A stretch of 64,000 nt of DNA from Arenibacter aquaticus (GTDB lineage: Bacteria; Bacteroidota; Bacteroidia; Flavobacteriales; Flavobacteriaceae): positions 620,001-684,000 of the forward strand of contig NZ_RQPJ01000001.1 of NCBI RefSeq assembly GCF_003957295.1, read 5' to 3'. A program made the translations under genes and the position numbers. Each line of letters opens with the position of its first letter. The first letter of the stretch is position 1. The notes below the pieces were generated by a model, which was given only the letters and a program-made list of their open reading frames with translations, ran no database searches and was not told the DNA's origin. Below are positions 1-64,000 of the stretch, one piece after another.

Positions 1-64
1 GAAAATAAGGCCTTATTTGTTGGATCTATCCTAAAAAAGATAGACCAACGCTTTACAAAGTTTT

Positions 65-101
65 AAGCCGACTGCTGTGGTAAACCAACAGTCGGCTTTT
101 T
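65..101 (+). terminator. Intrinsic terminator
   Basis: The arms AAGCCGACTG and CAGTCGGCTT flank a short loop, and a T-run follows on the plus strand. This would end a plus-strand transcript entering from the left of the window. A second weaker hairpin (GTTGG/CCAAC arms) lies just upstream at about 19-53. Confidence 0.7.
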
Positions 102-118
102 AATTTCCTATACCAAAA

Positions 119-274
119 TCAAGGTCGCATTACCCTTTCATAGGCCATCTGATACAAATCGGTTAGTTCCCTATTGGGATTCTTAATACGGATGGTCTCC
201 AAATAGGCCAATAATTCTTCGCGTTTGTTGTGGTGGTGCGCATCCAATAGGATATCTTCGATAGTGTTGCTCAT
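119..274 (-). CDS. Small hypothetical protein (51 aa)
   Basis: The protein is short, charged and probably cytosolic and helical (starts MSNTIEDILLD, ends YERVMRP). No domain was recognised. A longer frame exists to 364, but its extra N-terminus looks non-coding, so the MSNTIED start is preferred. It is the leftmost of the minus-strand accessory genes. The gap to the next gene (275-716) holds no other convincing ORF, only the palindromic site described next. Confidence 0.4.
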   Translation of the reverse strand: MSNTIEDILLDAHHHNKREELLAYLETIRIKNPNRELTDLYQMAYERVMRP

Positions 275-532
275 ATTTATAGTTTTAAGTTTGTTGCTAT
301 TGTTGATATTCCATAATACCACTTGGCCTTGAGCCGGTCCAATTCCTATATCACCACAATCCAATTCAGCACAAGCCTATGCCTTACCTACTTCCTTATT
401 TTTCCACTTCGCTTGGCTTTTGAATTTCCTCGCTCCTATTTTTAGTCTAAGCTATTCGCCGTGTTACGCAAACGATTTCGTAAACTAATCTTACTATTAG
501 TTCCTTACAAAAGTCCGCCATTAAATGCAGCT

Positions 533-662
533 ACACAACCTCAAAACGCCTAAATGACGATATTTTTTATGCCTAAAACATAAAAAAATAAAGTAAAATG
601 AGCTTTTTGTATTGATGGGTTTTAGATAGTGGGGATTAATAAGTAAAAAGTAGTTGTTGTGC
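533..662 (-). other. attC-like palindromic site
   Basis: The outer arms ACACAAC (533-539) and GTTGTGC (656-662) are complementary except at one end. Inside them lies a hairpin at 561-590 (TATTTTTTATG against CATAAAAAAATA). The site sits 3' of the serine hydrolase gene, where an integron cassette would carry its attC, and has the same end motif as the other sites in the window. The hairpin could also serve as a terminator for that gene. Confidence 0.35.
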
Positions 663-716
663 GTTAAGTTCAGCAAAACTTTTACCAAACCCCATGGGGT
701 CTTTTGCAGAAAACGC

Positions 717-1754
717 TTAGTGCTGCTTTTGCCTTTTTAGAATTTTAACAATTCTATTGTTTATAATCTCAGACAGGTTCCAATTGTACAGTTTGGAATC
801 GGTGGTGCTATAAAAGGCTATTACCACCGCATCCAGTTCCTTGTCATATTCTGCGAAGCTTTGGTATCCCGGGACCCAACCGCCGTGTTCATACTCATAA
901 ATAGAATCATAAATTTCCCGTTCACCCTGTTTAAATACAGATCCATTGTTCAATGCCCTAAGAAATGCACCTGTATCTTCTGCTGTGGCCAACATACCGT
1001 GATCGTCTGTCTTTAAATCATAGGGATGTCCTACATGATAGCCGCTCATTACATGGTCTAAATTCACTTCACCCAATGAACCATAGGTATGGTCAAGGTG
1101 TAATGGTCTTAGAATTTCTTCCTGTATAAATTGAAAATTCCCATACCCTAGGGTATTATCCATTATTTTATTGATCAACAGGTAATTGGTATTGCAGTAT
1201 TCATAATCTTCACTTGGCTCAAAGTTGGCCGGTTTGTCCAGGATCAATGCCAGGCTTTCTTCATAGGTCTGTGTAGGTGCGGCCCAAAAATTGTAGGCAT
1301 CCGTAAAATTGGGAATGCCACTTCTATGTTGTAACATCAATCGCAGGGTAATTTTATCGGCGTTCTCTATTCTTCCTTTTAACTCCGGCAGATAATGAGC
1401 CAAGGACTTATCCAAATCCAAGCGTTTATCGGCAACCAATTTGGTAACCGCCACCGCATCATATAGCTTGCTGATACTGGCCAGCTTAAATAGGGCCTTG
1501 GGCCTAGCAGGTATCTTGGTTTCCCTATTATGCCACCCGGCAGCATAATGCTGTGGGGGATTACCCGCTAGGTCTACATAGACAATCATTCCGTCGAACC
1601 CATGGTCTATAGCCTCATCCAACTGTTCTTGCACCGTATCCGGTAGAGGAAGTATCCATGCCTTTACCAAAAGCCAGGGTACAAAGTACAGGGAGGCTAT
1701 GGATGCGACAATCAATGTTATACCAAATATTTGTCTTGCTTTACTCTTGGCCAT
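717..1754 (-). CDS. Serine hydrolase, beta-lactamase/class C family
   Basis: This is a penicillin-binding-protein/beta-lactamase superfamily serine hydrolase (PF00144 type). An N-terminal hydrophobic segment (about residues 9-36) anchors or exports it. The catalytic motifs are visible: S-I-S-K at 93-96 (SxxK nucleophile and lysine), Y-C-N at 186-188 (YxN) and H-G-G at 290-292 (third motif). At 345 aa it has the normal length for a stand-alone D,D-peptidase or esterase-like member. Substrate cannot be read from sequence; family members act as D-alanyl-D-alanine peptidases, esterases or amidases in the periplasm. It stands alone, preceded by a 111-bp gap and followed by a palindromic site. Confidence 0.85.
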   Translation of the reverse strand: MAKSKARQIFGITLIVASIASLYFVPWLLVKAWILPLPDTVQEQLDEAIDHGFDGMIVYVDLAGNPPQHYAAGWHNRETKIPARPKALFKLASISKLYDAVAVTKLVADKRLDLDKSLAHYLPELKGRIENADKITLRLMLQHRSGIPNFTDAYNFWAAPTQTYEESLALILDKPANFEPSEDYEYCNTNYLLINKIMDNTLGYGNFQFIQEEILRPLHLDHTYGSLGEVNLDHVMSGYHVGHPYDLKTDDHGMLATAEDTGAFLRALNNGSVFKQGEREIYDSIYEYEHGGWVPGYQSFAEYDKELDAVVIAFYSTTDSKLYNWNLSEIINNRIVKILKRQKQH

Positions 1755-1865
1755 ATAAGCTTAGGTAGGAGGTTTTCTTAAATGTGGTGCTTCTAAGATT
1801 GCTAATGGCTAGTAGCTTCTCAGAACCGTTTTATTTATAGGATCTAAATATAAGAATAGTTAGCG

Positions 1866-2273
1866 TTATTTTTCGGCATCTGCCAACTTCTTGGTGTCCA
1901 CATACTGCTGAAAGGCCAAAATTTTCCCCTCGTCGTTAAGTGTCCATAAATGTGCTGCCTGTGCATTATAAGCCTTAGAGGTTTCCTTTACTTTGGCATC
2001 ATAGCGAAGGGTAGCCAGCACCATATTATTGTCCATACCGTGAATGGCAACATCCTTTACTGTAAAATAATCGTGCCTAGACCCAAGTCGCGCAAAAACG
2101 CCCTCTAATATGGCGTCTGGGCCAATATAGGGATTCCCATCTGCAAGGGAATTACTTTCCGCTTCCTTCCATTCAATTTTTGGGTGCATTAATCCCAGAA
2201 CGGTGGGTATATCACCGGTTGAAAAGGCCTTGTACAAATTGTCGATAATCTCAGTGTTTTGATTTGTTTCCAT
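1866..2273 (-). CDS. SnoaL-like / NTF2-fold protein
   Basis: This 135-aa protein has the cone-shaped NTF2/ketosteroid-isomerase-like fold signature: an N-terminal helix (NLYKAFSTGDIPTVLGLMHP), a W-x-E strand, an F-ARLGSRHD helix, and a C-terminal strand region reading LWTLNDEGKILAFQQYVD. There is no signal peptide, so it should be cytosolic. Members are often small-molecule isomerases, hydrolases or unknown stress proteins, and no substrate can be assigned. The gene is single and is separated from the next gene to the right by repeat copy A. Confidence 0.75.
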   Translation of the reverse strand: METNQNTEIIDNLYKAFSTGDIPTVLGLMHPKIEWKEAESNSLADGNPYIGPDAILEGVFARLGSRHDYFTVKDVAIHGMDNNMVLATLRYDAKVKETSKAYNAQAAHLWTLNDEGKILAFQQYVDTKKLADAEK

Positions 2274-2310
2274 GATATAGTTAGTATTTAATTATCAGCA
2301 TTAATACTGT

Positions 2311-2630
2311 TATTAGGCAACCCCATTACATTGGAAATATACCTGCCTATTTTCTATGCAGCATTTTCTAATACCCATGAATAGGGCAAGACATAAGGCA
2401 ATAATAAAATGTGTGGGTGTACAGCGGAGGGAATGCTACAACCAAGGGTTTGTTTGCACCTTTCTAAGATAGGGAAAATTAGGAATACTACAACAGCCGT
2501 ACAACACTTAGTCTAAGTCTTTAGATACTATGTTGTTTCCAGTAGCTATTGTTATAGCAGGAGCAAGTTGCTTGCATGACTGGATAGGTGGGTTGGCGCC
2601 AGCGCAGCTTTTCATAAGAGGTATTGTTGG
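2311..2630 (+). repeat. Dispersed intergenic repeat, copy A
   Basis: The copy contains the shared core (GTGGGTGTACAG at 2413, then GGAATGCTACAACC and TTCTAAGATA). Its 3' half is of the CCGTACAACAC...GTAGCTATTGTTATAGCAG type. The terminal palindrome is degenerate (GGAGCAAGTTGC ... GTTGGCGCCAGCG). It ends near an ATTGTTGG motif abutting the stop of the next minus-strand gene. It fills the whole gap between the SnoaL-like gene and the RES gene. Confidence 0.75.
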
Positions 2631-2636
2631 TAATAG

Positions 2637-3677
2637 TTATTTAATTATTCCGTGTGTTAATTTTATATCTTTAATTTCATAAACATTGGTTTTAAAACAT
2701 TCTAATTTTTCAGGGTTAAATATTGCGATGTTATAACCTACCGAATTCAATGAACTTTGGTATTCCACACCGTCAAAGCCCAAAGATTTAATAAATTCCG
2801 ATATATATTGAGTAGGAATATAGTCTAAAAGTTTGTCACATTTTCTAATTGGCAAAGAAAGTTCCTTTTGCAATGTTTGAATGAAAGGAATATAAATTAA
2901 ATAATTTTCTATTTCCTCTATCTCTGACCAATAAATTGGATCGTCTTTTGGATTTCGAAGATTTAATATTTTGATGTCTTCAGTAAGTTTGAACTCGCCA
3001 ACCGTAACATAGTCAAACAGTGAAGCTCTTGTCTCGTACATTGACGTCTCAAGACTATCAGCAACGTATAAGTAAGAAATCCCTTTTGGGTTCGCTCTAC
3101 CACTTGAAGCGAGTTCGATTGGTGGATTTCCCATCTTTTCACATGGGAAACCATTTTCATCCGATACTCGACATCTAAAGAAAATCCTTCCTTTTTTGAT
3201 ATTTCTGTAAAAACTTTCGTGTAGAAAAAATGTTTCTAACTTCTTTAAATCAATTGTATTCTGAATGTGGTAGCGATTTACGAATTTTATCTCCTCTTTA
3301 AATTCATTCCAGACATTATGAATATTATCTGCTTGTGTTTCTAGAAATGGCCTGCGTTTTAAAGAAACATTACTATCGAATATTGGTTGGAAAGTATCAA
3401 TTTCATCTTCAAAAATGGCTTTCAATAGTTCAATAGGACTTACAACAATTTCACTTATTACATTAAAATCTTCTTTTAATGATTTTGAAATTTTCGAATC
3501 TGAACTTTCATCTGGATTATAAAGAGAAAGTATATTTCTAAAAAAAGGTGATAACTCTCTAGCTGAATAAATAGAAGTGTTTACTGTGCTACAAAAATCA
3601 CAAGTTCCAGTTCTATCATCACCATTTATAATGCTAATTAGATATGAACTAGTAAAGCATTTAACACAACAATTCAT
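2637..3677 (-). CDS. HEPN/RES-type NAD+ phosphorylase-like protein
   Basis: Residues 1-30 form a zinc ribbon (C4-x2-C7 and C26-x2-C29). A helical stretch follows, like the N-terminal region found in HEPN/RES proteins. The C-terminal half is a RES domain: R168 in RIFFRCR, the GRANPKG loop at 193-199, the YLY strand at 202-204 and E215 in SMYETRA. RES domains are NAD+-degrading toxins in the Xre-RES systems, so NAD+ depletion is the inferred activity. It is the last gene of a three-gene operon, 2 bp after the sce7725-like gene. The Zn ribbon suggests nucleic-acid or partner recognition. The locus is more AT-rich than its neighbours. Confidence 0.75.
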   Translation of the reverse strand: MNCCVKCFTSSYLISIINGDDRTGTCDFCSTVNTSIYSARELSPFFRNILSLYNPDESSDSKISKSLKEDFNVISEIVVSPIELLKAIFEDEIDTFQPIFDSNVSLKRRPFLETQADNIHNVWNEFKEEIKFVNRYHIQNTIDLKKLETFFLHESFYRNIKKGRIFFRCRVSDENGFPCEKMGNPPIELASSGRANPKGISYLYVADSLETSMYETRASLFDYVTVGEFKLTEDIKILNLRNPKDDPIYWSEIEEIENYLIYIPFIQTLQKELSLPIRKCDKLLDYIPTQYISEFIKSLGFDGVEYQSSLNSVGYNIAIFNPEKLECFKTNVYEIKDIKLTHGIIK

Positions 3678-3679
3678 AA

Positions 3680-4615
3680 TTAAATATTGTTGATTACTAA
3701 TTCAATGTGATTCATTATGGATAATTTTTTCAATGTACCTAAACCTGGAAAATGACCTCTTTGTTGCAAATCTCTAAACACATTTATAGCGGAAGTATTT
3801 AGATTATTTTGGTCGCACCAAATAACTAATTTGTTAATCGCTTCTGAAAATTTACCACCAATATCAGAAACATCTTCATTCGAATCAGATACAAAATGTT
3901 TTACTTTGATTCTATCGTTGTCTAAATAACTTAAATGAATGGCAACAGCTCTTGGTAAGAATCCGGATTCCGAATAGTTGTCTCCTATTGTTAGGAAATC
4001 TGAAAAGCCTACAAAACCGTCTTGTTGATAAAACCTGTACTCATTCGAAAAATCACTTTCTTGGTTTAAATAGTCCGCATTCCTTGATAACTCTTCAAAG
4101 TAGTCGTCTAGACTGACTAAAGTCGCAGGGTCAAATTCACGATAGTATCTTCGACTTGTTTTTGAAAAGTATATTAAGTTGTATGAGATATTTAGTTGAT
4201 TATGCAATAATTCAATATTATGATTACTTATTTCAGTATTATGAATTAAAGTTATTCCGTTATAGTTTATTTCTAATCCATTCAAAAACTGAATTAGAGG
4301 CTGAATGTTGCTTTCTGTTTTTGGGTGAATAATAACTGCTAATTGATAATTATTATAGTCATTTGGTAAAGAAGAACTAATGATTTCAATTATCTCACCG
4401 TATTGATTCTTTAAGTCTCCAACTCTTGGATTAATGATAATATTGAAATTGGCATTTCTGTTAGCTAATTCAACAAGTGTTGTACTCAAAGTACTTGAAG
4501 ATTTTACAGGTTCAATTACCGGTGAAATTTTCTCTAAATCATTTGGGAATAGAGCGCATAATTCTCTTAAAGCAATTAACTCAAATTGCTTACCTCTTAA
4601 ATACGGGAAATACAT
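3680..4615 (-). CDS. sce7725-family (phage beta-protein-like) protein
   Basis: The N-terminus (MYFPYLRGKQFELIALREL, then SPVIEPV) is the hallmark of the T4 beta-protein-like/sce7725 family. The repeated alpha/beta pattern along 311 aa suits a barrel-like fold. There is no signal peptide or membrane segment. Family members co-occur with sce7726 proteins, as here: the start of this gene overlaps the end of the upstream sce7726-like gene by 19 bp, which implies translational coupling. Biochemical function is unknown. The context with a nuclease-like and a RES protein suggests a defence or toxin-related role (inference). Confidence 0.7.
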   Translation of the reverse strand: MYFPYLRGKQFELIALRELCALFPNDLEKISPVIEPVKSSSTLSTTLVELANRNANFNIIINPRVGDLKNQYGEIIEIISSSLPNDYNNYQLAVIIHPKTESNIQPLIQFLNGLEINYNGITLIHNTEISNHNIELLHNQLNISYNLIYFSKTSRRYYREFDPATLVSLDDYFEELSRNADYLNQESDFSNEYRFYQQDGFVGFSDFLTIGDNYSESGFLPRAVAIHLSYLDNDRIKVKHFVSDSNEDVSDIGGKFSEAINKLVIWCDQNNLNTSAINVFRDLQQRGHFPGLGTLKKLSIMNHIELVINNI

Positions 4616-5481
4616 ATTTTGCTATTTTTATTAAGAAATGAGTTTAATTCCTCATATTCATTTTCGGAAAAATCCAAAGTATAACAAATATGTTTTAAGC
4701 TTTCAGGAATAGATTCTTCTTTGATTATTTTTGGATTAGAAATATTTCTTGATTTAAGCTTATTTATTACCAATTTCTGAAATATTGATACCTCTATTTT
4801 TTTAGCAAGATTTAAACATTCTCTAAAAATCAAAGTATTAGAAACTTTAGGTATGAATTTGAAATGCTCTTGAATTAATTCAAGATATTCTTGTTTCCTT
4901 AAAGTCTTAAACAATGTCTCGTGACTAAAAGTTGATGAATTATTTTTAGCCTCTCTCACAGTTTTTAAGGCATTTCTTGAAGTTAACTCAATAATCCCAA
5001 TTGTAGAATTTTCATAAAGCTCAATTAATTTATTAATGTGTTTTGAACTTGTCACTATGTATATTTTATCTGCAAACTTGCAATAATCTAAAACTTGCTT
5101 ATCTATTTTTTCAAGATTATCAAGTTCCGTTTTTATTTCATAAACTCTTGCTTCTCCATTTAATAGAACAAAATCAGCAATTGACTTGCCAATGTTGAAT
5201 TCATTCAATGCAATTGTATTTTTTAAACTGTACTTTTTTAGAAGTAATTTGTTTGTGAGTATATTTTTATAGACGTATTCGTTTTTATAATTTTTTAAAA
5301 GTGATTTGTAAATAAAATTGATAGCATCTAGATTGGTCGTGGCATCTGTAACTGTAGTATATTGTTTTAATTTGTAAAATGTTGAATAATAGTCTCCTTT
5401 TCGCACAATCTTTTTAAAATTAGAAGGCGAAATGATTTGTGATAAACTACGAATTTTACTTATGTCAGTTGCTATTTCCAT
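4597..5481 (-). CDS. sce7726-family protein, PD-(D/E)xK nuclease-like
   Basis: This is the first gene of the three-gene operon (294 aa). It has a restriction-endonuclease-like core: D103 in SIADFVLL and the E115-I-K117 pair in VYEIKTEL, separated by a short loop, as in PD-(D/E)xK nucleases. E94 may add a metal ligand. The following KQVLDYCKFADKIYIVTS strand-helix matches sce7726 proteins. The C-terminal third is helical. This protein is the likely nucleic-acid-cleaving component. It is flanked upstream by repeat copy B, so the operon sits as a block between two repeats. Confidence 0.7.
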   Translation of the reverse strand: MEIATDISKIRSLSQIISPSNFKKIVRKGDYYSTFYKLKQYTTVTDATTNLDAINFIYKSLLKNYKNEYVYKNILTNKLLLKKYSLKNTIALNEFNIGKSIADFVLLNGEARVYEIKTELDNLEKIDKQVLDYCKFADKIYIVTSSKHINKLIELYENSTIGIIELTSRNALKTVREAKNNSSTFSHETLFKTLRKQEYLELIQEHFKFIPKVSNTLIFRECLNLAKKIEVSIFQKLVINKLKSRNISNPKIIKEESIPESLKHICYTLDFSENEYEELNSFLNKNSKICISRI

Positions 5482-5554
5482 CCAAAAACAAATCTACAAA
5501 ATTTAAATTATTGTTTTTTAAACCCGAATGTTACTTCAGAGTGAATCATAATTA

Positions 5555-5762
5555 TTGCCAACTCACCTATAAAATAACTCCCACCTATATTTTCATATAG
5601 CTAGCGCAAATAGTTACTGTTACGTACTATTAATTCTATGTTTTTATAAAATGTTTGTGGGTGTACAGTGGAGGGAATTCTACAACCAAGTTTTTGTTTA
5701 CTCTCTTCTAAGATAAAGAAAATTGGGAATTCTACAACCTCCTAAAACATAAAGCCTAACCT
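5555..5762 (+). repeat. Dispersed intergenic repeat, copy B (3'-truncated)
   Basis: The left end reads GCCAACTCACCTATAAAAT, matching the family end [A/G]C[A/C]CAAC..TA...ATAAAG. The core GTGGGTGTACAG is at 5657, followed by the TTCTAAGATA block. The terminal palindrome is missing: the element stops after a CCTAAAACATAAAGC block, a few bases from the stop codon of the DUF6090 gene. Confidence 0.75.
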
Positions 5763-5765
5763 TTC

Positions 5766-6500
5766 CTATTTTCTATTTAAATAATGATTAATATGCTGTA
5801 TGAGAAGATGAGCTTTTTTCTCCAGAAACTCCCCCTTTTCATGCATAATGTTCGAAAGACTTGAACTCGTCTGTAAAACAGAAATGAGCTCCGGATCATT
5901 CAAATAGTTATCATAGCTAAAGGGAACTCTCTTTGTGTAAGGCCATTCCGAATAACTTTCCAGATAAAAATTCTTAGTTAGGTACGGTTTGATTATTGTT
6001 TGGACTATGTCCACTCGTTCTTTTTCATACTTTCTAAAATAGGGGTAGTCCCGGTTATAGAAATTCGTAATTCTAATCCGAAGGGAATCATTTCTTATCA
6101 GGTCTATTCCTTTTGACTCCAGCAAGCTATATCCACTTTCTTTAGAATCCAAGTGCGGAAACATTTCTGAAATTCTTAAATAAGCAGCAATACTATCTTG
6201 AAATGAAGCTTTGGAACGTATATGGGCAATGACTATGGAGTCGGCATGCATCACAACCTTATCACTATAGAGCTCGTCCTCTATCTGCACCAGATCATCT
6301 TCCAGGTTATCCAAAATTTCAATCAAAATACTTCTTTCCAAATCGCTCCTTTGGTTTTTAATGTTTTTATTATTGATTTGGACCGCAATTAAAATTCCAA
6401 TTACCACAAGGACAATCTCACCAATAGCATAAAGTACATACTTGCTGAATCTGTTTTCAGCCATCAAGCTTTGACGAATTTTACGAAAGAATTTAAGCAT
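5766..6500 (-). CDS. DUF6090-family membrane-anchored protein
   Basis: The N-terminus, with basic residues (MLKFFRKIRQSLM) followed by YAIGEIVLVVIGILIAVQIN at about 23-43, is the signature of the flavobacterial DUF6090 family. It has one transmembrane helix with the rest (about 200 aa) probably periplasmic and helical. Function is unknown; these proteins are common and often multicopy in Flavobacteriaceae. It is a single gene of full family length, bounded by repeat copy B on its 3' side. Confidence 0.8.
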   Translation of the reverse strand: MLKFFRKIRQSLMAENRFSKYVLYAIGEIVLVVIGILIAVQINNKNIKNQRSDLERSILIEILDNLEDDLVQIEDELYSDKVVMHADSIVIAHIRSKASFQDSIAAYLRISEMFPHLDSKESGYSLLESKGIDLIRNDSLRIRITNFYNRDYPYFRKYEKERVDIVQTIIKPYLTKNFYLESYSEWPYTKRVPFSYDNYLNDPELISVLQTSSSLSNIMHEKGEFLEKKAHLLIQHINHYLNRK

Positions 6501-6647
6501 CAGAGGTTGGTTTCCCTAAAGATATGATATTTAATTAATTGCAATTCGGTAAATATGAAGCACAGCGGTTTGTATGCCGCGAAGCATACAGGACATGAAT
6601 ATACTCCTTGCCCTGCATTGTTATTTTTTAGCCCTAACATCCATTTA

Positions 6648-7370
6648 TTATGTAATAGGCAAGCTTGCAAACCATGCTGCAATGGAATCCCACAACGGAA
6701 AGCTAACTTGAAAGAAAATTAGATAGTGAAATATCATAAACAGCACTAAAAGAATGGGAAAAACCCATCGTCCGCTGCTTTGTTTTTTTTCAATAATGAT
6801 GAGCGAAATAATCAGCCCGTACATTATGGCAACCGTAATTCCCAATCCAAGCATAAAATCAGGCTCTGGCAATAAGGTGAGAATAATAAAACGTCCCAAA
6901 GTTGGCTCTATAAATACAATTCCAGTGGCAATCATGGCACGTGCATGAATTTGCATATTTTTTGTGTTCGCTATGGCTATAACAAACATAAGTCCGATAA
7001 TAACCAAATCCTTTAACTGCAGCCATAAACTAGCCCCTAGGCCTTCTGTAACTTCACCTCCAATATTATGATGCTTTAGTAAAATAACCGATGCGAAGAA
7101 CAAGGGTAAGATGATAAAACTCAATTTCCCAGTTTGCTTATGGATAGCGAATTTCTTATTTCGGATAAGTATTGGCTGTAAAACTAATAGTGCTATCCAT
7201 AGAGATGACATTGCAAAATGGAAATGAAAATAGTTATTGAAGTTAGCCGTACCATCAAAGAATTTTGAAAAATAGGTAGGCCAAAAACCTAAAAAAGCCA
7301 GAGCAAATAATCCAATGGCAAAATATCCGGCTTTATCGAAATTGATCTTTTTTGCGATAGATTCTTTCAT
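6648..7370 (-). CDS. Polytopic membrane protein, DUF2306-like
   Basis: About seven hydrophobic segments span the 240 residues (near 14-33, 52-68, 83-99, 118-135, 147-166, 173-193 and 203-222). Histidines sit in or beside the membrane: F-H49-F-H51-F, H77 in AIHKQTGKLSF and H142 in QIHARAM. A QP(I/L)L-R segment followed by H-x3-G is typical of DUF2306-like proteins. This could be haem or metal coordination, but it is not proven. The ORF reading out of its 3' end (6500-6682) is regarded as spurious. Confidence 0.6.
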   Translation of the reverse strand: MKESIAKKINFDKAGYFAIGLFALAFLGFWPTYFSKFFDGTANFNNYFHFHFAMSSLWIALLVLQPILIRNKKFAIHKQTGKLSFIILPLFFASVILLKHHNIGGEVTEGLGASLWLQLKDLVIIGLMFVIAIANTKNMQIHARAMIATGIVFIEPTLGRFIILTLLPEPDFMLGLGITVAIMYGLIISLIIIEKKQSSGRWVFPILLVLFMIFHYLIFFQVSFPLWDSIAAWFASLPIT

Positions 7371-7495
7371 TTTTATTGGTCTTTATTGGTTAGTTATAAC
7401 GCTATTTGGTTTGCTGCTTTCAGGTATTCTTTTCAGTCGTTTTTACACATAATGTTCGGTATTATGTATTTTTATACGGGATGGGGCAGTATGAG

Positions 7496-7740
7496 GTACA
7501 ACGTGGATATACAGCATCTACACCCTATAGTGCCAAATAGCTATTATTATCAGCTATTAACAGGCAGCAGCAAGCTATGTTTATTATAAAATCTTGTGGG
7601 TGAACAGTGGGGGGAATGCTACAACCAAATGTAGTTTAAGCTTCTAAGATAAAGAATTTTGGGAATACTACAGCCCCCTAAAACAGAAAGTCTACCCTTC
7701 CCTATTGTTGAGAATAGCATTTGTTATGGTACAAGTCGGT
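7496..7740 (+). repeat. Dispersed intergenic repeat, copy C
   Basis: The left end GTACAACGTGGATATACAGC is at about 7497. The CTATAGTGCC...GCTATTATTATCAGCTATTAA block is almost identical to copy D. The core is at 7596 (GTGGGTGAACAG). The right part decays after TTGTTATGGTACAAG, without the GC-rich palindrome. A hairpin TATACCCAA/TTGGGTATA (7749-7774) lies between it and the AraC gene stop. The 7371-7496 stretch upstream shows nothing recognisable. Confidence 0.7.
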
Positions 7741-7789
7741 TACTCGTTTATACCCAAGGAATTGATTGGGTATAATGAGACTCCACGGG

Positions 7790-8701
7790 TTAGTTCATTT
7801 TATATTTCTCCCTGTATTCTGTGGGACTGATGCCTTCTTTCTTTTTAAACAATCTTGAGAAATAGGGCGGATATTCAAAACCCAATTCATAAGCTACCTC
7901 AGAAATAGTTTTCTTGGGATCCAACAAGATATTCTTGGCTTCGTCTATTAAGTATAATTGCAAGTGCTCAGTAGATGTTTTTCCGGTTTCTTTTTTCAAC
8001 GTATCGCTTAAATAACGTTGGGAAACCGAAAGCTTCTCCGCAATTTGTTCGATGCTGGGAATTCCATTTTCCTGCAATTTCCCTGAATCAAAGTAAACTT
8101 CCAATTGCCTATTAAACCGCCCCAGCAAATCGTTTGAAAGCTCTTTGCGATTTAAAAACTGTCTTTCATAAAAGCGGTTGGCATATTTTAAAAGGGTGCT
8201 AAGCTGAGAAATAATAATTTCTTTGCTAAACTCATCCTGATTGTTTTGGTATTCTATGTCGATATTTTCCACGATAGACTCAATCTGCTTTTCTTCTTTG
8301 GGAGAAAGGTGTAGAGCTTCATTGGCAGAGTATGAAAAGAAACCATACTTCTTAATCTGATTTGCCAACTCCGATCCTTTCAAAAAATCTTCATGAAAGT
8401 TGATTGAAAAGCCTTTTTGCTCAAAAACTATGTTATCCTCCCACTGCAATACCTGTCTTGGTGCAATGAAAAACAATGTACCATTGGTAAAATCGTATTT
8501 GGTACGGCCATAGTTTAGATCACCCTTTACTATTTTTTTAAAACTTATGGAATAGCAATCATTGGTTATTGGAGGCGAGCTCTCCTTAGGGCAGGGCAGA
8601 AAACCTTCACCCATGGCAGTAAACACACTAAGCATGGGATGTTCTGGCCTAGGAAGCTCCAAATATTCTAAATATGAGGATAAAGTTTTAAAGTGCTGCA
8701 T
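7790..8701 (-). CDS. AraC-family transcriptional regulator
   Basis: This 303-aa protein has an N-terminal cupin-like ligand-binding half and a C-terminal AraC DNA-binding domain with two helix-turn-helix motifs: SIEQIAEKLSVSQRYLSDTLKK and ISEVAYELGFEYPPYFSRLFKK, followed by SPTEYR. It is the last gene of a three-gene module, one base after the membrane-protein gene, which itself follows an SDR oxidoreductase. It therefore probably regulates or responds to the SDR pathway. The inducer is unknown. Confidence 0.85.
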   Translation of the reverse strand: MQHFKTLSSYLEYLELPRPEHPMLSVFTAMGEGFLPCPKESSPPITNDCYSISFKKIVKGDLNYGRTKYDFTNGTLFFIAPRQVLQWEDNIVFEQKGFSINFHEDFLKGSELANQIKKYGFFSYSANEALHLSPKEEKQIESIVENIDIEYQNNQDEFSKEIIISQLSTLLKYANRFYERQFLNRKELSNDLLGRFNRQLEVYFDSGKLQENGIPSIEQIAEKLSVSQRYLSDTLKKETGKTSTEHLQLYLIDEAKNILLDPKKTISEVAYELGFEYPPYFSRLFKKKEGISPTEYREKYKMN

Positions 8702-8702
8702 C

Positions 8703-9215
8703 TTAGTTTTTCAATTCTTGTTCTGCCTGCAATAACTGCTTGTTATAGTCTTCAATGCGGGCGTGGGCCAAGCCATCAATGAGCAAAATTACCACCAACA
8801 TGGCAATAATTTTAATCATACTGGCGCGCCAGATGGGCGTATTAACAAATATAATGATAAGGGAACAGACCGCTATGATTATAGGAATAGCTTTAAAAAC
8901 AATTGTTTTGTATTCCTTTAAGGTAGCTTCAGCTCGTTCAACCTCTGATGTAACAAAGACCAGAGCATCGGTATTATAGGCGGTTTCAAACTGTGAAACT
9001 CTAGTTTTATTGGTAAAAAATAAACCAAGACCAATTATTGTAAGCAAAACACCCGCGACTAAGACAGGTATGATGTAGGCTTTGGCCATTTCGGTTTTAC
9101 CCAATTGCCAAAACCCAAGACTTGCTATCATAAATGCCACTCCGAAAAGAATGAAAAATGGGGTTGAAAAAAGTTCTGCTTTTGCCCAATCGGTGGCTGC
9201 TTTTAAAATATCCAT
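8703..9215 (-). CDS. Small integral membrane protein
   Basis: The 170 residues contain about four hydrophobic helices (near 17-36, 46-68, 107-125 and 130-148) separated by a charged central loop (VERAEATLKEYK), and a charged C-terminus rich in Q and E. No family was recognised. It lies between an SDR oxidoreductase gene (27 bp upstream) and an AraC regulator (1 bp downstream), so it is almost certainly co-transcribed with both. A transport or sensing role is possible but unsupported by motif. Confidence 0.6.
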   Translation of the reverse strand: MDILKAATDWAKAELFSTPFFILFGVAFMIASLGFWQLGKTEMAKAYIIPVLVAGVLLTIIGLGLFFTNKTRVSQFETAYNTDALVFVTSEVERAEATLKEYKTIVFKAIPIIIAVCSLIIIFVNTPIWRASMIKIIAMLVVILLIDGLAHARIEDYNKQLLQAEQELKN

Positions 9216-9242
9216 ATCTAAGGTTTTTAAAGGTTTTCCATT

Positions 9243-10196
9243 TTAAAACTTCCATTCCAAACCGGTGGACTTTTCTGATATTTCCCACAATTTCCCTGCC
9301 ACAACTTTGTCCTTTGCATGTGGTTCCAGTTTACATTCTCCAACAGCACCCGTCCAATAATTTCTTCCTGTAGGACCATAAAAACCACCCTGATCCAAAT
9401 CTTTTTCAATGGCACACATCAATTCTGGATATGCACCCTTTTTGGCCGATTGTACCATTGGAGACAACTTCATGAGTTGCCATATGAACCGTGTCATTAA
9501 ACTACCACTGGTTTTTATAAGAGAAGTTGCTGAAGCCCCAGGGTGACATGCATAAACCTTTACATGGGTCTTACCAGCCTTTTTTAATCGATCCTGCAAT
9601 TCATATACAGTCATTATCTGTGCTAACTTGCTCTGACTGTAGGCATCATTTGCATTGTAGTTCATGTCCCAGTTCATATCATTAAATTTGATGGTTTTGA
9701 GACCCATTTTATAGCCTTCACTGCCTACCACCACAATACGCCCCTCAGATTTCTCAATCAACGGAAAAAGCAGCGCTTGTAGGGTAAAATGCCCATAGTG
9801 GTTTACGCCGAGCTGACTTTCAAAGCCATCAACAGTAAGCTTCTGATAGGGCACCTGGGCAATAGCAGCGTTACAAATCAATGCATCAATACAATTCACT
9901 TTCCCAAGTACCGCTGCTGCCGCTTTTTTCACAGAAGCCTGTTCTGCCAAGTCCATTTGTATGAATGATACATCTATATTACTACCCATTTCATGTTTCA
10001 AAGTAGCAATGGTGTCCTCGGATTTTTTAGGATTCCGATTTAGCATCACCACTTTTGCTCCTTTGAACAGCAATATTTTAGATGCCTCAAGCCCTGTTCC
10101 ACTGGTAGCACCCGTTATCACGAACGTTTTCCCGCTTAAATCATTTATTCTATCGGGTGTCCACCCTTGTTTTCCAAATTGGTTCTTAATACTCAT
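9243..10196 (-). CDS. SDR-family NAD(P)-dependent oxidoreductase
   Basis: This is a classical short-chain dehydrogenase/reductase fold. The cofactor motif T-G-x3-G-x-G is at 28-35 (TGATSGTG), NAA at 109-111, the catalytic Ser is near 159 (VVGSEGY), and Y186-x3-K190 (YSQSK) is complete. At 317 aa it is slightly long, like the retinol-dehydrogenase/WWOX-like SDR subgroup. It starts the minus-strand module SDR, membrane protein, AraC. The substrate is unknown. Repeat copy D lies upstream. Confidence 0.85.
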   Translation of the reverse strand: MSIKNQFGKQGWTPDRINDLSGKTFVITGATSGTGLEASKILLFKGAKVVMLNRNPKKSEDTIATLKHEMGSNIDVSFIQMDLAEQASVKKAAAAVLGKVNCIDALICNAAIAQVPYQKLTVDGFESQLGVNHYGHFTLQALLFPLIEKSEGRIVVVGSEGYKMGLKTIKFNDMNWDMNYNANDAYSQSKLAQIMTVYELQDRLKKAGKTHVKVYACHPGASATSLIKTSGSLMTRFIWQLMKLSPMVQSAKKGAYPELMCAIEKDLDQGGFYGPTGRNYWTGAVGECKLEPHAKDKVVAGKLWEISEKSTGLEWKF

Positions 10197-10295
10197 CCCT
10201 GTCTTGATTTTGTTGGGACAAAGATCAGTACATTATCGCCTTATAGCCTTATACACATTTTCAAAAGGTGTATACTTTTTGGTTTTTTCAAATAA

Positions 10296-10690
10296 TACAC
10301 AACATAGCTATAAAGCATCTCCTCTCTATAGTGCCAATTAGCCATAATTATCAGCTATTAACAGGCAGTAGCAAGCTATGTTTATTATAAAATCTTGTGG
10401 GCGTACATCGGAGGGAATACTACAACCAAGGGTTTGTATGCTCCCTTCTAAGATAAGGAAAATTGGCAATACCAAAACTTGCTGTACGATACAAAGTAGA
10501 GCCGTTCCTTAGCTTTGTGGCGCCGATATCTGGCCTGTACCTTTGAATTATGGATGAATAATACAGGCTGCTATATATTAATTAGGTGTTCTTATGGCAC
10601 GAGCAAGATGCCTGCCTGACGGGATAGGCAGGCTCGCGCCAGCGAGGGGATAACCAGGCTTACGGCAGCGGGCCATTGTTGTTCTGAACT
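10296..10690 (+). repeat. Dispersed intergenic repeat, copy D (most complete type)
   Basis: The left end ACACAACATAGCTATAAAGC is intact, and the core starts at 10397. The 3' half is of the GTAGAGCCGTTCC...AATACAGGCTGC...GGTGTTCTTA type, shared with copies I and J. The terminal nested palindrome (10595-10641) has outer arms TGGCACGA/TCGCGCCA and inner arms GCCTGCC/GGCAGGC. It ends in an ATTGTTGTTC motif just 3' of the next gene. Confidence 0.8.
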
Positions 10691-10701
10691 ATAACACCCC
10701 T

Positions 10702-11202
10702 TTACAGAAGGGTAAACTTCATGGTATTCATTAATTTCCAGCTACCACGTATTTTGGAAGACTTATTTAATATGATCAGAAATTTTTTATCATTGCTACT
10801 GCATACCAAGGTAATGTTCCCTCTTTCTATGTCCACCTTGGGATCGGGATTAGCTTTGTATTCCACTTTCTCTAAAGCCATATCTTCCCACTTAACACCA
10901 AACGAACTTCCTCTTTTAATTACTTTTCTAAAATTCTCGGTTGCTTTCATTTTAAAATTTGCAATTATGGTATCAGCCTCTGGAATATTTTCGTTTGGCT
11001 GTGCAGCTTTGATTATTGGAATTAGATAAAGAATATCGTCCTTAGAAGGCAAACCCTTTAAGAATTTTTGTTCGTTCTGTTTTTTTAGTGCTTTAAATAC
11101 AGTAGCTACAATTTTGGTTTTCTTGAAGTTTTCTTGTGTAAAAGCAGTATGGTATACAAGGAAGGAAACTACAAAAAATAGGATATGTACGCGGTTTTTC
11201 AT
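10702..11202 (-). CDS. Secreted hypothetical protein
   Basis: A clear signal peptide (MKNRVHILFFVVSFLVYHTAFT, cleavage near residue 22) precedes about 144 residues with alternating helix and strand propensity. No domain was recognised. It contains a basic TENFRKVIKRGSSF stretch and a strand-rich C-terminus ending KLMNTMKFTLL, the sort of pattern seen in small periplasmic lipocalin- or NTF2-like proteins. It is a single gene next to repeat copy D. Confidence 0.6.
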   Translation of the reverse strand: MKNRVHILFFVVSFLVYHTAFTQENFKKTKIVATVFKALKKQNEQKFLKGLPSKDDILYLIPIIKAAQPNENIPEADTIIANFKMKATENFRKVIKRGSSFGVKWEDMALEKVEYKANPDPKVDIERGNITLVCSSNDKKFLIILNKSSKIRGSWKLMNTMKFTLL

Positions 11203-11864
11203 TTGTCAAGTATAGGGCATTTACCTAATTAAAACTATATTTTCCCCAAAATTATACCCTTGTTGATGTGCTATTAAATAAAGTGTTTTTTGAAATGTCC
11301 CGCCATTACTATTTATTAGTTTTAGGGAAGTGGACAACTAATTATTACCGGAACCGTTGTTGTTTGTATTGTTTAACTCAACTTGCTATGCAGTTTTCAA
11401 TTCGCCACGATGTGTTTAGTCGGTTTTTTCCACCAAAAAATAATATGCGGTGGTTTCCATCAGTATCTTTTTGTCTTGCTTCTTTCCAATACAATACTAT
11501 CCTAGGATGTATTATAATTGGCAATGAAGTATTCATTTCAATCTTTCCTTTTTAATGTATAGCTATTTCACCACCAACATCTTTCTCAATGGCATTAGGT
11601 ATTTAGTTTTGACGGGTAATTTATTATTAAGGTCTTGCAACGCCATAATTGAGCTTTGAAAGGATAGCCATTCATTGTCCCTTGGACCTTGACCAAGGCT
11701 TGCGTCCCAAAGTAGAATGCTGAACTAGGCCAAACAACATATGAATGCCCTATATAAATCAACTTGCGCCTATATTTCCTTATAGCTATCACAGTTTGCA
11801 GTAAGCAATGATCATTTTAAAATTTTAAAACAACCCTAAATAAGGCTTTGCTATGACTTATAAG
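11203..11864. other. Gene-free stretch with a repeat-like relic
   Basis: No convincing coding sequence is seen; open frames on both strands lack family resemblance and sensible starts. Around 11728-11800 the sequence AACAACATATGAATGCCC ... CGCCTATATTTCCTTATAGC resembles the left end of the dispersed repeat, especially copy I, without its core. It may be a decayed copy. Confidence 0.3.
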
Positions 11865-12866
11865 CTAGTTGGCATACGATCCTTGTGCATAGGACGATAC
11901 AATACTACTGCCCGGTGTTTTACAATTTTGAGGGAAATCATGAAAATAAAGACATTTGGGCAAACCATTTTCAAAACTTATCTGTACCCAACCTTCTCCA
12001 GATTTTCCAAAAAACTGATAGGTATAATTTGCCTTGGCTACCAATGGCTGACCTTGTGAATCTTTTTTAAGAACAGTAAGTCCTGAAATGCTCTGAGGAA
12101 CATATTTGTTCATGGCCCAGGTTTTGGCCTGATTGGCAACAAGGTCGTCCACAAGTTTATTAAGGTTTTGAACTCCTTTGGGACCTCCACTGTTTTTCAT
12201 GGCTGAATACTTACTTTCCGCTTTCATGCGGATAGCTGTTTGGTTAAGTGCATATCGCTTTAAATTTTCTTCAAAACGCTTTATGCCCGCACTGTTACAT
12301 GAATTAAGCGTAAATATCTGTGCCATGTCATTTTTTAACCCATTTAATTTGTGAACCCTATCCATTGAATTGCCAATGGCGTTTGGGTCCGTCATTTCGG
12401 CAAAAGCTTTTTGCAAGGCGTCGTTGGATTGTAGTTTTTCTACGGATAACTTTGCATTGTACAAATCTGGACGAGCAAACAATTTGGAACCTTGCCAAAT
12501 CCATTTGACACAAGTACGGCTCACTACGTCACCATATAAATCTTTTTCAACGTATTCACGAGCACAAACCAAATCCATAATCTCCACCTTGTTTTCGGGC
12601 AAGTACTGCTTGCATTGTCGGGCATAAGCCCTTAAATATTGTTCAAAAATTGAAAGAAATTCAACATCCTCACGATTAACCTTGATATGCTCAAAATGTC
12701 CGCGAAATACAAAATCATAAAATTCGGCATAATACAACCCTTCAGTATTGAACTCTAGAGACTGCGATTGCATAACCGATGCTTTGGTATCCCTTACCGT
12801 AAAGGAAGAAACGATAATAAACACAAGAACTAGGTTAAAAACCAATATAGGATTTCTGAACTTCAT
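11865..12866 (-). CDS. Exported hypothetical protein
   Basis: With the MKFRNPILVF start, the protein has an N-terminal hydrophobic segment (about residues 5-22) that should act as a signal peptide or anchor. The frame continues to 12923, but the extra residues look like a shadow of the leader. The rest is mainly helical with several cysteines (CKQYLPE, VCAREY, SRTCVKW, LNSCNSAG), suggesting an oxidised periplasmic domain. The C-terminal part (TYQFFGKSGEGWVQISFENG) is beta-rich. No family was recognised. Confidence 0.5.
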   Translation of the reverse strand: MKFRNPILVFNLVLVFIIVSSFTVRDTKASVMQSQSLEFNTEGLYYAEFYDFVFRGHFEHIKVNREDVEFLSIFEQYLRAYARQCKQYLPENKVEIMDLVCAREYVEKDLYGDVVSRTCVKWIWQGSKLFARPDLYNAKLSVEKLQSNDALQKAFAEMTDPNAIGNSMDRVHKLNGLKNDMAQIFTLNSCNSAGIKRFEENLKRYALNQTAIRMKAESKYSAMKNSGGPKGVQNLNKLVDDLVANQAKTWAMNKYVPQSISGLTVLKKDSQGQPLVAKANYTYQFFGKSGEGWVQISFENGLPKCLYFHDFPQNCKTPGSSIVSSYAQGSYAN

Positions 12867-12986
12867 ATAGAGAGAGATTGTTTTAGCTAGTTGTAAAAGA
12901 CTGACAATAAGACCAATATACAAATAATTGTTTATTGAGGCATTGTTGTACAGCTATCAAATTTCTCGTCAAAAATTAATCAGCAA

Positions 12987-13091
12987 AACAAGGTTTTGTT
13001 TCCATGTTTTTCTCTTAAGCTTTGGTACCACGGTTTGGCCATAGGTAGAATGGGCGCATAGCCCATATTATGGTTTAACCCTTGTTAGGCG
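12987..13091 (-). other. attC-like palindromic site with a GTTAGGC core
   Basis: The outer arms AACAAGG (12987-12993) and CCTTGTT (13080-13086) are complementary. The right arm runs into GTTAGGC (13084-13090), which fits the integron core consensus GTTRRRY; read on the coding strand it is GCCTAAC, fitting RYYYAAC. Inside, GGTT/AACC, CCATA/TATGG and ATGGGC/GCCCAT nest in order. It lies just 3' of the beta-helix gene. The left arm does not match the consensus core, so the assignment is tentative. Confidence 0.4.
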
Positions 13092-13116
13092 CGTATATTC
13101 TTTTCTCCTTAAATAC

Positions 13117-14931
13117 TTATTTCCCTTGTGCCCTTTTAATATCTACCTGCCCATATTTATATACTTTATCATGAATCTTAGGTGGTGCAGAATTTACTAT
13201 TTGATTGTTTTTTATTTCAGCTCCCCTAGGAAGTGCTGCATCATCACTGTGTATTTCCTGCAACCAAGGAAATCGTTCGCTCCATGGTGGTTGATTAATG
13301 GGAACTGCGTTTAAACGAGGCCATAAGGACAATTCACGATCCATTAAATGGTGCTTAAACCAATCATCATATCCTCTAGCATCATACACAATTGATGCTT
13401 TCGGACAATTACTTATCGTATTGTTATTAATTAGATTATAACGTCCACCACCTATTAATATCCCAGAAGGGCTATCGGCAATCTGATTGTTAATCACACT
13501 TATTCCTGAGGCCAAATCATCTAAATAAATGGCCCAGTTATGATGGTGACTTGCCTTTCCCAACTCACTGATTATATTTTCCCGAATCACGGTTCCTCCC
13601 ATAGTCCAGTCCCTACCGCAATAAATAGCTCCAGCATCCGAAGTATTTAAACACACTTTTCTTATTTCATTTTGAGCAATCAAATGATCATTCCCGGAAA
13701 ATAGAATCGCGTTATGAGGGGCAAAACTAATGTTGTTTCTTTTTACTATATGCCCAACACCGTTCAATTTAACGGCGGGTGCATAGGTTTTAACATGCCT
13801 TGCAAAATAACTAATGGAACAGTTTTCCACGAAATGGGCAGCCTTTGTTAACGAATTCTTATCCCCACCTATAAGTGAAATCCCGGTGTTTCCTAAATAT
13901 TTAAGAGTACTGTTTCTAACTCCACAATTAGATCCGTCAGTTATCGCTATAGCAGACCTACCTAATCCATACATCTCACACCGTTTTATCTCTACAGATT
14001 TAGAATTGGAAATATTTACGGCTAAATTGTTATGATACCTAAAATTTATATTTTCAATTTTTACTTGATTACAATCTTGTATGTTCAAAAGGGTGAAATC
14101 TTGATAAGCAATTTGAATCGATTCTACTTTCTCATTAGAAAAAGAATGGATAAAACGGATTGTTCCTGTTTTGGGGTTGTAATAATATTCATTTTCAATA
14201 TCAACATATTCAGGTTGATTTAAAGCGTAAAAGAGCCCCCCGGACGGAGATCCCATTCCATAATTGTGTGGGGCTGCCAATTTGATCTCACCAGAGATGG
14301 GGTCTATGGAGTCGACCCGAATAATTTCGTCGGCCCATTTATAACTCCAGTATCCGTTGAGAAACAAGGGAAGTTCTTTGTTGTAATTTTTTATAAGATT
14401 TGCTGATAGAAATTTCGCAGGTAATTGCTTTGTTTCCTTATTTTTTGGCTTTCTACCAGCCCTAATTATTGAATCTGCTTTTATGAATCCTTCGTTTGGG
14501 TAACGGGATATGGATAATGGAACGCCAGCAATATAGATTTCTGGCCACCCGGCATAACCCTTAAATGAATCTGGCCAAGGTGACATAATTAACTTTGGGC
14601 TAGTATACTCATACATTCCAATTGCTTCATCCAGGCATGTCAAGTTTTTTATTGGCACTTCCATGCTAGAGGTTATTATTACTCCATTTGGCGTATCACC
14701 TTTGATAACAAGATTATTTACCCCTGAGAGAAGTAATGGTTTGTGTATTACGTATTTTCCATCGGGGATCACTAAAACCAAATCCTTGTTTTTTATGGAC
14801 AAATCAATCATGTTTTGCAAACTTTGTTGCTGTTTACATGAAAAAAGGCATAATCCGATAATGGCAATTAGTGTTATTTTAAATAAATGGATTCTCTTTA
14901 TTGGTATCATTTTTCTAAAGAATTTTATCAT
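13117..14931 (-). CDS. Beta-helix lipoprotein, polysaccharide-active type
   Basis: This is a lipoprotein (hydrophobic leader then L-F-S-C, lipid Cys about 41 residues from the first in-frame Met). Its middle and C-terminal parts are a right-handed parallel beta-helix: repeated N-x-I-x-N rungs (VKRNNIS, IAQNEIR, IRENIIS, VINNQIA, LINNNTIS). The AGAIYCGRDWT, AIYLDDLASG and GILIGGGRYN stretches are typical of beta-helix glycosidases/lyases such as GH141-like proteins. Enzyme class is not certain. It should face the periplasm or cell surface. The start MIKFFRK is chosen because the longer frame runs into the palindrome upstream; MIPIKRIH is also possible. Confidence 0.7.
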   Translation of the reverse strand: MIKFFRKMIPIKRIHLFKITLIAIIGLCLFSCKQQQSLQNMIDLSIKNKDLVLVIPDGKYVIHKPLLLSGVNNLVIKGDTPNGVIITSSMEVPIKNLTCLDEAIGMYEYTSPKLIMSPWPDSFKGYAGWPEIYIAGVPLSISRYPNEGFIKADSIIRAGRKPKNKETKQLPAKFLSANLIKNYNKELPLFLNGYWSYKWADEIIRVDSIDPISGEIKLAAPHNYGMGSPSGGLFYALNQPEYVDIENEYYYNPKTGTIRFIHSFSNEKVESIQIAYQDFTLLNIQDCNQVKIENINFRYHNNLAVNISNSKSVEIKRCEMYGLGRSAIAITDGSNCGVRNSTLKYLGNTGISLIGGDKNSLTKAAHFVENCSISYFARHVKTYAPAVKLNGVGHIVKRNNISFAPHNAILFSGNDHLIAQNEIRKVCLNTSDAGAIYCGRDWTMGGTVIRENIISELGKASHHHNWAIYLDDLASGISVINNQIADSPSGILIGGGRYNLINNNTISNCPKASIVYDARGYDDWFKHHLMDRELSLWPRLNAVPINQPPWSERFPWLQEIHSDDAALPRGAEIKNNQIVNSAPPKIHDKVYKYGQVDIKRAQGK

Positions 14932-14954
14932 TGGTTTAGGTTGGTCATAATGTA

Positions 14955-15014
14955 GCACAATGTTCTATCTATGCGCCTTGTCCCGAAGGGCCTTGCGTAT
15001 AGGGTTGGTTGTAA
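14955..15014 (-). other. attC-like palindromic site (short)
   Basis: This is a compact site between the Fic gene stop and the beta-helix gene. The outer motifs are GCACAA (14955-14960) and GGTTGT (15007-15012). The middle stem is CTATGCG (14969-14975) against CGTATAG (14996-15002), with an inner TCCC/GGG loop. Its position at the 3' end of a gene matches the other sites. Confidence 0.3.
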
Positions 15015-15025
15015 CTTCGTGCTTT

Positions 15026-16108
15026 TTAATTTTCAAGTATGTTCATTAATTTCTGATTTAGATACAGTTTTTCTTTTCCAACTCTTACAGATTTTAGAAA
15101 TCCTTTTTCCTCTAAAGCCATGAGGTAGTTTCCAACTGTTTTTGGTGTGCCTAGTTCAATATCAATTAGGTTTTGTCTTTTGGTATAAGGGAGTTTGAAG
15201 ATGACTTCAACTAAATCTTTGGAATATACTTTTGGTAGTTTTTCTTTAATTTCTTGGCCAGTTGCCTCCATAAGCTGAATGATAGATTCTAATCTTTCAA
15301 GACCATTTATTGCTGTTGATTCTACCATCTCTAACATATAGAGGATAAATTTTGACCAATCATTCTTTTCGGTAACTGCCATTAGTCCTGTGTAGTATTG
15401 GTCTTTATGACTAATAATGTATTCACTCAAGAATAATGCAGGTATATCAAGTAATTTTTCGAGTTTCAATTGTAGTAATAAAAGGATTCTACCTGTTCTA
15501 CCATTACCATCTGAAAATGGATGTATGGCTTCAAACTGGTAATGTGATATAGCCATTTTAATAAGTGGATCTAATGAACTGTTTTCATTTATGAAAGCTT
15601 CTAGGTTAGCCATTTTTTCTCGAATGATTTGCTCTCCTGAAGGTGGGGTGTAAATAACTTCTCCTTTTGTATTGGATAGAATTGTGCCAGGTGTAGTTCG
15701 TATACCCGCAGTATTTTGCTTAATACATTGAACAAGTTCAATACACAGATTAGTCGTAATAAAAGGCTTACTCTCCAGTCTTTTAAAGCCAAGCCATAAA
15801 GCTTCTTTGTAGCTAATAACTTCCTTTGTAGCAGGATTATCTAATTTTTTATCTGCTACAACAGCTTGATACAAGTCGTCATTTGTTGTTATGATGTTCT
15901 CAATTTCAGAACTAGCTTTCGCTTCTTGTAAGTGAAGCGTATCAAGAAATAGACTAGGGTTTGGTAGATTTCTTATTGCACCATTTAATTGAGCCAAGGC
16001 TCTACTTGCCTTTATTGTTTTGATTAGAATTTCCTTCGTTTCCAGGTCTTCTTTAGGAGGAAGTAAAGGAAGATCATTATATGGTTGAGATTTATTGAAG
16101 CTGTTCAT
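15026..16108 (-). CDS. Fic-domain protein (AMPylase-like) with HTH
   Basis: This Fic protein contains the complete catalytic loop H196-P-F-x-x-G-N-G-R-T-G-R207, so nucleotidyl transfer (AMPylation) is expected. The N-terminal domain has the class II inhibitory helix motif S-S-E-I-E-N at 66-71, which would block ATP until relieved. The C-terminal 80 residues form a winged-helix-like DNA-binding region (IELGTPKTVGNYLMALEEKGFL). Length (360 aa) is normal for these solo Fic regulators. It begins directly after an inverted-repeat motif (see the operator entry), suggesting self-regulation. Confidence 0.85.
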   Translation of the reverse strand: MNSFNKSQPYNDLPLLPPKEDLETKEILIKTIKASRALAQLNGAIRNLPNPSLFLDTLHLQEAKASSEIENIITTNDDLYQAVVADKKLDNPATKEVISYKEALWLGFKRLESKPFITTNLCIELVQCIKQNTAGIRTTPGTILSNTKGEVIYTPPSGEQIIREKMANLEAFINENSSLDPLIKMAISHYQFEAIHPFSDGNGRTGRILLLLQLKLEKLLDIPALFLSEYIISHKDQYYTGLMAVTEKNDWSKFILYMLEMVESTAINGLERLESIIQLMEATGQEIKEKLPKVYSKDLVEVIFKLPYTKRQNLIDIELGTPKTVGNYLMALEEKGFLKSVRVGKEKLYLNQKLMNILEN

Positions 16109-16203
16109 AACGAGAGTAACTTTTAAACCTAAATCCTGTTCAAGGGTAAAAATACTAATTATTTACTCTCGTTTTGATTTGAACGGTAATTTTTACTCCC
16201 GTT
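16109..16203 (-). promoter_or_regulatory. Candidate fic operator: repeated AACGAGAGTAA motif
   Basis: AACGAGAGTAA (16109-16119) is a perfect inverted match of TTACTCTCGTT (16163-16173). A third near copy, TTACTCCCGTT, is at 16193-16203, with a half-site AACGGTAA at 16182-16189. The first copy abuts the fic start codon, leaving no normal ribosome-binding site. Three or four copies in 95 bp before a gene with a DNA-binding domain suggest an autoregulatory operator. Confidence 0.5.
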
Positions 16204-16215
16204 TTTTGGCATAAA

Positions 16216-16580
16216 GCACAATATAGCCATAAAGTACCCCCCCCACTATAGTTCCATATAGCTATGGTAAGTAGGTACAATTAACCATATGATTATTATT
16301 AAATCTTTGTGGATGTACAGTGGGGGAATTCCACAACCAAACATATATTTTCACTATTCCAAGATATGGAAAATTGGCAATTAGGATTATACTTGAACTA
16401 GTTTTATTACAATGGACTCCCCTCTTCCCTATCGGGTAACATTTTTTTAGTGCCTCTAAATAGAAATAGGTATATGGCCTTGCTTCTTTTGGCACGAGCA
16501 AGATGCCTGCCTGACGGGATAGGCAGGCTCGCGCCAGTGAGGTTAAGGTACTTGCGCCGCGGGGGCGATGCTGTTTAGAT
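16216..16580 (+). repeat. Dispersed intergenic repeat, copy E
   Basis: The left end is GCACAATATAGCCATAAAG, and the core (GTGGATGTACAG) is at 16319. The 3' half is of the GGATTATACTTGAAC...CTATCGGGTAAC...TAGTGCCTC type, shared closely with copies F and G. The nested palindrome is at 16490-16536. An open frame inside it on the minus strand (16262-16501) reflects repeat sequence, not a gene. Confidence 0.8.
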
Positions 16581-16602
16581 ACTGCTTGAAGCGATTAGGT
16601 TT

Positions 16603-17139
16603 TTAACTCCTACTTAGTTCCGATAATTTTAACACAGTTTTCCAATTCCTTGTTGTGGCACCAACTTTTAAATGTTTTTCAAAAAAGTTATTCGTCAATT
16701 TTGATTGGTGATATTTACCTGCACAAAATATAAATACGTCTTTGTTGTCAATTTTGAATTTGTCGGGTCCGTAATCGTAGGCCAGAGTCCTTTCAATGTT
16801 TTCTTTATTGGGTTTTTCTTTCAAAAAAGTCAAGTGCAAATGATTAATATCAACATCTTTATCCAAGAAAGGACTGTTGCTAATTGTGGTTTCAAGTTCT
16901 TTTCCGGTTCTAACAATTATGGGAACATCAAATCCAAATATTTCGGTAATCGCTTTTTCAAGGTCGTTTTCCAATTCAGCGTTTTTCCTATCCGAATTGA
17001 AAATTAGATTTCCACTCTGAATGTATGTTTTTACATTTTCCAGTCCCAATTTCCCGCACAGTGATTTTAAATCGGCCATTAGGATTTTCCGTTTTCCTCC
17101 GACATTTATTCCTCTTAAAATTGCGATTTTTTTATTCAT
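16603..17139 (-). CDS. DUF1697-family protein
   Basis: The start (MNKKIAILRGINVGGKRKI) and the following LKSLCGKLGLENVKTYIQSGNLIFNS segment are diagnostic of DUF1697. At 178 aa it has the family's normal length, and there is no signal peptide. The fold is known but the biochemical role is not. DUF1697 genes are frequent in mobile cassettes and accessory islands. Here it stands alone between repeat copies E and F. Confidence 0.85.
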   Translation of the reverse strand: MNKKIAILRGINVGGKRKILMADLKSLCGKLGLENVKTYIQSGNLIFNSDRKNAELENDLEKAITEIFGFDVPIIVRTGKELETTISNSPFLDKDVDINHLHLTFLKEKPNKENIERTLAYDYGPDKFKIDNKDVFIFCAGKYHQSKLTNNFFEKHLKVGATTRNWKTVLKLSELSRS

Positions 17140-17163
17140 GTGGAGAGTTCTGTTTTAACTACT

Positions 17164-17500
17164 GTCAACTTACAAATAAGGCAACCCCTCAACATAGTGC
17201 CATATAGCCATCGCAAACAACTATTAATAGGCAGCAATAGCTTTGGCTTATTATAATACTATGGTGGGTTTACAGCAGAAGTAATACTGCCACCAAGGGT
17301 TTGTTTGCTCCGTTCTAAGATATGGAAAATTGGCAATTAGGATTATACCTGAACTAGTTTTATTACAATGGACTCTTCACTTCCCTATCGGGCAACATTT
17401 TTTTAGTGCCTCAAAAAAGGAAATAGCTATATGGCCCTGCTTCTTTTGGCACGAGCAAGATGCCTGCCTGACGGGATAGGCAGGCTGGCGCCAGCGAGAA
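17164..17500 (+). repeat. Dispersed intergenic repeat, copy F
   Basis: The left end GTCAACTTACAAATAAGGC is intact, and the core (GTGGGTTTACAG) starts at 17264. The 3' half is almost identical to copy G and close to copy E. The nested palindrome at 17457-17493 has GGCGCCA in place of CGCGCCA. The following 17501-17716 has no gene; it holds a small CCACGC/GCGTGG hairpin near 17660 and a TTGTTGTAGTCG motif at the next gene's 3' end. Confidence 0.8.
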
Positions 17501-17716
17501 GAAAGGAAACTTTTCTTTTCCGTCTGCCGACGCAACTAAAGCTTATTGTTTTGCTTATTCTTTTTTTGTTCCAGAGCTAAATTTGAACATTTTGCTGAAG
17601 CGTAATATTCTATTTAGCGACTTTATAAATATACACAGACCTTTCAACCTGCCACGCTACAGGCGTGGTTAAGTCCTAAAGTCCGCTTTACTTTTAGGTT
17701 TTGTTGTAGTCGTTTT

Positions 17717-18181
17717 TTAAAAATTAATTGAGAGTCCAATTCCGTTTCCGTTTCCTATAATTTTAAATTCATAATATGAAGTCAAATTCAATGATGAGTT
17801 GTATAATTCCACAGCTTGTTTTGCGTTTTTATTTGCACCTGAAGAAAATGGAATTGCGATTGCTATAAGACCAGCTCCAACTCCTGCTAAAGTCCAGTTT
17901 GCATCTCCACCGCCAATAGCAGTTCCAATTGGCCAACCAACTAAAAATCCACCAGCTCCGCCAAAAATTGATGCCATGGTGTTATTCGATTGAGCTTTTT
18001 TAATTAAATCAAAAGCTTGTTGATTTGACTCCATTGTTTTTACCAAATCTTTCATTTTCATTAGTGTTCCGTTTTGAGTGTATTTGTATCCACCAAATAC
18101 TTTTTCCATTTCAATTTGTTGAGCATTACAAAAAGTCAATGTTGTTAAAGCAAAAGTTAGGGTTAAAATCGTTTTTTTCAT
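17717..18181 (-). CDS. Secreted protein with a glycine-rich membrane segment
   Basis: A signal peptide (MKKTILTLTFALTTLTFCNA) is followed by a short domain containing GGYKYTQNGTLMKMKDL. Then comes a glycine-rich hydrophobic region (IFGGAGGFLVGWPIGTAIGGG ... GVGAGLIAIAIPF, about residues 72-110) resembling a glycine-zipper membrane insertion hairpin. The C-terminus is polar. No family was recognised. Glycine zippers occur in envelope and stress proteins, so an outer-envelope location is likely. Confidence 0.55.
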   Translation of the reverse strand: MKKTILTLTFALTTLTFCNAQQIEMEKVFGGYKYTQNGTLMKMKDLVKTMESNQQAFDLIKKAQSNNTMASIFGGAGGFLVGWPIGTAIGGGDANWTLAGVGAGLIAIAIPFSSGANKNAKQAVELYNSSLNLTSYYEFKIIGNGNGIGLSINF

Positions 18182-18210
18182 TTTCTAAAATTTATTTTGG
18201 TTTAGATTAA

Positions 18211-18540
18211 GTACAACTTACACATAAAGCACCCCCCTCTATAGTTCCCTATAGCCATCGTAAACAACTATTAATAGGCAGCATTAGCTTTGCTTATTAT
18301 AATACTATGGCGGGTTTACAGCAGAGGTAATACTGCCACCAAGGGTTTGTTTGCTCCGTTCTAAGATATGGAAAAATGACAATTAGGATTATACCTGAAC
18401 TAGTTTTATTACAATAGACTCTTCTCTTCCCTATCGGGTAACATTTTTTTAGTGCCTCTAAAATGAAATAGGTACATGGCCCTGCTTCTTTTGGCACGAG
18501 TAAGATGCCTGCCTGACGGGATAGGCAGGCTCGCGCCAGC
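18211..18540 (+). repeat. Dispersed intergenic repeat, copy G
   Basis: The left end is GTACAACTTACACATAAAGC and the core is at 18308. The 3' half nearly matches copy F. The nested palindrome at 18492-18538 has arms TGGCACGA/TCGCGCCA and GCCTGCC/GGCAGGC. A minus-strand open frame within it (18297-18497) resembles the one in copy E only because the DNA is repeated. Confidence 0.8.
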
Positions 18541-18581
18541 GGGGGGAGCGGAGGCGGATTAAGTTCACCTATTCATCAAAT

Positions 18582-18656
18582 AACAAGATATTGAATTAAA
18601 CCAATAGCGGTTCGAGTTTACACCCAAACCGCTATTGGTTATATAGATTGTTGTGC
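18582..18656 (-). other. attC-like palindromic site, well formed
   Basis: AACAA (18582-18586) pairs with TTGTT (18648-18652). A long central stem pairs CCAATAGCGGTT (18601-18612) with AACCGCTATTGG (18627-18638) without a mismatch. The right end reads TTGTTGTGCG, as at 0.65 kb. It sits 18 bp from the stop of the VOC gene, as a cassette recombination site would. A terminator role is also possible. Confidence 0.4.
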
Positions 18657-18673
18657 GTTCGTTTTACTTCTGT

Positions 18674-19168
18674 TTAGTTTGGGGAATTTAGACCGAGTTT
18701 ATTCCCTTCCGTGTCCAAAAACAAAGCAAAAAATCCACTTTCATCTGCGTGAGCGGTTTTTGGTACAATGATTGTTCCGCCATTTTTTTCAACTTTATCC
18801 AGTATAGTTTGAAGATTGTCTCCGCCATTTAGATATATAGTAGATCCATCTGCTGAAGGTTTGTAGCCTTCTCCTTTCATTATAACTCCAGTCACTATTT
18901 GTTCTTTGTACGGAAATATTCCCATTTCCATTCCTGGCATTTCCATTCTCTCAATGTTAATGTCCAAAATGGCTTGATAGAAATTGACTGCTCGGGAAAT
19001 ATCTATTGCTGGAATTTCAAAAAGGGAAATAAAACTGTTCATATCATTCATGTTTTTTTTAATTGGTAAATCTTGCTTTTCTGTTTGTGAATTGGGTTTG
19101 TGCTGATTGTTGCAAGCCATAAAACCAAAGACAATAGGAATACTGGCCAATAGTATAAATCTTTTCAT
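18674..19168 (-). CDS. VOC/glyoxalase-fold lipoprotein
   Basis: From about residue 44 (NSFISLFEIPAIDISRAVNFYQAIL) the protein is a vicinal-oxygen-chelate domain: VNFYQAILDINIER, EMGIFPYKE, GSTIYLNGG, and GFFALFLDTEGNKLGLNSP. VOC members are glyoxalases, bleomycin-binding proteins or dioxygenases and normally cytosolic. This one starts with a lipoprotein signal (ILLASIPIVFGFMAC, lipid Cys19), which puts the domain in the periplasm or envelope. The substrate is unknown. Confidence 0.75.
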   Translation of the reverse strand: MKRFILLASIPIVFGFMACNNQHKPNSQTEKQDLPIKKNMNDMNSFISLFEIPAIDISRAVNFYQAILDINIERMEMPGMEMGIFPYKEQIVTGVIMKGEGYKPSADGSTIYLNGGDNLQTILDKVEKNGGTIIVPKTAHADESGFFALFLDTEGNKLGLNSPN

Positions 19169-19242
19169 TTATATTGATTAAATTGATGCTACAATATTAT
19201 CACCAACAGATGAATTGAAATTGTAAGAATGCGACACTGGGT

Positions 19243-20058
19243 TTACTTGTAAAAAGTAGCAGAAAGAGTTAAATTTTCACTTCCCAAAAACTCCTTTGGG
19301 TTGGTGCCCGTAAATTCTTTAAAGTCTTTAATGAAATGGGCTTGGTCATAATATTCGCTTTCGTAAGCAATATTAGTTAAGCTTTTTTTCTCTTTGTTAA
19401 GTAGCATTTTTAATGCTGTTTGCAGGCGAATGACTTTGCCCAACTGTTTTGGACTCACTCCAATTTGGTTTGCAAACTTTCTCTCAAGTTGCCTTCTTTT
19501 GGACAAGTCTTCTTTAAGAATGGTTTTTATCGATTCATTTCCTTTGGTTAACAAAAGCGCATTAACAGTTGATTTTACTATATTCTCAACAAACGATTTA
19601 TTGTTTAATCTTGCTAAGAGAAATTTTTCTATTATTTCTATTCTTTCTTTAATGTCTCTCGCCTGAATTATTTTCTGTTCTAGTTCCTTGGCGGATTTTT
19701 CTTCAAACAATAATTCTATTGGTGTTTCTTTATTTGCTAAATTTTTAATTGGTTCTGATATAAAATTGGCAAATCCGTACGGATAGAATCGGATGGCGAA
19801 TGTATTCACATAGCCTGTAGGTTCAATATAAAATGGTTCAATTGTTTGCCCAAGTACCATTGCACGGGGCTGAAGGATGAATTCATCCCCTATAGTATAT
19901 CGTTTAATATCATCGCCAAGAATAAAAGCCATCTCAATACAGCCATCAGGAACAATCCGTTGTCTTTGCGAATAATTATCAGCAGGAACTTCTAAAGTCC
20001 AATAACAGCTAACAAGCGATTCTAAATCTGGATGAGGCTGAAATGTCTGATAATTCAT
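19243..20058 (-). CDS. AraC-family regulator with DUF6597-like sensor domain
   Basis: The N-terminal half (FQPHPDLESLVSCYWTLEVP, then RIVPDGCIEMAF) is the DUF6597-type domain that precedes AraC helix-turn-helix domains. The C-terminal part reads RQLERKFANQIGVSPKQLGKVIRLQTAL and LTNIAYESEYYDQAHFIKDFKEFTG, the two HTH helices. The MNYQTFQ start is chosen since a GAGCT ribosome-binding-like stretch precedes it; the upstream residues are unlike the family. It is 74 bp from the VOC lipoprotein gene and may control it. Confidence 0.8.
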   Translation of the reverse strand: MNYQTFQPHPDLESLVSCYWTLEVPADNYSQRQRIVPDGCIEMAFILGDDIKRYTIGDEFILQPRAMVLGQTIEPFYIEPTGYVNTFAIRFYPYGFANFISEPIKNLANKETPIELLFEEKSAKELEQKIIQARDIKERIEIIEKFLLARLNNKSFVENIVKSTVNALLLTKGNESIKTILKEDLSKRRQLERKFANQIGVSPKQLGKVIRLQTALKMLLNKEKKSLTNIAYESEYYDQAHFIKDFKEFTGTNPKEFLGSENLTLSATFYK

Positions 20059-20082
20059 TAATAGCTCATTTTTTTCAGTGAC

Positions 20083-20345
20083 ACACAACATAGGCATAAA
20101 GTAACTCCCTACTATATTTCCAAATGGCTACTTCTACGTACTATAAACCAAGTTATTGTTATAAAATTTCCGTGGAGTTCAGCAGGAGGCATACCATCAC
20201 CCAGACCTGGTGAACAAGCTTCTAAGATAAAGAATATTGGCAACTTTACAACCACCGTACAAAACAAGATTTAAGTCTATCTCCTACTTACCATTAGTAG
20301 CTCTTGTTATGGCAGGAGCAAGGTGCCAGTGCAAGTGGTGTAACT
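20083..20345 (+). repeat. Dispersed intergenic repeat, copy H
   Basis: The left end ACACAACATAGGCATAAAGT abuts the 5' side of the AraC gene. The diverged core is at 20172 (GTGGAGTTCAGC). The 3' half is of the CCGTACAAAACAAG...AGTAGCTCTTGTTATGGC type, as in copies A and K. The final palindrome is broken (GGAGCAAGGTGCCAGTGC). No other feature is seen before the forward gene at 20460. Confidence 0.75.
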
Positions 20346-20459
20346 GAAAAAAATACCGTAGTATTCGATTGCACTATCATAGGTTACAATATGTCGAAAA
20401 CAATTAGTGCCTTAAAAATTAAACTCTAATTTAGCCCTTCAGATAAAGACAAAAAGTCT

Positions 20460-22550
20460 TTGAAGCTCTTCAGTATGTTTAAAAGATACATATATTTAAT
20501 TATTGCCATACTCGTTTTTATAGCTTGTAATCAAGAAAATGACATTACTACCACCGAAACTGAAGTGGATACCCAGGTCTCAAGAGAAGATATTCAGGGA
20601 ACCTGGTATGTTTATGCTGGCGAATTTATGGACAACTTTGTTGAAACGACGCCTAATTTTCCGGATTGTGGATTTGATCATATCGTTTTTTCCGAGAGTG
20701 GTGTTTATAAAGAAGTTTTATACAATAAATCTGATTGTATTCCAAGTACGACTTTGGGCAATTGGAAAATTGAAAACGGAGTAATAATAGTGTCGAGTAC
20801 AACTGGAGAAAAGGTAGAGTTTCCAGTAATTGAGTCCGAGCCTTCTCAATTGATCATCAATTTTAGATATGATATTGACAATGATGGAAATCAAGATAAT
20901 TTTAAAGCCTTTTTAAGGCCATACGACCCAATTCCCAACAATCACACAGCCAAGTCTTTTGTAAGGGATTTAAACCAGCCAACGCTGCTGAAATTTGACT
21001 GGAAGCAGAATACTGACAATAGTTCCTTTAGCAGTTATAAGATTTACCGCTCCCAAGAAGGAGTTTGTACAAAAGAAGACGCAGAACTTGTCGCTGAAAT
21101 TAATGACATTTCCAAAACTACATTTACAGATTATAGTCCACCCCGAACCCAAGGTAATTTATGCTATTTTTTGAGGGTATATTCAAATGGTATTTTGGTG
21201 GGCGAAAGCAATCTGCTTAGTGAAAATCCGAGAGAATTAGTTATTCCAAATTCAGTCATTCTAAAATCTCCTAGTGTAGAAGGGGAACATATCCTATTGG
21301 AGTGGGACAAATACAGCATTCCTTATTTTTCTCATTACGAAATAGTATATGCTAATTCAGACGCCAGCAATATGCTATTTCATGAAGAAGATAGTATCTC
21401 TTTAATTGATGTTATTGAAGAAACCCGCTTTCTTGACACGGACCCACCCTATTTGGAGAATCCTTTTTTTGCCATAAACGCTTACAATATATTTGGCAGC
21501 AAAATTGTTTCCAACTATGAACAAGTCTCTTTTAGAAGAAAGGATATGGTTGGTTCCATTAGTATTGAACATATAGAGATAGACACGGAAGAACCTATTG
21601 TATACTTATATGGTCGGAGTAAGATTCCCGATTGGGCCAATTATGACTTAAATGCAGTGTTAAGATATAACTATGCTACAGGATTAGTAGAATCATTTAC
21701 CAGTGAAAATACCAGCTTTTCTTATAGAATTCCGTTTAAAAAACCCATTAATTTTCCAGAAGGAAGAGAATTAATTGTTAATAGCGGCAACAATATGCAT
21801 TTTCATGATCCAAACTCGCTTATAGAGAATTCTTCTTTTGACTCCTTCTACCTATATGAAGAATTTAATTTGTCTATTATTGTTGATTTTTTATATACAA
21901 AGAATGGTTTTATAGTGGTAGTGGATAATGATAATATATTTGTTTTCCAAAGAGATGGAGAAGAGTTAATTCTTCTGGACAAGCAAATTCATTACACCAC
22001 TCATCATGGAGATTCTAATTACAGGATGCTTGCTGTGAATGATAATGAAATTCTTATTGGTCATAAGGCTGAACAGGAAAGTATCCTCCTTACAATTGAT
22101 GAAAAAGGACAGATCCAAAATAAGAAAGTAGTTTCTTTACCCTTAGATTCCAATTATATTCCTGTTTACAAGAATGTCTCTTTTTATAGTGACTCAGCCA
22201 ACTCTTTGATAAATTATGGCCAAAGAACGTTGTATTCAACCCTTACTTTTCAGATAGAAGCACAAATGCCCCAAAATCTTTTTGCTCTAGGATTAAGTAA
22301 AGATTCAAAATACATTTTTGCTTCTTCCAATAACCCAGATTGGTATGGAAGTGATGTGAAAACTGAGTTTTTAAAGCGGGAAGTTCTTTTGTTTGATACT
22401 GAAACAAGTCAAAGTATATCTATAAAAACCAAAGGGTATCCCATTAGGATATTTGAAAACAATCTTGGCGAGATTTTCTCCATATCAATACCTGAAAATC
22501 AAGTGATAACGCAGTTTGATGTTTTTGTAGAGAAAATTGAAACTCCCTAA
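20460..22550 (+). CDS. Large lipoprotein, lipocalin-like + FN3-like + propeller-like
   Basis: The only plus-strand gene in the first 37 kb. The leader ILVFIAC gives a lipid cysteine. Residues about 35-140 look lipocalin-like (GTWYVYAGEF, FSESGVYKEVLY, GNWKIENGVIIVSS). Fibronectin-III-like strands follow (LLKFDWKQNTDNSSFSSYKIYRS, ILLEWDKYSIPYFSHYEIVY), and then a repeat-rich C-terminal half reminiscent of a beta-propeller. No catalytic motif was recognised. It is probably surface or periplasmic and binding in role. The start MKLFSM or the internal MFKRYIY are both possible. Confidence 0.65.
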   Translation: MKLFSMFKRYIYLIIAILVFIACNQENDITTTETEVDTQVSREDIQGTWYVYAGEFMDNFVETTPNFPDCGFDHIVFSESGVYKEVLYNKSDCIPSTTLGNWKIENGVIIVSSTTGEKVEFPVIESEPSQLIINFRYDIDNDGNQDNFKAFLRPYDPIPNNHTAKSFVRDLNQPTLLKFDWKQNTDNSSFSSYKIYRSQEGVCTKEDAELVAEINDISKTTFTDYSPPRTQGNLCYFLRVYSNGILVGESNLLSENPRELVIPNSVILKSPSVEGEHILLEWDKYSIPYFSHYEIVYANSDASNMLFHEEDSISLIDVIEETRFLDTDPPYLENPFFAINAYNIFGSKIVSNYEQVSFRRKDMVGSISIEHIEIDTEEPIVYLYGRSKIPDWANYDLNAVLRYNYATGLVESFTSENTSFSYRIPFKKPINFPEGRELIVNSGNNMHFHDPNSLIENSSFDSFYLYEEFNLSIIVDFLYTKNGFIVVVDNDNIFVFQRDGEELILLDKQIHYTTHHGDSNYRMLAVNDNEILIGHKAEQESILLTIDEKGQIQNKKVVSLPLDSNYIPVYKNVSFYSDSANSLINYGQRTLYSTLTFQIEAQMPQNLFALGLSKDSKYIFASSNNPDWYGSDVKTEFLKREVLLFDTETSQSISIKTKGYPIRIFENNLGEIFSISIPENQVITQFDVFVEKIETP

Positions 22551-22641
22551 TCTATTCTACCTCAACACCTCCGTCTTTATTTATGGGCAAGCAGGTTTGT
22601 CATTTGGAATCTGTGTTAACGACCAGCAATGGATTTTTTAA

Positions 22642-23033
22642 ATACACTACCCAGGTATTGAGTAAGCTGCGCCTATTTTCCCTTATATCAATCGTAAATA
22701 GCACTTAATAGGCAGCAATAACCTATTGGTAATTAGCAATATATTGTGGGAGCACAGTGGGAGGAATACTACAAGCACTCTACAACACAAAGTAGAGCCG
22801 TTCCTTAGCTCTGTGGACCCGATATCTGCCCTATACCTTTGAATTATGGAAGAATAATACAGGCTGCCATATGTTAATTAGGTGTTCTTATGGCACGAGC
22901 AAGATGCCTGCCTGACGGGATAGGCAGGCTCGCGCCAGCGAGGGGGCCTGTCGGATTAGGCAGGCCGGCGCCAAGGCGTTTTATTTCGCGATAGGCTGTA
23001 CCGCCAAAAGAAGACCTAGTTATTGTACGCTCG
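22642..23033 (+). repeat. Dispersed intergenic repeat, copy I
   Basis: The core is at 22746 (GTGGGAGCACAG) and lacks the TTCTAAGATA block, so a short internal deletion is likely. The 3' half is the copy D type (GTAGAGCCGTTCC, AATACAGGCTGC). The nested palindrome is at 22891-22937, and a second one (GGCCTG ... GCAGGCC, 22945-22968) is directly joined. It ends in a TTATTGTACGCTCG motif before the next gene. The region 22551-22641 shows nothing. Confidence 0.75.
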
Positions 23034-23065
23034 TATTTTAAACTTACTCCATTGTAATCTCTCCA

Positions 23066-23581
23066 CTAATTAGTTGACTCTTCTGCTGGCGAATTTGAGT
23101 TGGCAATGTCTCTGAACAACTTCCATTTACCATCTTCTTTCTTCCAAAGAATAATATATTTTTCTTCTGCAACCGTATCATCGTTCACATAAACAGTCAC
23201 TTCACCCTCTTCTGCCAACAAATCTTCGGTGCCAAAAACTTCTTTAGTTTCAAGGTTTATTCTTGTTACTCCAGAATTAATAATACCTGAAAATAGTTTT
23301 TGAATATTTTCTCTTCCAGTTACAGAAGGTGCTCCTGCAAACATTACTTTGGCATCTGCAGTGTATGAATTTGCTATCCCAATAGAATCTCCCTTTGCCA
23401 GAAAAGTCATAAATTTCTTGTTGGCTTCTTCAATTTCAGCTTTGGCGGTCGTTAGATTAAATTCGGTTACCGGTGGTTCCTTTTCTTTGGGCTGTTCCTT
23501 ACAACTTTGAAATCCAAATACAAAAATGCAAACTGTTAGCAGTACAGCCATTTCGTTTAATAATCCTGATATTTTTTTCAT
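23066..23581 (-). CDS. DUF4440/SgcJ-type NTF2-fold lipoprotein
   Basis: A signal with a lipobox-like FGFQSC near residue 27 is followed by a DUF4440/NTF2-like domain: ANKKFMTFLAKGDSIGIANSYTADAKVMFAGAPSVTGRENIQKLF, then WKKEDGKWKLFRDIANSN. In this superfamily the pocket binds small ligands and function varies. The lipid anchor suggests periplasmic action. It is a single gene flanked by repeat copies I and J. Confidence 0.8.
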   Translation of the reverse strand: MKKISGLLNEMAVLLTVCIFVFGFQSCKEQPKEKEPPVTEFNLTTAKAEIEEANKKFMTFLAKGDSIGIANSYTADAKVMFAGAPSVTGRENIQKLFSGIINSGVTRINLETKEVFGTEDLLAEEGEVTVYVNDDTVAEEKYIILWKKEDGKWKLFRDIANSNSPAEESTN

Positions 23582-23664
23582 AATATTGGTTAGTTATTAA
23601 TTGCCTACTTTGTTCGGTTTTCGGCCTTCCCGTTTTGTTTATCAATAGCGTTGGCAAATGTGAC

Positions 23665-23960
23665 GCACAACCTAAGTATAAAAGAACTACACCTACATGT
23701 TACCGTAAATAGCTATTATGAATAGGTATCCATACGCTTTGTTATAATAAAATTTTTGTGGAAGTACAGCGGGGGGAATACTACAACCAAGTGTTTGTTT
23801 GCTCCCTTCTAATATAATGAATATTAGCAATACTACAACCACCGTACAACACAAAGTTTACCCCCGCCCTAGGCTCAGGAATTCCTAAAACAGACTAATA
23901 ATTCAGGCTGCTATATGTTAATTAGATGTTCTTATGGCACGAGCAAGATGCTAGCGCCAG
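23665..23960 (+). repeat. Dispersed intergenic repeat, copy J
   Basis: The left end is GCACAACCTAAGTATAAAAG. The core starts at 23758 (GTGGAAGTACAG). The 3' half is partly of the copy D type (TTCAGGCTGCTATATG). The terminal palindrome has lost its inner arms: TGGCACGAGCAAGATG is joined straight to CTAGCGCCAG. The rest of the gap to 24045 has only a GGGG/CCCC hairpin near 24015. Confidence 0.75.
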
Positions 23961-24045
23961 CAAGAGGAGACTTCATTAATGAAAAGCTGTTTGGCAGTGA
24001 TTAGCTGGGGTAAGGCCACTTCCCCAAGCCGAATTCCAAAAACCA

Positions 24046-24369
24046 TTAATTTTTTGCTGCCTTGAATTTACTGGACTGATAAAAAATAATTTTTAGCAAA
24101 AAAAGAATAAACTGAATGATTCCGCATATTGGCAATATCAACATATAAAGCCATAAAATTGCGCCAGGACCATTTTCATTCCACATATTACCTCCTGAAC
24201 CGGTAGCAAGGTAGGCATAAGCCAATGGAAACAGGAACAATGAAGTATTGGCAATAAGAATAAAATTCAGAATATTTCTTCTTGTCCTATTATTGTCCTT
24301 AAGAATAAACAGAAAAATAGTTGAAATAGGTAAAATCAAAAATATCAGTAATATCAATATATTTTCCAT
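24046..24369 (-). CDS. Small three-helix membrane protein
   Basis: With the MENILILLIF start (preceded by an AAAGAGC ribosome-binding-like stretch) the protein is 107 aa. It has hydrophobic helices near 2-20, 31-52 and 66-92 and a polar glycine-rich loop GSGGNMWNENGPGA between the last two. No family was recognised, and there are no catalytic motifs. It is followed at 176 bp by the cupin gene on the same strand. The role is unknown. Confidence 0.55.
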   Translation of the reverse strand: MENILILLIFLILPISTIFLFILKDNNRTRRNILNFILIANTSLFLFPLAYAYLATGSGGNMWNENGPGAILWLYMLILPICGIIQFILFLLKIIFYQSSKFKAAKN

Positions 24370-24544
24370 GCTCTTTCTTTTGCTCCTGAGGGTTAGTGTA
24401 TGAAAGCTAGCCAATTATAAATGCTATCCTTTCATTTTGGAACAGACTCCAAATATAGCAAAACGGATTTGGTGCTTCAGCAAAGCCACTAATATTTCCA
24501 AAAAATCTTAGTTGCCATATTTTCTTTTTTAACCAATATTTTAA

Positions 24545-25009
24545 TCATAGTGGTGGTCCTACAAACTCCTGTCCGTGTTTTGCTGAAATTTCTGCCATTT
24601 CTTCCAATGTTAAGGCTCCCTCTTTAGAGCGTTTATAAAATTCCCGAAACATTTCTTCAATGGTCTTGGCTGGGGAGAAAATGTAACGCAGTCTTGCACT
24701 TGTATCACCTACATTTTTAAATGCGTGTACTGTTCCTTTGGGAATAAAGGCTACATCCCCTGGCTTAAATTCAAACATTTCACCTCCTACTTCTGCGATA
24801 AATTTTCCTTCCAAAAAGAAAAATGTTTCGTCTTGATGGTGGTGAATATGCCTTCCTGGACCTACTCCTGGTTCAACAATATCTTCAAAAATTGCTTGGA
24901 TTCCGTTGGTATGCTTTCCGGAAAGGAGTATTTTCAAAGTAATAGCATTGGGAAAAATCAGTGTTTCGGCCAAATTGTATACACTATGTATTGGAACTGC
25001 ATTTTTCAT
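24545..25009 (-). CDS. Cupin-domain protein
   Basis: This is a single conserved-barrel cupin. The metal-binding first motif is visible as G-x-H-I-H-H-H-x3-E (GRHIHHHQDETFFFLEG), and the second as PGDVAFIPKGTVHAF with the last histidine. The 154-aa length fits a monocupin. The MKNAVPIH start is preferred because the longer frame reads into repeat copy K. Many such proteins are dioxygenases, isomerases or metal-binding stress proteins. The C-terminal helix (IEEMFREFYKRSKEG) is typical of quercetinase-like cupins. Confidence 0.8.
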   Translation of the reverse strand: MKNAVPIHSVYNLAETLIFPNAITLKILLSGKHTNGIQAIFEDIVEPGVGPGRHIHHHQDETFFFLEGKFIAEVGGEMFEFKPGDVAFIPKGTVHAFKNVGDTSARLRYIFSPAKTIEEMFREFYKRSKEGALTLEEMAEISAKHGQEFVGPPL

Positions 25010-25041
25010 CTTCCATGATTTATTGGTTAAATTTTCTATTC

Positions 25042-25293
25042 GGAACGGTGGAGGGAACACTACAACCAGGGGGTTGTTTCCTCCTTTCTAAGATAAGGAA
25101 TATTGGCAATACCACAGCCACCGTACAACACTGGATTTAAGTGTATATTTCCTAGGTTATTATCAGTAGATCTTGTTGTGGATGGGGCAGGATGCCCCCC
25201 TGAAGGTATAGTAAGGCCGGCGCCAGCAGGGGTACTTATGGCAGGAGCAAGATGCCTGCCTGACGGGATAGGCAGGCTCGCGCCAGCGGGGGC
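25042..25293 (+). repeat. Dispersed intergenic repeat, copy K (5'-truncated, double tail)
   Basis: The left end and first part of the core are missing; it starts at GGTGGAGGGAACACTACAAC. The 3' half is of the CCGTACAACAC...CAGTAGATCTTGTTG type. Two terminal palindromes occur in tandem: a diverged one at about 25182-25224 and a good one at 25239-25285 (GCCTGCC/GGCAGGC, GCTCGCGCCA). Confidence 0.75.
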
Positions 25294-25330
25294 GACAGTA
25301 GGGGACATGAATGCCCTTCCAAAGCATAAA

Positions 25331-25354
25331 AAACCCAGCACGGTGGCTGGGTTT
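25331..25354 (-). terminator. Intrinsic terminator
   Basis: AAACCCAGC/GCTGGGTTT with a 6-nt loop lies downstream of the stop codon of the lipoprotein gene at 25379. On the minus strand it is followed by a run of T, so it should end that transcript. Confidence 0.75.
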
Positions 25355-25378
25355 CTTATTAAAAGAAGCCTTATAAGT

Positions 25379-26518
25379 TTATTCCTTAGTAAAATAAAAG
25401 CGTTCTGTGGTGCGGGGCAATTGACCGTCATTAAACTCAAATCGCAGTTCCGCGGAATAGTCACCATCGGGCATTAAATAAATTTTTGTGGTGGCATAGT
25501 TTCTTTGGTGGTAATTGTGCACTCCTTCTACCAAAGTTTTACTACTATTAATGGTTACCCATAGGTCCCCACACTCATCTGTATCATCCCCGTATTCATG
25601 CAATTGGGAATAGTATACGGCCCCATCTGCATCATAAATGGTAATTTGGGCACTACTGGGGGTCCAAGAATACTCTTCCCAATAACCTAAAAAGTCACCT
25701 AGAAAAGTAAGTTGGGTGTAATTTAAGCATTGGGAGCTGTCTGCCAGTCTAACATCTACAGACCTAATGTAGGGTTTTGAATTAATAATTTTTAGCCTTA
25801 ACAATCCTTCGTCACCAGAAACCAGTTTACCAGTTATAAAGTTAACATAGGCGTGATAGTTCATCAAATATTGATAGGTATCCCCTATCTGCAGCCCTAC
25901 GAAGGTCTTTTTGTCCGTCTCCCTTGGATCCTGCCCAAGAAAATCTTCTGGGATGGTAAATCGCAGGGAATCTGCAACCTTGGTCGTTGCCATGGCCAAA
26001 CTGTCTGTCCTCTCCTCATTCACCAAATAAAGGGCTACATTGTCAAATTCCGAAAGACCTTCAGCATGGATGGTAATTTCCTGATTAGTATGGGCAAAAA
26101 GTAAGGTTGGCGAAGTATAGCCCGGCTCCTTATCCAACAATAATTTATTATAATCTATGGTTACCGCCTTGGTGGTAAGGTAATAGGTATCGGATTCTTT
26201 TGTACTACTGTTGTTGGAAATTTGCACCTTATACTCATAGGTGGTAGCCCTTTCCAAATTGGTCAATTCTACCCTACTCCCCTCAAAAGGTAACTCCTGG
26301 AAAGTACCCCCCGTATTTTTTTTCCTATACAAAAAAGTACGGTTATCAAAGGAAAACGAACCGTAAAAAATAATATTTGCAGAGGTATAGGTTATACTAT
26401 TTGTTTCCGGCTGAAAATCGTTGAATACCAGTTCTGGCTCGGGATCCTCTGAACTGCAGGCAAGTAAAAGCATACCCATGCTTGCCACAAGGGCCATTTT
26501 AGTTAGTGCTTTAAGCAT
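25379..26518 (-). CDS. Lipoprotein with FN3-like domain
   Basis: The leader MLKALTKMALVASMGMLLLAC gives a lipid Cys21, followed by SSEDPEPEL, the acidic linker common in Bacteroidota surface lipoproteins. Residues about 35-120 look like a fibronectin-III/Ig domain (ITYTSANIIFYGSF, VELTNLERATTYEYKVQI). The rest is strand-rich with no known catalytic motif. It is probably surface-exposed and structural or binding. It is a single gene with its own terminator. Confidence 0.65.
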   Translation of the reverse strand: MLKALTKMALVASMGMLLLACSSEDPEPELVFNDFQPETNSITYTSANIIFYGSFSFDNRTFLYRKKNTGGTFQELPFEGSRVELTNLERATTYEYKVQISNNSSTKESDTYYLTTKAVTIDYNKLLLDKEPGYTSPTLLFAHTNQEITIHAEGLSEFDNVALYLVNEERTDSLAMATTKVADSLRFTIPEDFLGQDPRETDKKTFVGLQIGDTYQYLMNYHAYVNFITGKLVSGDEGLLRLKIINSKPYIRSVDVRLADSSQCLNYTQLTFLGDFLGYWEEYSWTPSSAQITIYDADGAVYYSQLHEYGDDTDECGDLWVTINSSKTLVEGVHNYHQRNYATTKIYLMPDGDYSAELRFEFNDGQLPRTTERFYFTKE

Positions 26519-26810
26519 AATTATTCAATTTAAGATTTACGTTTTTTGAAGCTATAATGAATCAAGTTGCAAACATATACATTTTAACAAGAAAAATCTT
26601 TAATGAAAGGAGGTGGTTAAGGGAGGTCAAAAAGTAAAAAGGGCACCCGAGTCTATTTAATTATCCATTGTCCCTTGCCTATGTACCCAGACCAGTATAG
26701 GATGGGAGCAATTACTCCCAATTAGGCAAACAAAAGCTTCCTCATAGCTCCTTCAGTTTATTGGACAAATTTTAGCTGCTGCAACCTTACTTGAAATACT
26801 CTGGGCAAGT

Positions 26811-27389
26811 TTATCTTTCGTTATGACCTTTTCCTTCCAATATTTTAGGAATGGACTTTTCTATTCTGGAAACACGGGTTTTAGATTGCTTGGCCTGTGA
26901 AAAATACAATAAATACCCGCGTTGCCGGCCGGGGGTCAAACTTTTAAACGCGGATTGCAGTTGGGGATCATTTTCCAATGCCTGCTTAAACTCATCTACC
27001 ATTTTAAATTGTGACGTCTTTTTCAATTTCACTTTCAGCCCCGCTTTTTCCACTTCAATAGCCTCAAAGACATAGGCTTTTATAATCGACTTTAGACTGG
27101 TAATTTCTGAGGGCTTGGTAAATCTAATTTGCCTTGCCGATTGTACATTTTCTGTTTGTTGCACTAAAATATTGTGGCCGTCATGCAATAGCGCCCCTTT
27201 GTGAAATAGCAAGGCACAATAATCTTTAAATCCATGTATAAGCACTACGTTCTTTTCTTGATATGTATAGCAAGGGTGCATCCATTTAAAATCTTCTGTT
27301 AGTCCGCAATCAAGACATATTTCCCGGAGCAACTTTGTTTCTTCTTTCCAGTTTTTTATCTGTTCTAAATAATTATCTACTTTCTCCAT
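26811..27389 (-). CDS. YdeI/OmpD-associated-type protein
   Basis: The N-terminal domain (YLEQIKNWKEETKLLREICLDCGLTEDFKWMHPCYTYQ, then FKDYCALLFHKGALL) matches the DUF1801/YdhG fold. The C-terminal tail (FKSLTPGRQRGYLLYFSQAKQSKTRVSRIEKSIPKILEGKG) is the typical YdeI/OmdA peptide motif. The 192-aa length is normal. No enzymatic role is known. It follows the quinone-oxidoreductase-like gene by 112 bp on the same strand. Confidence 0.85.
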   Translation of the reverse strand: MEKVDNYLEQIKNWKEETKLLREICLDCGLTEDFKWMHPCYTYQEKNVVLIHGFKDYCALLFHKGALLHDGHNILVQQTENVQSARQIRFTKPSEITSLKSIIKAYVFEAIEVEKAGLKVKLKKTSQFKMVDEFKQALENDPQLQSAFKSLTPGRQRGYLLYFSQAKQSKTRVSRIEKSIPKILEGKGHNER

Positions 27390-27501
27390 TTCTCAAAATT
27401 CTATAGAGGTTATTTATTGGTTCTTAGGGCTATTGCCCCACTATACTCCGCTTTGGGGGCTTGCCTTTGTCAAGACCCTTTTTACAAACCGCTGAATACC
27501 G

Positions 27502-28452
27502 CTACCCTTGTTCCCAAACCATTGCCACTTTCCCTTTGGTACGCATGGCTTCAATATACTTTATAGCCTCGGGTATTTGGGTATAGGGGTAGGTTTTCCC
27601 AACGTAAGCTTTAACTTTCCCACTCTCTATCAAGGATGCCAATGTCTCCAAATCCGTTCTATTGGCTTCTGCAGTAAACTGCTTTAAAGGAAATTTACTA
27701 AAAGTATTTTGTAAAAGCACCCTTATCATATGACCTATGGTAGTAAAGCCTACCATAACCCCACGGTCTCCCATACGCATATAATCGTTGTGGGTGAGAT
27801 TACCGTGGCTATCTATGATGAGGCTGTACCTACCCATGTGTTTATGGATATCAATCCTATCATAGGCTATAACCTCATCGGCACCCAAGGACCTAACAAA
27901 ATCCACATTCTTAGTGGAACATACCCCAGTTACCTCAGCGCCATAGGCCTTTGCAATTTGAACTGCAAAATGGCCTACACCTCCTGAGGAACCATTGATC
28001 AAAACCGATTCCCCTTCTTTGAGTTGTCCGTTTGTAATGAGGGCCTGTAAAGCGGTTAGTCCGGCTACTGGTACGCTTGCCATTTCCGGAAAACTGGCAT
28101 TTCTGGGCATAATACCACATACCTCTGCCGGGACACAGACATATTGTGCAAAGGCGGCACCCAGTGTTTCTCCAAATACCCGGTCACCAATTCGCAACCG
28201 GTCTACATTGTTCCCCACTTCCTCCACAACACCTGCGAAGTCGGCCCCAAGAATTTTTTCTTTTGGATAGAACAGCCCAAAAGAGAAACGTGCAAAAAAA
28301 GGCTTCCCCCTAAGAATATGCCAGTCTGCGGGATTGGCGGAATTGGCCAAAACCTTGACCAAAATATGGCCATCTTTTAAACTAGGCTTTTCTACCTCTT
28401 CCAATTGAAGTAATTCTGGCCCACCATATTTTGATCTCGTAAAGGCTTTCAT
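27502..28452 (-). CDS. MDR-family NAD(P)-dependent oxidoreductase (quinone reductase type)
   Basis: This is a medium-chain dehydrogenase/reductase: a GroES-like N-terminal half (NPADWHILRGK, ILGADFAGVVEEVG), then a Rossmann half with the nucleotide loop SSGGVGHFAVQIAK at about 155-168. The catalytic and structural zinc ligand sets of alcohol dehydrogenases are missing, so it belongs to the zinc-free quinone-oxidoreductase-like branch. At 316 aa it has normal length. It would reduce quinones or enones with NADPH; the substrate is not determinable. Confidence 0.85.
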   Translation of the reverse strand: MKAFTRSKYGGPELLQLEEVEKPSLKDGHILVKVLANSANPADWHILRGKPFFARFSFGLFYPKEKILGADFAGVVEEVGNNVDRLRIGDRVFGETLGAAFAQYVCVPAEVCGIMPRNASFPEMASVPVAGLTALQALITNGQLKEGESVLINGSSGGVGHFAVQIAKAYGAEVTGVCSTKNVDFVRSLGADEVIAYDRIDIHKHMGRYSLIIDSHGNLTHNDYMRMGDRGVMVGFTTIGHMIRVLLQNTFSKFPLKQFTAEANRTDLETLASLIESGKVKAYVGKTYPYTQIPEAIKYIEAMRTKGKVAMVWEQG

Positions 28453-28814
28453 TTCATATCATTTTACTGCTAAAAATATCCAACAAAATTGGCCCATTGT
28501 TAGAAGCGATAAAAAGTAAGGTTTTGTACATTCCAATACATTTTTAGATGATATGCTACCATGCCTAAGCTATCAACAGTGCGTGAAAAAACTAATGCAC
28601 CCAATCCGTCTTGCCCATTACATATACTTTTGCCTGCCCGTACAAATCAGACACATGTTCGACTATATTATTCTGGTGGGGGAGTGGGCCGGTTATATTT
28701 TTTATTCTAAGCACAAAGACGTAAAGTTTCTACAACTACTTAAAAATAAGTAAAAGTTAAAACATAACACTATGACCAGATTACTCTTACGTTTTGTTAG
28801 ACACCCGCTTTCTG
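28453..28814. other. Gene-poor stretch
   Basis: An open frame on the plus strand (28553-28753) has no recognised similarity and is not trusted. Near the HigA 3' end, GTTAGAC at 28796-28802 fits the integron core consensus GTTRRRY, but no convincing partner arm was found. Confidence 0.25.
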
Positions 28815-29171
28815 CTAGTAGTCCTGAACCAAAACTTCAGTTGGAATATGTAAAGTGGTATTAAGTTTTCTTATCATATCCAAAGTTAGTTTACGCTTTT
28901 TACTTAAAATCTCACTTACACGGCTCTTATAACCTACGACCTCTGCCAAGTCTTTTTGCTTCATTCCCATTTGTTCCATTCGGAATTTAATGGCCTCAAT
29001 AGGATCTGGCATTCCAATAGGAAAATTCTCGTTTTCATATTGGTCGATTAAAATCGATAAAATTTCGAGTTCGTCTCCTTCTTCACTACCCTTTTCGGCA
29101 TCGAATATCTGTTCTAGACGCTTAATTGCGTTCTGATAGTCCTTTTCGTTTCTTATAGGTGCTATTTTCAT
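28815..29171 (-). CDS. higA: HigA-type antitoxin with HTH
   Basis: With the MKIAPIRNEKDYQNAIKRLEQIF start the protein is 118 aa. The N-terminal segment is typical of the HigA-like antitoxin that pairs with PF09907-type HigB. The C-terminal HTH_3 domain reads MEQMGMKQKDLAEVVGYKSRVSEILSKKRKLT. It binds its own promoter and the toxin. Its ATG follows the toxin stop by a single base (TAA-A-ATG), so the two are translationally coupled, with toxin first as is usual for hig. Confidence 0.85.
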   Translation of the reverse strand: MKIAPIRNEKDYQNAIKRLEQIFDAEKGSEEGDELEILSILIDQYENENFPIGMPDPIEAIKFRMEQMGMKQKDLAEVVGYKSRVSEILSKKRKLTLDMIRKLNTTLHIPTEVLVQDY

Positions 29172-29172
29172 T

Positions 29173-29493
29173 TTATATTTCGTTTGCATTAATTTTATCA
29201 TACTCAGCATGTGTCCCAACAAAGCGAATCCAACAGATCTGGTATTCAAAATTGAACTTTGCTATTAACCGATATCTATTGCCCTTTATGTTAAAAACAA
29301 TTCGATTGTCCTTTAGTATGCTTGCGCTTGGATATTCAATTTTTAGCTCGTTCAAGTTTTTAAATTCAGATTTTTCAGTTTCCCTATACCATGCGGTCAA
29401 TTGTTGTTCACTATCCTCGTGCTTGGTCCAAAATTCCCTTATAGTTCTTTTCGCTATTACTCTCAAAACGAGTTCTTTAGAGCAAATATACAA
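29173..29493 (-). CDS. higB: HigB-type toxin (mRNA interferase)
   Basis: The VIAKRTIREFWTKHEDSEQQLTAWYRE start and the SASILKDNRIVFNIKGNRYRLIAKFNFEYQICWIRFVGTHAEYDKI body match the HigB_toxin family (RelE superfamily), a ribosome-dependent mRNA-cleaving toxin. The likely true start is the TTG at 29466 (LRVIAKRT), since family members begin there; the annotated longer start adds nine residues. A gap of one base separates it from higA. A toxin-antitoxin pair is a usual stabiliser of accessory regions. Confidence 0.85.
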   Translation of the reverse strand: MYICSKELVLRVIAKRTIREFWTKHEDSEQQLTAWYRETEKSEFKNLNELKIEYPSASILKDNRIVFNIKGNRYRLIAKFNFEYQICWIRFVGTHAEYDKINANEI

Positions 29494-29587
29494 AAAGTTA
29501 CCAAATCGGTAACATTACCTCTAACTTTGGACACAGCTCCCTAGCATCGAGTTGTACAGGAGCAGGGAGTTTTATTAAAAGAGAATA

Positions 29588-29788
29588 GTGGCTTTTTCTA
29601 GATTGCCTTCCCCTGGCGACTATCTGGTTTTCGTGAACACAGCGGGCAATTTGATGAATTTTTATGAAACGGAGGCCCACCTCTTTGAGCTGTCGCAAAA
29701 TCTTTATATAGATTAGGATACAGAAAACCTGGAAATAGAACAGCTGTTCAATGACGCGGACCTCAGTATGGGAAAGGAGAAATTTTGA
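29588..29788 (+). pseudogene. Possible decayed ORF fragment
   Basis: A plus-strand frame reads like protein (GDYLVFVNTAGNLMNF, HLFELSQNLYID, then DTENLEIEQLF, ADLSMGKEKF) but has an in-frame TAG at 29714-29716 and an upstream stop. The composition looks coding, but no family was identified. It may be the end of a broken gene on the opposite strand to its neighbours. Confidence 0.25.
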
Positions 29789-29823
29789 ATGGGGAAAACC
29801 GACTTATATAAGTATATCTTCTT

Positions 29824-30533
29824 TTAAATCTCAATTTTCTTTTTAAGAAAATCTCCCCACTTTTCCCAGCTGAAATAGCTACTTGGGTGTTTGATAAATA
29901 TCAGCTTTATTTCTTTATTGTCATCAAGTTTAAGGTTCCCGGTTCTTGGATATGATGAACCAATTCTTGAATCTTCCTTTTCAATGTCTAGAAAAGTTAT
30001 ATTAAGGGATGGTTTAGGTTTCAGTACGTTGTAGTGGTTAGTAGATTCTACCCCTAAGAACAAACAAATGTCAGGTTTTAAAATGGATACAACTCCATCG
30101 AAAACTTCCCACCCTTTTATAAAATCTTGAGCATCGGGCCTAGCATTATTATATCTAGATGATAAAGCTCTTTGTATGAACACATAATACGAGCTATTAC
30201 TCCATTATTCCATTTATGTTCATTTTCTACATTTTTACTTTGAAAAATTGATCGTTCTAAATTCCTTAAAACATTAGCATTAACTATCCCATCCGAAAGA
30301 AAATGAAGTCCTCTCTAATTAATAAAATTTCTTGTAAAATCTGGGTTTTTTAAATACTCAATAGATTCTTGATCATCCTCTTCTTTATCCCATTCATAAT
30401 GACTTTCACCTATTATTAATACTTTGGGTGCAGAGGTATTGTTTAAATAATTTTCTCCTATCCAGGGAGTCCATTTTAATTCATCTATTTTATTAAACTC
30501 CAAATCCAAACTTTTATCGAAGTGATATTCCAT
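29824..30533 (-). pseudogene. Broken uracil-DNA-glycosylase-like gene
   Basis: Two frames belong to one gene. The 5' part encodes LKWTPWIGENYLNN and VLIIGESHYEW, reminiscent of uracil-DNA-glycosylase-like proteins. It stops at TAG 30315-30317, but the same frame continues open (RGLHFLSDGIVNANVLRN and on). About 110 bp later a single-base shift near 30202-30203 moves the reading to the 3' frame (SSYYVFIQRALSSRYNNARPDAQDF, ILKPDICLFLGVESTNHYN, HPSSYFSWEKWG). One nonsense mutation plus one frameshift suggests a recently decayed gene. A sequencing error could explain either, but hardly both. Confidence 0.55.
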
Positions 30534-30620
30534 GTTTTATTTTATTATAGTTTCCTTTTTTAGGGAAGCCTACCTATTGACCAAACCAAATGTAACATAG
30601 CAATTCGTTTTTAGCCTGTT

Positions 30621-30748
30621 AACAACGGTTTGTATAAAATAGTAGCCGATTTTGAAGCACTAAACTTTCGGTTAAACACATACTTTGATAAAAGCCTAAA
30701 GCCTTAAGTTTATTACTGTTTCGCCTGCTTTTCATAGGAGGCATTGTT
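30621..30748 (-). other. attC-like palindromic site with nested arms
   Basis: Three arm pairs nest in order: AACAA (30621-30625) with TTGTT (30744-30748); AGTAGCCGA (30641-30649) with TCGCCTGCT (30721-30729), one base unpaired; and TAAACTT (30661-30667) with AAGTTTA (30706-30712). Paired outer and inner boxes with an extra base in one inner arm is the architecture of integron attC sites. It lies 3' of the DUF1569 gene. Confidence 0.45.
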
Positions 30749-30829
30749 TGGCAACTTACTTTTGTGTTCTGCTATTAACTCTTTTTAAATTCACTTGATG
30801 TTTTCACTTTTAATTGCTTTCCTCTTTTT

Positions 30830-31282
30830 TCATACCCCAAATTGTCTCAAATGGTGGTCAGTATGCTTATAGTCCAAATATCCTATTTGCTCTTTTGTCA
30901 TCTTTCCAAAAAAAGTATGAATAAAATCGGGATTTGAAAAATGTTCAAATTCTCTGATTAAATCAATCCATTTCTCTTTTTGAACTGATACATTTCCGTT
31001 GCTTTCTGTTACTTTAAGTTCATCTAAAGTTCCCATATTTTGCTTCAATGGTCTTTCATCTTTTATCATACTTTTCAAAGCCATTTTCCCAAATATTTTT
31101 CCAATAAATGCTTGTTTATATATTGGATTGTTCTTCCCTAATAACCATTCATCATAAAGAGTGCAATGTTTCAGCATTTGTGAAACATTCATTTTGCCCC
31201 AATTGGCAGCACTATTTTCATGTAGTAATTCAATTCGGGCAATCAAGCCGTTTCTGGTGGTTTTGTCAAAAATTGTTTTCAT
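30830..31282 (-). CDS. DUF1569-family (DinB-like) protein
   Basis: The protein (150 aa) has the DUF1569/DinB-type pattern: ARIELLHENSAANWGKMNVSQMLKHCTLYDEWLLG, then FFGKMTKEQIGYLDYKHTDHHLRQFG. The histidines H40 (LKHCT) and the C-terminal H-x3-H pair (HTDHHL) would hold a metal in a four-helix bundle. Cytosolic, with unknown substrate; members are bacillithiol-dependent or unknown enzymes. The gene is single, with an attC-like palindrome on its 3' side. Confidence 0.8.
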   Translation of the reverse strand: MKTIFDKTTRNGLIARIELLHENSAANWGKMNVSQMLKHCTLYDEWLLGKNNPIYKQAFIGKIFGKMALKSMIKDERPLKQNMGTLDELKVTESNGNVSVQKEKWIDLIREFEHFSNPDFIHTFFGKMTKEQIGYLDYKHTDHHLRQFGV

Positions 31283-31497
31283 TCCGTAATAATAAGTTTG
31301 ATCCCAATAATCTTTTAAGGCTAACCTTAAACCGGCAATTTAATTCTCAATTCCATTTTTACAGTAGTCCTTTAGCTAGAAATGTCGTTTTTTTAGCTTG
31401 TAGGCAACATCTCGTATTAGAATAGTTGCGGGTTTACCTGCGAGGAATTTCCGTCTTGCCACGCTTTTTAGAGTGGAGGAAAATTAGATAAAACAAA

Positions 31498-31547
31498 CAA
31501 CAACTTATAATAAAACACAAAAGAGCAGTTAATTTTATAAGTTGTTG
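31498..31547 (-). other. Perfect 13-bp inverted repeat
   Basis: CAACAACTTATAA (31498-31510) is perfectly complementary to TTATAAGTTGTTG (31535-31547), with a 24-nt loop. It lies 77 bp 3' of the small lipoprotein gene and has the same AACAA/TTGTT outer pattern as the attC-like sites, so it is grouped with them. A terminator is an alternative. The wider gap 31283-31624 has no gene. Confidence 0.45.
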
Positions 31548-31624
31548 TAGCACGTATTTATTTCCTAGTGTTTTTTATAAGGGACTCTATTTGGTTTAAC
31601 CATAATATGCTATCAAAGTGAATA

Positions 31625-31801
31625 TTACAATTCTCCTATTGGTACAGGATCGGAAAAATCACAAGGGACTTCAATGGTTTTATCAGGAAGAGGGCCGTAT
31701 GGTCCATATCCCCCGTATAGGGTCTGTGTTTTAGTGCAATCATCTTTAGAGCAACTAAATGCTAACATTAGTATAGCACAAAAAAGTACTTTTTTAAACA
31801 T
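31625..31801 (-). CDS. Small lipoprotein (58 aa)
   Basis: A short ORF with a classic Bacteroidota lipoprotein leader, MFKKVLFCAILMLAFSC, with lipid Cys17 followed by SKDD. The mature part is 41 residues, rich in Gly, Pro and Tyr (YGGYGPYGPLP) with two more cysteines. No family was recognised. Leader quality and the stop and start context support coding. It is too short for a catalytic domain. Confidence 0.6.
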   Translation of the reverse strand: MFKKVLFCAILMLAFSCSKDDCTKTQTLYGGYGPYGPLPDKTIEVPCDFSDPVPIGEL

Positions 31802-32081
31802 TTTTGGGAATTATTTGTTTTATGAATTGTTTTGTTGACTATTACATTAAGCCTCTATGTAAACGATCGAATCCTTCTTAAGTTAACATTTCAATAGTTT
31901 TTTTATCAATTAGGTTCTGATTTTTCCCGTACTTTTTAAAATTCAGATTCGGCAAAATTTATATATATCCATTTTGCTGATATTTTATTCTGTCAGTATA
32001 ATTTTGGTTAGTGTAATTAAAAAAAGGGGCAATTTTTTCCATTTATGGTAGGCAATTCCGTTTTTCCGCTTTTGTTCGATT

Positions 32082-32270
32082 CTAATCACGAACAGTTTTG
32101 AAATTTCCAAAAATTAAAGAAGTAAGTAAAAGTCCGATTCCAATTCCGATAAAAGAACCCTTTGTAAAATCAGGTAATTCAAAATATTGAGATGCAATTT
32201 GTGAAGTTGCAATTGCAAGTATTCCAATTGATAATAAAATTAAAGCTTTTCTTTTTGTTATTCTTTTCAT
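32082..32270 (-). CDS. Small membrane protein (62 aa)
   Basis: A basic start (MKRITKRK) and two hydrophobic helices (ALILLSIGILAIATSQIA and SFIGIGIGLLLTSLIFG) predict a two-pass inner membrane hairpin. No family was recognised. It is a single gene in a gap-rich area, and the composition and hydrophobic periodicity favour a real gene. Confidence 0.5.
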   Translation of the reverse strand: MKRITKRKALILLSIGILAIATSQIASQYFELPDFTKGSFIGIGIGLLLTSLIFGNFKTVRD

Positions 32271-32357
32271 TTAATCTAGATTTTAAATAATTAGTATCTC
32301 AATTTAAGCATTTGTTATATTGAGTTATTGAATAGAGCGAAGTTTTGTCAAATTGTT

Positions 32358-32530
32358 GCCAACATACATACAAAGTAACCCGCACCTATATTCCCATATA
32401 GCAAGCGTAACTCCTTACTAATACGTACTATTAGACCCATGATTACTATAAATTTTTGTGGGTGTACAGTGGGGGGAATACTACAACCAAGTGTTGATTA
32501 CAGCCCACTAATATAAAAAATATTGGTTCT
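32358..32530 (+). repeat. Dispersed intergenic repeat, copy L (3'-truncated)
   Basis: The left end GCCAACATACATACAAAGT follows ATTGTT directly. The core is at 32459 (GTGGGTGTACAG). It ends after an AATATAAAAAATATTGG block; the 3' half and palindrome are missing. This is the last copy: none was found from here to the right end. Confidence 0.75.
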
Positions 32531-32584
32531 CTATTCAATTTAAAGGTCAAAGAAGAAAAACAATTGTTGCAACCCCTTTGGCAA

Positions 32585-32686
32585 ATGATGGTTAAGCGGC
32601 AATGGTCACTAGGCTTTATACTCTATTTAGGGTTAACTTTTATGATACACAAGCTTGGGGACCCTACTAACAACGACCTATTTTAA
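32585..32686 (+). pseudogene. Possible gene remnant
   Basis: A plus-strand frame after repeat copy L reads like protein, with one hydrophobic helix (WSLGFILYLGLTFMIHKLG) and a polar tail. It may begin at MMVKRQ or be the 3' end of a longer broken frame (FNLKVKEEKQLLQPLWQ upstream). No family was recognised. Confidence 0.2.
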
Positions 32687-32769
32687 AGACCTCCAGTCTA
32701 ACCGCAATTATTAAATGACCCAAAGTTTGATATATCAGGGGCGGATCGGTATAAAAAGCACCGTTATTA

Positions 32770-33699
32770 TTAGCTTTTACGAGTTGTGTTTATAATATTG
32801 TTCATTTCCTGGTAATGATCTGTGTCAACCCCAAATTTTTCCCCATTTTCTATAACAAAATCCACTAAAATATTCTTTTCGGTATTGCTGTTTCGGTTCT
32901 CAAAATCTAACTGTAAGGATGTTTTGGATTTATACGGAAACTTGGAAAGCATAGCCAAGGACGCTTCTATATCTTCTTTGGTTAAGGTTACCTTGTGCTT
33001 ACTGGCCAACTCTTGGACCTCTATCATCATTTTTTTAAGTTTGGCCATATGTATGGAATCTTCGGCCAATTCCCCTAAGCTAATATGGAGTGCAGTGCTC
33101 ATTGTGGACAATGGTGAAACAAACAGGTATTTTTTCCATAATATTTCCTGAATGTCCTTGGTGTAAGTTACATCTAAACCACCTTTGGCCAATATGTCCC
33201 CAACCCATCCAAAATCATGGTTGTCATTGTTCCCAAAAAATATTTTTCCAGGTCCGCCCATATGTTTTACTATGCCCGGTTCCTCAATGTTTGAAACAAT
33301 ATAAATACAACCCTCCAATATTTTTGTACTGTCGTGATCTATGTTCTTCTCAATTATATTCTTTGCGTTTACCCCATTTTGCAATGGGATTATAATGGTA
33401 TCGTCTTTAAGGCAATCTTGATAGTCACTAATGGCAGTACCCAATGCATAGGATTTTGTAGCAATTATTAGTATATCCAGTAATCCAATTTCATCAGGCT
33501 TATCGGAAACTAAATAAGGCCTGGAATTAATGGTTTTATCAGCTGCAATTAAGGTAAGTCCATTGTTAACAATAGCCTCCTTTGTTTCATTGCGACAAAT
33601 AAAGAATATTTGGGTATTTTCATCATTTTCATAATGCTTCGTAAGTTTTGCACCAATAAAACTTCCTACACCACCCATTCCCAATATTCCTATTTTCAT
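32770..33699 (-). CDS. panE: 2-dehydropantoate 2-reductase-like (ketopantoate reductase)
   Basis: This is an ApbA/PanE fold. The N-terminal Rossmann motif G7-x-G9-x-x-G12 (MKIGILGMGGVGSFIG) binds NADPH. PLQNGVNAKNII and LWKKYLFVSPLSTMSTAL are family landmarks, the latter carrying the catalytic lysine. The 309-aa length is normal. The classic reaction reduces ketopantoate to pantoate for coenzyme A synthesis. Since it sits in an accessory region it may be a paralogue with another 2-oxoacid substrate. Confidence 0.8.
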   Translation of the reverse strand: MKIGILGMGGVGSFIGAKLTKHYENDENTQIFFICRNETKEAIVNNGLTLIAADKTINSRPYLVSDKPDEIGLLDILIIATKSYALGTAISDYQDCLKDDTIIIPLQNGVNAKNIIEKNIDHDSTKILEGCIYIVSNIEEPGIVKHMGGPGKIFFGNNDNHDFGWVGDILAKGGLDVTYTKDIQEILWKKYLFVSPLSTMSTALHISLGELAEDSIHMAKLKKMMIEVQELASKHKVTLTKEDIEASLAMLSKFPYKSKTSLQLDFENRNSNTEKNILVDFVIENGEKFGVDTDHYQEMNNIINTTRKS

Positions 33700-33849
33700 A
33701 CCTATATGATTTTATTTGTATATCCCCACTTTTAAATGATACTGTCTCTTTGAAATGCCATATCTGAACCAAGCCCTGTTGTTTGCAGAAAAAGGTAGTC
33801 AGCAGTTTCCCATATGCCTAAATGGCCTTCCTAAAGATAATGGACTTAT

Positions 33850-34533
33850 TTAGTTTCTTGCAATCTTTACCTGACATCCAATAGCCTTTGTAAAGTTGGG
33901 ATTTGGCTTTTCGTCATTTTCCAAGGATTCAATTGCATTAACAACATATTTTACTTTTACGTTTTCTGCAGATCGGGCATTATCATCTATGGTGCCTATA
34001 TACTGTACCTTGCGCTCATGGTCCAACAAAAATACGTGAGGTGTTCTTAACGCACCGTATTGCGGAGCTATTTTTTGTCCTTCATCTGCCAAATACACAA
34101 ATGGAAACTCCTTTTCTTCTGCCCTTTTCTGCATTGCTTTAAAGCCCTCCCTTGTGTTGGAGTCGCTTACATTTGGATTGATGGCAATTACAGAATATCC
34201 TTTTGGTGCATACTCATTATGCAAGGCAATTAATCGGTCCTCATACATTTTGGCGAAAGGGCATTCATTACAAGTAAAAACTACTATATATCCTTTGGCT
34301 TTTTCTATATCGGACAAGGAGAACATATTTCCGTCTACATTTTTCAGTTTAAAATCGGTTGCGACATCCCCAATTTTATAACCTCCAACTTCTTCCAAGG
34401 TCTTTGTTTGGACAGGACTATGTCCGCCACCGCCACGGGGTGGTCCTTTTCTTTCCTGGGCGGCAGCACCTAGAGTTATAAGAAAGCTGCCCGCTGTAAG
34501 TATTGCTGTATACAGTATATGATGAATTCTCAT
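33850..34533 (-). CDS. Exported thioredoxin-fold (redoxin) protein
   Basis: A signal peptide (ILYTAILTAGSFLITLGAAA) is followed by a Gly/Pro-rich linker and an AhpC/TSA-like thioredoxin fold. The active-site pair is C88-N-E-C91 (FTCNECPFAK). The LADEGQKIAPQYGALRTPHVFLLD part contains the family cis-Pro loop. A periplasmic thiol-disulphide or peroxidase-like role is inferred. It is co-transcribed with the upstream TlpA-like gene, 2 bp away. Confidence 0.8.
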   Translation of the reverse strand: MRIHHILYTAILTAGSFLITLGAAAQERKGPPRGGGGHSPVQTKTLEEVGGYKIGDVATDFKLKNVDGNMFSLSDIEKAKGYIVVFTCNECPFAKMYEDRLIALHNEYAPKGYSVIAINPNVSDSNTREGFKAMQKRAEEKEFPFVYLADEGQKIAPQYGALRTPHVFLLDHERKVQYIGTIDDNARSAENVKVKYVVNAIESLENDEKPNPNFTKAIGCQVKIARN

Positions 34534-34535
34534 AA

Positions 34536-35066
34536 TTATTTGTTTTTTATAGTTTTCTTTATTTCATTTTCTAAATCCTCAATATTCTCAAAAGCACGTT
34601 CGTGATAAGAGCGATTTTCATTATTGAATATGATGGTAAAGGGTATTGCCCCTGACCACTTGGGGTCTATCTTGTCTATCCAACTATTGGCATCGGGGTC
34701 ATCCAACAATACAACTTCTGATGTAATCCCCTTTTTCTTTAAAAAAGGCTTTAGCGTAGAATCAATATTTTCGGGAAAATCAAGACTTACCAGCAGAATT
34801 TCCACATTTGGATTATTGGCTTCATACTGCTTAAGTATAGGTAACTCTTTTACACAAGGAGCGCACCACATCGCCCAAAAATTAACTATATGGACTTTAT
34901 CGGAATTGGTATATAAAAGTGGCTTTAAGGATTCAAAATTGTAAACGGGGATCTCTTGATTCCTTGACAAATGGGATGATTCCTTTTCTGGGTTCACTGT
35001 AATAAATCCATAGCATAGGGGTAGTAAGCAAACAGCCAAAAGAAAGATACATTTTTGTAACTTCAT
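34536..35066 (-). CDS. TlpA-like thioredoxin-family protein
   Basis: A hydrophobic leader (CIFLLAVCLLPLCYGFI) precedes a TlpA/ResA-type domain with W-C68-A-P-C71 (NFWAMWCAPCVKELPIL). The DLP..-like tail has a cis-Pro equivalent (GAIPFTIIFNNE). At 176 aa it is a typical exported disulphide reductase, probably acting on periplasmic proteins. First gene of a two-gene operon with the redoxin, so they likely work in one redox relay. Confidence 0.8.
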   Translation of the reverse strand: MKLQKCIFLLAVCLLPLCYGFITVNPEKESSHLSRNQEIPVYNFESLKPLLYTNSDKVHIVNFWAMWCAPCVKELPILKQYEANNPNVEILLVSLDFPENIDSTLKPFLKKKGITSEVVLLDDPDANSWIDKIDPKWSGAIPFTIIFNNENRSYHERAFENIEDLENEIKKTIKNK

Positions 35067-35284
35067 TTTAAAGGGTCATTTTATTATTTTTTAGACTATA
35101 AAGTATAGCAAAGGTTTAATTAACCTTAATTGCACCAAACTCTTTCCTCTTCAAATGTGGCATGCCCAGCCTTGAACTTTTCCATTGTTGTTGGATATGG
35201 ATACAGGCCCATACCTGTATTGACAGGATGTAATCACAAAATGTTGATGGTCCTTAAAAGTGTTCCGTTGCCGGCCGCCCCCAT

Positions 35285-37024
35285 TTACTTTATAAAATAC
35301 ACTTTTTTAATTTTATTGTTTTCTATGTGGTATATAGCCACGGCTTCTTTAATCCTATTGCCAAATTGCACACGTTCCTGGTCTATTACTATATTCCCCT
35401 TAGCAATTCTGGCCACCAATTCACAGTGTAAATTGGGTGTATTTTGGAACATCTTGGAGTATCTGTCCCTCATAATTTCTTTCCCCTTGTATCGCAATTT
35501 ATCTGGATAGGTATACACCTCAACGTCGTCTGCATAGGGTTCCAAAAAGGCATCTATATTCCTTAGGTTATAGCCGTTTAATTGTCGCTGTGCCAGATGG
35601 GAAGGGCTATCGGGCAGAATTTCATCTGGATTAAACACTGTGCCGTTATTGATCACCGTATGGAGATCCATAAGGTTTTCTATATCCTCAATTGGATTGG
35701 AATTCAATAGAATAAGGTTGGCCTGCTTGCCAACGCCAATGCTCCCAAATTCATTTTCCTTGCCCAAGACCTTAGCACCGTTAAGGGTAGAGGCTTTTAT
35801 TAGCTGCCAATTTCCCATACCATTTTTACTCATGGCCCGTAATTCTGCCCAATAGGATGAAGCGTGAAGTGTCCCAATATTTCCGGCATCGGTACCTGTG
35901 GCAATATCAACATCGGCATCGGAAAGTTTCTTTAGATTGGCCATCATAATCCTGTCCCTACGGTCTAGTCGGTCTTTATTGGCCTGGGAATTTGAGCGCT
36001 TTTTATAGCTGCTGACCAATAGGGTATCTGGCAAATGTTTTAGATCTAACAGGGTCCCCAATTGAAAGGGATCTGCCTTTAGCAGGTCCTCATGGCCAAG
36101 TTCTTCCTTTTGCCCAAAAGTATTGCTGTATCCCAGATGTACGGTTAAGGTAGGACAAAGGATGGTATTGTTTTTTTTAAGCAATTGCACAAAACTATCC
36201 GCTATCTCTTCATCCACTACACTGTGCACCAAATAATCGGCTCCACTTTCCACGGCCAATTGTGCGGTAATCCGTTGGGTGGCGTGTACGGCAACTTTTA
36301 AGTTGTTGCTATGGGCTTCGTTGATTATAGCCTTGATGATTGGCAAATTTTTACGCGCACTTTCTTCCACTGCCAACCCATCCCTGGCCGCTATATACCA
36401 TATCTTAATAAAATCTGGGCGGTACGGAAGTTGTTCCTGCACCATTTTTACTGCTTCTTCCCTGGTCCTTACCAAACTAAAAGGCGCATCCTTTTCCAAA
36501 TCCTTAAAGGCCGAGGGTTCATAGGTGGTCAACAAAGGCCCTGTCATATAAACCGATGGTGTATCTGCCCTACCCTTAAATTGATCCCTTTTTTCAAGAA
36601 AATTATAAGTGGCCCCAACATCTATCACATTGGTAATACCGTTTTGCAAATACCGCAACAGCACTTCTTCCATATTTTGAAGCGCATGGGCCATTTCTTT
36701 GTGATAAGGTCTCTCCTTTCGTAGATCAATGGCATCTGGACGGGTATAGAGTCCGCCATTCTGAAAAAAATGAATATGGGCATCGGTCAATCCGGGAAAT
36801 AGGAACTTACCACTTCCATCCAGCACCTTGGCATTTTCAGGAATCTTAACTTTTGTACTTTTCTTAATGTCCTTAATCTTATTATTGTCAATTACCACCG
36901 TCTGATTGGGAAGCAGTCTTTGCCGTTCCACATCCCCAACGCTTACATTGGTAATATACGTTTGGCCCAGGAGGGAAAAAGAAGTGGATAGTAAAGCGTA
37001 AACGAATAAAATTTTATGGGTCAT
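35285..37024 (-). CDS. Secreted amidohydrolase fused to SnoaL-like domain
   Basis: A signal peptide (ILFVYALLSTSFSLLG) leads a TIM-barrel amidohydrolase: H83-x-H85 (TDAHIHF), the VAVHATQR and LVHSVVD histidines, and the TGTDAGN aspartate, a complete metal-dependent set. Members cleave cyclic amides, dipeptides or esters (prolidase/imidazolonepropionase-like). After about residue 470 a separate NTF2/SnoaL-like domain follows (DAFLEPYADDVEVYTYPDKLRYKGKEIMRDRYSKMF ...), an unusual fusion. The substrate is unknown. It is divergent from the hybrid regulator gene. Confidence 0.8.
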   Translation of the reverse strand: MTHKILFVYALLSTSFSLLGQTYITNVSVGDVERQRLLPNQTVVIDNNKIKDIKKSTKVKIPENAKVLDGSGKFLFPGLTDAHIHFFQNGGLYTRPDAIDLRKERPYHKEMAHALQNMEEVLLRYLQNGITNVIDVGATYNFLEKRDQFKGRADTPSVYMTGPLLTTYEPSAFKDLEKDAPFSLVRTREEAVKMVQEQLPYRPDFIKIWYIAARDGLAVEESARKNLPIIKAIINEAHSNNLKVAVHATQRITAQLAVESGADYLVHSVVDEEIADSFVQLLKKNNTILCPTLTVHLGYSNTFGQKEELGHEDLLKADPFQLGTLLDLKHLPDTLLVSSYKKRSNSQANKDRLDRRDRIMMANLKKLSDADVDIATGTDAGNIGTLHASSYWAELRAMSKNGMGNWQLIKASTLNGAKVLGKENEFGSIGVGKQANLILLNSNPIEDIENLMDLHTVINNGTVFNPDEILPDSPSHLAQRQLNGYNLRNIDAFLEPYADDVEVYTYPDKLRYKGKEIMRDRYSKMFQNTPNLHCELVARIAKGNIVIDQERVQFGNRIKEAVAIYHIENNKIKKVYFIK

Positions 37025-37327
37025 TTTATATTTGATTATTGTATTTATAGTACACTTTTTAATATTGCTCTTTACTTGCCCCGATACCTAATTACTACCG
37101 TATGGCTTCTGCGTGTTCATTAAAATATCGCTCCCCTTGGTTCAGCCCTTTCATCACCACAAGAATACAACCCAAAGCCTTAGGTAGATCATAAACCGTA
37201 TTTTTTTACAACATCTTCATTGGACCAATTATAATCTGGCTTAGAATTGAAATTTTCAAGCTTATTTTTTCAATTGTCTCAGGCCATTCCAAAAAATAAT
37301 AAGCTAGGAATTACGGTCCAACAAATT

Positions 37328-37335
37328 TATATTTG
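37328..37335 (+). promoter_or_regulatory. Bacteroidota-type -7 element
   Basis: TATATTTG fits the TAnnTTTG element and lies 54 bp before the hybrid regulator start codon. No clear -33 element was seen. The 37025-37388 gap otherwise shows nothing else. Confidence 0.4.
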
Positions 37336-37388
37336 TTTCTCTTCAGCAACAAAAGGGATTAGACCGTAGTCTTCTGCAAAATTAAAAC

Positions 37389-40300
37389 ATGGGAAATAAA
37401 AAGAATTGTAAGCAAGCCTCTTTACTACTATTGTTGGGCATTATTATTTTTAGCCTTTCGGTCCCAAGCTGTCTATATTCCCAAAAGTTTGAAAGGTTCT
37501 CCAACCAACAGGGATTTAACCAGAATACCATTAATTCCATAGCACAGGACAGATATGGGTTTTTATGGTTTGGCACACCAAACGGACTCATTAGGCACGA
37601 TGGTTATGAATTTATAACCTACACCACCCAAACTGCGGGCAATGGAAGCATTCTTAGCAACGATATTAAACAATTGTATAATGATAAAGAGGGGTTATTA
37701 TGGATAGGTACCAGCCTAGGGCTTAATGTTTATGTTCCATCCCTAGAAAAATTTCTCACAGTTCCCCTAGACAGTAGGCTTAGCATAAGCGGGATTGGTT
37801 CCGGTGCGGATGGTAAAATCTGGTTTTCCGGTGAAAACAAACTTTATGCATGCCAACTTACGGATGTACAGAATGGCGTATTCCAGGTTTCCCATAACCT
37901 CCTGGAATCGTACCCTGAGGTTCCCTATCTAAACGATTTCAGCTTTAGGGACAAAAATTCATTGCTACTGGCTACCTCCAAGGGACTCTGGGACCTATCC
38001 CTAGGAACCGAGCTTCCTGGAAAGCATTTGGAGATAAAGGCCTTGACCAAATTCAAGGCTTTGGAAGAGGAAGTTGTTACCTCGCTTATAAACAGGAACA
38101 ACATCTATTGGATAGGGACCAATAAAGGGCTTTACAAGGCATCTCTAGAGGGAGATAAGGCACATATTATCACTAATTTTAATACGAATAATAAATTTAA
38201 TCCCGCAAACTCCAACATTGCAGTAGATGTAATTTTTGAAGACCATAACAATAGTGTATGGATAGGCACAACCGATAACGGTCTCTATAAATATTTGGAA
38301 GAGGAGGACAATTTTCAACACTATGCCTATGACCCCCGAAATTCCTTTGGCATAAGTAGTCAAAATATCAATGCCCTTTTTCAGGATGATTTTAATGTAC
38401 TTTGGGTGGGCACGGCCCAAGGGGGAATAAATAAGCTGGATCTTACCCAAAAACAATTTAGAAACTACTCCAACAACCCCTATGATCCGCAGTCTTTGAC
38501 CGATAATTTACTTACAGCAATTCTTGAAGACAGCAATGGAAGGTTATGGTTGTCCGGTTATACCACTCCCCTTTTTAGAAGTACCACTGCCGTAAATGCT
38601 GAGACCTCCAACTCACTTAAGTTTGAAAACCTGGACAATAGATTTCCTATTTCCGACATGGATATTGTTCGGAGCATTTATGAGGATAAAAAAGGGTACT
38701 TATGGTTTGGGGCAGACCAGTGCCTGATAGTGTATAACCCCAAAAATGATCAATTTAAAAAGGTAGAATTGACAAAGGATGGCATACCTCTTTTAAACAA
38801 CGGAATTAGAAGTATTTGTCAACTAACAGAAAATGAAATGCTGCTATTGGGAAGCCATCTCACTGTAGTACGCAATCCATGGTCCGAAATTGACAGCAAT
38901 AAAAATCCAAAGTTAGTGGTTAAATCGGCTATGCCCATGGAAAATGAAATTGGCCATACTTTCCTAAAGTCCAGCGATGGTTCATGGTGGATTGGAACCA
39001 AAAAAGGGTTGATCCACGCTGCTTATAATGGAAGTGAAATTAAGGTGCTGCATACTTATACAGACAGCCAGGAGGACAAAATAAGATTAAGTTATGAGAA
39101 TGTATTCTCGCTATATGAGGATAATTCAGATAATATCTGGGTAGGTACCTTTGGTGGCGGGTTAAACAAAATGTCCTTGGACAGTTCGGGAAAACCTAAT
39201 AAAATCTCCTTTTTGCGCAAAAATGATGTGTTACCGGACGACGCCATCTATGGTATATTGCCAGATGGGAACAACTTTTTATGGCTGAGCTCCGATATGG
39301 GGCTACTGCGATTGCACCTAAGAGACAACAGCATAGATGTATTTGATGTATACGATGGCCTCCCACATAACAATTTTAGGCAAGGGGCCTTTTATAAGGG
39401 CAGGTCGGGATATTATTATTTTGGCGGATTAAATGGGCTAACAATTTTTAAGCCCGAGGAAATTAAATTAAATCACCAACCCCCCAAAGTACTAATTACC
39501 AACCTTCTTATAAATAACGAGCGGGTACAAATAGGCGAAAAACTTAACAATAAGCTAATACTAGAGAGATCTATTTCAGAGACAAAAGGGATAGCCGTAA
39601 GCCAAAAAGAGCAATTTATTGCCTTTGAGCTGGCCGTGGAGCATACCTCTACCCCTGCCAAAAATAAGGTGGCCTATAAGCTGGAAGGCTTTAATGAAGA
39701 TTGGGTAGTTGTAAATGAAGGCAAGACTACGGTTACCTATACAAACCTACCGGCCAGAGGTTACAAATTTAAGGTACGGGCGGCCAACGGCGATGGCATT
39801 TGGAGTACCAAGACCAAAACATTGGACCTTAAAATATTGCCCCCTTGGTACCGCACATGGTGGAGCTATCTTATTTTTACATTGCTTACAGTGAGTATTG
39901 GCATTGGAGTAGTAGTTTATTTCTCGCAACATGAGAAATTAAAGCAACGCCTAAAATTTGAAGAATTGGACAAAGAAAGGGTGCGCACAATCAACAAGGG
40001 CAAATTTGAATATTTCACCAATATGTCACATGAATTTAGAACACCCTTGACATTGATTGCCGGTCCTTTGGAACGCTTACTTAGCCGAAATACTGACCCG
40101 GAAAACAACAAATATTTAGCGATCATCCAGAAAAATACGAAACGACTTCTAAGTCTGGCAGATCAATTGATCAGCTTTCAACAGGCAGAACAGGGGCGAT
40201 TGAAATTAAATTTAAGGAAGGAAACCTTAGGTGCTTTTATTGCCCCTACCATTGAGACATTTGAAAATTACGCCATTGAAAAAGACATCAATTTTACCCA

Positions 40301-41561
40301 CAAAGTAAGTTCCCCGGACGAAGAAATAATAATCGATGTAGAAAAAACCGAACGTATTATCTTCAATCTACTTTCCAATTCTTTTAAGAACACCCCTCCC
40401 TTTGGCACTATCGGCATCGAATTAAAAATTGAATATACTTCAGGAGAAAAGATAATCCTCATAGATGTTGTAGACAGTGGAAAGGGCATTCCGGAAGAGG
40501 ATTTAGAAAACATTTTTGAAAGATTCTATCAATTGGGAAATAGGACCAATAAGGTAAGCGGTGGCGGGATAGGCCTGTCTTTTTGCAAATCTCTTGTAAA
40601 CTTGCTCAATGGTGAAATTGCTGCTCAAAGTACACCCGGGGTAGAAACCCGCTTTTCGGTCATACTCCCTTCCCAATCCCTAAAAACATACAATGCGCAG
40701 GAAATTGATATTTCCAAAAAATCTTTTGTGGACGACTGGATTCCTTTGTCCTCTAAAATTACTGATGGGAACAGGGCTATAGCACAGGACAATGGCAGTA
40801 AAAAGAAGTATTCCATCCTACTGGTGGAAAACGAAGTGGATGTACAGACTTTTTTAAAGGGCACCTTATCTGATAAATATAATATTGAAGTAGCGAACAA
40901 TGGGATAGAGGGGCTGGAAAAAATAAGAAATAAAGAACCTGACCTGGTCATTAGCGATGTAATGATGCCAGAGATGGACGGATTTGAAATGTGCGAGAAG
41001 ATAAAGTCGGACCCAGAACTCAGTCATATTCACGTGCTGCTCCTAACCGCTTTGAACGAGAACGAGGATATGATAAAAGGACTGCAGTTTGGAGCCGATG
41101 AGTACCTAGGCAAGCCCTTTTCCTTAAAACACCTTGAGCTAAGGGTAGAAAAATTGATCCGGACCAAGGAACGGTTACGGGAATATTTCTCAAGGAATAG
41201 TAAGCTCCCCAAGAATGCCAGTGGAATTTCAACCCGGGACAAGGAATTTTTGAGCAACATTATTGCCATAATGGAAAAAAACATTTCCGATTCCAATTTT
41301 GGGGTGGAAGAGCTCGCCAAAGAAATAGGACTTAGCACCTCACACTTTTATAGACGCCTTAAACAGCTTACCGGACAGTCCCCCAATGTCTATTTAAGAA
41401 ATTTTAGATTACAAAGGGCAGCCGAGCTTCTAGGGGATAATGAGGGCCTTAATGTTTCCGAGGTGATGTATAAGATAGGTATCGAGTCCAATTCCTATTT
41501 CTCCACCGCTTTTAAAAAACTACACGGGGTTTCCCCTTCCGAATTTATCAAGATCAATTAA
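37389..41561 (+). CDS. Hybrid two-component system sensor/regulator (HTCS)
   Basis: Single-protein sensor of a PUL. A signal peptide (LLLLLGIIIFSLSV) leads a periplasmic domain of two-component-propeller repeats (YGFLWFGTPNGL, EGLLWIGTSLGL, IYWIGTNKGL and others) ending in a Y_Y_Y-type domain (about 745-810). One transmembrane helix lies near 826-848. The cytoplasm has a His-kinase domain (H881 in MSHEFRTPLTL), an ATPase domain, a receiver (D1190 in VISDVMMPEMDG) and a C-terminal AraC HTH (about 1290-1389). Length 1390 aa is typical. It should sense an oligosaccharide and activate the genes to its right. Confidence 0.92.
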   Translation: MGNKKNCKQASLLLLLGIIIFSLSVPSCLYSQKFERFSNQQGFNQNTINSIAQDRYGFLWFGTPNGLIRHDGYEFITYTTQTAGNGSILSNDIKQLYNDKEGLLWIGTSLGLNVYVPSLEKFLTVPLDSRLSISGIGSGADGKIWFSGENKLYACQLTDVQNGVFQVSHNLLESYPEVPYLNDFSFRDKNSLLLATSKGLWDLSLGTELPGKHLEIKALTKFKALEEEVVTSLINRNNIYWIGTNKGLYKASLEGDKAHIITNFNTNNKFNPANSNIAVDVIFEDHNNSVWIGTTDNGLYKYLEEEDNFQHYAYDPRNSFGISSQNINALFQDDFNVLWVGTAQGGINKLDLTQKQFRNYSNNPYDPQSLTDNLLTAILEDSNGRLWLSGYTTPLFRSTTAVNAETSNSLKFENLDNRFPISDMDIVRSIYEDKKGYLWFGADQCLIVYNPKNDQFKKVELTKDGIPLLNNGIRSICQLTENEMLLLGSHLTVVRNPWSEIDSNKNPKLVVKSAMPMENEIGHTFLKSSDGSWWIGTKKGLIHAAYNGSEIKVLHTYTDSQEDKIRLSYENVFSLYEDNSDNIWVGTFGGGLNKMSLDSSGKPNKISFLRKNDVLPDDAIYGILPDGNNFLWLSSDMGLLRLHLRDNSIDVFDVYDGLPHNNFRQGAFYKGRSGYYYFGGLNGLTIFKPEEIKLNHQPPKVLITNLLINNERVQIGEKLNNKLILERSISETKGIAVSQKEQFIAFELAVEHTSTPAKNKVAYKLEGFNEDWVVVNEGKTTVTYTNLPARGYKFKVRAANGDGIWSTKTKTLDLKILPPWYRTWWSYLIFTLLTVSIGIGVVVYFSQHEKLKQRLKFEELDKERVRTINKGKFEYFTNMSHEFRTPLTLIAGPLERLLSRNTDPENNKYLAIIQKNTKRLLSLADQLISFQQAEQGRLKLNLRKETLGAFIAPTIETFENYAIEKDINFTHKVSSPDEEIIIDVEKTERIIFNLLSNSFKNTPPFGTIGIELKIEYTSGEKIILIDVVDSGKGIPEEDLENIFERFYQLGNRTNKVSGGGIGLSFCKSLVNLLNGEIAAQSTPGVETRFSVILPSQSLKTYNAQEIDISKKSFVDDWIPLSSKITDGNRAIAQDNGSKKKYSILLVENEVDVQTFLKGTLSDKYNIEVANNGIEGLEKIRNKEPDLVISDVMMPEMDGFEMCEKIKSDPELSHIHVLLLTALNENEDMIKGLQFGADEYLGKPFSLKHLELRVEKLIRTKERLREYFSRNSKLPKNASGISTRDKEFLSNIIAIMEKNISDSNFGVEELAKEIGLSTSHFYRRLKQLTGQSPNVYLRNFRLQRAAELLGDNEGLNVSEVMYKIGIESNSYFSTAFKKLHGVSPSEFIKIN

Positions 41562-42214
41562 CCAGGAACACACAAGGCCTAACATATATCCCGCTTATTG
41601 ATGGCTGTTTTTTGGATATTGGTTTACCCATGTAGTCCCTATTGATATTTAAAGGTTATCGTGAATCTTCGGTGTCTTTGCTTGTCCAAAATCTTCGAAC
41701 TAATGAGTTTCAGGATTATCGATTAGCTAAAAGAAGATTTTACAGACCGATGTCCGGGCTTAAATTATTTCCAATGCTTCAATAATTCTCAACGGCCATG
41801 CCATCCCCACTACAAAAGAAGATAGACCACACTACAGACTTTGAAGTCTATGTTTAACAGTACTCTATAACTTACAATGATTTGTCTACACCCTAAAGGG
41901 GTACGGAACTAAGAAACGGCCTATTTTCAATTTCGTCCTAAATCAAGTGGTTTCCACATATGGAAAAAAGAAGCCGTCCAAAGAGCATTTCACCCCAGTG
42001 AAAGCGGCCTGGACGGTGCGGCTGTGGAAAGTGCGTGGATTTATAGAAATTTAAAATCAGCCTAGCATTTTTTGGTTCGTTTTTTGGGCGATGCAAAAAA
42101 TGAACAGAACATGAAATCTAGGATAATTTATTCTATTCATGCAAACCACACAAAACCTTTAGATTGCCCCTATATTATTTGTTTTAAATAAGCCCAAGGT
42201 ATACTATACAGGTT
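41562..42214. other. Long gap before the PUL
   Basis: There is no convincing gene. It contains a small AGACTT/AAGTCT hairpin near 41835 and an AT-rich stretch at about 42069-42100 (CATTTTTTGGTTCG ... GCAAAAAATGAAC) of decayed appearance. It may be a long leader, a hidden small RNA or degraded DNA. Confidence 0.3.
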
Positions 42215-42247
42215 GATTGGTTGAAATAAGCAAAGGATTGGTTGAAA
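42215..42247 (+). promoter_or_regulatory. Direct repeat, candidate HTCS binding site
   Basis: GATTGGTTGAAA occurs perfectly twice (42215-42226 and 42236-42247) with 21 bp between starts, two helical turns, so both copies face the same side of the DNA. It ends 28 bp before a TAnnTTTG element, the place for an activator. A palindrome GAGAAGGTATTCTC follows at 42249-42262. Confidence 0.55.
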
Positions 42248-42275
42248 AGAGAAGGTATTCTCCCTTATCTGTCTT

Positions 42276-42283
42276 TAGCTTTG
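42276..42283 (+). promoter_or_regulatory. -7 promoter element of the PUL
   Basis: TAGCTTTG fits TAnnTTTG and precedes the esterase start by 62 bp. No -33 TTTG is seen at the expected place, consistent with an activator-dependent promoter. Confidence 0.45.
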
Positions 42284-42345
42284 ACCTCATAAAACCTGCT
42301 GGCCATGAGGAAGGGCCGTAGTTTTCAAAAGAGTATTAAGCAACA

Positions 42346-43689
42346 ATGTGGTATTTGGATTATATGTTCCTATTAAAGAAAAAAAACTTTGAGAAAAGCA
42401 ATGTATTGGGTTGCCTTCTCTTGTTCCTGACTATTTGCAGTACTGCGCAAGAACAATTGCACACTTTAAATGGGCCCATTATAAATCCCCAAGAGAAGAC
42501 AGGTCCCCTCTGGATAAAAAACAAACTCATCAAAGAAGGGGTATTTATTGCCCCCAGTTATAGCTTTACCAATGATTATGATGAACACAAGCAGTTTCCT
42601 AACATAAAGGGATTGTTTTTTAAGGGGCTGCCCTATAATGGAAAACAGACGAAGGTTTTTTGTTGGTACGGGCTGCCCAATGGACTTCTAGCCGGTGAGA
42701 AAAGGCCTGCCGTGGTATTGGTTCATGGTGGGGGCGGTACCGCTTTCCCGGAATGGGTCAAGAAATGGACAGACAAGGGATATATTGCTATGGCAGTAGC
42801 CTTGGAAGGACAGGTCCCCGGAGAAAGAGTTGAACATAATACCGGAGAAAAATTGTGGCCTGGCCATGAATATTCCGGGCCACGAAGAATAGGATTTTTT
42901 GAGGATGTGGTTACTAAAAAGTTGGAGGACCAATGGTTTTACCACGCTGTTGCCGATGTTATACTGGCCAGTAGTTTGCTAAAGAGTTTCCCTGAGGTGG
43001 ATGCCCAGAGCATAGGAATTAGTGGTATTTCCTGGGGTGGCATTCTTACCAATGTAATTACCGGCATTGATAATAGATATGCCTTTGCCATACCGGTCTA
43101 TGGCTGTGGGTTCTTACAGGAAACCCCCCATTACAAAAAGCTCCTAGCCGGTTTAACAACAGAACAGCAACAGTTCTACCTTCAAAATTGGGAACCTTCA
43201 CTGTATCTATCACTGCAAGAACAGCCTAGCTTATTCGTAAACGGCACCAATGATTTTCATTTCACTATGAACAGCTTTACCAAAACATATAAAGCTTCCA
43301 AAAATGAAAAGTACCTCTACATTGAGCATAATATGAAACACGGGCATAGACCGGGTTGGGAACCGGAAGAAATATATGCCTTTGCCGATTATATTGTAAA
43401 AAATGGCAAGCGCCCCCTTGTCCCCAAATTTAAGGGACTTAGAAAAAAAGACCAACTGGTATATGAGTGCGATGAAAAGGCAACAGAAGCCTATCTTTAT
43501 ACCACTACAGATACTGCAGATTGGGGCCGCGATAACTATACATGGCAGCAAACAAGCATGGATTTTTCCAAAACAGGGAGGATAATTTCGGCAAAATTGC
43601 CCAGCAACACTCAGGCCTATTTTGTTAACATCAGGGATTCAGAAGGGATGATGTATAGTTCTCCCATGCGAATGGTCAACAAAAAATAA
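42346..43689 (+). CDS. Secreted alpha/beta-hydrolase, acetyl-xylan-esterase-like
   Basis: After a hydrophobic leader (LGCLLLFLTICSTA) the protein is an alpha/beta hydrolase. HGGGG at 127-131 gives the oxyanion hole, S229 in G-I-S-W-G is the nucleophile, D303 (NGTNDFHF) the acid and H332 or H334 (KHGHRPG) the base. It resembles acetyl-xylan-esterase/cephalosporin deacetylase-type enzymes, so it would deacetylate a sugar in the PUL substrate (inference). First gene of the plus-strand PUL operon, after the regulator site. Confidence 0.75.
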   Translation: MWYLDYMFLLKKKNFEKSNVLGCLLLFLTICSTAQEQLHTLNGPIINPQEKTGPLWIKNKLIKEGVFIAPSYSFTNDYDEHKQFPNIKGLFFKGLPYNGKQTKVFCWYGLPNGLLAGEKRPAVVLVHGGGGTAFPEWVKKWTDKGYIAMAVALEGQVPGERVEHNTGEKLWPGHEYSGPRRIGFFEDVVTKKLEDQWFYHAVADVILASSLLKSFPEVDAQSIGISGISWGGILTNVITGIDNRYAFAIPVYGCGFLQETPHYKKLLAGLTTEQQQFYLQNWEPSLYLSLQEQPSLFVNGTNDFHFTMNSFTKTYKASKNEKYLYIEHNMKHGHRPGWEPEEIYAFADYIVKNGKRPLVPKFKGLRKKDQLVYECDEKATEAYLYTTTDTADWGRDNYTWQQTSMDFSKTGRIISAKLPSNTQAYFVNIRDSEGMMYSSPMRMVNKK

Positions 43690-43762
43690 AAAACAAGAAC
43701 TTCAAATTAAAACAATTAGGGGACTAATTAAACTAGCATAAATCTTTAAATAATAGCACACA

Positions 43763-45574
43763 ATGAATTTTAAAATTGGGAAAAGGCAATTTATATGGCT
43801 ATTGATGGCACTTATAATGCAAGCAAATACCATATTGGCACAGGAAAAACAAACAGAAAAGACGATGGATGAAATGTGGGGCGAACAGAACACCTTGGGC
43901 GCAGATGCACCCGCTTCCAGGACAGCCCTGTTTGATGACGGCAACTACGCCATGTTCATCCATTGGGGTATTTACTCCAATATTGCCAATAAATGGAAAG
44001 ACAGTACGTATTACGGTATTAGTGAGTGGATCATGAACCCAAGGAGGGCCAATATTCCAGTAGATGAATATATGGCGGAAGCCAAAAACTTTGACCCGGT
44101 TAATTTTGATGCCAAGGCAATTGCACAGTTGGCAAAGGATGCCGGTATGAAATATATAGTCGTTACCAGCAAGCACCATGACGGCTTTGCCATGTACAAC
44201 TCCAAAAGCAATGATTTTAATATTGTTAAGGCCACCCCCTTTGCCAGGGACCCTATGAAAGAACTGGCCAAAGCCTGTAAGGAAATGGGACTTGGATTCG
44301 GCTTTTACTATTCACACAATCAGGACTGGACCTTCCCCGGCGGCAACGGTGGCCCTAAAGTCAATAAAAAAGGCAAGGCAGTAGGCTTTGATTATTACTT
44401 CAAGAAAAAATGCCTGCCCCAGGTAAAGGAAATCGTGACCGAATATGGGGATATTGCCATGGTCTGGTTTGATACCCCTGGAAATATGGAGAAAAAATAT
44501 GTCGCAGAATTGGTAGATGTGGTACGTAAGCACCAACCCAATGCCATGATTTCTGGAAGGGCCGGCCACGGCTTGGGCGACTACAAATCGCTAGGCGACA
44601 TGAACATTCCAGTTGCCAATATAGGGGGGCTATGGGAAACCGTAGATGTTACCAATGATTCTTGGGGATATGCTTGGTACGATCAGAATTGGAAGAGCCC
44701 CAAACGGATCTTAAAAAGTATAATCTCTACCGTGGCGCGGGGAGGCACCTATATGTTAAATGTAGGACCGGCCCCTGACGGCAGTATTCCAATGGAGGCA
44801 CAGGAATCCTTAAGGGCCTCTGGAGCATGGATCAACAAATACCCTCAGGTAGTATATAAGACCGAGGCTTCTCCCTGGGGGCGCAAATTGCCCTGGGGAG
44901 ATGTTACCATAGCCTCAGATGGCAAGTTGAACCTCAGTGTATATAAATGGCCATTGGATGGCAAATTATGGCTTCCAGGCCTAAAAAATAATATTATCTT
45001 CGCAAAGCTCTGGGTAAACGGAGAGCCATTGACTTTGGAAACAGCCAAGGAAGGGGATTGGACGGCCATAAGCCTTCCCGCCCAAAGACCGGAAAAATTG
45101 ATTTCCGTTATTGAGCTTGAGGTAGAAGGTGGTCCAGAGGTAGATTCAAGACTTAGTTTAGACCCTGTTTTTGCCACAGCACTGCCAGTTGATTTTGCCA
45201 CCGCCAAAGCCTGTAACATCAAAGAGAAACGGTGGATGGAAAAATTTGGGGAGTGGAAACACATTAAACAGGCCCAAGATTGGACAGATAAGGGAAAGGT
45301 AAGCTGGACGGTAATGGTGAAGGAGCCCGGCTACTATCAAACAGAACTGAATTATGCAGGCTCTGGCCGCCTAGTCTGGAAAATCAGCTCGGACAAAGGA
45401 AACTTAGTTCAGAATCAGCAGAATTCATCGGAGGTCTATAACTATTATGAGATGGGGCTATTAAAATTTGAAACAGCGGGAGAACATACCATAACAGTTA
45501 GCTTGGTAGATGGCAATAGAAAAAGAGCCAGCCTTAAAGAAATACGTTTGACCCCCGAAGGAAGTATGGAATAA
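43763..45574 (+). CDS. GH29 alpha-L-fucosidase
   Basis: A signal peptide (LLMALIMQANTILA) leads a GH29 barrel: H67-W-G (FIHWGIYS), E88-W in SEWIMNP, KHHDGF at 137-142, YYSHNQDW and the nucleophile D237 (MVWFDTPG). The acid/base is not assignable from sequence alone. C-terminal beta-domains follow (from about 380). It should release alpha-L-fucose by retention, in the periplasm. It lies 73 bp after the esterase and 18 bp before the next gene, thus one operon. Confidence 0.9.
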   Translation: MNFKIGKRQFIWLLMALIMQANTILAQEKQTEKTMDEMWGEQNTLGADAPASRTALFDDGNYAMFIHWGIYSNIANKWKDSTYYGISEWIMNPRRANIPVDEYMAEAKNFDPVNFDAKAIAQLAKDAGMKYIVVTSKHHDGFAMYNSKSNDFNIVKATPFARDPMKELAKACKEMGLGFGFYYSHNQDWTFPGGNGGPKVNKKGKAVGFDYYFKKKCLPQVKEIVTEYGDIAMVWFDTPGNMEKKYVAELVDVVRKHQPNAMISGRAGHGLGDYKSLGDMNIPVANIGGLWETVDVTNDSWGYAWYDQNWKSPKRILKSIISTVARGGTYMLNVGPAPDGSIPMEAQESLRASGAWINKYPQVVYKTEASPWGRKLPWGDVTIASDGKLNLSVYKWPLDGKLWLPGLKNNIIFAKLWVNGEPLTLETAKEGDWTAISLPAQRPEKLISVIELEVEGGPEVDSRLSLDPVFATALPVDFATAKACNIKEKRWMEKFGEWKHIKQAQDWTDKGKVSWTVMVKEPGYYQTELNYAGSGRLVWKISSDKGNLVQNQQNSSEVYNYYEMGLLKFETAGEHTITVSLVDGNRKRASLKEIRLTPEGSME

Positions 45575-45592
45575 AAACGATAATTTATAACA

Positions 45593-47131
45593 ATGACAAA
45601 AAAGCCGTTCCTCTTAACCTTATTAGTAGTGCTACTATTTAACACAGTAGCTACGTATTCCCAAGAATTAAAACCGTCCAATTTGTTCGGCAATAATATG
45701 GTATTGCAACGGGGCATGGCCGTCCCCGTTTGGGGTGTTGCGTCGCCCAAGGAAAAGGTAACGGTAAAATTTGCCGGTCAGACCAGATCCACAAAGGCGG
45801 GAAAAGACGGAAAATGGATGGTAAAATTGAAGCCTTTAAAAGCCTCCAAGACCCCTAGGAAAATGACTATTAGCGGAAATACCGAAATAGTACTTTCCAA
45901 TGTGGTAGTGGGTGAGGTATGGATATGTTCAGGGCAATCCAACATGCAATATGCAGTTGACAATGCACCGAAAGTCAAAGCACTACTGCCCACAGCTAAA
46001 AATATAAGAAGTTTTGAGGTAAAAAGAACGGTTTCCTTTGAAGAAGAAGACAATGTTATTGGTAATTGGGAAGGCGTACCCCCAAGCAGTGCCGTAGCCT
46101 TTGGCTTTGCATACTTCCTTGAAAAAGCGGAAGATATCCCCGTAGGGATATTACACGCCTCATGGGGCAGCTCGTCCCTGGAAGCCTGGATGCCCAGGGA
46201 TATGGTCAAGGACTATCCATATTTTAAAGCTATTATGGACGACTTGGATGCCGATACCGAAACCAGAAATAGAATCAATTCCACCCTTTCCAATGGTGAG
46301 AGCTGGTCTACCAAAGAGGATATTTTTATGAGGAGGCAACCCAATATTCTATATAATGCCATGATGAAGCCTTTGGCCCCCTATGCATGCAGGGGCTTGG
46401 TATGGTACCAAGGGGAACGCAATACCCGTTACTTTTCCGGGGTACCCGAGGTTACAGAAGACACTTGGTTCCATAGGGTAATAGGGATGAAAGAATATGG
46501 GGATGTCCTTAAATCATGGATAAAACGCTATAGAAAGGAATGGAACAATAATAGCATGCATTTCTCCATTGTTATGCTTCCGGGATATGGCAAGGGAACG
46601 GCAATAAAGCCAAGTATAGACCCCAAAAGTCCCACCGCACTATCATGGGCTTGGATGCGGGAATCGCAAATGAAGGTATTGGACCTTCCCCATACCTCTG
46701 TTGTCAATACCATTGACCTAGGGGATGAAAAAAACATACATCCAAAGGATAAACTTCCTATTGGCATTAGGCTGGCACTAGCCGCGGAAAAACATACCCT
46801 TAATAAGGAAATTGTTGCGGAAGGCCCCACATTAAAAAAAGTAGAAAAGCTAAATAAGCAGTTGGCCGTTCATTTTAACCATGCCCAAGGTTTAAAAACT
46901 ATAGATCATAAAGCCCCCAGGGGATTTTGGGTTGCGGACGAATCCATGCAATGGAAGCCGGCAGAGGCAAAACTACAAGGAGAAACCGTGATTCTCTCCA
47001 ATAGCAGTATAACAAACCCGCTCTATGTTAGATATGCCTTCGCCGGAAAACCGGACGTAAACTTGGTGAATGGCGCCAATCTACCTGCATATCCTTTTAG
47101 AACGGATAACCAAATTCCCGTTGTTGAATAA
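45593..47131 (+). CDS. Sialate-O-acetylesterase-type esterase (SASA)
   Basis: A signal peptide precedes a SASA/9-O-acetylesterase domain. The SGNH-like nucleophile S116 is in C-S-G-Q-S-N-M, the W-Y-Q-G-E block is present, and a later D-x-x-N-I-H-P-K supplies the His. An Ig-like N-terminal piece (SNLFGNNMVLQRGMAVPVWG) is typical. In algal PULs these act on acetylated sugars that need not be sialic acid, so the natural substrate here is likely an acetylated fucose- or galactose-rich glycan. 16 bp precede the next sulfatase. Confidence 0.88.
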   Translation: MTKKPFLLTLLVVLLFNTVATYSQELKPSNLFGNNMVLQRGMAVPVWGVASPKEKVTVKFAGQTRSTKAGKDGKWMVKLKPLKASKTPRKMTISGNTEIVLSNVVVGEVWICSGQSNMQYAVDNAPKVKALLPTAKNIRSFEVKRTVSFEEEDNVIGNWEGVPPSSAVAFGFAYFLEKAEDIPVGILHASWGSSSLEAWMPRDMVKDYPYFKAIMDDLDADTETRNRINSTLSNGESWSTKEDIFMRRQPNILYNAMMKPLAPYACRGLVWYQGERNTRYFSGVPEVTEDTWFHRVIGMKEYGDVLKSWIKRYRKEWNNNSMHFSIVMLPGYGKGTAIKPSIDPKSPTALSWAWMRESQMKVLDLPHTSVVNTIDLGDEKNIHPKDKLPIGIRLALAAEKHTLNKEIVAEGPTLKKVEKLNKQLAVHFNHAQGLKTIDHKAPRGFWVADESMQWKPAEAKLQGETVILSNSSITNPLYVRYAFAGKPDVNLVNGANLPAYPFRTDNQIPVVE

Positions 47132-47147
47132 AATATAATTAAAAGAG

Positions 47148-48734
47148 ATGAGATATCAACCAAAACATATACTTGGCGTTTTACTACTACTGATTTCTAT
47201 GAACTCCATGGCTCAAAGCCGTCAAAAACCCAATATTGTTATAATTTATACCGACGACCAAGGTTATGGGGATGTAGCCGCCCTTAACCCCGATGCCAAA
47301 TTTAAGACTCCCAACATGGACATATTGGCCAAGGAGGGAATCATCTTTACGGATGGACATAGTAGTGATGCCGTATGTACACCCTCCCGATACTCCTTAC
47401 TTACCGGTAGATACAGCTGGAGGACTTCCTTAAAAAAGGGGGTTCTTGGAGCCGATGGTCCCTGTTTGATTGAACAGGATAGGATGACCATTGCCTCCTT
47501 GCTACAGCAGAATGGTTACAATACGGCCATGGTTGGCAAATGGCATCTACAAATGGAATTTGAAGGCAGTTTGGGACAGGGCCGTGACTGGTCCAAACCC
47601 TTTACCGATGGCCCTACCGAAAAGGGCTTTGATTACTTTTTTGGTATTCCTGCCTCTATGAACTATGGTATACTTACCTATTTGGAAAACGATAGGGTAT
47701 TGGATCCCCCTTTGTTATGGACAAAAAAGAAACCTGCTACCAATCCCAGAACATTTAGCGATACAATTAGGCCACAGCCCTATAGAATGACCCCTCCTTA
47801 TGAAAAGGAAGGCGGAAGAGGCTGGGTAGAGGTAGCCCCCACCTTCAATGACGAGCTGGTACTGGAAACCTTGGCCAATAAGGCAGTGGAGTATATAAAC
47901 GAATCGGCCCAAGAAGCAAAAAACGGCAAGCCTTTCTTTTTATACCTGCCATTGAACAGTCCACATTTGCCACATAGTACCCACCCAGATTTTCAGGGCC
48001 GTAGCAACTGTGGCAATTACGGGGATTTTATGGAAGAAACAGACTATAGGGTAGGCCAAGTGCTGAATGCCCTAAAGGCCAATGGCATTGATGACAACAC
48101 CTTGGTGATCTTTTCTTCGGATAACGGGGCGGAAACCAACTATGTGTACCAACGGGATGTATACGGACATTACAGCAGCTTACATTTTAAGGGTGGTAAG
48201 CGCGATATCTATGAAGGAGGGCACCGCGTTCCCTTCCTAATGAGGTGGCCGGCGCAGATCAAGGCAGGATTACAATCCGATGTCCCCGTATGCCAAACCG
48301 ATTATCTGGCGACCATTGCGGATATTATTGGTGTTGATCTGCCCGATAATGCAGGGGAAGACAGTTATAGCCTATTGCCCATTTTAAAAGGGGACGAGCA
48401 GAAAGGTGATGCGAGAGGTCCGGTAATCCACCATTCGGTAACTGGCCACTTTGCCATACGCGATGGCAAATGGAAATTGAACATGCTACGCGGTTCTGGA
48501 GGCTCCTTGGAACCTAGATTTATTAAACCTAAAGATGGGGAAGCCGAATTGGAACTTTATAATATTGAGGAAGACCCATCTGAGACTACCAACCTCTATT
48601 TTAAACACCCTGATGTGGTGAAAAAACTCAGTAAAAAGATATCTAAAATAATTACCAACGGAAGAACAACCCCTGGTAGGCCACAGGCATATGTTAAAGA
48701 AAATTGGGACCTTCCCAAATGGGTTAAAATGTAG
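47148..48734 (+). CDS. Sulfatase (family S1)
   Basis: A signal peptide is followed by the alkaline-phosphatase-superfamily sulfatase fold. The metal site begins YTDDQGYGD and the formylglycine motif is C77-T-P-S-R81, where the cysteine is oxidised by a maturase. FFLYLPLNSPHLPH and FSSDNGAE are further family blocks. The 528-aa length is normal. It would hydrolyse sulfate esters on oligosaccharides in the periplasm. Specificity is not read from sequence. Confidence 0.9.
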   Translation: MRYQPKHILGVLLLLISMNSMAQSRQKPNIVIIYTDDQGYGDVAALNPDAKFKTPNMDILAKEGIIFTDGHSSDAVCTPSRYSLLTGRYSWRTSLKKGVLGADGPCLIEQDRMTIASLLQQNGYNTAMVGKWHLQMEFEGSLGQGRDWSKPFTDGPTEKGFDYFFGIPASMNYGILTYLENDRVLDPPLLWTKKKPATNPRTFSDTIRPQPYRMTPPYEKEGGRGWVEVAPTFNDELVLETLANKAVEYINESAQEAKNGKPFFLYLPLNSPHLPHSTHPDFQGRSNCGNYGDFMEETDYRVGQVLNALKANGIDDNTLVIFSSDNGAETNYVYQRDVYGHYSSLHFKGGKRDIYEGGHRVPFLMRWPAQIKAGLQSDVPVCQTDYLATIADIIGVDLPDNAGEDSYSLLPILKGDEQKGDARGPVIHHSVTGHFAIRDGKWKLNMLRGSGGSLEPRFIKPKDGEAELELYNIEEDPSETTNLYFKHPDVVKKLSKKISKIITNGRTTPGRPQAYVKENWDLPKWVKM

Positions 48735-48906
48735 GTATTGATGTGCTTTCTTCCTAACTGATTGAAATAAGAAAGAAAAAGAGCGATATGAGAAAGCCTC
48801 TTTTGAGGTTTGGCCTTAGGTTTGTCTAAGGAACGCTTTTGCTATCTCTAAGGGTCAACCAGCAGTTCCGATGTAAGAACAGATACCTTAAAATTTAATT
48901 TAAAAG

Positions 48907-50316
48907 ATGAAGATGAGATCAATAATCTTGTTCTTTTGCTCCCTATTTCTCCTATCCTGTGGCAGCAAAAAAGAGACTAAAAAGGAAGCTGTTTCCACGG
49001 AGGAAACCCAACCGAATATCATATTTATTTTTGCCGATGATTGGGGCTATGGCGATTTGGGCGTTCACGGAAGTACTTTCTGTAAAACACCCCATTTGGA
49101 TAAAATGGCTTCCGAGGGCATCGATTTTCAGAACTTCTCAGTGGTGAACCCGGTTTGTTCCCCCAGCCGGGTGGGGGTAATGACAGGACAATATCCAGCA
49201 CGTCATAGTGTACACGGACATTTTGCCTCTGTTGCATCCCATATAAAAAGAAATATGCCCGATTGGTTGAACCCAGAAGCACCTTTACTCCCCAAAATGT
49301 TAAAGAAAGCAGGTTATACAACTGCCCATTTTGGTAAATGGCATTTATCCAACACCCATGTAAAAGATGCCCCTTCTCCTTTGGAATACGGCTATGATGA
49401 ATATGGGGCGTTTAATTTGCCAAGCAGATTATATCAAATGCAGGCAGATTCTACCCTGTACAAAACCATTGATTTTGCCAAACGGAACAAGGACAAACCA
49501 TTTTTTATAAATGCATGGATCCATGCCACCCATACCCCACATTACCCCAAGGAAAAGTATATGCAGCAATTTGCACATTTAAACGAACAGGAACAGGTAT
49601 ATGCTGCAGTAGTAGCCGAATATGACGCCCGTATTGGGGAATTATTTGCTGCCCTAGAGGAGCTTGGAATAGATGACAATACCTTGGTTGTTTTCTCCTC
49701 CGACAATGGTCCCGAAATAACGGGCAAGAATAAAATAACAAAGGATAATTCTACCGGGCCCGGTTTGGGAACCTACTATTCTGTTGGAGAAACTGGCGGA
49801 CTCAAAGGTCGTAAGCGCGCACTCTTCGCTGGTGGCATTCGCATTCCTTTTTTGGTACGTTGGCCAGCTAAAGTACCTGCCGGAGTGGTAGATAAAACTA
49901 CCGAATTGGCCGCGGTAGACCTACTGCCCACATTTTTGGAATTGGCAGGGACCAACCATCCCCAAGCCTACCAACCGGATGGCGTAAGCATTGCCTCCGC
50001 TATTATGGGAAAACCCTTTAACCGGCAAAAGCCTATCTTCTGGGACTGGCGTTTTTCCAGTGACCGACCTGGTTTTTGGCCCAGTGCCGCCGTACAAGAG
50101 GCTAATTGGAAACTATTGACCAACCAAGAGATGGGTAGAACAGAACTGTACAATATTGCCACAGATTGGGCAGAACAGAAAGACCTATCTGCGGAAAACC
50201 CGGAAAAGGTCCAGGAATTAATGGAGAAACTCAGGGATTTTCAGGAAACCCTGCCCAAATCCGCGCCAGAGAACAGCTTTTCAAAGGAGAGGGCGATTCT
50301 TGACAGTGAAATATAA
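48907..50316 (+). CDS. Sulfatase lipoprotein (family S1)
   Basis: The lipoprotein leader is LFLLSC (C18). The catalytic parts are FADDWGYGD, C84-S-P-S-R (formylglycine), HFGKWHLS, and FSSDNGPE. At 469 aa it is a compact sulfatase. It is the last gene of the plus-strand PUL cluster and the 172-bp gap before it contains GATTGAAATAAG, resembling half of the regulator direct repeat. It converges on the minus-strand cluster at a shared terminator. Confidence 0.9.
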   Translation: MKMRSIILFFCSLFLLSCGSKKETKKEAVSTEETQPNIIFIFADDWGYGDLGVHGSTFCKTPHLDKMASEGIDFQNFSVVNPVCSPSRVGVMTGQYPARHSVHGHFASVASHIKRNMPDWLNPEAPLLPKMLKKAGYTTAHFGKWHLSNTHVKDAPSPLEYGYDEYGAFNLPSRLYQMQADSTLYKTIDFAKRNKDKPFFINAWIHATHTPHYPKEKYMQQFAHLNEQEQVYAAVVAEYDARIGELFAALEELGIDDNTLVVFSSDNGPEITGKNKITKDNSTGPGLGTYYSVGETGGLKGRKRALFAGGIRIPFLVRWPAKVPAGVVDKTTELAAVDLLPTFLELAGTNHPQAYQPDGVSIASAIMGKPFNRQKPIFWDWRFSSDRPGFWPSAAVQEANWKLLTNQEMGRTELYNIATDWAEQKDLSAENPEKVQELMEKLRDFQETLPKSAPENSFSKERAILDSEI

Positions 50317-50321
50317 AAAGG

Positions 50322-50356
50322 TATGGGGCCTTGCACCAAAAGTGCGAGCCCCCATA
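50322..50356. terminator. Bidirectional hairpin between convergent operons
   Basis: TATGGGGCCTTGCAC is near-complementary to GTGCGAGCCCCCATA, with a 5-nt loop. It lies in the 62-bp gap between the two convergent PUL clusters and can serve both. Confidence 0.65.
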
Positions 50357-50378
50357 TCGTTATTAAATTAAATTCCCT

Positions 50379-51416
50379 TTAATTCATTTCGAAGCGCTCT
50401 AGGTAAACATATCCTTTTTTACCCTTTATAGAGATACCCCAGCCCGGAATTTCCATGGCCTTATTCCCATCTTCCAAATGCGGGCGATAAAGGCCTGGAG
50501 CAATTGGAATTTTCTTTAGGTTTTCCTCCATTGGGGAAAAATTTATTCCGTCCTTGGCCCAGTGTATGGTTTTACTTATTGATGCCAAAGAGGCTACTCC
50601 CCCATTATGGTTCCAGATCAACACCTCATGTCCTTTATCTACCAAGGGTTTTGGGTGTTTTTTATAAGTCCCCTCAGGCTGGTCGGCTATGGCGACCCCC
50701 ATTTTTGTGCGTCCCGGTCCCTTTTTTCCATGTATAATGGACCTTCCCTTATAATACAGCCATATTTTTTGATCCCTTACCAACAAACTGGCATCATCTA
50801 TACGGTAACTATCAAAATCCTCAGGTACCTCACTTACTTCCAAAATAGGATTGTTTTTTACCCTAACAAAAGGACCGTCCGGGCTATCGGCAACTGCCAG
50901 GCCAATGGCAGTAAAATCGTTGGTTGAATTGTTTTCAAACTCTTTGTTTGCTTTACCGGGAGTTGGCTGTACAGCCGTATAGTACAAATAATATTTTCCT
51001 TTATGGGCCAATATATTGGGGGTAAAAACCGAATGGCTGTCAAATTCACCTTCCTGTCCAACATCCAAGGCCATGCCCTGCTCTTCCCAGGTATGCCCTT
51101 CATCTTTTGAGGTTGCATACCAAATGGTTGCCCAATAACCAGCGGTGGTTGGTCTATCCATTCTGGAATACCACACATAATAGGTGTCCCCTACTTTAAT
51201 GATATCACTGTTGTCCCGACGGTTGTACAAACTATCTATCCCAATGCCAGGAATCTCCTGATAGGTAAATTTTGTAGGCGTATCGGCTACTTCTGCAGCA
51301 ATGACCTCCTCTTTTGGTTTCTCTTCACTTTTAGACTTACAGCTCAGCATGAACAACAATGCCATAGCGCTACAAATAGGGAATAGATACCAGGTTTTTC
51401 CAATTGATCTTTTCAT
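50379..51416 (-). CDS. Beta-propeller glycosidase-like lipoprotein (GH117/GH43 type)
   Basis: A lipoprotein (ALLFMLSC) with an acidic linker. The body is a five-bladed beta-propeller glycosidase. SLYNRRDNSDIIKVGDTYYVWYSR, WATIWYATSKDEGHTWEEQG, DSHSVFTPNILAHKGKYYLYYTA and RIDDASLLVRDQKIWLYYKG resemble GH117 (3,6-anhydrogalactosidases) and GH43. Aspartates in DNSD, DSHS and DDAS fit a propeller active centre. Which family applies, and the sugar, need testing. It is the last gene of the minus-strand cluster. Confidence 0.7.
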   Translation of the reverse strand: MKRSIGKTWYLFPICSAMALLFMLSCKSKSEEKPKEEVIAAEVADTPTKFTYQEIPGIGIDSLYNRRDNSDIIKVGDTYYVWYSRMDRPTTAGYWATIWYATSKDEGHTWEEQGMALDVGQEGEFDSHSVFTPNILAHKGKYYLYYTAVQPTPGKANKEFENNSTNDFTAIGLAVADSPDGPFVRVKNNPILEVSEVPEDFDSYRIDDASLLVRDQKIWLYYKGRSIIHGKKGPGRTKMGVAIADQPEGTYKKHPKPLVDKGHEVLIWNHNGGVASLASISKTIHWAKDGINFSPMEENLKKIPIAPGLYRPHLEDGNKAMEIPGWGISIKGKKGYVYLERFEMN

Positions 51417-51588
51417 TCGTTTTTAATGTTTAATTGCAATTTTTCTAATATATAATACTCTTTTGTTTTCTCAGCTTTTTCGCCTTCCGCCAATCCTCTT
51501 TCCTCCATTTCCGGCCTTTACTTTACTATGTCCAAGCCTATTAAACCTTTTGCAAGGGAGGTATTTAACGGCAATAGCTACCGCAGAC

Positions 51589-53178
51589 CTACTTTTCAAA
51601 AGCAACCACCACTCTGTCCAGGATTGGTTTTGATTCGTTTTCTGTGTTATCCGCTACTTTCACTTCAAATTGGAAGCCGTAGCCTTCCGGAAGCCCTGAA
51701 AGATTAAGCGTAGCAGGAATTTTTTCAATCTGTTTGGCAAAACCTTCCATATAATCATATTGTTCCTTTACCACCTGCCACTCGCTCCACCGGTCAACAG
51801 CCCCATCGTTAGTGGTATCCACTCCTACCCGTACCTCAACGGTTTCTACCCAAGGGCCATCACTAATGTAGTCTGTGTTCATTTGCGTGATCAAATGAAA
51901 CTTGCCCTCGGCAAATATAATATCAGGGTCTGGGTGTCCTTGGCCAATATTTCCACAGAAAGTAAATGGTTTATTTATATCGTCCGAGGTAAACCAAGCA
52001 GCACTCATACTTCCTCTTCCGTGTCCGCCAGCCGGATCAAAATCGGCAAATAAATAGTACTGTCCCCCAATAGATATGGACGCCCAGTCACCATATGCAT
52101 TTTGCTCAGGTTCATGAATTTCATATTTGGCAAAAGCACGTGTTTCCCCTGCTTTGACCTTATGTTGGGGAACATCTACCTCAGCCTTTTTCCCTGGGAA
52201 TCTATCAGGATCTTCGGCATGCCAATGCGGATGTACATATTCTGCAAATTTCCCTGTAGGTTTGGTGCGCTCATCCACAGGTGGATCCAAGATCTTAAAA
52301 TCCTTGATTCCGTCTTTGCTTACGGCATGAACCGCCAAAGGAGAATCCCAAGCATGCGCAGATGCATCAATAGGGGACCAATCTTCTACAATTAAATGAA
52401 AATTACCCTCTAGATCCCTAATTACTGCACAGTCCGAACCATGTGTAGGGTCGTTAAAAGCCATCCCCATATTCTTTCCTGGTTCACCATCGGTTAAATC
52501 CTCATCAATATAAAGATGTGGATCTTGATCGTTTGGAAAATCATAGTACAAATACAGCTTACCATCTACATATTCCGCCGTAGTTACCCATTTTGAAAAC
52601 TTTTCGGATACAGGCCCATGATGCACCCAGTTAACCATATCCTTGCTTTGCCAGGCATGATATCCACCTTTAGTGGGTTTAAGCCCTCCTGGGGCATCAT
52701 ATTGGTTTTTAAATGGTGTTGTCAATAACGGTATATCAAACCCTTTCAGCGTTGCCTCCTCCGCCTTGAACACACCTTCTTTCTGACTTTTACTTTTGCC
52801 ATATCTCCCAAACATCCAATAGTTGCCTTCGCCTAACTGCAAGGCTACCGGTGCATCACCAAGATTGGAAGGCCCCACATTGGGAACCGGTTTCCAATTT
52901 AACCAGTCGGGCGACTGCGTTAAGGCAATAGATTTCAGCGTTTGCTTTTTATCAAACTTTTTTAGGGCACTCCTAAAAGTTGCCAGGCTGTCTGTGGGTT
53001 GTAGTTTGCCATCAGCAATATTCATATTCGTTTGTTGGGCCATCTCCGCTTTCCAGTCCTCCTGGGAATCTATAACCCATTCCCCTGAGGTATTTAAGGC
53101 CGATCTCTTTTTATTGGTACAACCAATAATCAGGGATATTAGGATTACCGCTACTAAAAATTGTCTGTTTTTTACCAT
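51589..53178 (-). CDS. Beta-propeller glycosidase-like lipoprotein, family unclear
   Basis: A lipoprotein (LVAVILISLIIGC). The sequence has repeated Y-W-M-F/Y-L-Y-Y/F-H-L-I blades (GNYWMFGRY, GKLYLYYDF, GNFHLIVEDW, GQYYLFADFD, GKFHLITQMN) and a conserved-looking PHWHAEDPDRFPGKKAEV segment. The acidic residues in GDAPVAL, GSDCAV and GHPDPDI fit a GH32/GH43/GH117-like five-bladed propeller. No known family can be named with confidence. The C-terminal 80 residues look like a beta-sandwich. The PUL context implies glycoside cleavage. Confidence 0.55.
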   Translation of the reverse strand: MVKNRQFLVAVILISLIIGCTNKKRSALNTSGEWVIDSQEDWKAEMAQQTNMNIADGKLQPTDSLATFRSALKKFDKKQTLKSIALTQSPDWLNWKPVPNVGPSNLGDAPVALQLGEGNYWMFGRYGKSKSQKEGVFKAEEATLKGFDIPLLTTPFKNQYDAPGGLKPTKGGYHAWQSKDMVNWVHHGPVSEKFSKWVTTAEYVDGKLYLYYDFPNDQDPHLYIDEDLTDGEPGKNMGMAFNDPTHGSDCAVIRDLEGNFHLIVEDWSPIDASAHAWDSPLAVHAVSKDGIKDFKILDPPVDERTKPTGKFAEYVHPHWHAEDPDRFPGKKAEVDVPQHKVKAGETRAFAKYEIHEPEQNAYGDWASISIGGQYYLFADFDPAGGHGRGSMSAAWFTSDDINKPFTFCGNIGQGHPDPDIIFAEGKFHLITQMNTDYISDGPWVETVEVRVGVDTTNDGAVDRWSEWQVVKEQYDYMEGFAKQIEKIPATLNLSGLPEGYGFQFEVKVADNTENESKPILDRVVVAFEK

Positions 53179-53209
53179 ATTTTACCCATTAAATAATTTG
53201 TACACTATT

Positions 53210-54703
53210 CTAAAATTCCAAGGTTGATGCCGGTGGAAGCGGCACACTATTGTTTTTGCGCCAAGTCATAAGTTCATCCAGCAACTGTGAAACTATTTCA
53301 GGATTGTTTTCCGCCAAATTATGGGACTCTTTTAAATCCTTATCCAGGTTGTACAATTCCGCTTTACCATCGTTTAAAAACTGGATCAGCTTCCATTCGT
53401 CCTTTCTGATTATGGAACAGGGCGGATTTTTATAGGTACTGGCCACATGCCAAAAAAGTGCCCGCTCATTAAATGAAGTGTTATTCAATAAAGGCACTAT
53501 ACTTTCCCCATCAAGTTTGCCGTCATAATCCTTTATCTGGGCCAACTCCAAAAATGTAGGAAAATAATCCATTCCGCAAATGGGCGTTTCTGAAACCCTG
53601 GGTTCAATATGGTTTTTCCAATTTACAAAAGCAGGCACTCGCAACCCCCCTTCGTAAATGGTGCCTTTGGCTCCACGCAAGTTGTTGGTGCCGCTTTGCA
53701 AACCATTATATCCGTTATCGGAAGTGAATATCACAATGGTATTTTCCCTTAACCCCTCCTTATCCAAATAATCAAAAATGCGCTTTACATTTTCATCTAT
53801 GGCGGCTATCATGGTAGCGTAGCCCGCAATTTCTTCACGGTTATTTTCTCCTTGACCTGTTTTGGGATCTGAAGCCTTACCCATATATTTCTGAAACAAA
53901 TCTTGGTCTCTTGGAACCGTAGGCCGGTGCGGTGCATAATAATGAAGGTTCACAAAAAAGTGTTTCTTTTTGTTGCGTTTTATAAAATTGATAGCCTCAT
54001 CGGTAAGCCGATCGGTCAACCATTCATCATCTTCTTTGTCACCAATGAACGGGTTTTTAAAAGGGGCCCTATAGCCACCGCTCTCAGATTTATAGCCTTG
54101 GGTATACCCACGGGCAGGATCGCCCCACCAAGTACCTCCTACGTTCTCATGAAACCCCTTTCCCAATGGATAGTATTTTTGAATATCAATGGTTAAGTGG
54201 TCTGCCAACCAATCCAAACTACCGTTGGCCGGTTGCTTTAAGGGTTTTTCAAATGGAAAATCGGCCTCTTCTTTTGGGTTGGGGCCAACCACATGCCATT
54301 TACCCAAGTGAATGGATTGGTAACCGGCTTTTTTTAATGGTTCGGCATACATCTTATGTTCCAGGCCAACTGTCCAACGCGAAAATATGTTGTGTTGATT
54401 ATCCCCTCTTTCCAGTACGGGTACATTGTATATTCCCGTTCTAAAGGACTGTTTACCTGTTAACAATGCCGCTCGTGAAGGGGAACAGGTTGGGTACATA
54501 TAGGCATTGTTAAAAACAAGGCTTTCCGCTGCCAGCTGATCCAAGTTGGGGGTTTCAAACCATTTGCTGCCCATAAAGCCCACATCTTGCCACCCCAGGT
54601 CATCTGCCATGATAAAAATGATATTTGGTCTTTTTTCCTGCTCACAGGAAGACAATATCAAAGAGCAAAGAAGAAAACCTATCGCCTTTTTAATTGTTCC
54701 CAT
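53210..54703 (-). CDS. Sulfatase lipoprotein (family S1)
   Basis: The lipid Cys20 (LLCSLILSSC) is followed by IFIMADDLGWQDVG. The formylglycine motif is C73-S-P-S-R (YPTCSPSRAALLTG). HLGKWHVVG, FTSDNGYNG and a carboxy-terminal LYNLDKDLKESHNLA complete the fold. Its start lies within the 3' end of the GH29 gene upstream (14-bp overlap), so the two are translated together. Confidence 0.9.
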   Translation of the reverse strand: MGTIKKAIGFLLCSLILSSCEQEKRPNIIFIMADDLGWQDVGFMGSKWFETPNLDQLAAESLVFNNAYMYPTCSPSRAALLTGKQSFRTGIYNVPVLERGDNQHNIFSRWTVGLEHKMYAEPLKKAGYQSIHLGKWHVVGPNPKEEADFPFEKPLKQPANGSLDWLADHLTIDIQKYYPLGKGFHENVGGTWWGDPARGYTQGYKSESGGYRAPFKNPFIGDKEDDEWLTDRLTDEAINFIKRNKKKHFFVNLHYYAPHRPTVPRDQDLFQKYMGKASDPKTGQGENNREEIAGYATMIAAIDENVKRIFDYLDKEGLRENTIVIFTSDNGYNGLQSGTNNLRGAKGTIYEGGLRVPAFVNWKNHIEPRVSETPICGMDYFPTFLELAQIKDYDGKLDGESIVPLLNNTSFNERALFWHVASTYKNPPCSIIRKDEWKLIQFLNDGKAELYNLDKDLKESHNLAENNPEIVSQLLDELMTWRKNNSVPLPPASTLEF

Positions 54704-56282
54704 CCAAATCTACCTTTTTAGTTCCCTTCAACGCCTTATTGGCATCTGTTTGTATAACATTGGGTGCGTGTTGTTCACTAGTGGTTGCGATTTCAAAAGA
54801 CCAGGCATGTTCACTTTTTCCCAAGTCTGCAGGGGGAAAAATTTTCAAGCCTGCGGGCGTCATGCTCCATTTAACCACAGCCTCGGATCCTAGAAGTTTA
54901 ACCGACTCCACTTCATTATCGGTCCATCCTTTTGTTCCCTCAATTACTATGGATTCCTCTGGTTTTTCCAAGGCAATCGCAAAAAGCTTTGTTCCCTTGG
55001 TAGTAAAGGCAAGATTTCCTGTTTCCTGCTGATTTACCTTCCAATAGCGGGTTCCATAAATTGCCTCCCCGTTTATTCCCAACCACTTGCCCATTTCTTG
55101 CAATCGCTCTATTTGCTCCTCTGGGATGGTCCCGTCTGCCTTGGGTCCGATATTCACCAAGAAATTACCATTTCTTGACACTACCTCTACCATCTCCCTA
55201 ATCACATCTTCAACAGTCTTGTAGGTATCGTTCTCCAAATAACCGAAGGAAGTGCCAAAGGTGGTACAGCTTTGCCATTTTGGGCCAATTACTTCTAGCT
55301 TTAGGTTATCCTTTTCCAAACAGCCTACCCCATCGGGCCAGTTTCTATTGGCTCCTTTGTTATTCACATAAACTTCCTGTCCCCTTTGTGCTCCGTTATT
55401 CATAAAATCGGTGATCATAAGGCGACACTGGTCATAAAAATACTTTATAACAGGCTTAAATTCCTGGGGATCTTTACGAGTATCGTTCCCATCACGGGTA
55501 AAAATAGGAATATCGTCTACCCACAGCATATCGGGTTGATATTTCTCTTGAATTTCTTTCCACCTCGCCACATATTCATCCACGGCCTCCTTGCTAAAGC
55601 CAAATGGGCCATAAAGCGATTCCGCTTGTGGAACTCGCTTAATTTCCTCTAGGATATCGGGCCTTGCTTCGGCATCTACCACGTATTTTTTGGTGGTAAA
55701 AAAGCTCGTATGCCTTTCCCTGTGGTAGGAAGGTGCATATTTAAGCCCATGCTTATGAACTGCCTCTCCCAAATCGCCTACAATATCCCTTTTGGGCCCC
55801 ATGTCCATTGCATTCCAAGGCGTAAGGTCCGAATCCCAATTTGCCCAACCGTCATGATGCTCTGCCGTAAGGACCACATACTTTGCGCCTACTTCAGCAA
55901 AGAGTTTTGCCCAATCGTCAGGATTCCAATTTTCAGCTTTGAACTCGGGAATAATATCCTTGTAACCAAACTCCGGAGGCACAGCGCCCCAGCGCTCTCT
56001 TAGATACTTATAATAATATGTTGAGTCTTCGTAAATCAACTTTGGCACATGTTCCGCATATCCTCTACCCCCTTTGCGGTGACCGATGACACTATAAGGG
56101 CCCCAATGAATAAAGATCCCTATTTTCCCGTCATTGAACCAGTCGGGTACCGGCATTTTTTGAAGGGATTCCCAGCTACCGTCATAGGGCTCTATTACAG
56201 CTGAATTTTTCTTTTTGGGCGAATTACAAGCCCCTAACAAAAAGGCTATGGCAATAATTAACATTGGTTTATTTAATCCCAT
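54690..56282 (-). CDS. GH29 alpha-L-fucosidase lipoprotein (second)
   Basis: The start MGLNKPMLIIAIAFLLGAC is chosen because it gives a clean lipoprotein leader; the longer frame adds 17 residues. GH29 features: HWGPYS, EHHDGWANW, and the nucleophile in MLWVDDIP. The catalytic barrel is full length, with a C-terminal beta domain. It differs clearly from the first GH29 of this PUL, which suggests a different linkage or sulfation tolerance (inference). Overlaps the next sulfatase. Confidence 0.9.
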   Translation of the reverse strand: MGLNKPMLIIAIAFLLGACNSPKKKNSAVIEPYDGSWESLQKMPVPDWFNDGKIGIFIHWGPYSVIGHRKGGRGYAEHVPKLIYEDSTYYYKYLRERWGAVPPEFGYKDIIPEFKAENWNPDDWAKLFAEVGAKYVVLTAEHHDGWANWDSDLTPWNAMDMGPKRDIVGDLGEAVHKHGLKYAPSYHRERHTSFFTTKKYVVDAEARPDILEEIKRVPQAESLYGPFGFSKEAVDEYVARWKEIQEKYQPDMLWVDDIPIFTRDGNDTRKDPQEFKPVIKYFYDQCRLMITDFMNNGAQRGQEVYVNNKGANRNWPDGVGCLEKDNLKLEVIGPKWQSCTTFGTSFGYLENDTYKTVEDVIREMVEVVSRNGNFLVNIGPKADGTIPEEQIERLQEMGKWLGINGEAIYGTRYWKVNQQETGNLAFTTKGTKLFAIALEKPEESIVIEGTKGWTDNEVESVKLLGSEAVVKWSMTPAGLKIFPPADLGKSEHAWSFEIATTSEQHAPNVIQTDANKALKGTKKVDLDGNN

Positions 56283-56338
56283 TTTTTTTATTTCATTTTC
56301 CGAATTGTATAATACAACGCATAGACCAGACATTAAAA

Positions 56339-57937
56339 TTAGTCTTTGGGCCTAAAGGTTGCTAAAACAGCTTCCATTTCTTTTACCACTTCCGGAAACT
56401 GGTTGTATACATTGGTGGTTTGATATTTGTCTTCTTCTAAATTATATAATTGTGCAATTTGGGCATCCTCTTTTAGTTGTCCTTTCTCCATATCACTATT
56501 GGTACCCCCTACATAAGCTACTCCAGGAGCACCTCCCCATGCATGATGCTGAGGTTTATAACCCCTAAAGCCTCCACTCCCCTGAGCTGGAATATACATC
56601 CATTTTCCTTTTCTCAGTGACAAGTGTTTCTGACTTCTTGGTGCCAACAATAATTCTTTTCTAATGGGTTCTTTAGGGTTGCCTACCAAGGCCGGTAACA
56701 CATTTACACCATCCAAATCATCAATATCTTTTGAATTTTGTTTGGTTAGGGCCATAAAAGTAGCCAACATATCTACATTACAGATCAACTGATCGGATAC
56801 ACTACCGGCTTCAATTTTCCCTGGCCATTTGGCAATGAAAGGTACACGGTGGCCACCTTCCCACACACCAAACTTAAAGCCCAGAAGGTCTCCGTTTATT
56901 TTGTGACCCGCCTTTACGGCATTACGCCCCCCTAAATTCAACATAGCCCCATTGTCACTGGTAAAAATAACTAAAGTATTTTCGGCAACTCCTTGTTTTT
57001 CCAGTGTAGAAGTTACCTGTCCCACCATCCAATCCAGCTCCTGAATAAAATCGCCATAAAGATCGGCATCACTTTTTCCTTGAAAATTTTTTCCAGGAGT
57101 AAATGGGTGATGAATATGGGTGGTGGCCAGGTATAAAAAGAAAGGACTTTTCTTCTCTTTGGTTGTTTTCTCTGTAATCCAATCCACAGCCTTTCCTGCC
57201 AATACTGTTCCCACCGTATAATCATTGTACAGCTTATGGGCTTTTACAGCACCTTTAAACATATTGGCCGTGCGTTGGGAAGCTTCTGGTGGTATAGGAG
57301 TAATTGGTGTAACCTCTTTTTCCTTCCCTCTTCCTACATACACCAAAGGGTCGTTTGGATCCTCGCCCACTACACGGTCATTTTCTACATATACATATGG
57401 GGGTGCACTATTTACCACTGGAATACCGTAATAATAGTCAAATCCTAAATCGTTGGGTCCAGGGCGCAATGGCTTATCCCAAGTGTTTTCCCCTTCTCCA
57501 AACCCTAAATGCCATTTCCCTAAAGCAGCTGTTGCGTAACCACTCTTTTTAAACACATCGGCAAGTGTAAATTGCTCAGGGTTTATCAATAATTCCGACG
57601 TAACGGGTGAAGGCCCCCACAATCCCTTTCCGTTATTTGCCCGCACTGGATATTGCCCCGTAAGCAAGGCATAACGGGATGGGGTACATACTGCTGAGGC
57701 AGAATGTGCATCGGTAAATATTTTACCTTCGCTCGCCAGTTTGTCTATATGTGGGGTTTTTACTTTTGTTGCTCCATAACAACCAACATCACCATAGCCC
57801 AAATCATCTACCAAAATGTACACTACATTGGGCATATCTTGGGCCTGCATTTTTAAGGCCCCAATACAACATACAAGAATAAGGGCAACACTTAGTTTTA
57901 AAGTCATAGTTTGACTGTTTTTTAATCTGAGATTCAT
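56339..57937 (-). CDS. Sulfatase (family S1)
   Basis: The start MNLRLKNSQ is preferred for an AGTGGAA ribosome-binding-like stretch and a signal peptide ending in MQA. The fold shows YILVDDLGYGDVG and the formylglycine motif C-T-P-S-R (SAVCTPSRYALLTG). HIHHPFTPG and FTSDNGAM are family blocks. Its end, YNLEEDKYQTTNV, is normal. It resembles the 47148 sulfatase in its SAVCTPSRY and DYYYGIP-type stretches, so both may be in one subfamily. Confidence 0.88.
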   Translation of the reverse strand: MNLRLKNSQTMTLKLSVALILVCCIGALKMQAQDMPNVVYILVDDLGYGDVGCYGATKVKTPHIDKLASEGKIFTDAHSASAVCTPSRYALLTGQYPVRANNGKGLWGPSPVTSELLINPEQFTLADVFKKSGYATAALGKWHLGFGEGENTWDKPLRPGPNDLGFDYYYGIPVVNSAPPYVYVENDRVVGEDPNDPLVYVGRGKEKEVTPITPIPPEASQRTANMFKGAVKAHKLYNDYTVGTVLAGKAVDWITEKTTKEKKSPFFLYLATTHIHHPFTPGKNFQGKSDADLYGDFIQELDWMVGQVTSTLEKQGVAENTLVIFTSDNGAMLNLGGRNAVKAGHKINGDLLGFKFGVWEGGHRVPFIAKWPGKIEAGSVSDQLICNVDMLATFMALTKQNSKDIDDLDGVNVLPALVGNPKEPIRKELLLAPRSQKHLSLRKGKWMYIPAQGSGGFRGYKPQHHAWGGAPGVAYVGGTNSDMEKGQLKEDAQIAQLYNLEEDKYQTTNVYNQFPEVVKEMEAVLATFRPKD

Positions 57938-58063
57938 ATTTCCACTTTTTATAAATTCACATTTGATATGTTCTGCCTTATCATTTTTAATCTCTTTCAT
58001 AGTTGGTGGTTACATTAATTAAAACGCAACACCGTTGTGCTACTACTAAGGTGCCAATTATTA

Positions 58064-59611
58064 CTATTCTTTTGTATCCGGAACCTCAGCTTCTCCGAAT
58101 ATCAATTCCTTCCCGTCCTCGGTAATCAATCCCTGATCCTTTCTGGCCAGTTGGGCCACCTTAATAGGATCAATCATAGTGTGAAGTTTTGCTTTAAACT
58201 CTTTTAGTTTTTCGGCATATGACGGATTAAGTGCAAGGTCATTTAGTTCTTTCGGGTCTTCCTCCATATCAAACAAGCTGGGTCTGTTGCGCTCGTAGTA
58301 GATATACTTGTATTTCTTGTTTGCAAGCATATACCAAGCTCCCGGAAATCCAACCCCATGCCATTCCGAGAATATGTCCCGATCCGGAGCTGCCTCTTTT
58401 CCCTCCAAAACAGGCAGCAGGCTTACCCCTGACAGCTGGGAATCGTTATGGGAAATCCCTACCATATCCATGATCGTTGGATACATATCTACTAAAGTGA
58501 CGGGGGCATCTACCTTCAAACCAGGTTGTACACCTGGGCCAGTGATAATCAACGGAACAGCTACTGAGCCTTCCATAGGGGTATGTTTGTCACCCATCAA
58601 TCCATGTTCCCCTAGATTATCACCGTGATCTGAGGTAAAGATGATAAACGTATTGTCATAAGTCCCATCTTTTTTAAGTTTGGCGATAAGTTCTCCTACC
58701 ATATCATCAAGGCAGGTTATCATCCCGTAATAGGCTCTGAGTGCATTTTTAAACTTCTCCTCATCCGGAGGCACATCCAAACCGTCCCACTTTTGAAAAT
58801 GCTGCAGGGCAGGATGTATATCCTTGTTAGGGAACTTTGCGTCATGGGGCATGGGGATCTCCACATCCGCATACATGTCATAATATTTTTGTGGTAGCGT
58901 CATAGGCCAGTGGGGCATGAGAAGTCCCACATGCAGCATCCAAGGCTTCTTGTCGTTTTCTCTATTTTCCAGAAACCTTAAGGCATGATTAATGGTTGGA
59001 CGGTCAACGGCGTATTGTCCAAATTTATGGGAACCTCTCGTATAAGGGTCGGCCTTATAATCCTTAATATCAAATGTGTTCACCCTAAGATGTCCTTTGG
59101 CCAAGCGAGGTCGGTCAGGTAAAAACCGTGCGTCCGGGCCTATAGTCTTTCTTTCCGGTCTTTTGGCAGAATGCCACTCCTCTGTAAAACCCAGTTTGTC
59201 ATATAATCCAGGTGAATCCATTTTGCCGTAATGGGCCGTATGATAACCACTTTCTGTAAGTTTGGTGGCCCAGGTAACTTCATCCGTTGGCCAGGCTTTT
59301 GCGTTATACCAACTTTCTATTTGGTTAACGTACTTACCAAACATGTATGCGGCCCGGCTAGGAGCACATACCGGGCTTGCAACATAGGTCCTTGTAAAAT
59401 GGGCCCCTTTAGCTGCAAGGGCATCAAGGTTGGGTGTTTTTATCACCGGATTCCCTCGAAACCCCGAAATCGCCGGATGTTGCTCATCGGTACAAATAAA
59501 CAGTACGTTTGGTTTATCTTGGGCAAACAAGCTTGACAAACCACAATATAAAAGTGAAACAACACTTATTAAAAGCGTTAATTTTCGACAAAATTTTATT
59601 TTATAAAACAT
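58064..59611 (-). CDS. Sulfatase (choline-sulfatase-like branch)
   Basis: A signal peptide precedes FICTDEQHPAISGF and the formylglycine motif C-A-P-S-R (SPVCAPSRAAYMFGKY). The shorter SDHGDNLGEHGLMGDKHTP block, a metal-site loop of the choline/heparan-N-sulfatase type, differs from the other sulfatases here. So it probably removes a different sulfate position. It lies 63 bp before the preceding gene's start and 12 bp after its neighbour, in the same operon. Confidence 0.88.
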   Translation of the reverse strand: MFYKIKFCRKLTLLISVVSLLYCGLSSLFAQDKPNVLFICTDEQHPAISGFRGNPVIKTPNLDALAAKGAHFTRTYVASPVCAPSRAAYMFGKYVNQIESWYNAKAWPTDEVTWATKLTESGYHTAHYGKMDSPGLYDKLGFTEEWHSAKRPERKTIGPDARFLPDRPRLAKGHLRVNTFDIKDYKADPYTRGSHKFGQYAVDRPTINHALRFLENRENDKKPWMLHVGLLMPHWPMTLPQKYYDMYADVEIPMPHDAKFPNKDIHPALQHFQKWDGLDVPPDEEKFKNALRAYYGMITCLDDMVGELIAKLKKDGTYDNTFIIFTSDHGDNLGEHGLMGDKHTPMEGSVAVPLIITGPGVQPGLKVDAPVTLVDMYPTIMDMVGISHNDSQLSGVSLLPVLEGKEAAPDRDIFSEWHGVGFPGAWYMLANKKYKYIYYERNRPSLFDMEEDPKELNDLALNPSYAEKLKEFKAKLHTMIDPIKVAQLARKDQGLITEDGKELIFGEAEVPDTKE

Positions 59612-59623
59612 CCCATTAATCGT

Positions 59624-61066
59624 TTATTGTTTACTCTTTTCCTTCACAGGAATAATATCATTTGGTGTAAAATAGGGCTCTGTTCCCAAGGGGCCTGCAT
59701 TTATTCCTCTTGTCTCCAAATGACCTATATCCTCCTTTGCCCAATCCAATAGTTTTACCAGTTCGGTAACAACCTCTGGGTTATCGGCAGAAACATCGGT
59801 GGTCTCCCCTAAGTCGTTTTCCAAATCATACAACATGTATTTTGAAAATAAAACGCGGTCTTCGGGCGCAGAGTGAATGGGCCATTTCTTATAGACGATA
59901 GAGGTAGAATGGGGCTGATGGGGCAAATGTAATTTCCATTTTCCTTTTCTAACAGCTCGTAATACATGGTGCTGATAATAGAAAAAAGGTCGGTCTAAGT
60001 CAGTTCTTTCTCCATGGATAATATCTGAAATATCCAATCCATCTATTACCCTATCCTTGGGGATTGCTGCTCCTGCAATTTGGGCCAAGGTTGGTAGCAT
60101 ATCTAGGGTAGCCGTTACCAAATCTGACGTTTTACCAGCCGGCACTTTTCCAGGCGCCCTAATTATAAAGGGTACCCTAAGTCCGCCTTCCCAGGCAGAG
60201 GTTTTGGCTCCCCTAAGGGGCTGGGCATGGCCACCATGGTCTTTCTTGATCCACCACGGTCCATTGTCACTGGTAAAAATTACATAGGTGTTGTTATCCA
60301 GCCCTGTTTCCTTAAGCTTGGCCAAGATCCTTCCAACATTAAAATCTATTTCTTCAATGACATCGCCATAAAAGCCACCTTCCGACTTCCCTTTAAAGGC
60401 ATCTGAAACCGCCAATTTAGTGTGCGGCATGGTATGTGCCAGATATAAGAAAAATGGCTGTTCACTACTCTTTTCAATAAAATTGATAGCCTCATCCGTA
60501 TACCTTTTTGTAAGGGTGGACATATCAGTATTCTTTTCAATCAACTGATTGTTTCTCAATAAATGTACTCTGGAATCGTTGCTTGTTGGTGTAAAAAAAG
60601 ACATATCAAATCCCTGGTGCATTGGAAGTAGATTGGGGTTGAATTGCTCTGGATTGTGCCCAGCCAGGTCCCATTTCCCGATCATTCCAGTTTTATAACC
60701 AACAGGTTTTAGGACCTCGGCAATGGTAATTTCACTCAGGGATAGTTTGGGGTGTGGCACGTCTCCATTGTCGTTTCGTGCATTGCGCATAGGGTAACAG
60801 CCTGTCATTAATGCCGCTCGGGATGGCCCACAGACAGTTTGGGCATAAAAGTTGGTAAACTTCATCCCTTCAGACGCCATTTTGTCCAAATGTGGGGTCT
60901 TGATGTTTGGCGACCCAAAACAGCCCACATCGCTGTATCCTTGATCATCGGTGAAGATGATTATGAAGTTTGGCTTATTGGCAGGATCTTGCTTTTTAAA
61001 ATTGCACGAACCCATTAATAAAACAAGGCAGCCTAAAAATATAAGTTGTTTACTCATTATATTCAA
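59624..61066 (-). CDS. Sulfatase lipoprotein (family S1)
   Basis: The leader LVLLMGSC (lipid Cys21) leads IIFTDDQGYSDVGCFGSP and C79-G-P-S-R (formylglycine). FTSDNGPWW and GHAQPLRGAKTSAWEGG are typical of arylsulfatase-A-type S1 enzymes. It starts by overlapping the end of the upstream sulfatase (ATGA), which implies tight coupling. MSKQLIF is an alternative start three residues in. Confidence 0.9.
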   Translation of the reverse strand: MNIMSKQLIFLGCLVLLMGSCNFKKQDPANKPNFIIIFTDDQGYSDVGCFGSPNIKTPHLDKMASEGMKFTNFYAQTVCGPSRAALMTGCYPMRNARNDNGDVPHPKLSLSEITIAEVLKPVGYKTGMIGKWDLAGHNPEQFNPNLLPMHQGFDMSFFTPTSNDSRVHLLRNNQLIEKNTDMSTLTKRYTDEAINFIEKSSEQPFFLYLAHTMPHTKLAVSDAFKGKSEGGFYGDVIEEIDFNVGRILAKLKETGLDNNTYVIFTSDNGPWWIKKDHGGHAQPLRGAKTSAWEGGLRVPFIIRAPGKVPAGKTSDLVTATLDMLPTLAQIAGAAIPKDRVIDGLDISDIIHGERTDLDRPFFYYQHHVLRAVRKGKWKLHLPHQPHSTSIVYKKWPIHSAPEDRVLFSKYMLYDLENDLGETTDVSADNPEVVTELVKLLDWAKEDIGHLETRGINAGPLGTEPYFTPNDIIPVKEKSKQ

Positions 61067-62514
61067 TGTTCATTTGTTTGTGAACTTGTTAAGGTTAATG
61101 CCTTTGGATGTTCAACATGCCCTGAAGGACGCGCATTTTTGGTTACTTCCGTATCAAATTCTTGCATTGCATTTTTTAGTTGTGCAACAATATCAGGATA
61201 TTGATCTTTTAAATTGTTCTTCTCTGCAATATCATCCTTAAGGTTATAGAGTGCCTCTTCCCCATTTATGATCCTGAGCTTCCAATCTTTCCACCTAACC
61301 GCTTCCAAAACTCCCCAATGGGAATAAAAAAAGTATTCATGCGGACTTTCTGCACCACCCAGAAGCACGGACATGACATCCTTCCCATCAATAATACGGT
61401 CTTCGGGCATTTTTGCTCCAATCAAGTTAGCAAAAGTGGGAAGCACATCCATAGTGGTAAGAAGTTCATCAATTTCAACCCCTGCTTTAATCTTACCGGG
61501 CCAGCGAATCACGGTAGGCATACGCATGCCTCCTTCCAAGGTTTGCCCCTTATGCCCCCTCAATGGTTTTGTAGATCCCCTTCTATTAGCTGATCCGTTA
61601 TCACTTGTAAATAATACAATCGTATTTTCATCGATACCCTGTTCTTTTAGGGCCGAAAGAATTTCTCCTACCGACCAGTCGATCTCATAAATAGCCGTTG
61701 AATAAAGATCTGGTGAAGCCTTTTGACCATTGACCAATTCTTGTGCATATGCTTCTTTAATTTCTGATGATGCTGCCAAGGGCCCATGAGGAATGGGATG
61801 TGGCACATAAAGAAAGAAGTTCTCATCCTTATGATTTTTTATAAACTTCACCGCCCGTTCCGTAATGCTTCTGGTTAAATAATTGGGATCGGGATCCAGG
61901 GCTATGACTTCTTCCCCTTCTAAAAGAGGTAGGGATGGAAATTTAAAAAATTCCTGTCTAGGGTGACTAGGAGTAATATCGTGACTGTATGGCAAGCCAA
62001 AAAACTCTTCAAACCCTTGTCTGGTTGGTAAAAACTCCGGCTGATCCCCCAAATGCCACTTCCCAAACATCCCAGTTCTGTAACCCACAGATTGGGCGAT
62101 TTCTGCGAGGGTAATTTCATCTGGGTTCAAACCATTTCCATCGGCAGCCAAACAAACCGGGAACCGTTTTCCCGCAGGTACATTTGGCAGCTCCACCGCC
62201 AAACTGGAGGGCGGTTCCATGTTTAGCCTTCTTGGGTAACAACCCGTCATAAGGGCTGCTCGTGACGGCGTACACAAAGGGGCCGCCACGTAGAAACTGC
62301 TGAGCTTAGCGCCTTCCGCGGCCATTTTATCAATATTGGGGGTGTAGACATGTTCACCACCAAAACAACTAAGGTCTCCATAGCCTTGATCGTCCGTAAA
62401 GATGATAATGAAATTTGGCTTTACTTCCTTGGACGGGTTTTGGGCATTGGATCCGCAACCCAAAAGGAAGCTCAAGGGTAGAGAGATGATGATTGGTAGA
62501 ACGAAAATTTTCAT
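61063..62514 (-). CDS. Sulfatase lipoprotein (family S1)
   Basis: The start MKIFVLPIIISLPLSFLLGC gives a clean lipoprotein leader; the frame extends 12 residues further. IIFTDDQGYGDLSCFGGEH, C-T-P-S-R (PLCTPSRAALMTG) and FTSDNGSANRRG confirm a formylglycine sulfatase. It is close to its 59624 neighbour in layout and probably arose by duplication and divergence. It is followed upstream at about 190 bp by the GH97 gene. Confidence 0.9.
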   Translation of the reverse strand: MKIFVLPIIISLPLSFLLGCGSNAQNPSKEVKPNFIIIFTDDQGYGDLSCFGGEHVYTPNIDKMAAEGAKLSSFYVAAPLCTPSRAALMTGCYPRRLNMEPPSSLAVELPNVPAGKRFPVCLAADGNGLNPDEITLAEIAQSVGYRTGMFGKWHLGDQPEFLPTRQGFEEFFGLPYSHDITPSHPRQEFFKFPSLPLLEGEEVIALDPDPNYLTRSITERAVKFIKNHKDENFFLYVPHPIPHGPLAASSEIKEAYAQELVNGQKASPDLYSTAIYEIDWSVGEILSALKEQGIDENTIVLFTSDNGSANRRGSTKPLRGHKGQTLEGGMRMPTVIRWPGKIKAGVEIDELLTTMDVLPTFANLIGAKMPEDRIIDGKDVMSVLLGGAESPHEYFFYSHWGVLEAVRWKDWKLRIINGEEALYNLKDDIAEKNNLKDQYPDIVAQLKNAMQEFDTEVTKNARPSGHVEHPKALTLTSSQTNEH

Positions 62515-62705
62515 TCTTTTTTTTGAAAAAAATATGTACTTGTTACCCATGGTTTGTTGGTCTAAAATAATACTATTAATTCCCTTATAACACTCATAAA
62601 TTAGCTATTGCTACGCATAAATTGTACATATCTCGGGCTCATAAAATTCAACAACTGGAATTCTTTCCCAAAGTGAGAAATCTACATCACAGAAAGAATT
62701 AGGTG

Positions 62706-64000
62706 TTATTTAGTTGGCCGTATCCACATACAATGTCCGCCTCCTGGCGCCATTACGGCCTTAATAACATCCCCTTTCCTTACTTTGCCCTTCCTTACCT
62801 GGTAAGCTTCTGGATTGGTCTTGCAATGGGTTTCCTTGGTGTCTTCGTAAAAGGTGATATCGTATTCCTGATCCGTCTCCAAAAAGTCCAGATCAATGTC
62901 CAGAGTTCCCCCTTCTTGGTTGTACACACTTCCTATAAACCATTCTTTACCGTGGCGCCTGGCCGTAGTAATATATTCGCCTATTTTGGAATGTAGCACC
63001 TGGCTCTCGTCCCATTTCCCAACAGGCAATTTTTGAATAAATTCGAACAGATCGGTCTTGGCCGCATATGCTTCCGGGGCATCCGGGATACAGACCAAAC
63101 CACTGAAAATAACCAATGTTCGGGCGGCTTCAGAAGCTACTGTCGAAAAATAAGTATTTGTTTCCCGTGGGCCTTTTTGCCTTAGGCCATTGTTGATTCC
63201 GATCAAATCAAAGTTGCCGTTGTTCATATCCAAAGGACCGGTAATGGCATTTATCAGTGCCATTTTGATGAATGATTCTGGGGTAAAGGCCCGACGTGAA
63301 TCTTGTTGGGCATGACAATATTCGCGGGTAATGGCATTGGGGTAGGTACGTCTTATTCCCGTAAAAGGTACCGGACTGTCATGGAAGTCGATCAGTAAGT
63401 TACTGGCTGCACTTTGCTTTATGGCCTCCCTGGTAAAATCCACATTGTTACCCATAAAACCATATTTAATGCCCTTCATCCCCAAAGACTGGTAATAGGG
63501 AAAAAGTTCCTCATCGCCGTATTCTCCGTGCCTCCTATCATAATACAACATTAGATCTACCTCCCTTTCTTCGGCATAATCAATTACTTTTTGTAGGTCC
63601 AGTTTATCCGAAAGCTCAAAATGTCCCTTGGTAACTTCCTTATACCAAGAATCATCAATAAGGAAATAATCGATTCCTCTTTCTGCGGCAAAGTCGATAA
63701 AACGGAAATAGCTTTCGGTATTGATGCCATACTCAAAACCATCGGGAGCAGTGTACCCATGAACACGCCAGTCCCACAAGGTCTTTCCAGGCTTTATCCA
63801 ATCTGTAGTATCAAGTTTGGATGGAGTTGCCAAATTGATAGGTACTGTGTTCACCACAAGATCCCCAGCGGATTTCCCGAAAAGAATAACCCGCCAGGGA
63901 CTGGTCCATTCCTTTTCATTCAATTCTACTTTGTTTACGGACAATATTTTTCCTTCCGCACCTGCTATATCCAGCTGCATAGGGTCTATACTCTTGGCCA
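62706..64000 (-). CDS. GH97 glycoside hydrolase (5' part outside window)
   Basis: The frame is open at the right edge, so the N-terminus is missing. The visible part holds the barrel: KTLWDWRVHG, YFLIDDSWY, LMLYYDRRHGEYGD, LLIDFHDSPVPFTGIRRTYPN and REYCHAQ. The D-F-H stretch has an aspartate at the place used as nucleophile by retaining alpha-galactosidases of GH97, whereas inverting glucosidases lack it. So an alpha-galactosidase-like activity is inferred. It ends with a beta-sandwich domain. Confidence 0.85.
   Translation of the reverse strand, partial: AKSIDPMQLDIAGAEGKILSVNKVELNEKEWTSPWRVILFGKSAGDLVVNTVPINLATPSKLDTTDWIKPGKTLWDWRVHGYTAPDGFEYGINTESYFRFIDFAAERGIDYFLIDDSWYKEVTKGHFELSDKLDLQKVIDYAEEREVDLMLYYDRRHGEYGDEELFPYYQSLGMKGIKYGFMGNNVDFTREAIKQSAASNLLIDFHDSPVPFTGIRRTYPNAITREYCHAQQDSRRAFTPESFIKMALINAITGPLDMNNGNFDLIGINNGLRQKGPRETNTYFSTVASEAARTLVIFSGLVCIPDAPEAYAAKTDLFEFIQKLPVGKWDESQVLHSKIGEYITTARRHGKEWFIGSVYNQEGGTLDIDLDFLETDQEYDITFYEDTKETHCKTNPEAYQVRKGKVRKGDVIKAVMAPGGGHCMWIRPTK

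Follow-up and report, generated by a model that had tools for sequence, protein, structure and literature searches.

The window, a 64,000-nucleotide stretch of Arenibacter aquaticus DNA, contains a dispersed repeat family, designated R1, that is probably a set of attI-like receptor sites belonging to a flavobacterial variant of the integron. Alignment and profile searching recovered 12 copies between positions 2,311 and 32,530, scoring 149.3 to 59.8 bits (n = 12) against an own-genome profile built from 11 of them, and gave no match in the PUL half of the window beyond 32,530. All 12 copies lie in one orientation, on the plus strand as searched and as read in an earlier note on this DNA. However, the larger genes of the array are, with one exception, encoded on the minus strand, and the minus strand is therefore the useful reading of R1. 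On that strand, the profile search placed copies 1 to 8 at 2313..2506, 5552..5749, 7491..7685, 10293..10488, 16212..16389, 17160..17349, 18207..18395, and 20079..20264, respectively, followed by copy 9 with an internal deletion (22642..22783), copy 10 (23660..23851), copy 11 (25029..25130), and copy 12 (32355..32530). Copy 11 is truncated to the right-hand part (model positions 99 to 200) and lacks the attI-like part. A weak 13th remnant lies at 11752..11815 on the minus strand (E values of 0.0023 and 0.07 in two profile searches).

These searches bear out the claims in the earlier note of a 12-copy dispersed family with a single orientation that is absent from the PUL side. The copies are ∼200 to 350 bp long and align with one another, but the copy near 25,042 is only partial, the copy at 22,642 is deleted inside, and the right end, which extends to ∼350 bp, is longer and more variable than had been described. 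A GC-rich hairpin is present at the right end in many window copies. The copies had also been said to lie between genes and never inside them. Their positions are indeed intergenic, except that two ends overlap the uncertain starts of open reading frames (19243-20097 and 24545-25060).

Read on the minus strand, the 3′ end of R1 is similar to the attI site lying behind the gene for a 375-amino-acid tyrosine recombinase located elsewhere in the genome, outside the window (C19:710,901-712,025). An attI matrix was trained only on integrase-adjacent sites, with GTT-type sites as candidates. Among 982 GTT-type sites on the minus strand of the window, six of the 10 R1 ends scored took ranks 1 to 6: those of copy 8 (20086..20123), copy 12 (32360..32397), copy 4 (10300..10337), copy 2 (5559..5596), copy 3 (7499..7536), and copy 6 (17166..17203), in that order. 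The other four were poor as attI sites (ranks 79 to 337). Two further R1 copies in the same genome each ranked first, of 306 and of 273 sites, and nine R1 ends from congeners ranked between 1 and 34 of 569 to 821. With a hidden Markov model of ten integrase-adjacent attI sites, an R1 end was the second-best match in 514 kb (E value, 8.7e-7); R1 ends made up 15 of the best 40 matches, of which two read the palindrome from the opposite strand, and most of the matches at R1 ends were weak. The likeness was also seen in an alignment judged by eye.

The earlier note had called for a profile scan of this genome and of related Flavobacteriaceae, and the scan found R1 well beyond the window. At E values of ≤0.1 there were 21 matches in the genome, the 12 window copies and nine more: three at C4:446.9-451.4 kb and two at C5:705-706 kb, all on the plus strand; one each on C5, C19, and C16 on the minus strand, that on C16 being weak; and the remnant at 11,752 in the window. 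R1 was detected in nine of 13 Arenibacter genomes and in none of 148 genomes from other genera of Flavobacteriaceae. With the profile matching across Arenibacter, the refuting outcome named in the earlier note, a search that recovers the window copies alone, did not occur. Each end of the congener R1 copies carries a box-like sequence, and the two boxes are inverted relative to each other (ACAACGGATATA ... TATATCC-GTTG). The inverted box at the far end is not needed by a plain attI site and counts against the attI reading.

Such inverted ends, together with the dispersal of copies over several loci, the REP-like hairpin in many window copies, and two genes for RAYT-type Y1 transposases elsewhere in the genome, might be expected of a nonautonomous, MITE- or REP-like mobile element inserted between cassette genes, with the likeness to attI being either its landing place or acquired. 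However, none of the 28 window proteins scanned, which come from the array, had a transposase-like Pfam match, as the earlier note had stated from the letters. Orientation is fixed within each R1 array, both in this genome and in congeners, and R1 copies share the integron-site GTT as their 3′ boundary. Furthermore, in a tree without support values, the window copies cluster in a single clade and those of congeners fall together by locus, a pattern that local amplification and inheritance would produce. An empty-site comparison of two congeners (G010:C77 versus G002:C7) gave no clean boundary. It seems unlikely that R1 is a mobile element.

The recombinase family to which the 375-amino-acid protein belongs heads integron platforms in Flavobacteriaceae, with 51 loci, 181 cassettes, and 130 attC sites in a cassette walk without a separate control. 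At these loci the integrase gene is followed by an attI-like site and then by same-strand cassettes with complementary ends. A palindromic site ending in GTT follows the integrase stop codon at the ten Arenibacter loci with the closer integrase and in many other genera. A matching cassette box was found downstream of the integrase-adjacent attI at 41 of 62 loci, compared with 20 of 310 in the control, and own cassette ends were distinguished from mismatched ends (P = 0.0002; 16 cassettes). The boxes consist of GTT, seven variable bases, A, and T. The integrase matched TIGR02249, the model for IntI integrases, below the cutoff (206 bits versus 265), lacks ∼42 amino acids at the IntI-specific insertion (I2 helix) relative to IntI4, and has a 107-amino-acid N-terminal extension. 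The score and the missing residues place the integrase of this integron-like platform outside the IntI family as defined; the platform is predicted from its sequences to work like an integron, with the integrase as the putative catalyst of cassette recombination.

The platform attC sites fall into a 140-nucleotide class and a 206-nucleotide class, the longest reaching 202 to 210 nucleotides. R1 could be imagined as an attC of similar size, a giant site left by old cassettes with a conserved inner sequence, like the long VCR repeats of Vibrio; the single orientation of R1 arrays and the inverted, box-like ends of congener copies would fit. However, whereas 118 true attC sites fold (mean z, −2.5 on the sense strand and −3.5 on the bottom strand), eight window R1 copies do not (mean z, +0.32), none of the eight has paired end boxes, and conserved pairs are absent from the core of 33 copies. 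Nor was a convincing upstream partner seen for the 5′ box when nine congener copies were compared; eight reached only 5 to 7 nucleotides, and one reached 9 nucleotides at a distance of 2.3 kb. Following the folding test and the search for upstream partners, R1 was dropped as a candidate long attC, an improbable identity for it.

Sites of the attC type do occur in the window. The attC models matched four places, all on the minus strand and three of them at E values of <1e-4, with no match in the PUL half and none in reversed controls at E values of <0.1. A site of the 206-nucleotide class that is cut in its 3′ part (17498..17708; E value, 6.6e-21; model positions 7 to 174) is followed by R1 copy 6, and a remnant at 18556..18657 (E value, 0.016; model positions 5 to 109) is followed by R1 copy 7. 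Another remnant lies at 30622..30703 (E value, 6.4e-5), and a site of the 140-nucleotide class lies at 31398..31554 (E value, 1.7e-5; model positions 2 to 142). No integrase was found among the 28 window proteins scanned. With at least two attC sites and no integrase nearby, the array can be classed as a CALIN (cluster of attC sites lacking integrase).

Cassettes with matching ends are still found behind five of 41 R1 copies, compared with one of 246 in the control; a matching end is a 9- to 10-nucleotide complement of the GTT box of R1, 1 to 13 nucleotides after the stop codon of the following gene or genes. An earlier count had given matching cassette ends on four of nine congener copies. 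In this genome, R1 is joined to a matching cassette at C4:444,883-446,938, with an attC of the 206-nucleotide class behind the next gene. All 12 window copies lack such a cassette, and matching ends as a set were undetectable among 21 units of the window (P = 0.29) and among 30 units from congener R1 arrays (P = 0.78). Under a strict AAC/GTT rule that left many regions unscored, a scan of 47 intergenic regions for canonical attC pairing showed no excess relative to shuffled sequences or the opposite strand. Of the two guesses made in the earlier note, a long family of recombination sites is largely supported by the attI-like ends, the attC sites in the array, and the matching cassettes on some R1 copies outside the window, whereas no support was found for a nonautonomous element.

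The gene next to the R1 end reads away from R1 in 36 of 41 copies, at a median distance of 58.5 bp. This constant place just 5′ of genes and the conserved core might be expected of a promoter, leader, terminator, or other regulatory or RNA element that was amplified with cassette genes by chance, with homologous recombination between R1 copies explaining rearrangements such as a 5-kb difference between congeners that spans R1 to R1. That explanation is very unlikely: there was no Rfam match at R1 and there are no conserved pairs in its core, the flavobacterial promoter motif TTG-N17-23-TAnnTTTG was not in excess (one of 41 versus 0.79 in shuffles), and the attI likeness and the matched cassette ends would be left unexplained. 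Within the array, Rfam models yielded a DUF805b-like match just below the threshold beside R1 copy 10 and one chance-like match; a search of six congener R1 loci gave none.

If R1 is a receptor site, then a complete copy, read on the minus strand, would consist of a conserved leader of ∼150 to 300 bp and an attI-like site of ∼35 to 40 bp ending in GTT. The 375-amino-acid recombinase would act on it in trans, recombining a circular cassette, through its attC, with the GTT; the captured gene would then be correctly oriented and begin a short way downstream of R1. The window would be an old, CALIN-like cassette region without an integrase of its own, in which most cassette ends have decayed and the intergenic stretches retain R1 and a few attC remnants. 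R1 copies may also recombine with one another as direct repeats, deleting or shuffling the genes between them. The action of the integrase on R1, the part played by the leader, and the way in which R1 multiplied are inferred. It is possible, though we propose it only tentatively, that the whole constitutes a multi-attI integron, in which a single integrase, acting in trans and lacking the IntI-specific helix but having its own N-terminal domain, serves many chromosomal, leader-bearing docking sites; many docking sites would produce several cassette islands rather than one array, with new genes captured at many places. Counting against the receptor-site reading, R1 and the integrase do not track each other, as the integrase is present in three of four Arenibacter genomes that lack R1. 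Also against it, no R1 match was found in integrase loci L076 to L087, and in the congener G002 intact cassettes sit on two R1 copies, but the genome has only a 42%-identical recombinase, with no recognizable attI.

Integron boxes have the consensus GTTRRRY. The platform resembles integrons in having an integrase gene, an attI-like site, same-strand cassettes with complementary ends, and attC sites that fold on the bottom strand, but it differs in its boxes, in its integrase, and in the presence of many attI-like sites that lie apart from the integrase. The window array is like a CALIN in its attC matches and lack of a nearby integrase, but its attI-like R1 repeats outnumber its attC remnants. 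The VCR repeats of the Vibrio chromosomal integron are long, lie in the same orientation between cassette genes, and form attC hairpins; R1 shares their length, single orientation, and place but does not fold like an attC of its own system. Sites beyond the primary attI and attC also act in cassette arrays in the account of attG sites and delta-attI cassettes of mobile integrons in PMC12901181, whereas R1 is a conserved, amplified, genus-wide family with a long leader. Among the closest known systems is the integron-like subgroup of simple tyrosine recombinases, as outlined in PMC8138268. In an IntegronFinder 2.0 survey, one complete integron is given for Bacteroidetes proper, in Salinibacter ruber (PMC9024848), and reviews treat Bacteroidota merely as one among the integron-bearing phyla (PMC8618304, PMC9668308). 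Among the matches listed from the open-licence literature, none dealt with integrons carrying this integrase in Arenibacter or other Flavobacteriaceae.

If the platform works, surveys of the IntegronFinder type may be overlooking a cassette pool in marine Flavobacteriaceae, and the recombinase there would act on attC in the absence of the additional helix described as necessary for IntI (PMC7790495). With a helix-free attC recombinase, if real, the question of how single-strand integron recombination arose could be put to a direct test. The R1 repeats, if they are dispersed attI-like sites, would also explain how cassette regions can grow away from the integrase.

R1, the intergenic repeat of 200 to 350 bp, proved to be a family of shared layout. 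The 12 copies in which the earlier note had seen common blocks could be aligned over about 200 bp, and the named blocks were present. A profile search of the 5.23-Mb genome with a sequence-only model of 201 positions, built from 11 copies, gave 21 matches at E ≤ 0.1, of which 12 were the named copies, all on the plus strand, in agreement with the single orientation claimed for them. Beyond the window there were three plus-strand matches on C4 (446.9-451.4 kb) and another two on C5 (705-706 kb). A profile scan of relatives had been proposed, and it found R1 within the genus Arenibacter (9 of 13 genomes, own included) and in none of 8 other genomes of the order (21 genomes in all, E ≤ 0.001). 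In the wider Flavobacteriaceae, among 149 genomes, one per genus, only that of A. aquaticus was positive (E ≤ 1e-4, stricter filters).

At integrase loci elsewhere than in the window, we found an integron platform: an integrase gene, an adjacent attI site and cassettes carrying attC sites. A palindromic site (e.g., GATATATAGTAACTTGTTACTATATCCATACGTTG) lies directly 3' of the integrase stop. Among 80 named loci, 62 had at least 700 bp downstream, and in 41 of these 62 the box after GTT was matched downstream by a reverse complement of at least 9 nt, versus 20 of 310 in the control. A stepwise walk onward from the boxes yielded 181 cassettes and 130 attC sites in 51 loci, although this walk was run without a separate control and may include chance steps. 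Position 10 of the cassette end R', which was left free when cassettes were selected, was A in 177 of 181 cassettes. In loci L076-L175, the complementary end R'' had C at the opposite position in 144 of 181; this mismatch next to the variable bases may mark the site for recognition, much as an extrahelical base would. The attC sites fell largely into length classes of 138 to 149 (77 sites) and 202 to 210 (41 sites), together 118 of 130, and 118 distinct sites were predicted to fold (mean z, -2.5 for the sense and -3.5 for the bottom strand). In 16 integrase-proximal Arenibacter cassettes, hand-chosen from maps, a cassette's own ends were more complementary than mismatched ends (5.88 versus 3.66; p = 0.0002). 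L123, L127, L130, L134, L142 and similar loci (Winogradskyella, Psychroserpens and relatives) have two tandem palindromes just after the integrase stop, perhaps a double attI.

The GTT-bearing ends of R1 resemble these attI sites. A matrix was derived from 13 sites next to integrase genes (7 in Arenibacter and 6 in other genera, with three shorter Arenibacter sites excluded) and used to score every GTTG, ATTG or GTTA of the window's minus strand. Six of the 10 R1 ends tested took ranks 1 to 6 among 982 such sites; the remaining four ranked 79, 127, 327 and 337. Each of two further copies in the same genome was the best-scoring site of its region (306 and 273 sites), and nine R1 ends of congeners ranked 1 to 34 of 569 to 821. 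Over 514 kb, an attI HMM from ten sites placed an R1 end of A. hampyeongensis second (E = 8.7e-7), after a match (5.9e-7) close before a gene of another compared genome, G006; in A. arenosicollis, the homologue of this gene comes first after an R1 copy. Of the best 40 HMM matches, 15 lay at R1 ends, and most of these 15 were weak. In eight window copies, no attC-like fold was detected (mean z, +0.32). A second family of repeats, with a different leader and the core GGAAAGCAA..TTGGCTTATAGTTTG stands before cassette-like genes in arrays of A. hampyeongensis (e.g., G005:C25 35049), A. arenosicollis (e.g., G003:C16, reversed, 28028) and Arenibacter sp. F26102. Because this family also has an attI-like 3' end, several leaders may exist.

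Models trained on integrase-adjacent arrays matched attC on the minus strand of the window at 17,708-17,498 (E = 6.6e-21), 31,554-31,398 (1.7e-5), 30,703-30,622 (6.4e-5) and 18,657-18,556 (0.016); there were none at 34-64 kb, and reversed sequences gave none below 0.1. At two of the four places, a truncated attC is directly followed by R1. The array encodes SnoaL, DUF1697, glyoxalase, OmdA/DUF1801, DUF1569, HigB with HTH_3, Fic, RES and cupin families, of a kind often carried in cassettes. Its HTH_3 and HigB-type toxin-antitoxin pair lies at 28815-29493; such pairs are common passengers of cassette arrays. A three-gene unit at 2637-5481, encoding a RES domain with a HEPN-like N terminus, a CTD5 (ABC three-component) protein and a match to the PADLOC candidate 'cll' (E = 6e-17), is possibly a defence cassette. 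Between R1 copy 10 and the gene at 23066-23581, a DUF805b-like RNA match (23602-23634) fell short of its gathering score (33.6 versus 35.6 bits).

Cassettes directly behind R1 were sought through its box, which was complemented by 9 to 10 nt, 1 to 13 nt past the stop of a downstream gene, in 5 of 41 copies versus 1 of 246 control windows. One of the five is in the A. aquaticus genome, two are in G002 and one each in A. arenosicollis and G004. In the first, GTTGCCCACAAT at C4:446,938 is followed by three genes and, five bases past the last stop, by ACTGTGGGCAAC, beyond which come another gene and an attC of the 206 class (E = 2.1e-46). A sixth case, in Arenibacter sp. F26102, whose 9-nt match coincides with the start of a match to the attC model, overlaps the end of an ORF and was left out of the count. 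None of the 12 window copies had a cassette with matching ends; for the copy at 23,660, a 9-nt match 5.0 kb away was equalled by 7% of control positions. As a set, matching ends could not be detected among 21 units of the window (p = 0.29), nor in R1 arrays of congeners (p = 0.78 for 30 units, of which one lacked a scorable box); we read this as age and decay.

The genome encodes a 375-aa tyrosine recombinase (C19:710,901-712,025) that fell below the cut-off of the integron-integrase model (206 bits; cut-off, 265) and exceeded that of a XerA/integron model (233 bits; cut-off, 220). It is about 42 aa shorter than IntI4 at the site of the IntI-specific insertion, and its first 107 aa matched no Pfam model at E ≤ 0.001. 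The closest PDB matches of its AlphaFold model (22 homologues; mean pLDDT, 81.9; pTM, 0.58) were XerA, an archaeal Xer and IntI4. Near-full-length relatives at ≥58% identity occur in 10 of 14 genus genomes, and G007 has a 276-aa piece at a contig end (80 to 83% identity); only more distant matches were found in G002 (42%), G008 (34%) and G021 (33%). All 14 genus genomes were also matched via Xer-like proteins. In 10 of 11 Arenibacter loci (e.g., L076 7458-7838), the integrase has a divergent gene of 126 to 133 aa beside it; the product of this gene, with a weak treble-clef match just under the cut-off, is perhaps a regulator or accessory factor. G004 has three recombinase genes with 304-aa open frames and equal scores against the query (C1, near 1308640, 1623705 and 1629327). 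Two of these genes are 100% identical and share an identical neighbour gene, and one lies some 5 kb from an R1 copy; they are probably an unrelated tyrosine-recombinase transposon.

In the fetched Arenibacter regions, the next gene points away from the CAAC/GTTG end of R1 in 36 of 41 copies (median distance, 58.5 bp). Congener copies in a tree of 33 cores (no support values) tend to cluster by locus, across species. The 11 window copies fall into a single group, beside which lies one other copy of the same genome; the window copies were therefore probably amplified locally. Between four congeners, gene content and gene order of orthologous arrays vary strongly. In A. hampyeongensis, two R1 copies enclose a 5-kb block that A. 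arenosicollis and Arenibacter sp. F26102 lack; both instead have a single R1 whose left flank is that of one copy and whose right flank is that of the other. In these two congeners and G002, R1 copies next to an orthologous operon precede a different gene each time, and similarity ends, by eye, at GTTG.

Many R1 copies carry at their right end a GC-rich REP-like hairpin with the core GGCACGAGCAAGATGC..GGCGCCAGCG (window 2544-2618, 10584-10658, 16479-16553, 17436-17510, 18481-18555, 22880-22954 and 25168-25302). The 16-nt core has 14 genome matches with ≤2 mismatches, eight in the window array and the others on C5, C10 and C19. Two Y1 (RAYT-like) transposase genes above the Pfam cut-off (C5:640410-640634 and C4:820966-821298) are possible partners of this hairpin.

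R1 and the integrase track each other imperfectly: of four congeners that lack R1, three have the integrase, and in G002, R1 carries intact cassettes but the assembly contains no close relative of the integrase. The R1 leader showed no excess of the flavobacterial promoter motif (41 copies). The sequences point most likely to a recombinase that would act in trans and insert cassettes at the attI-like end of R1; the inserted cassettes would then, most likely, decay, and R1 copies would recombine among themselves.
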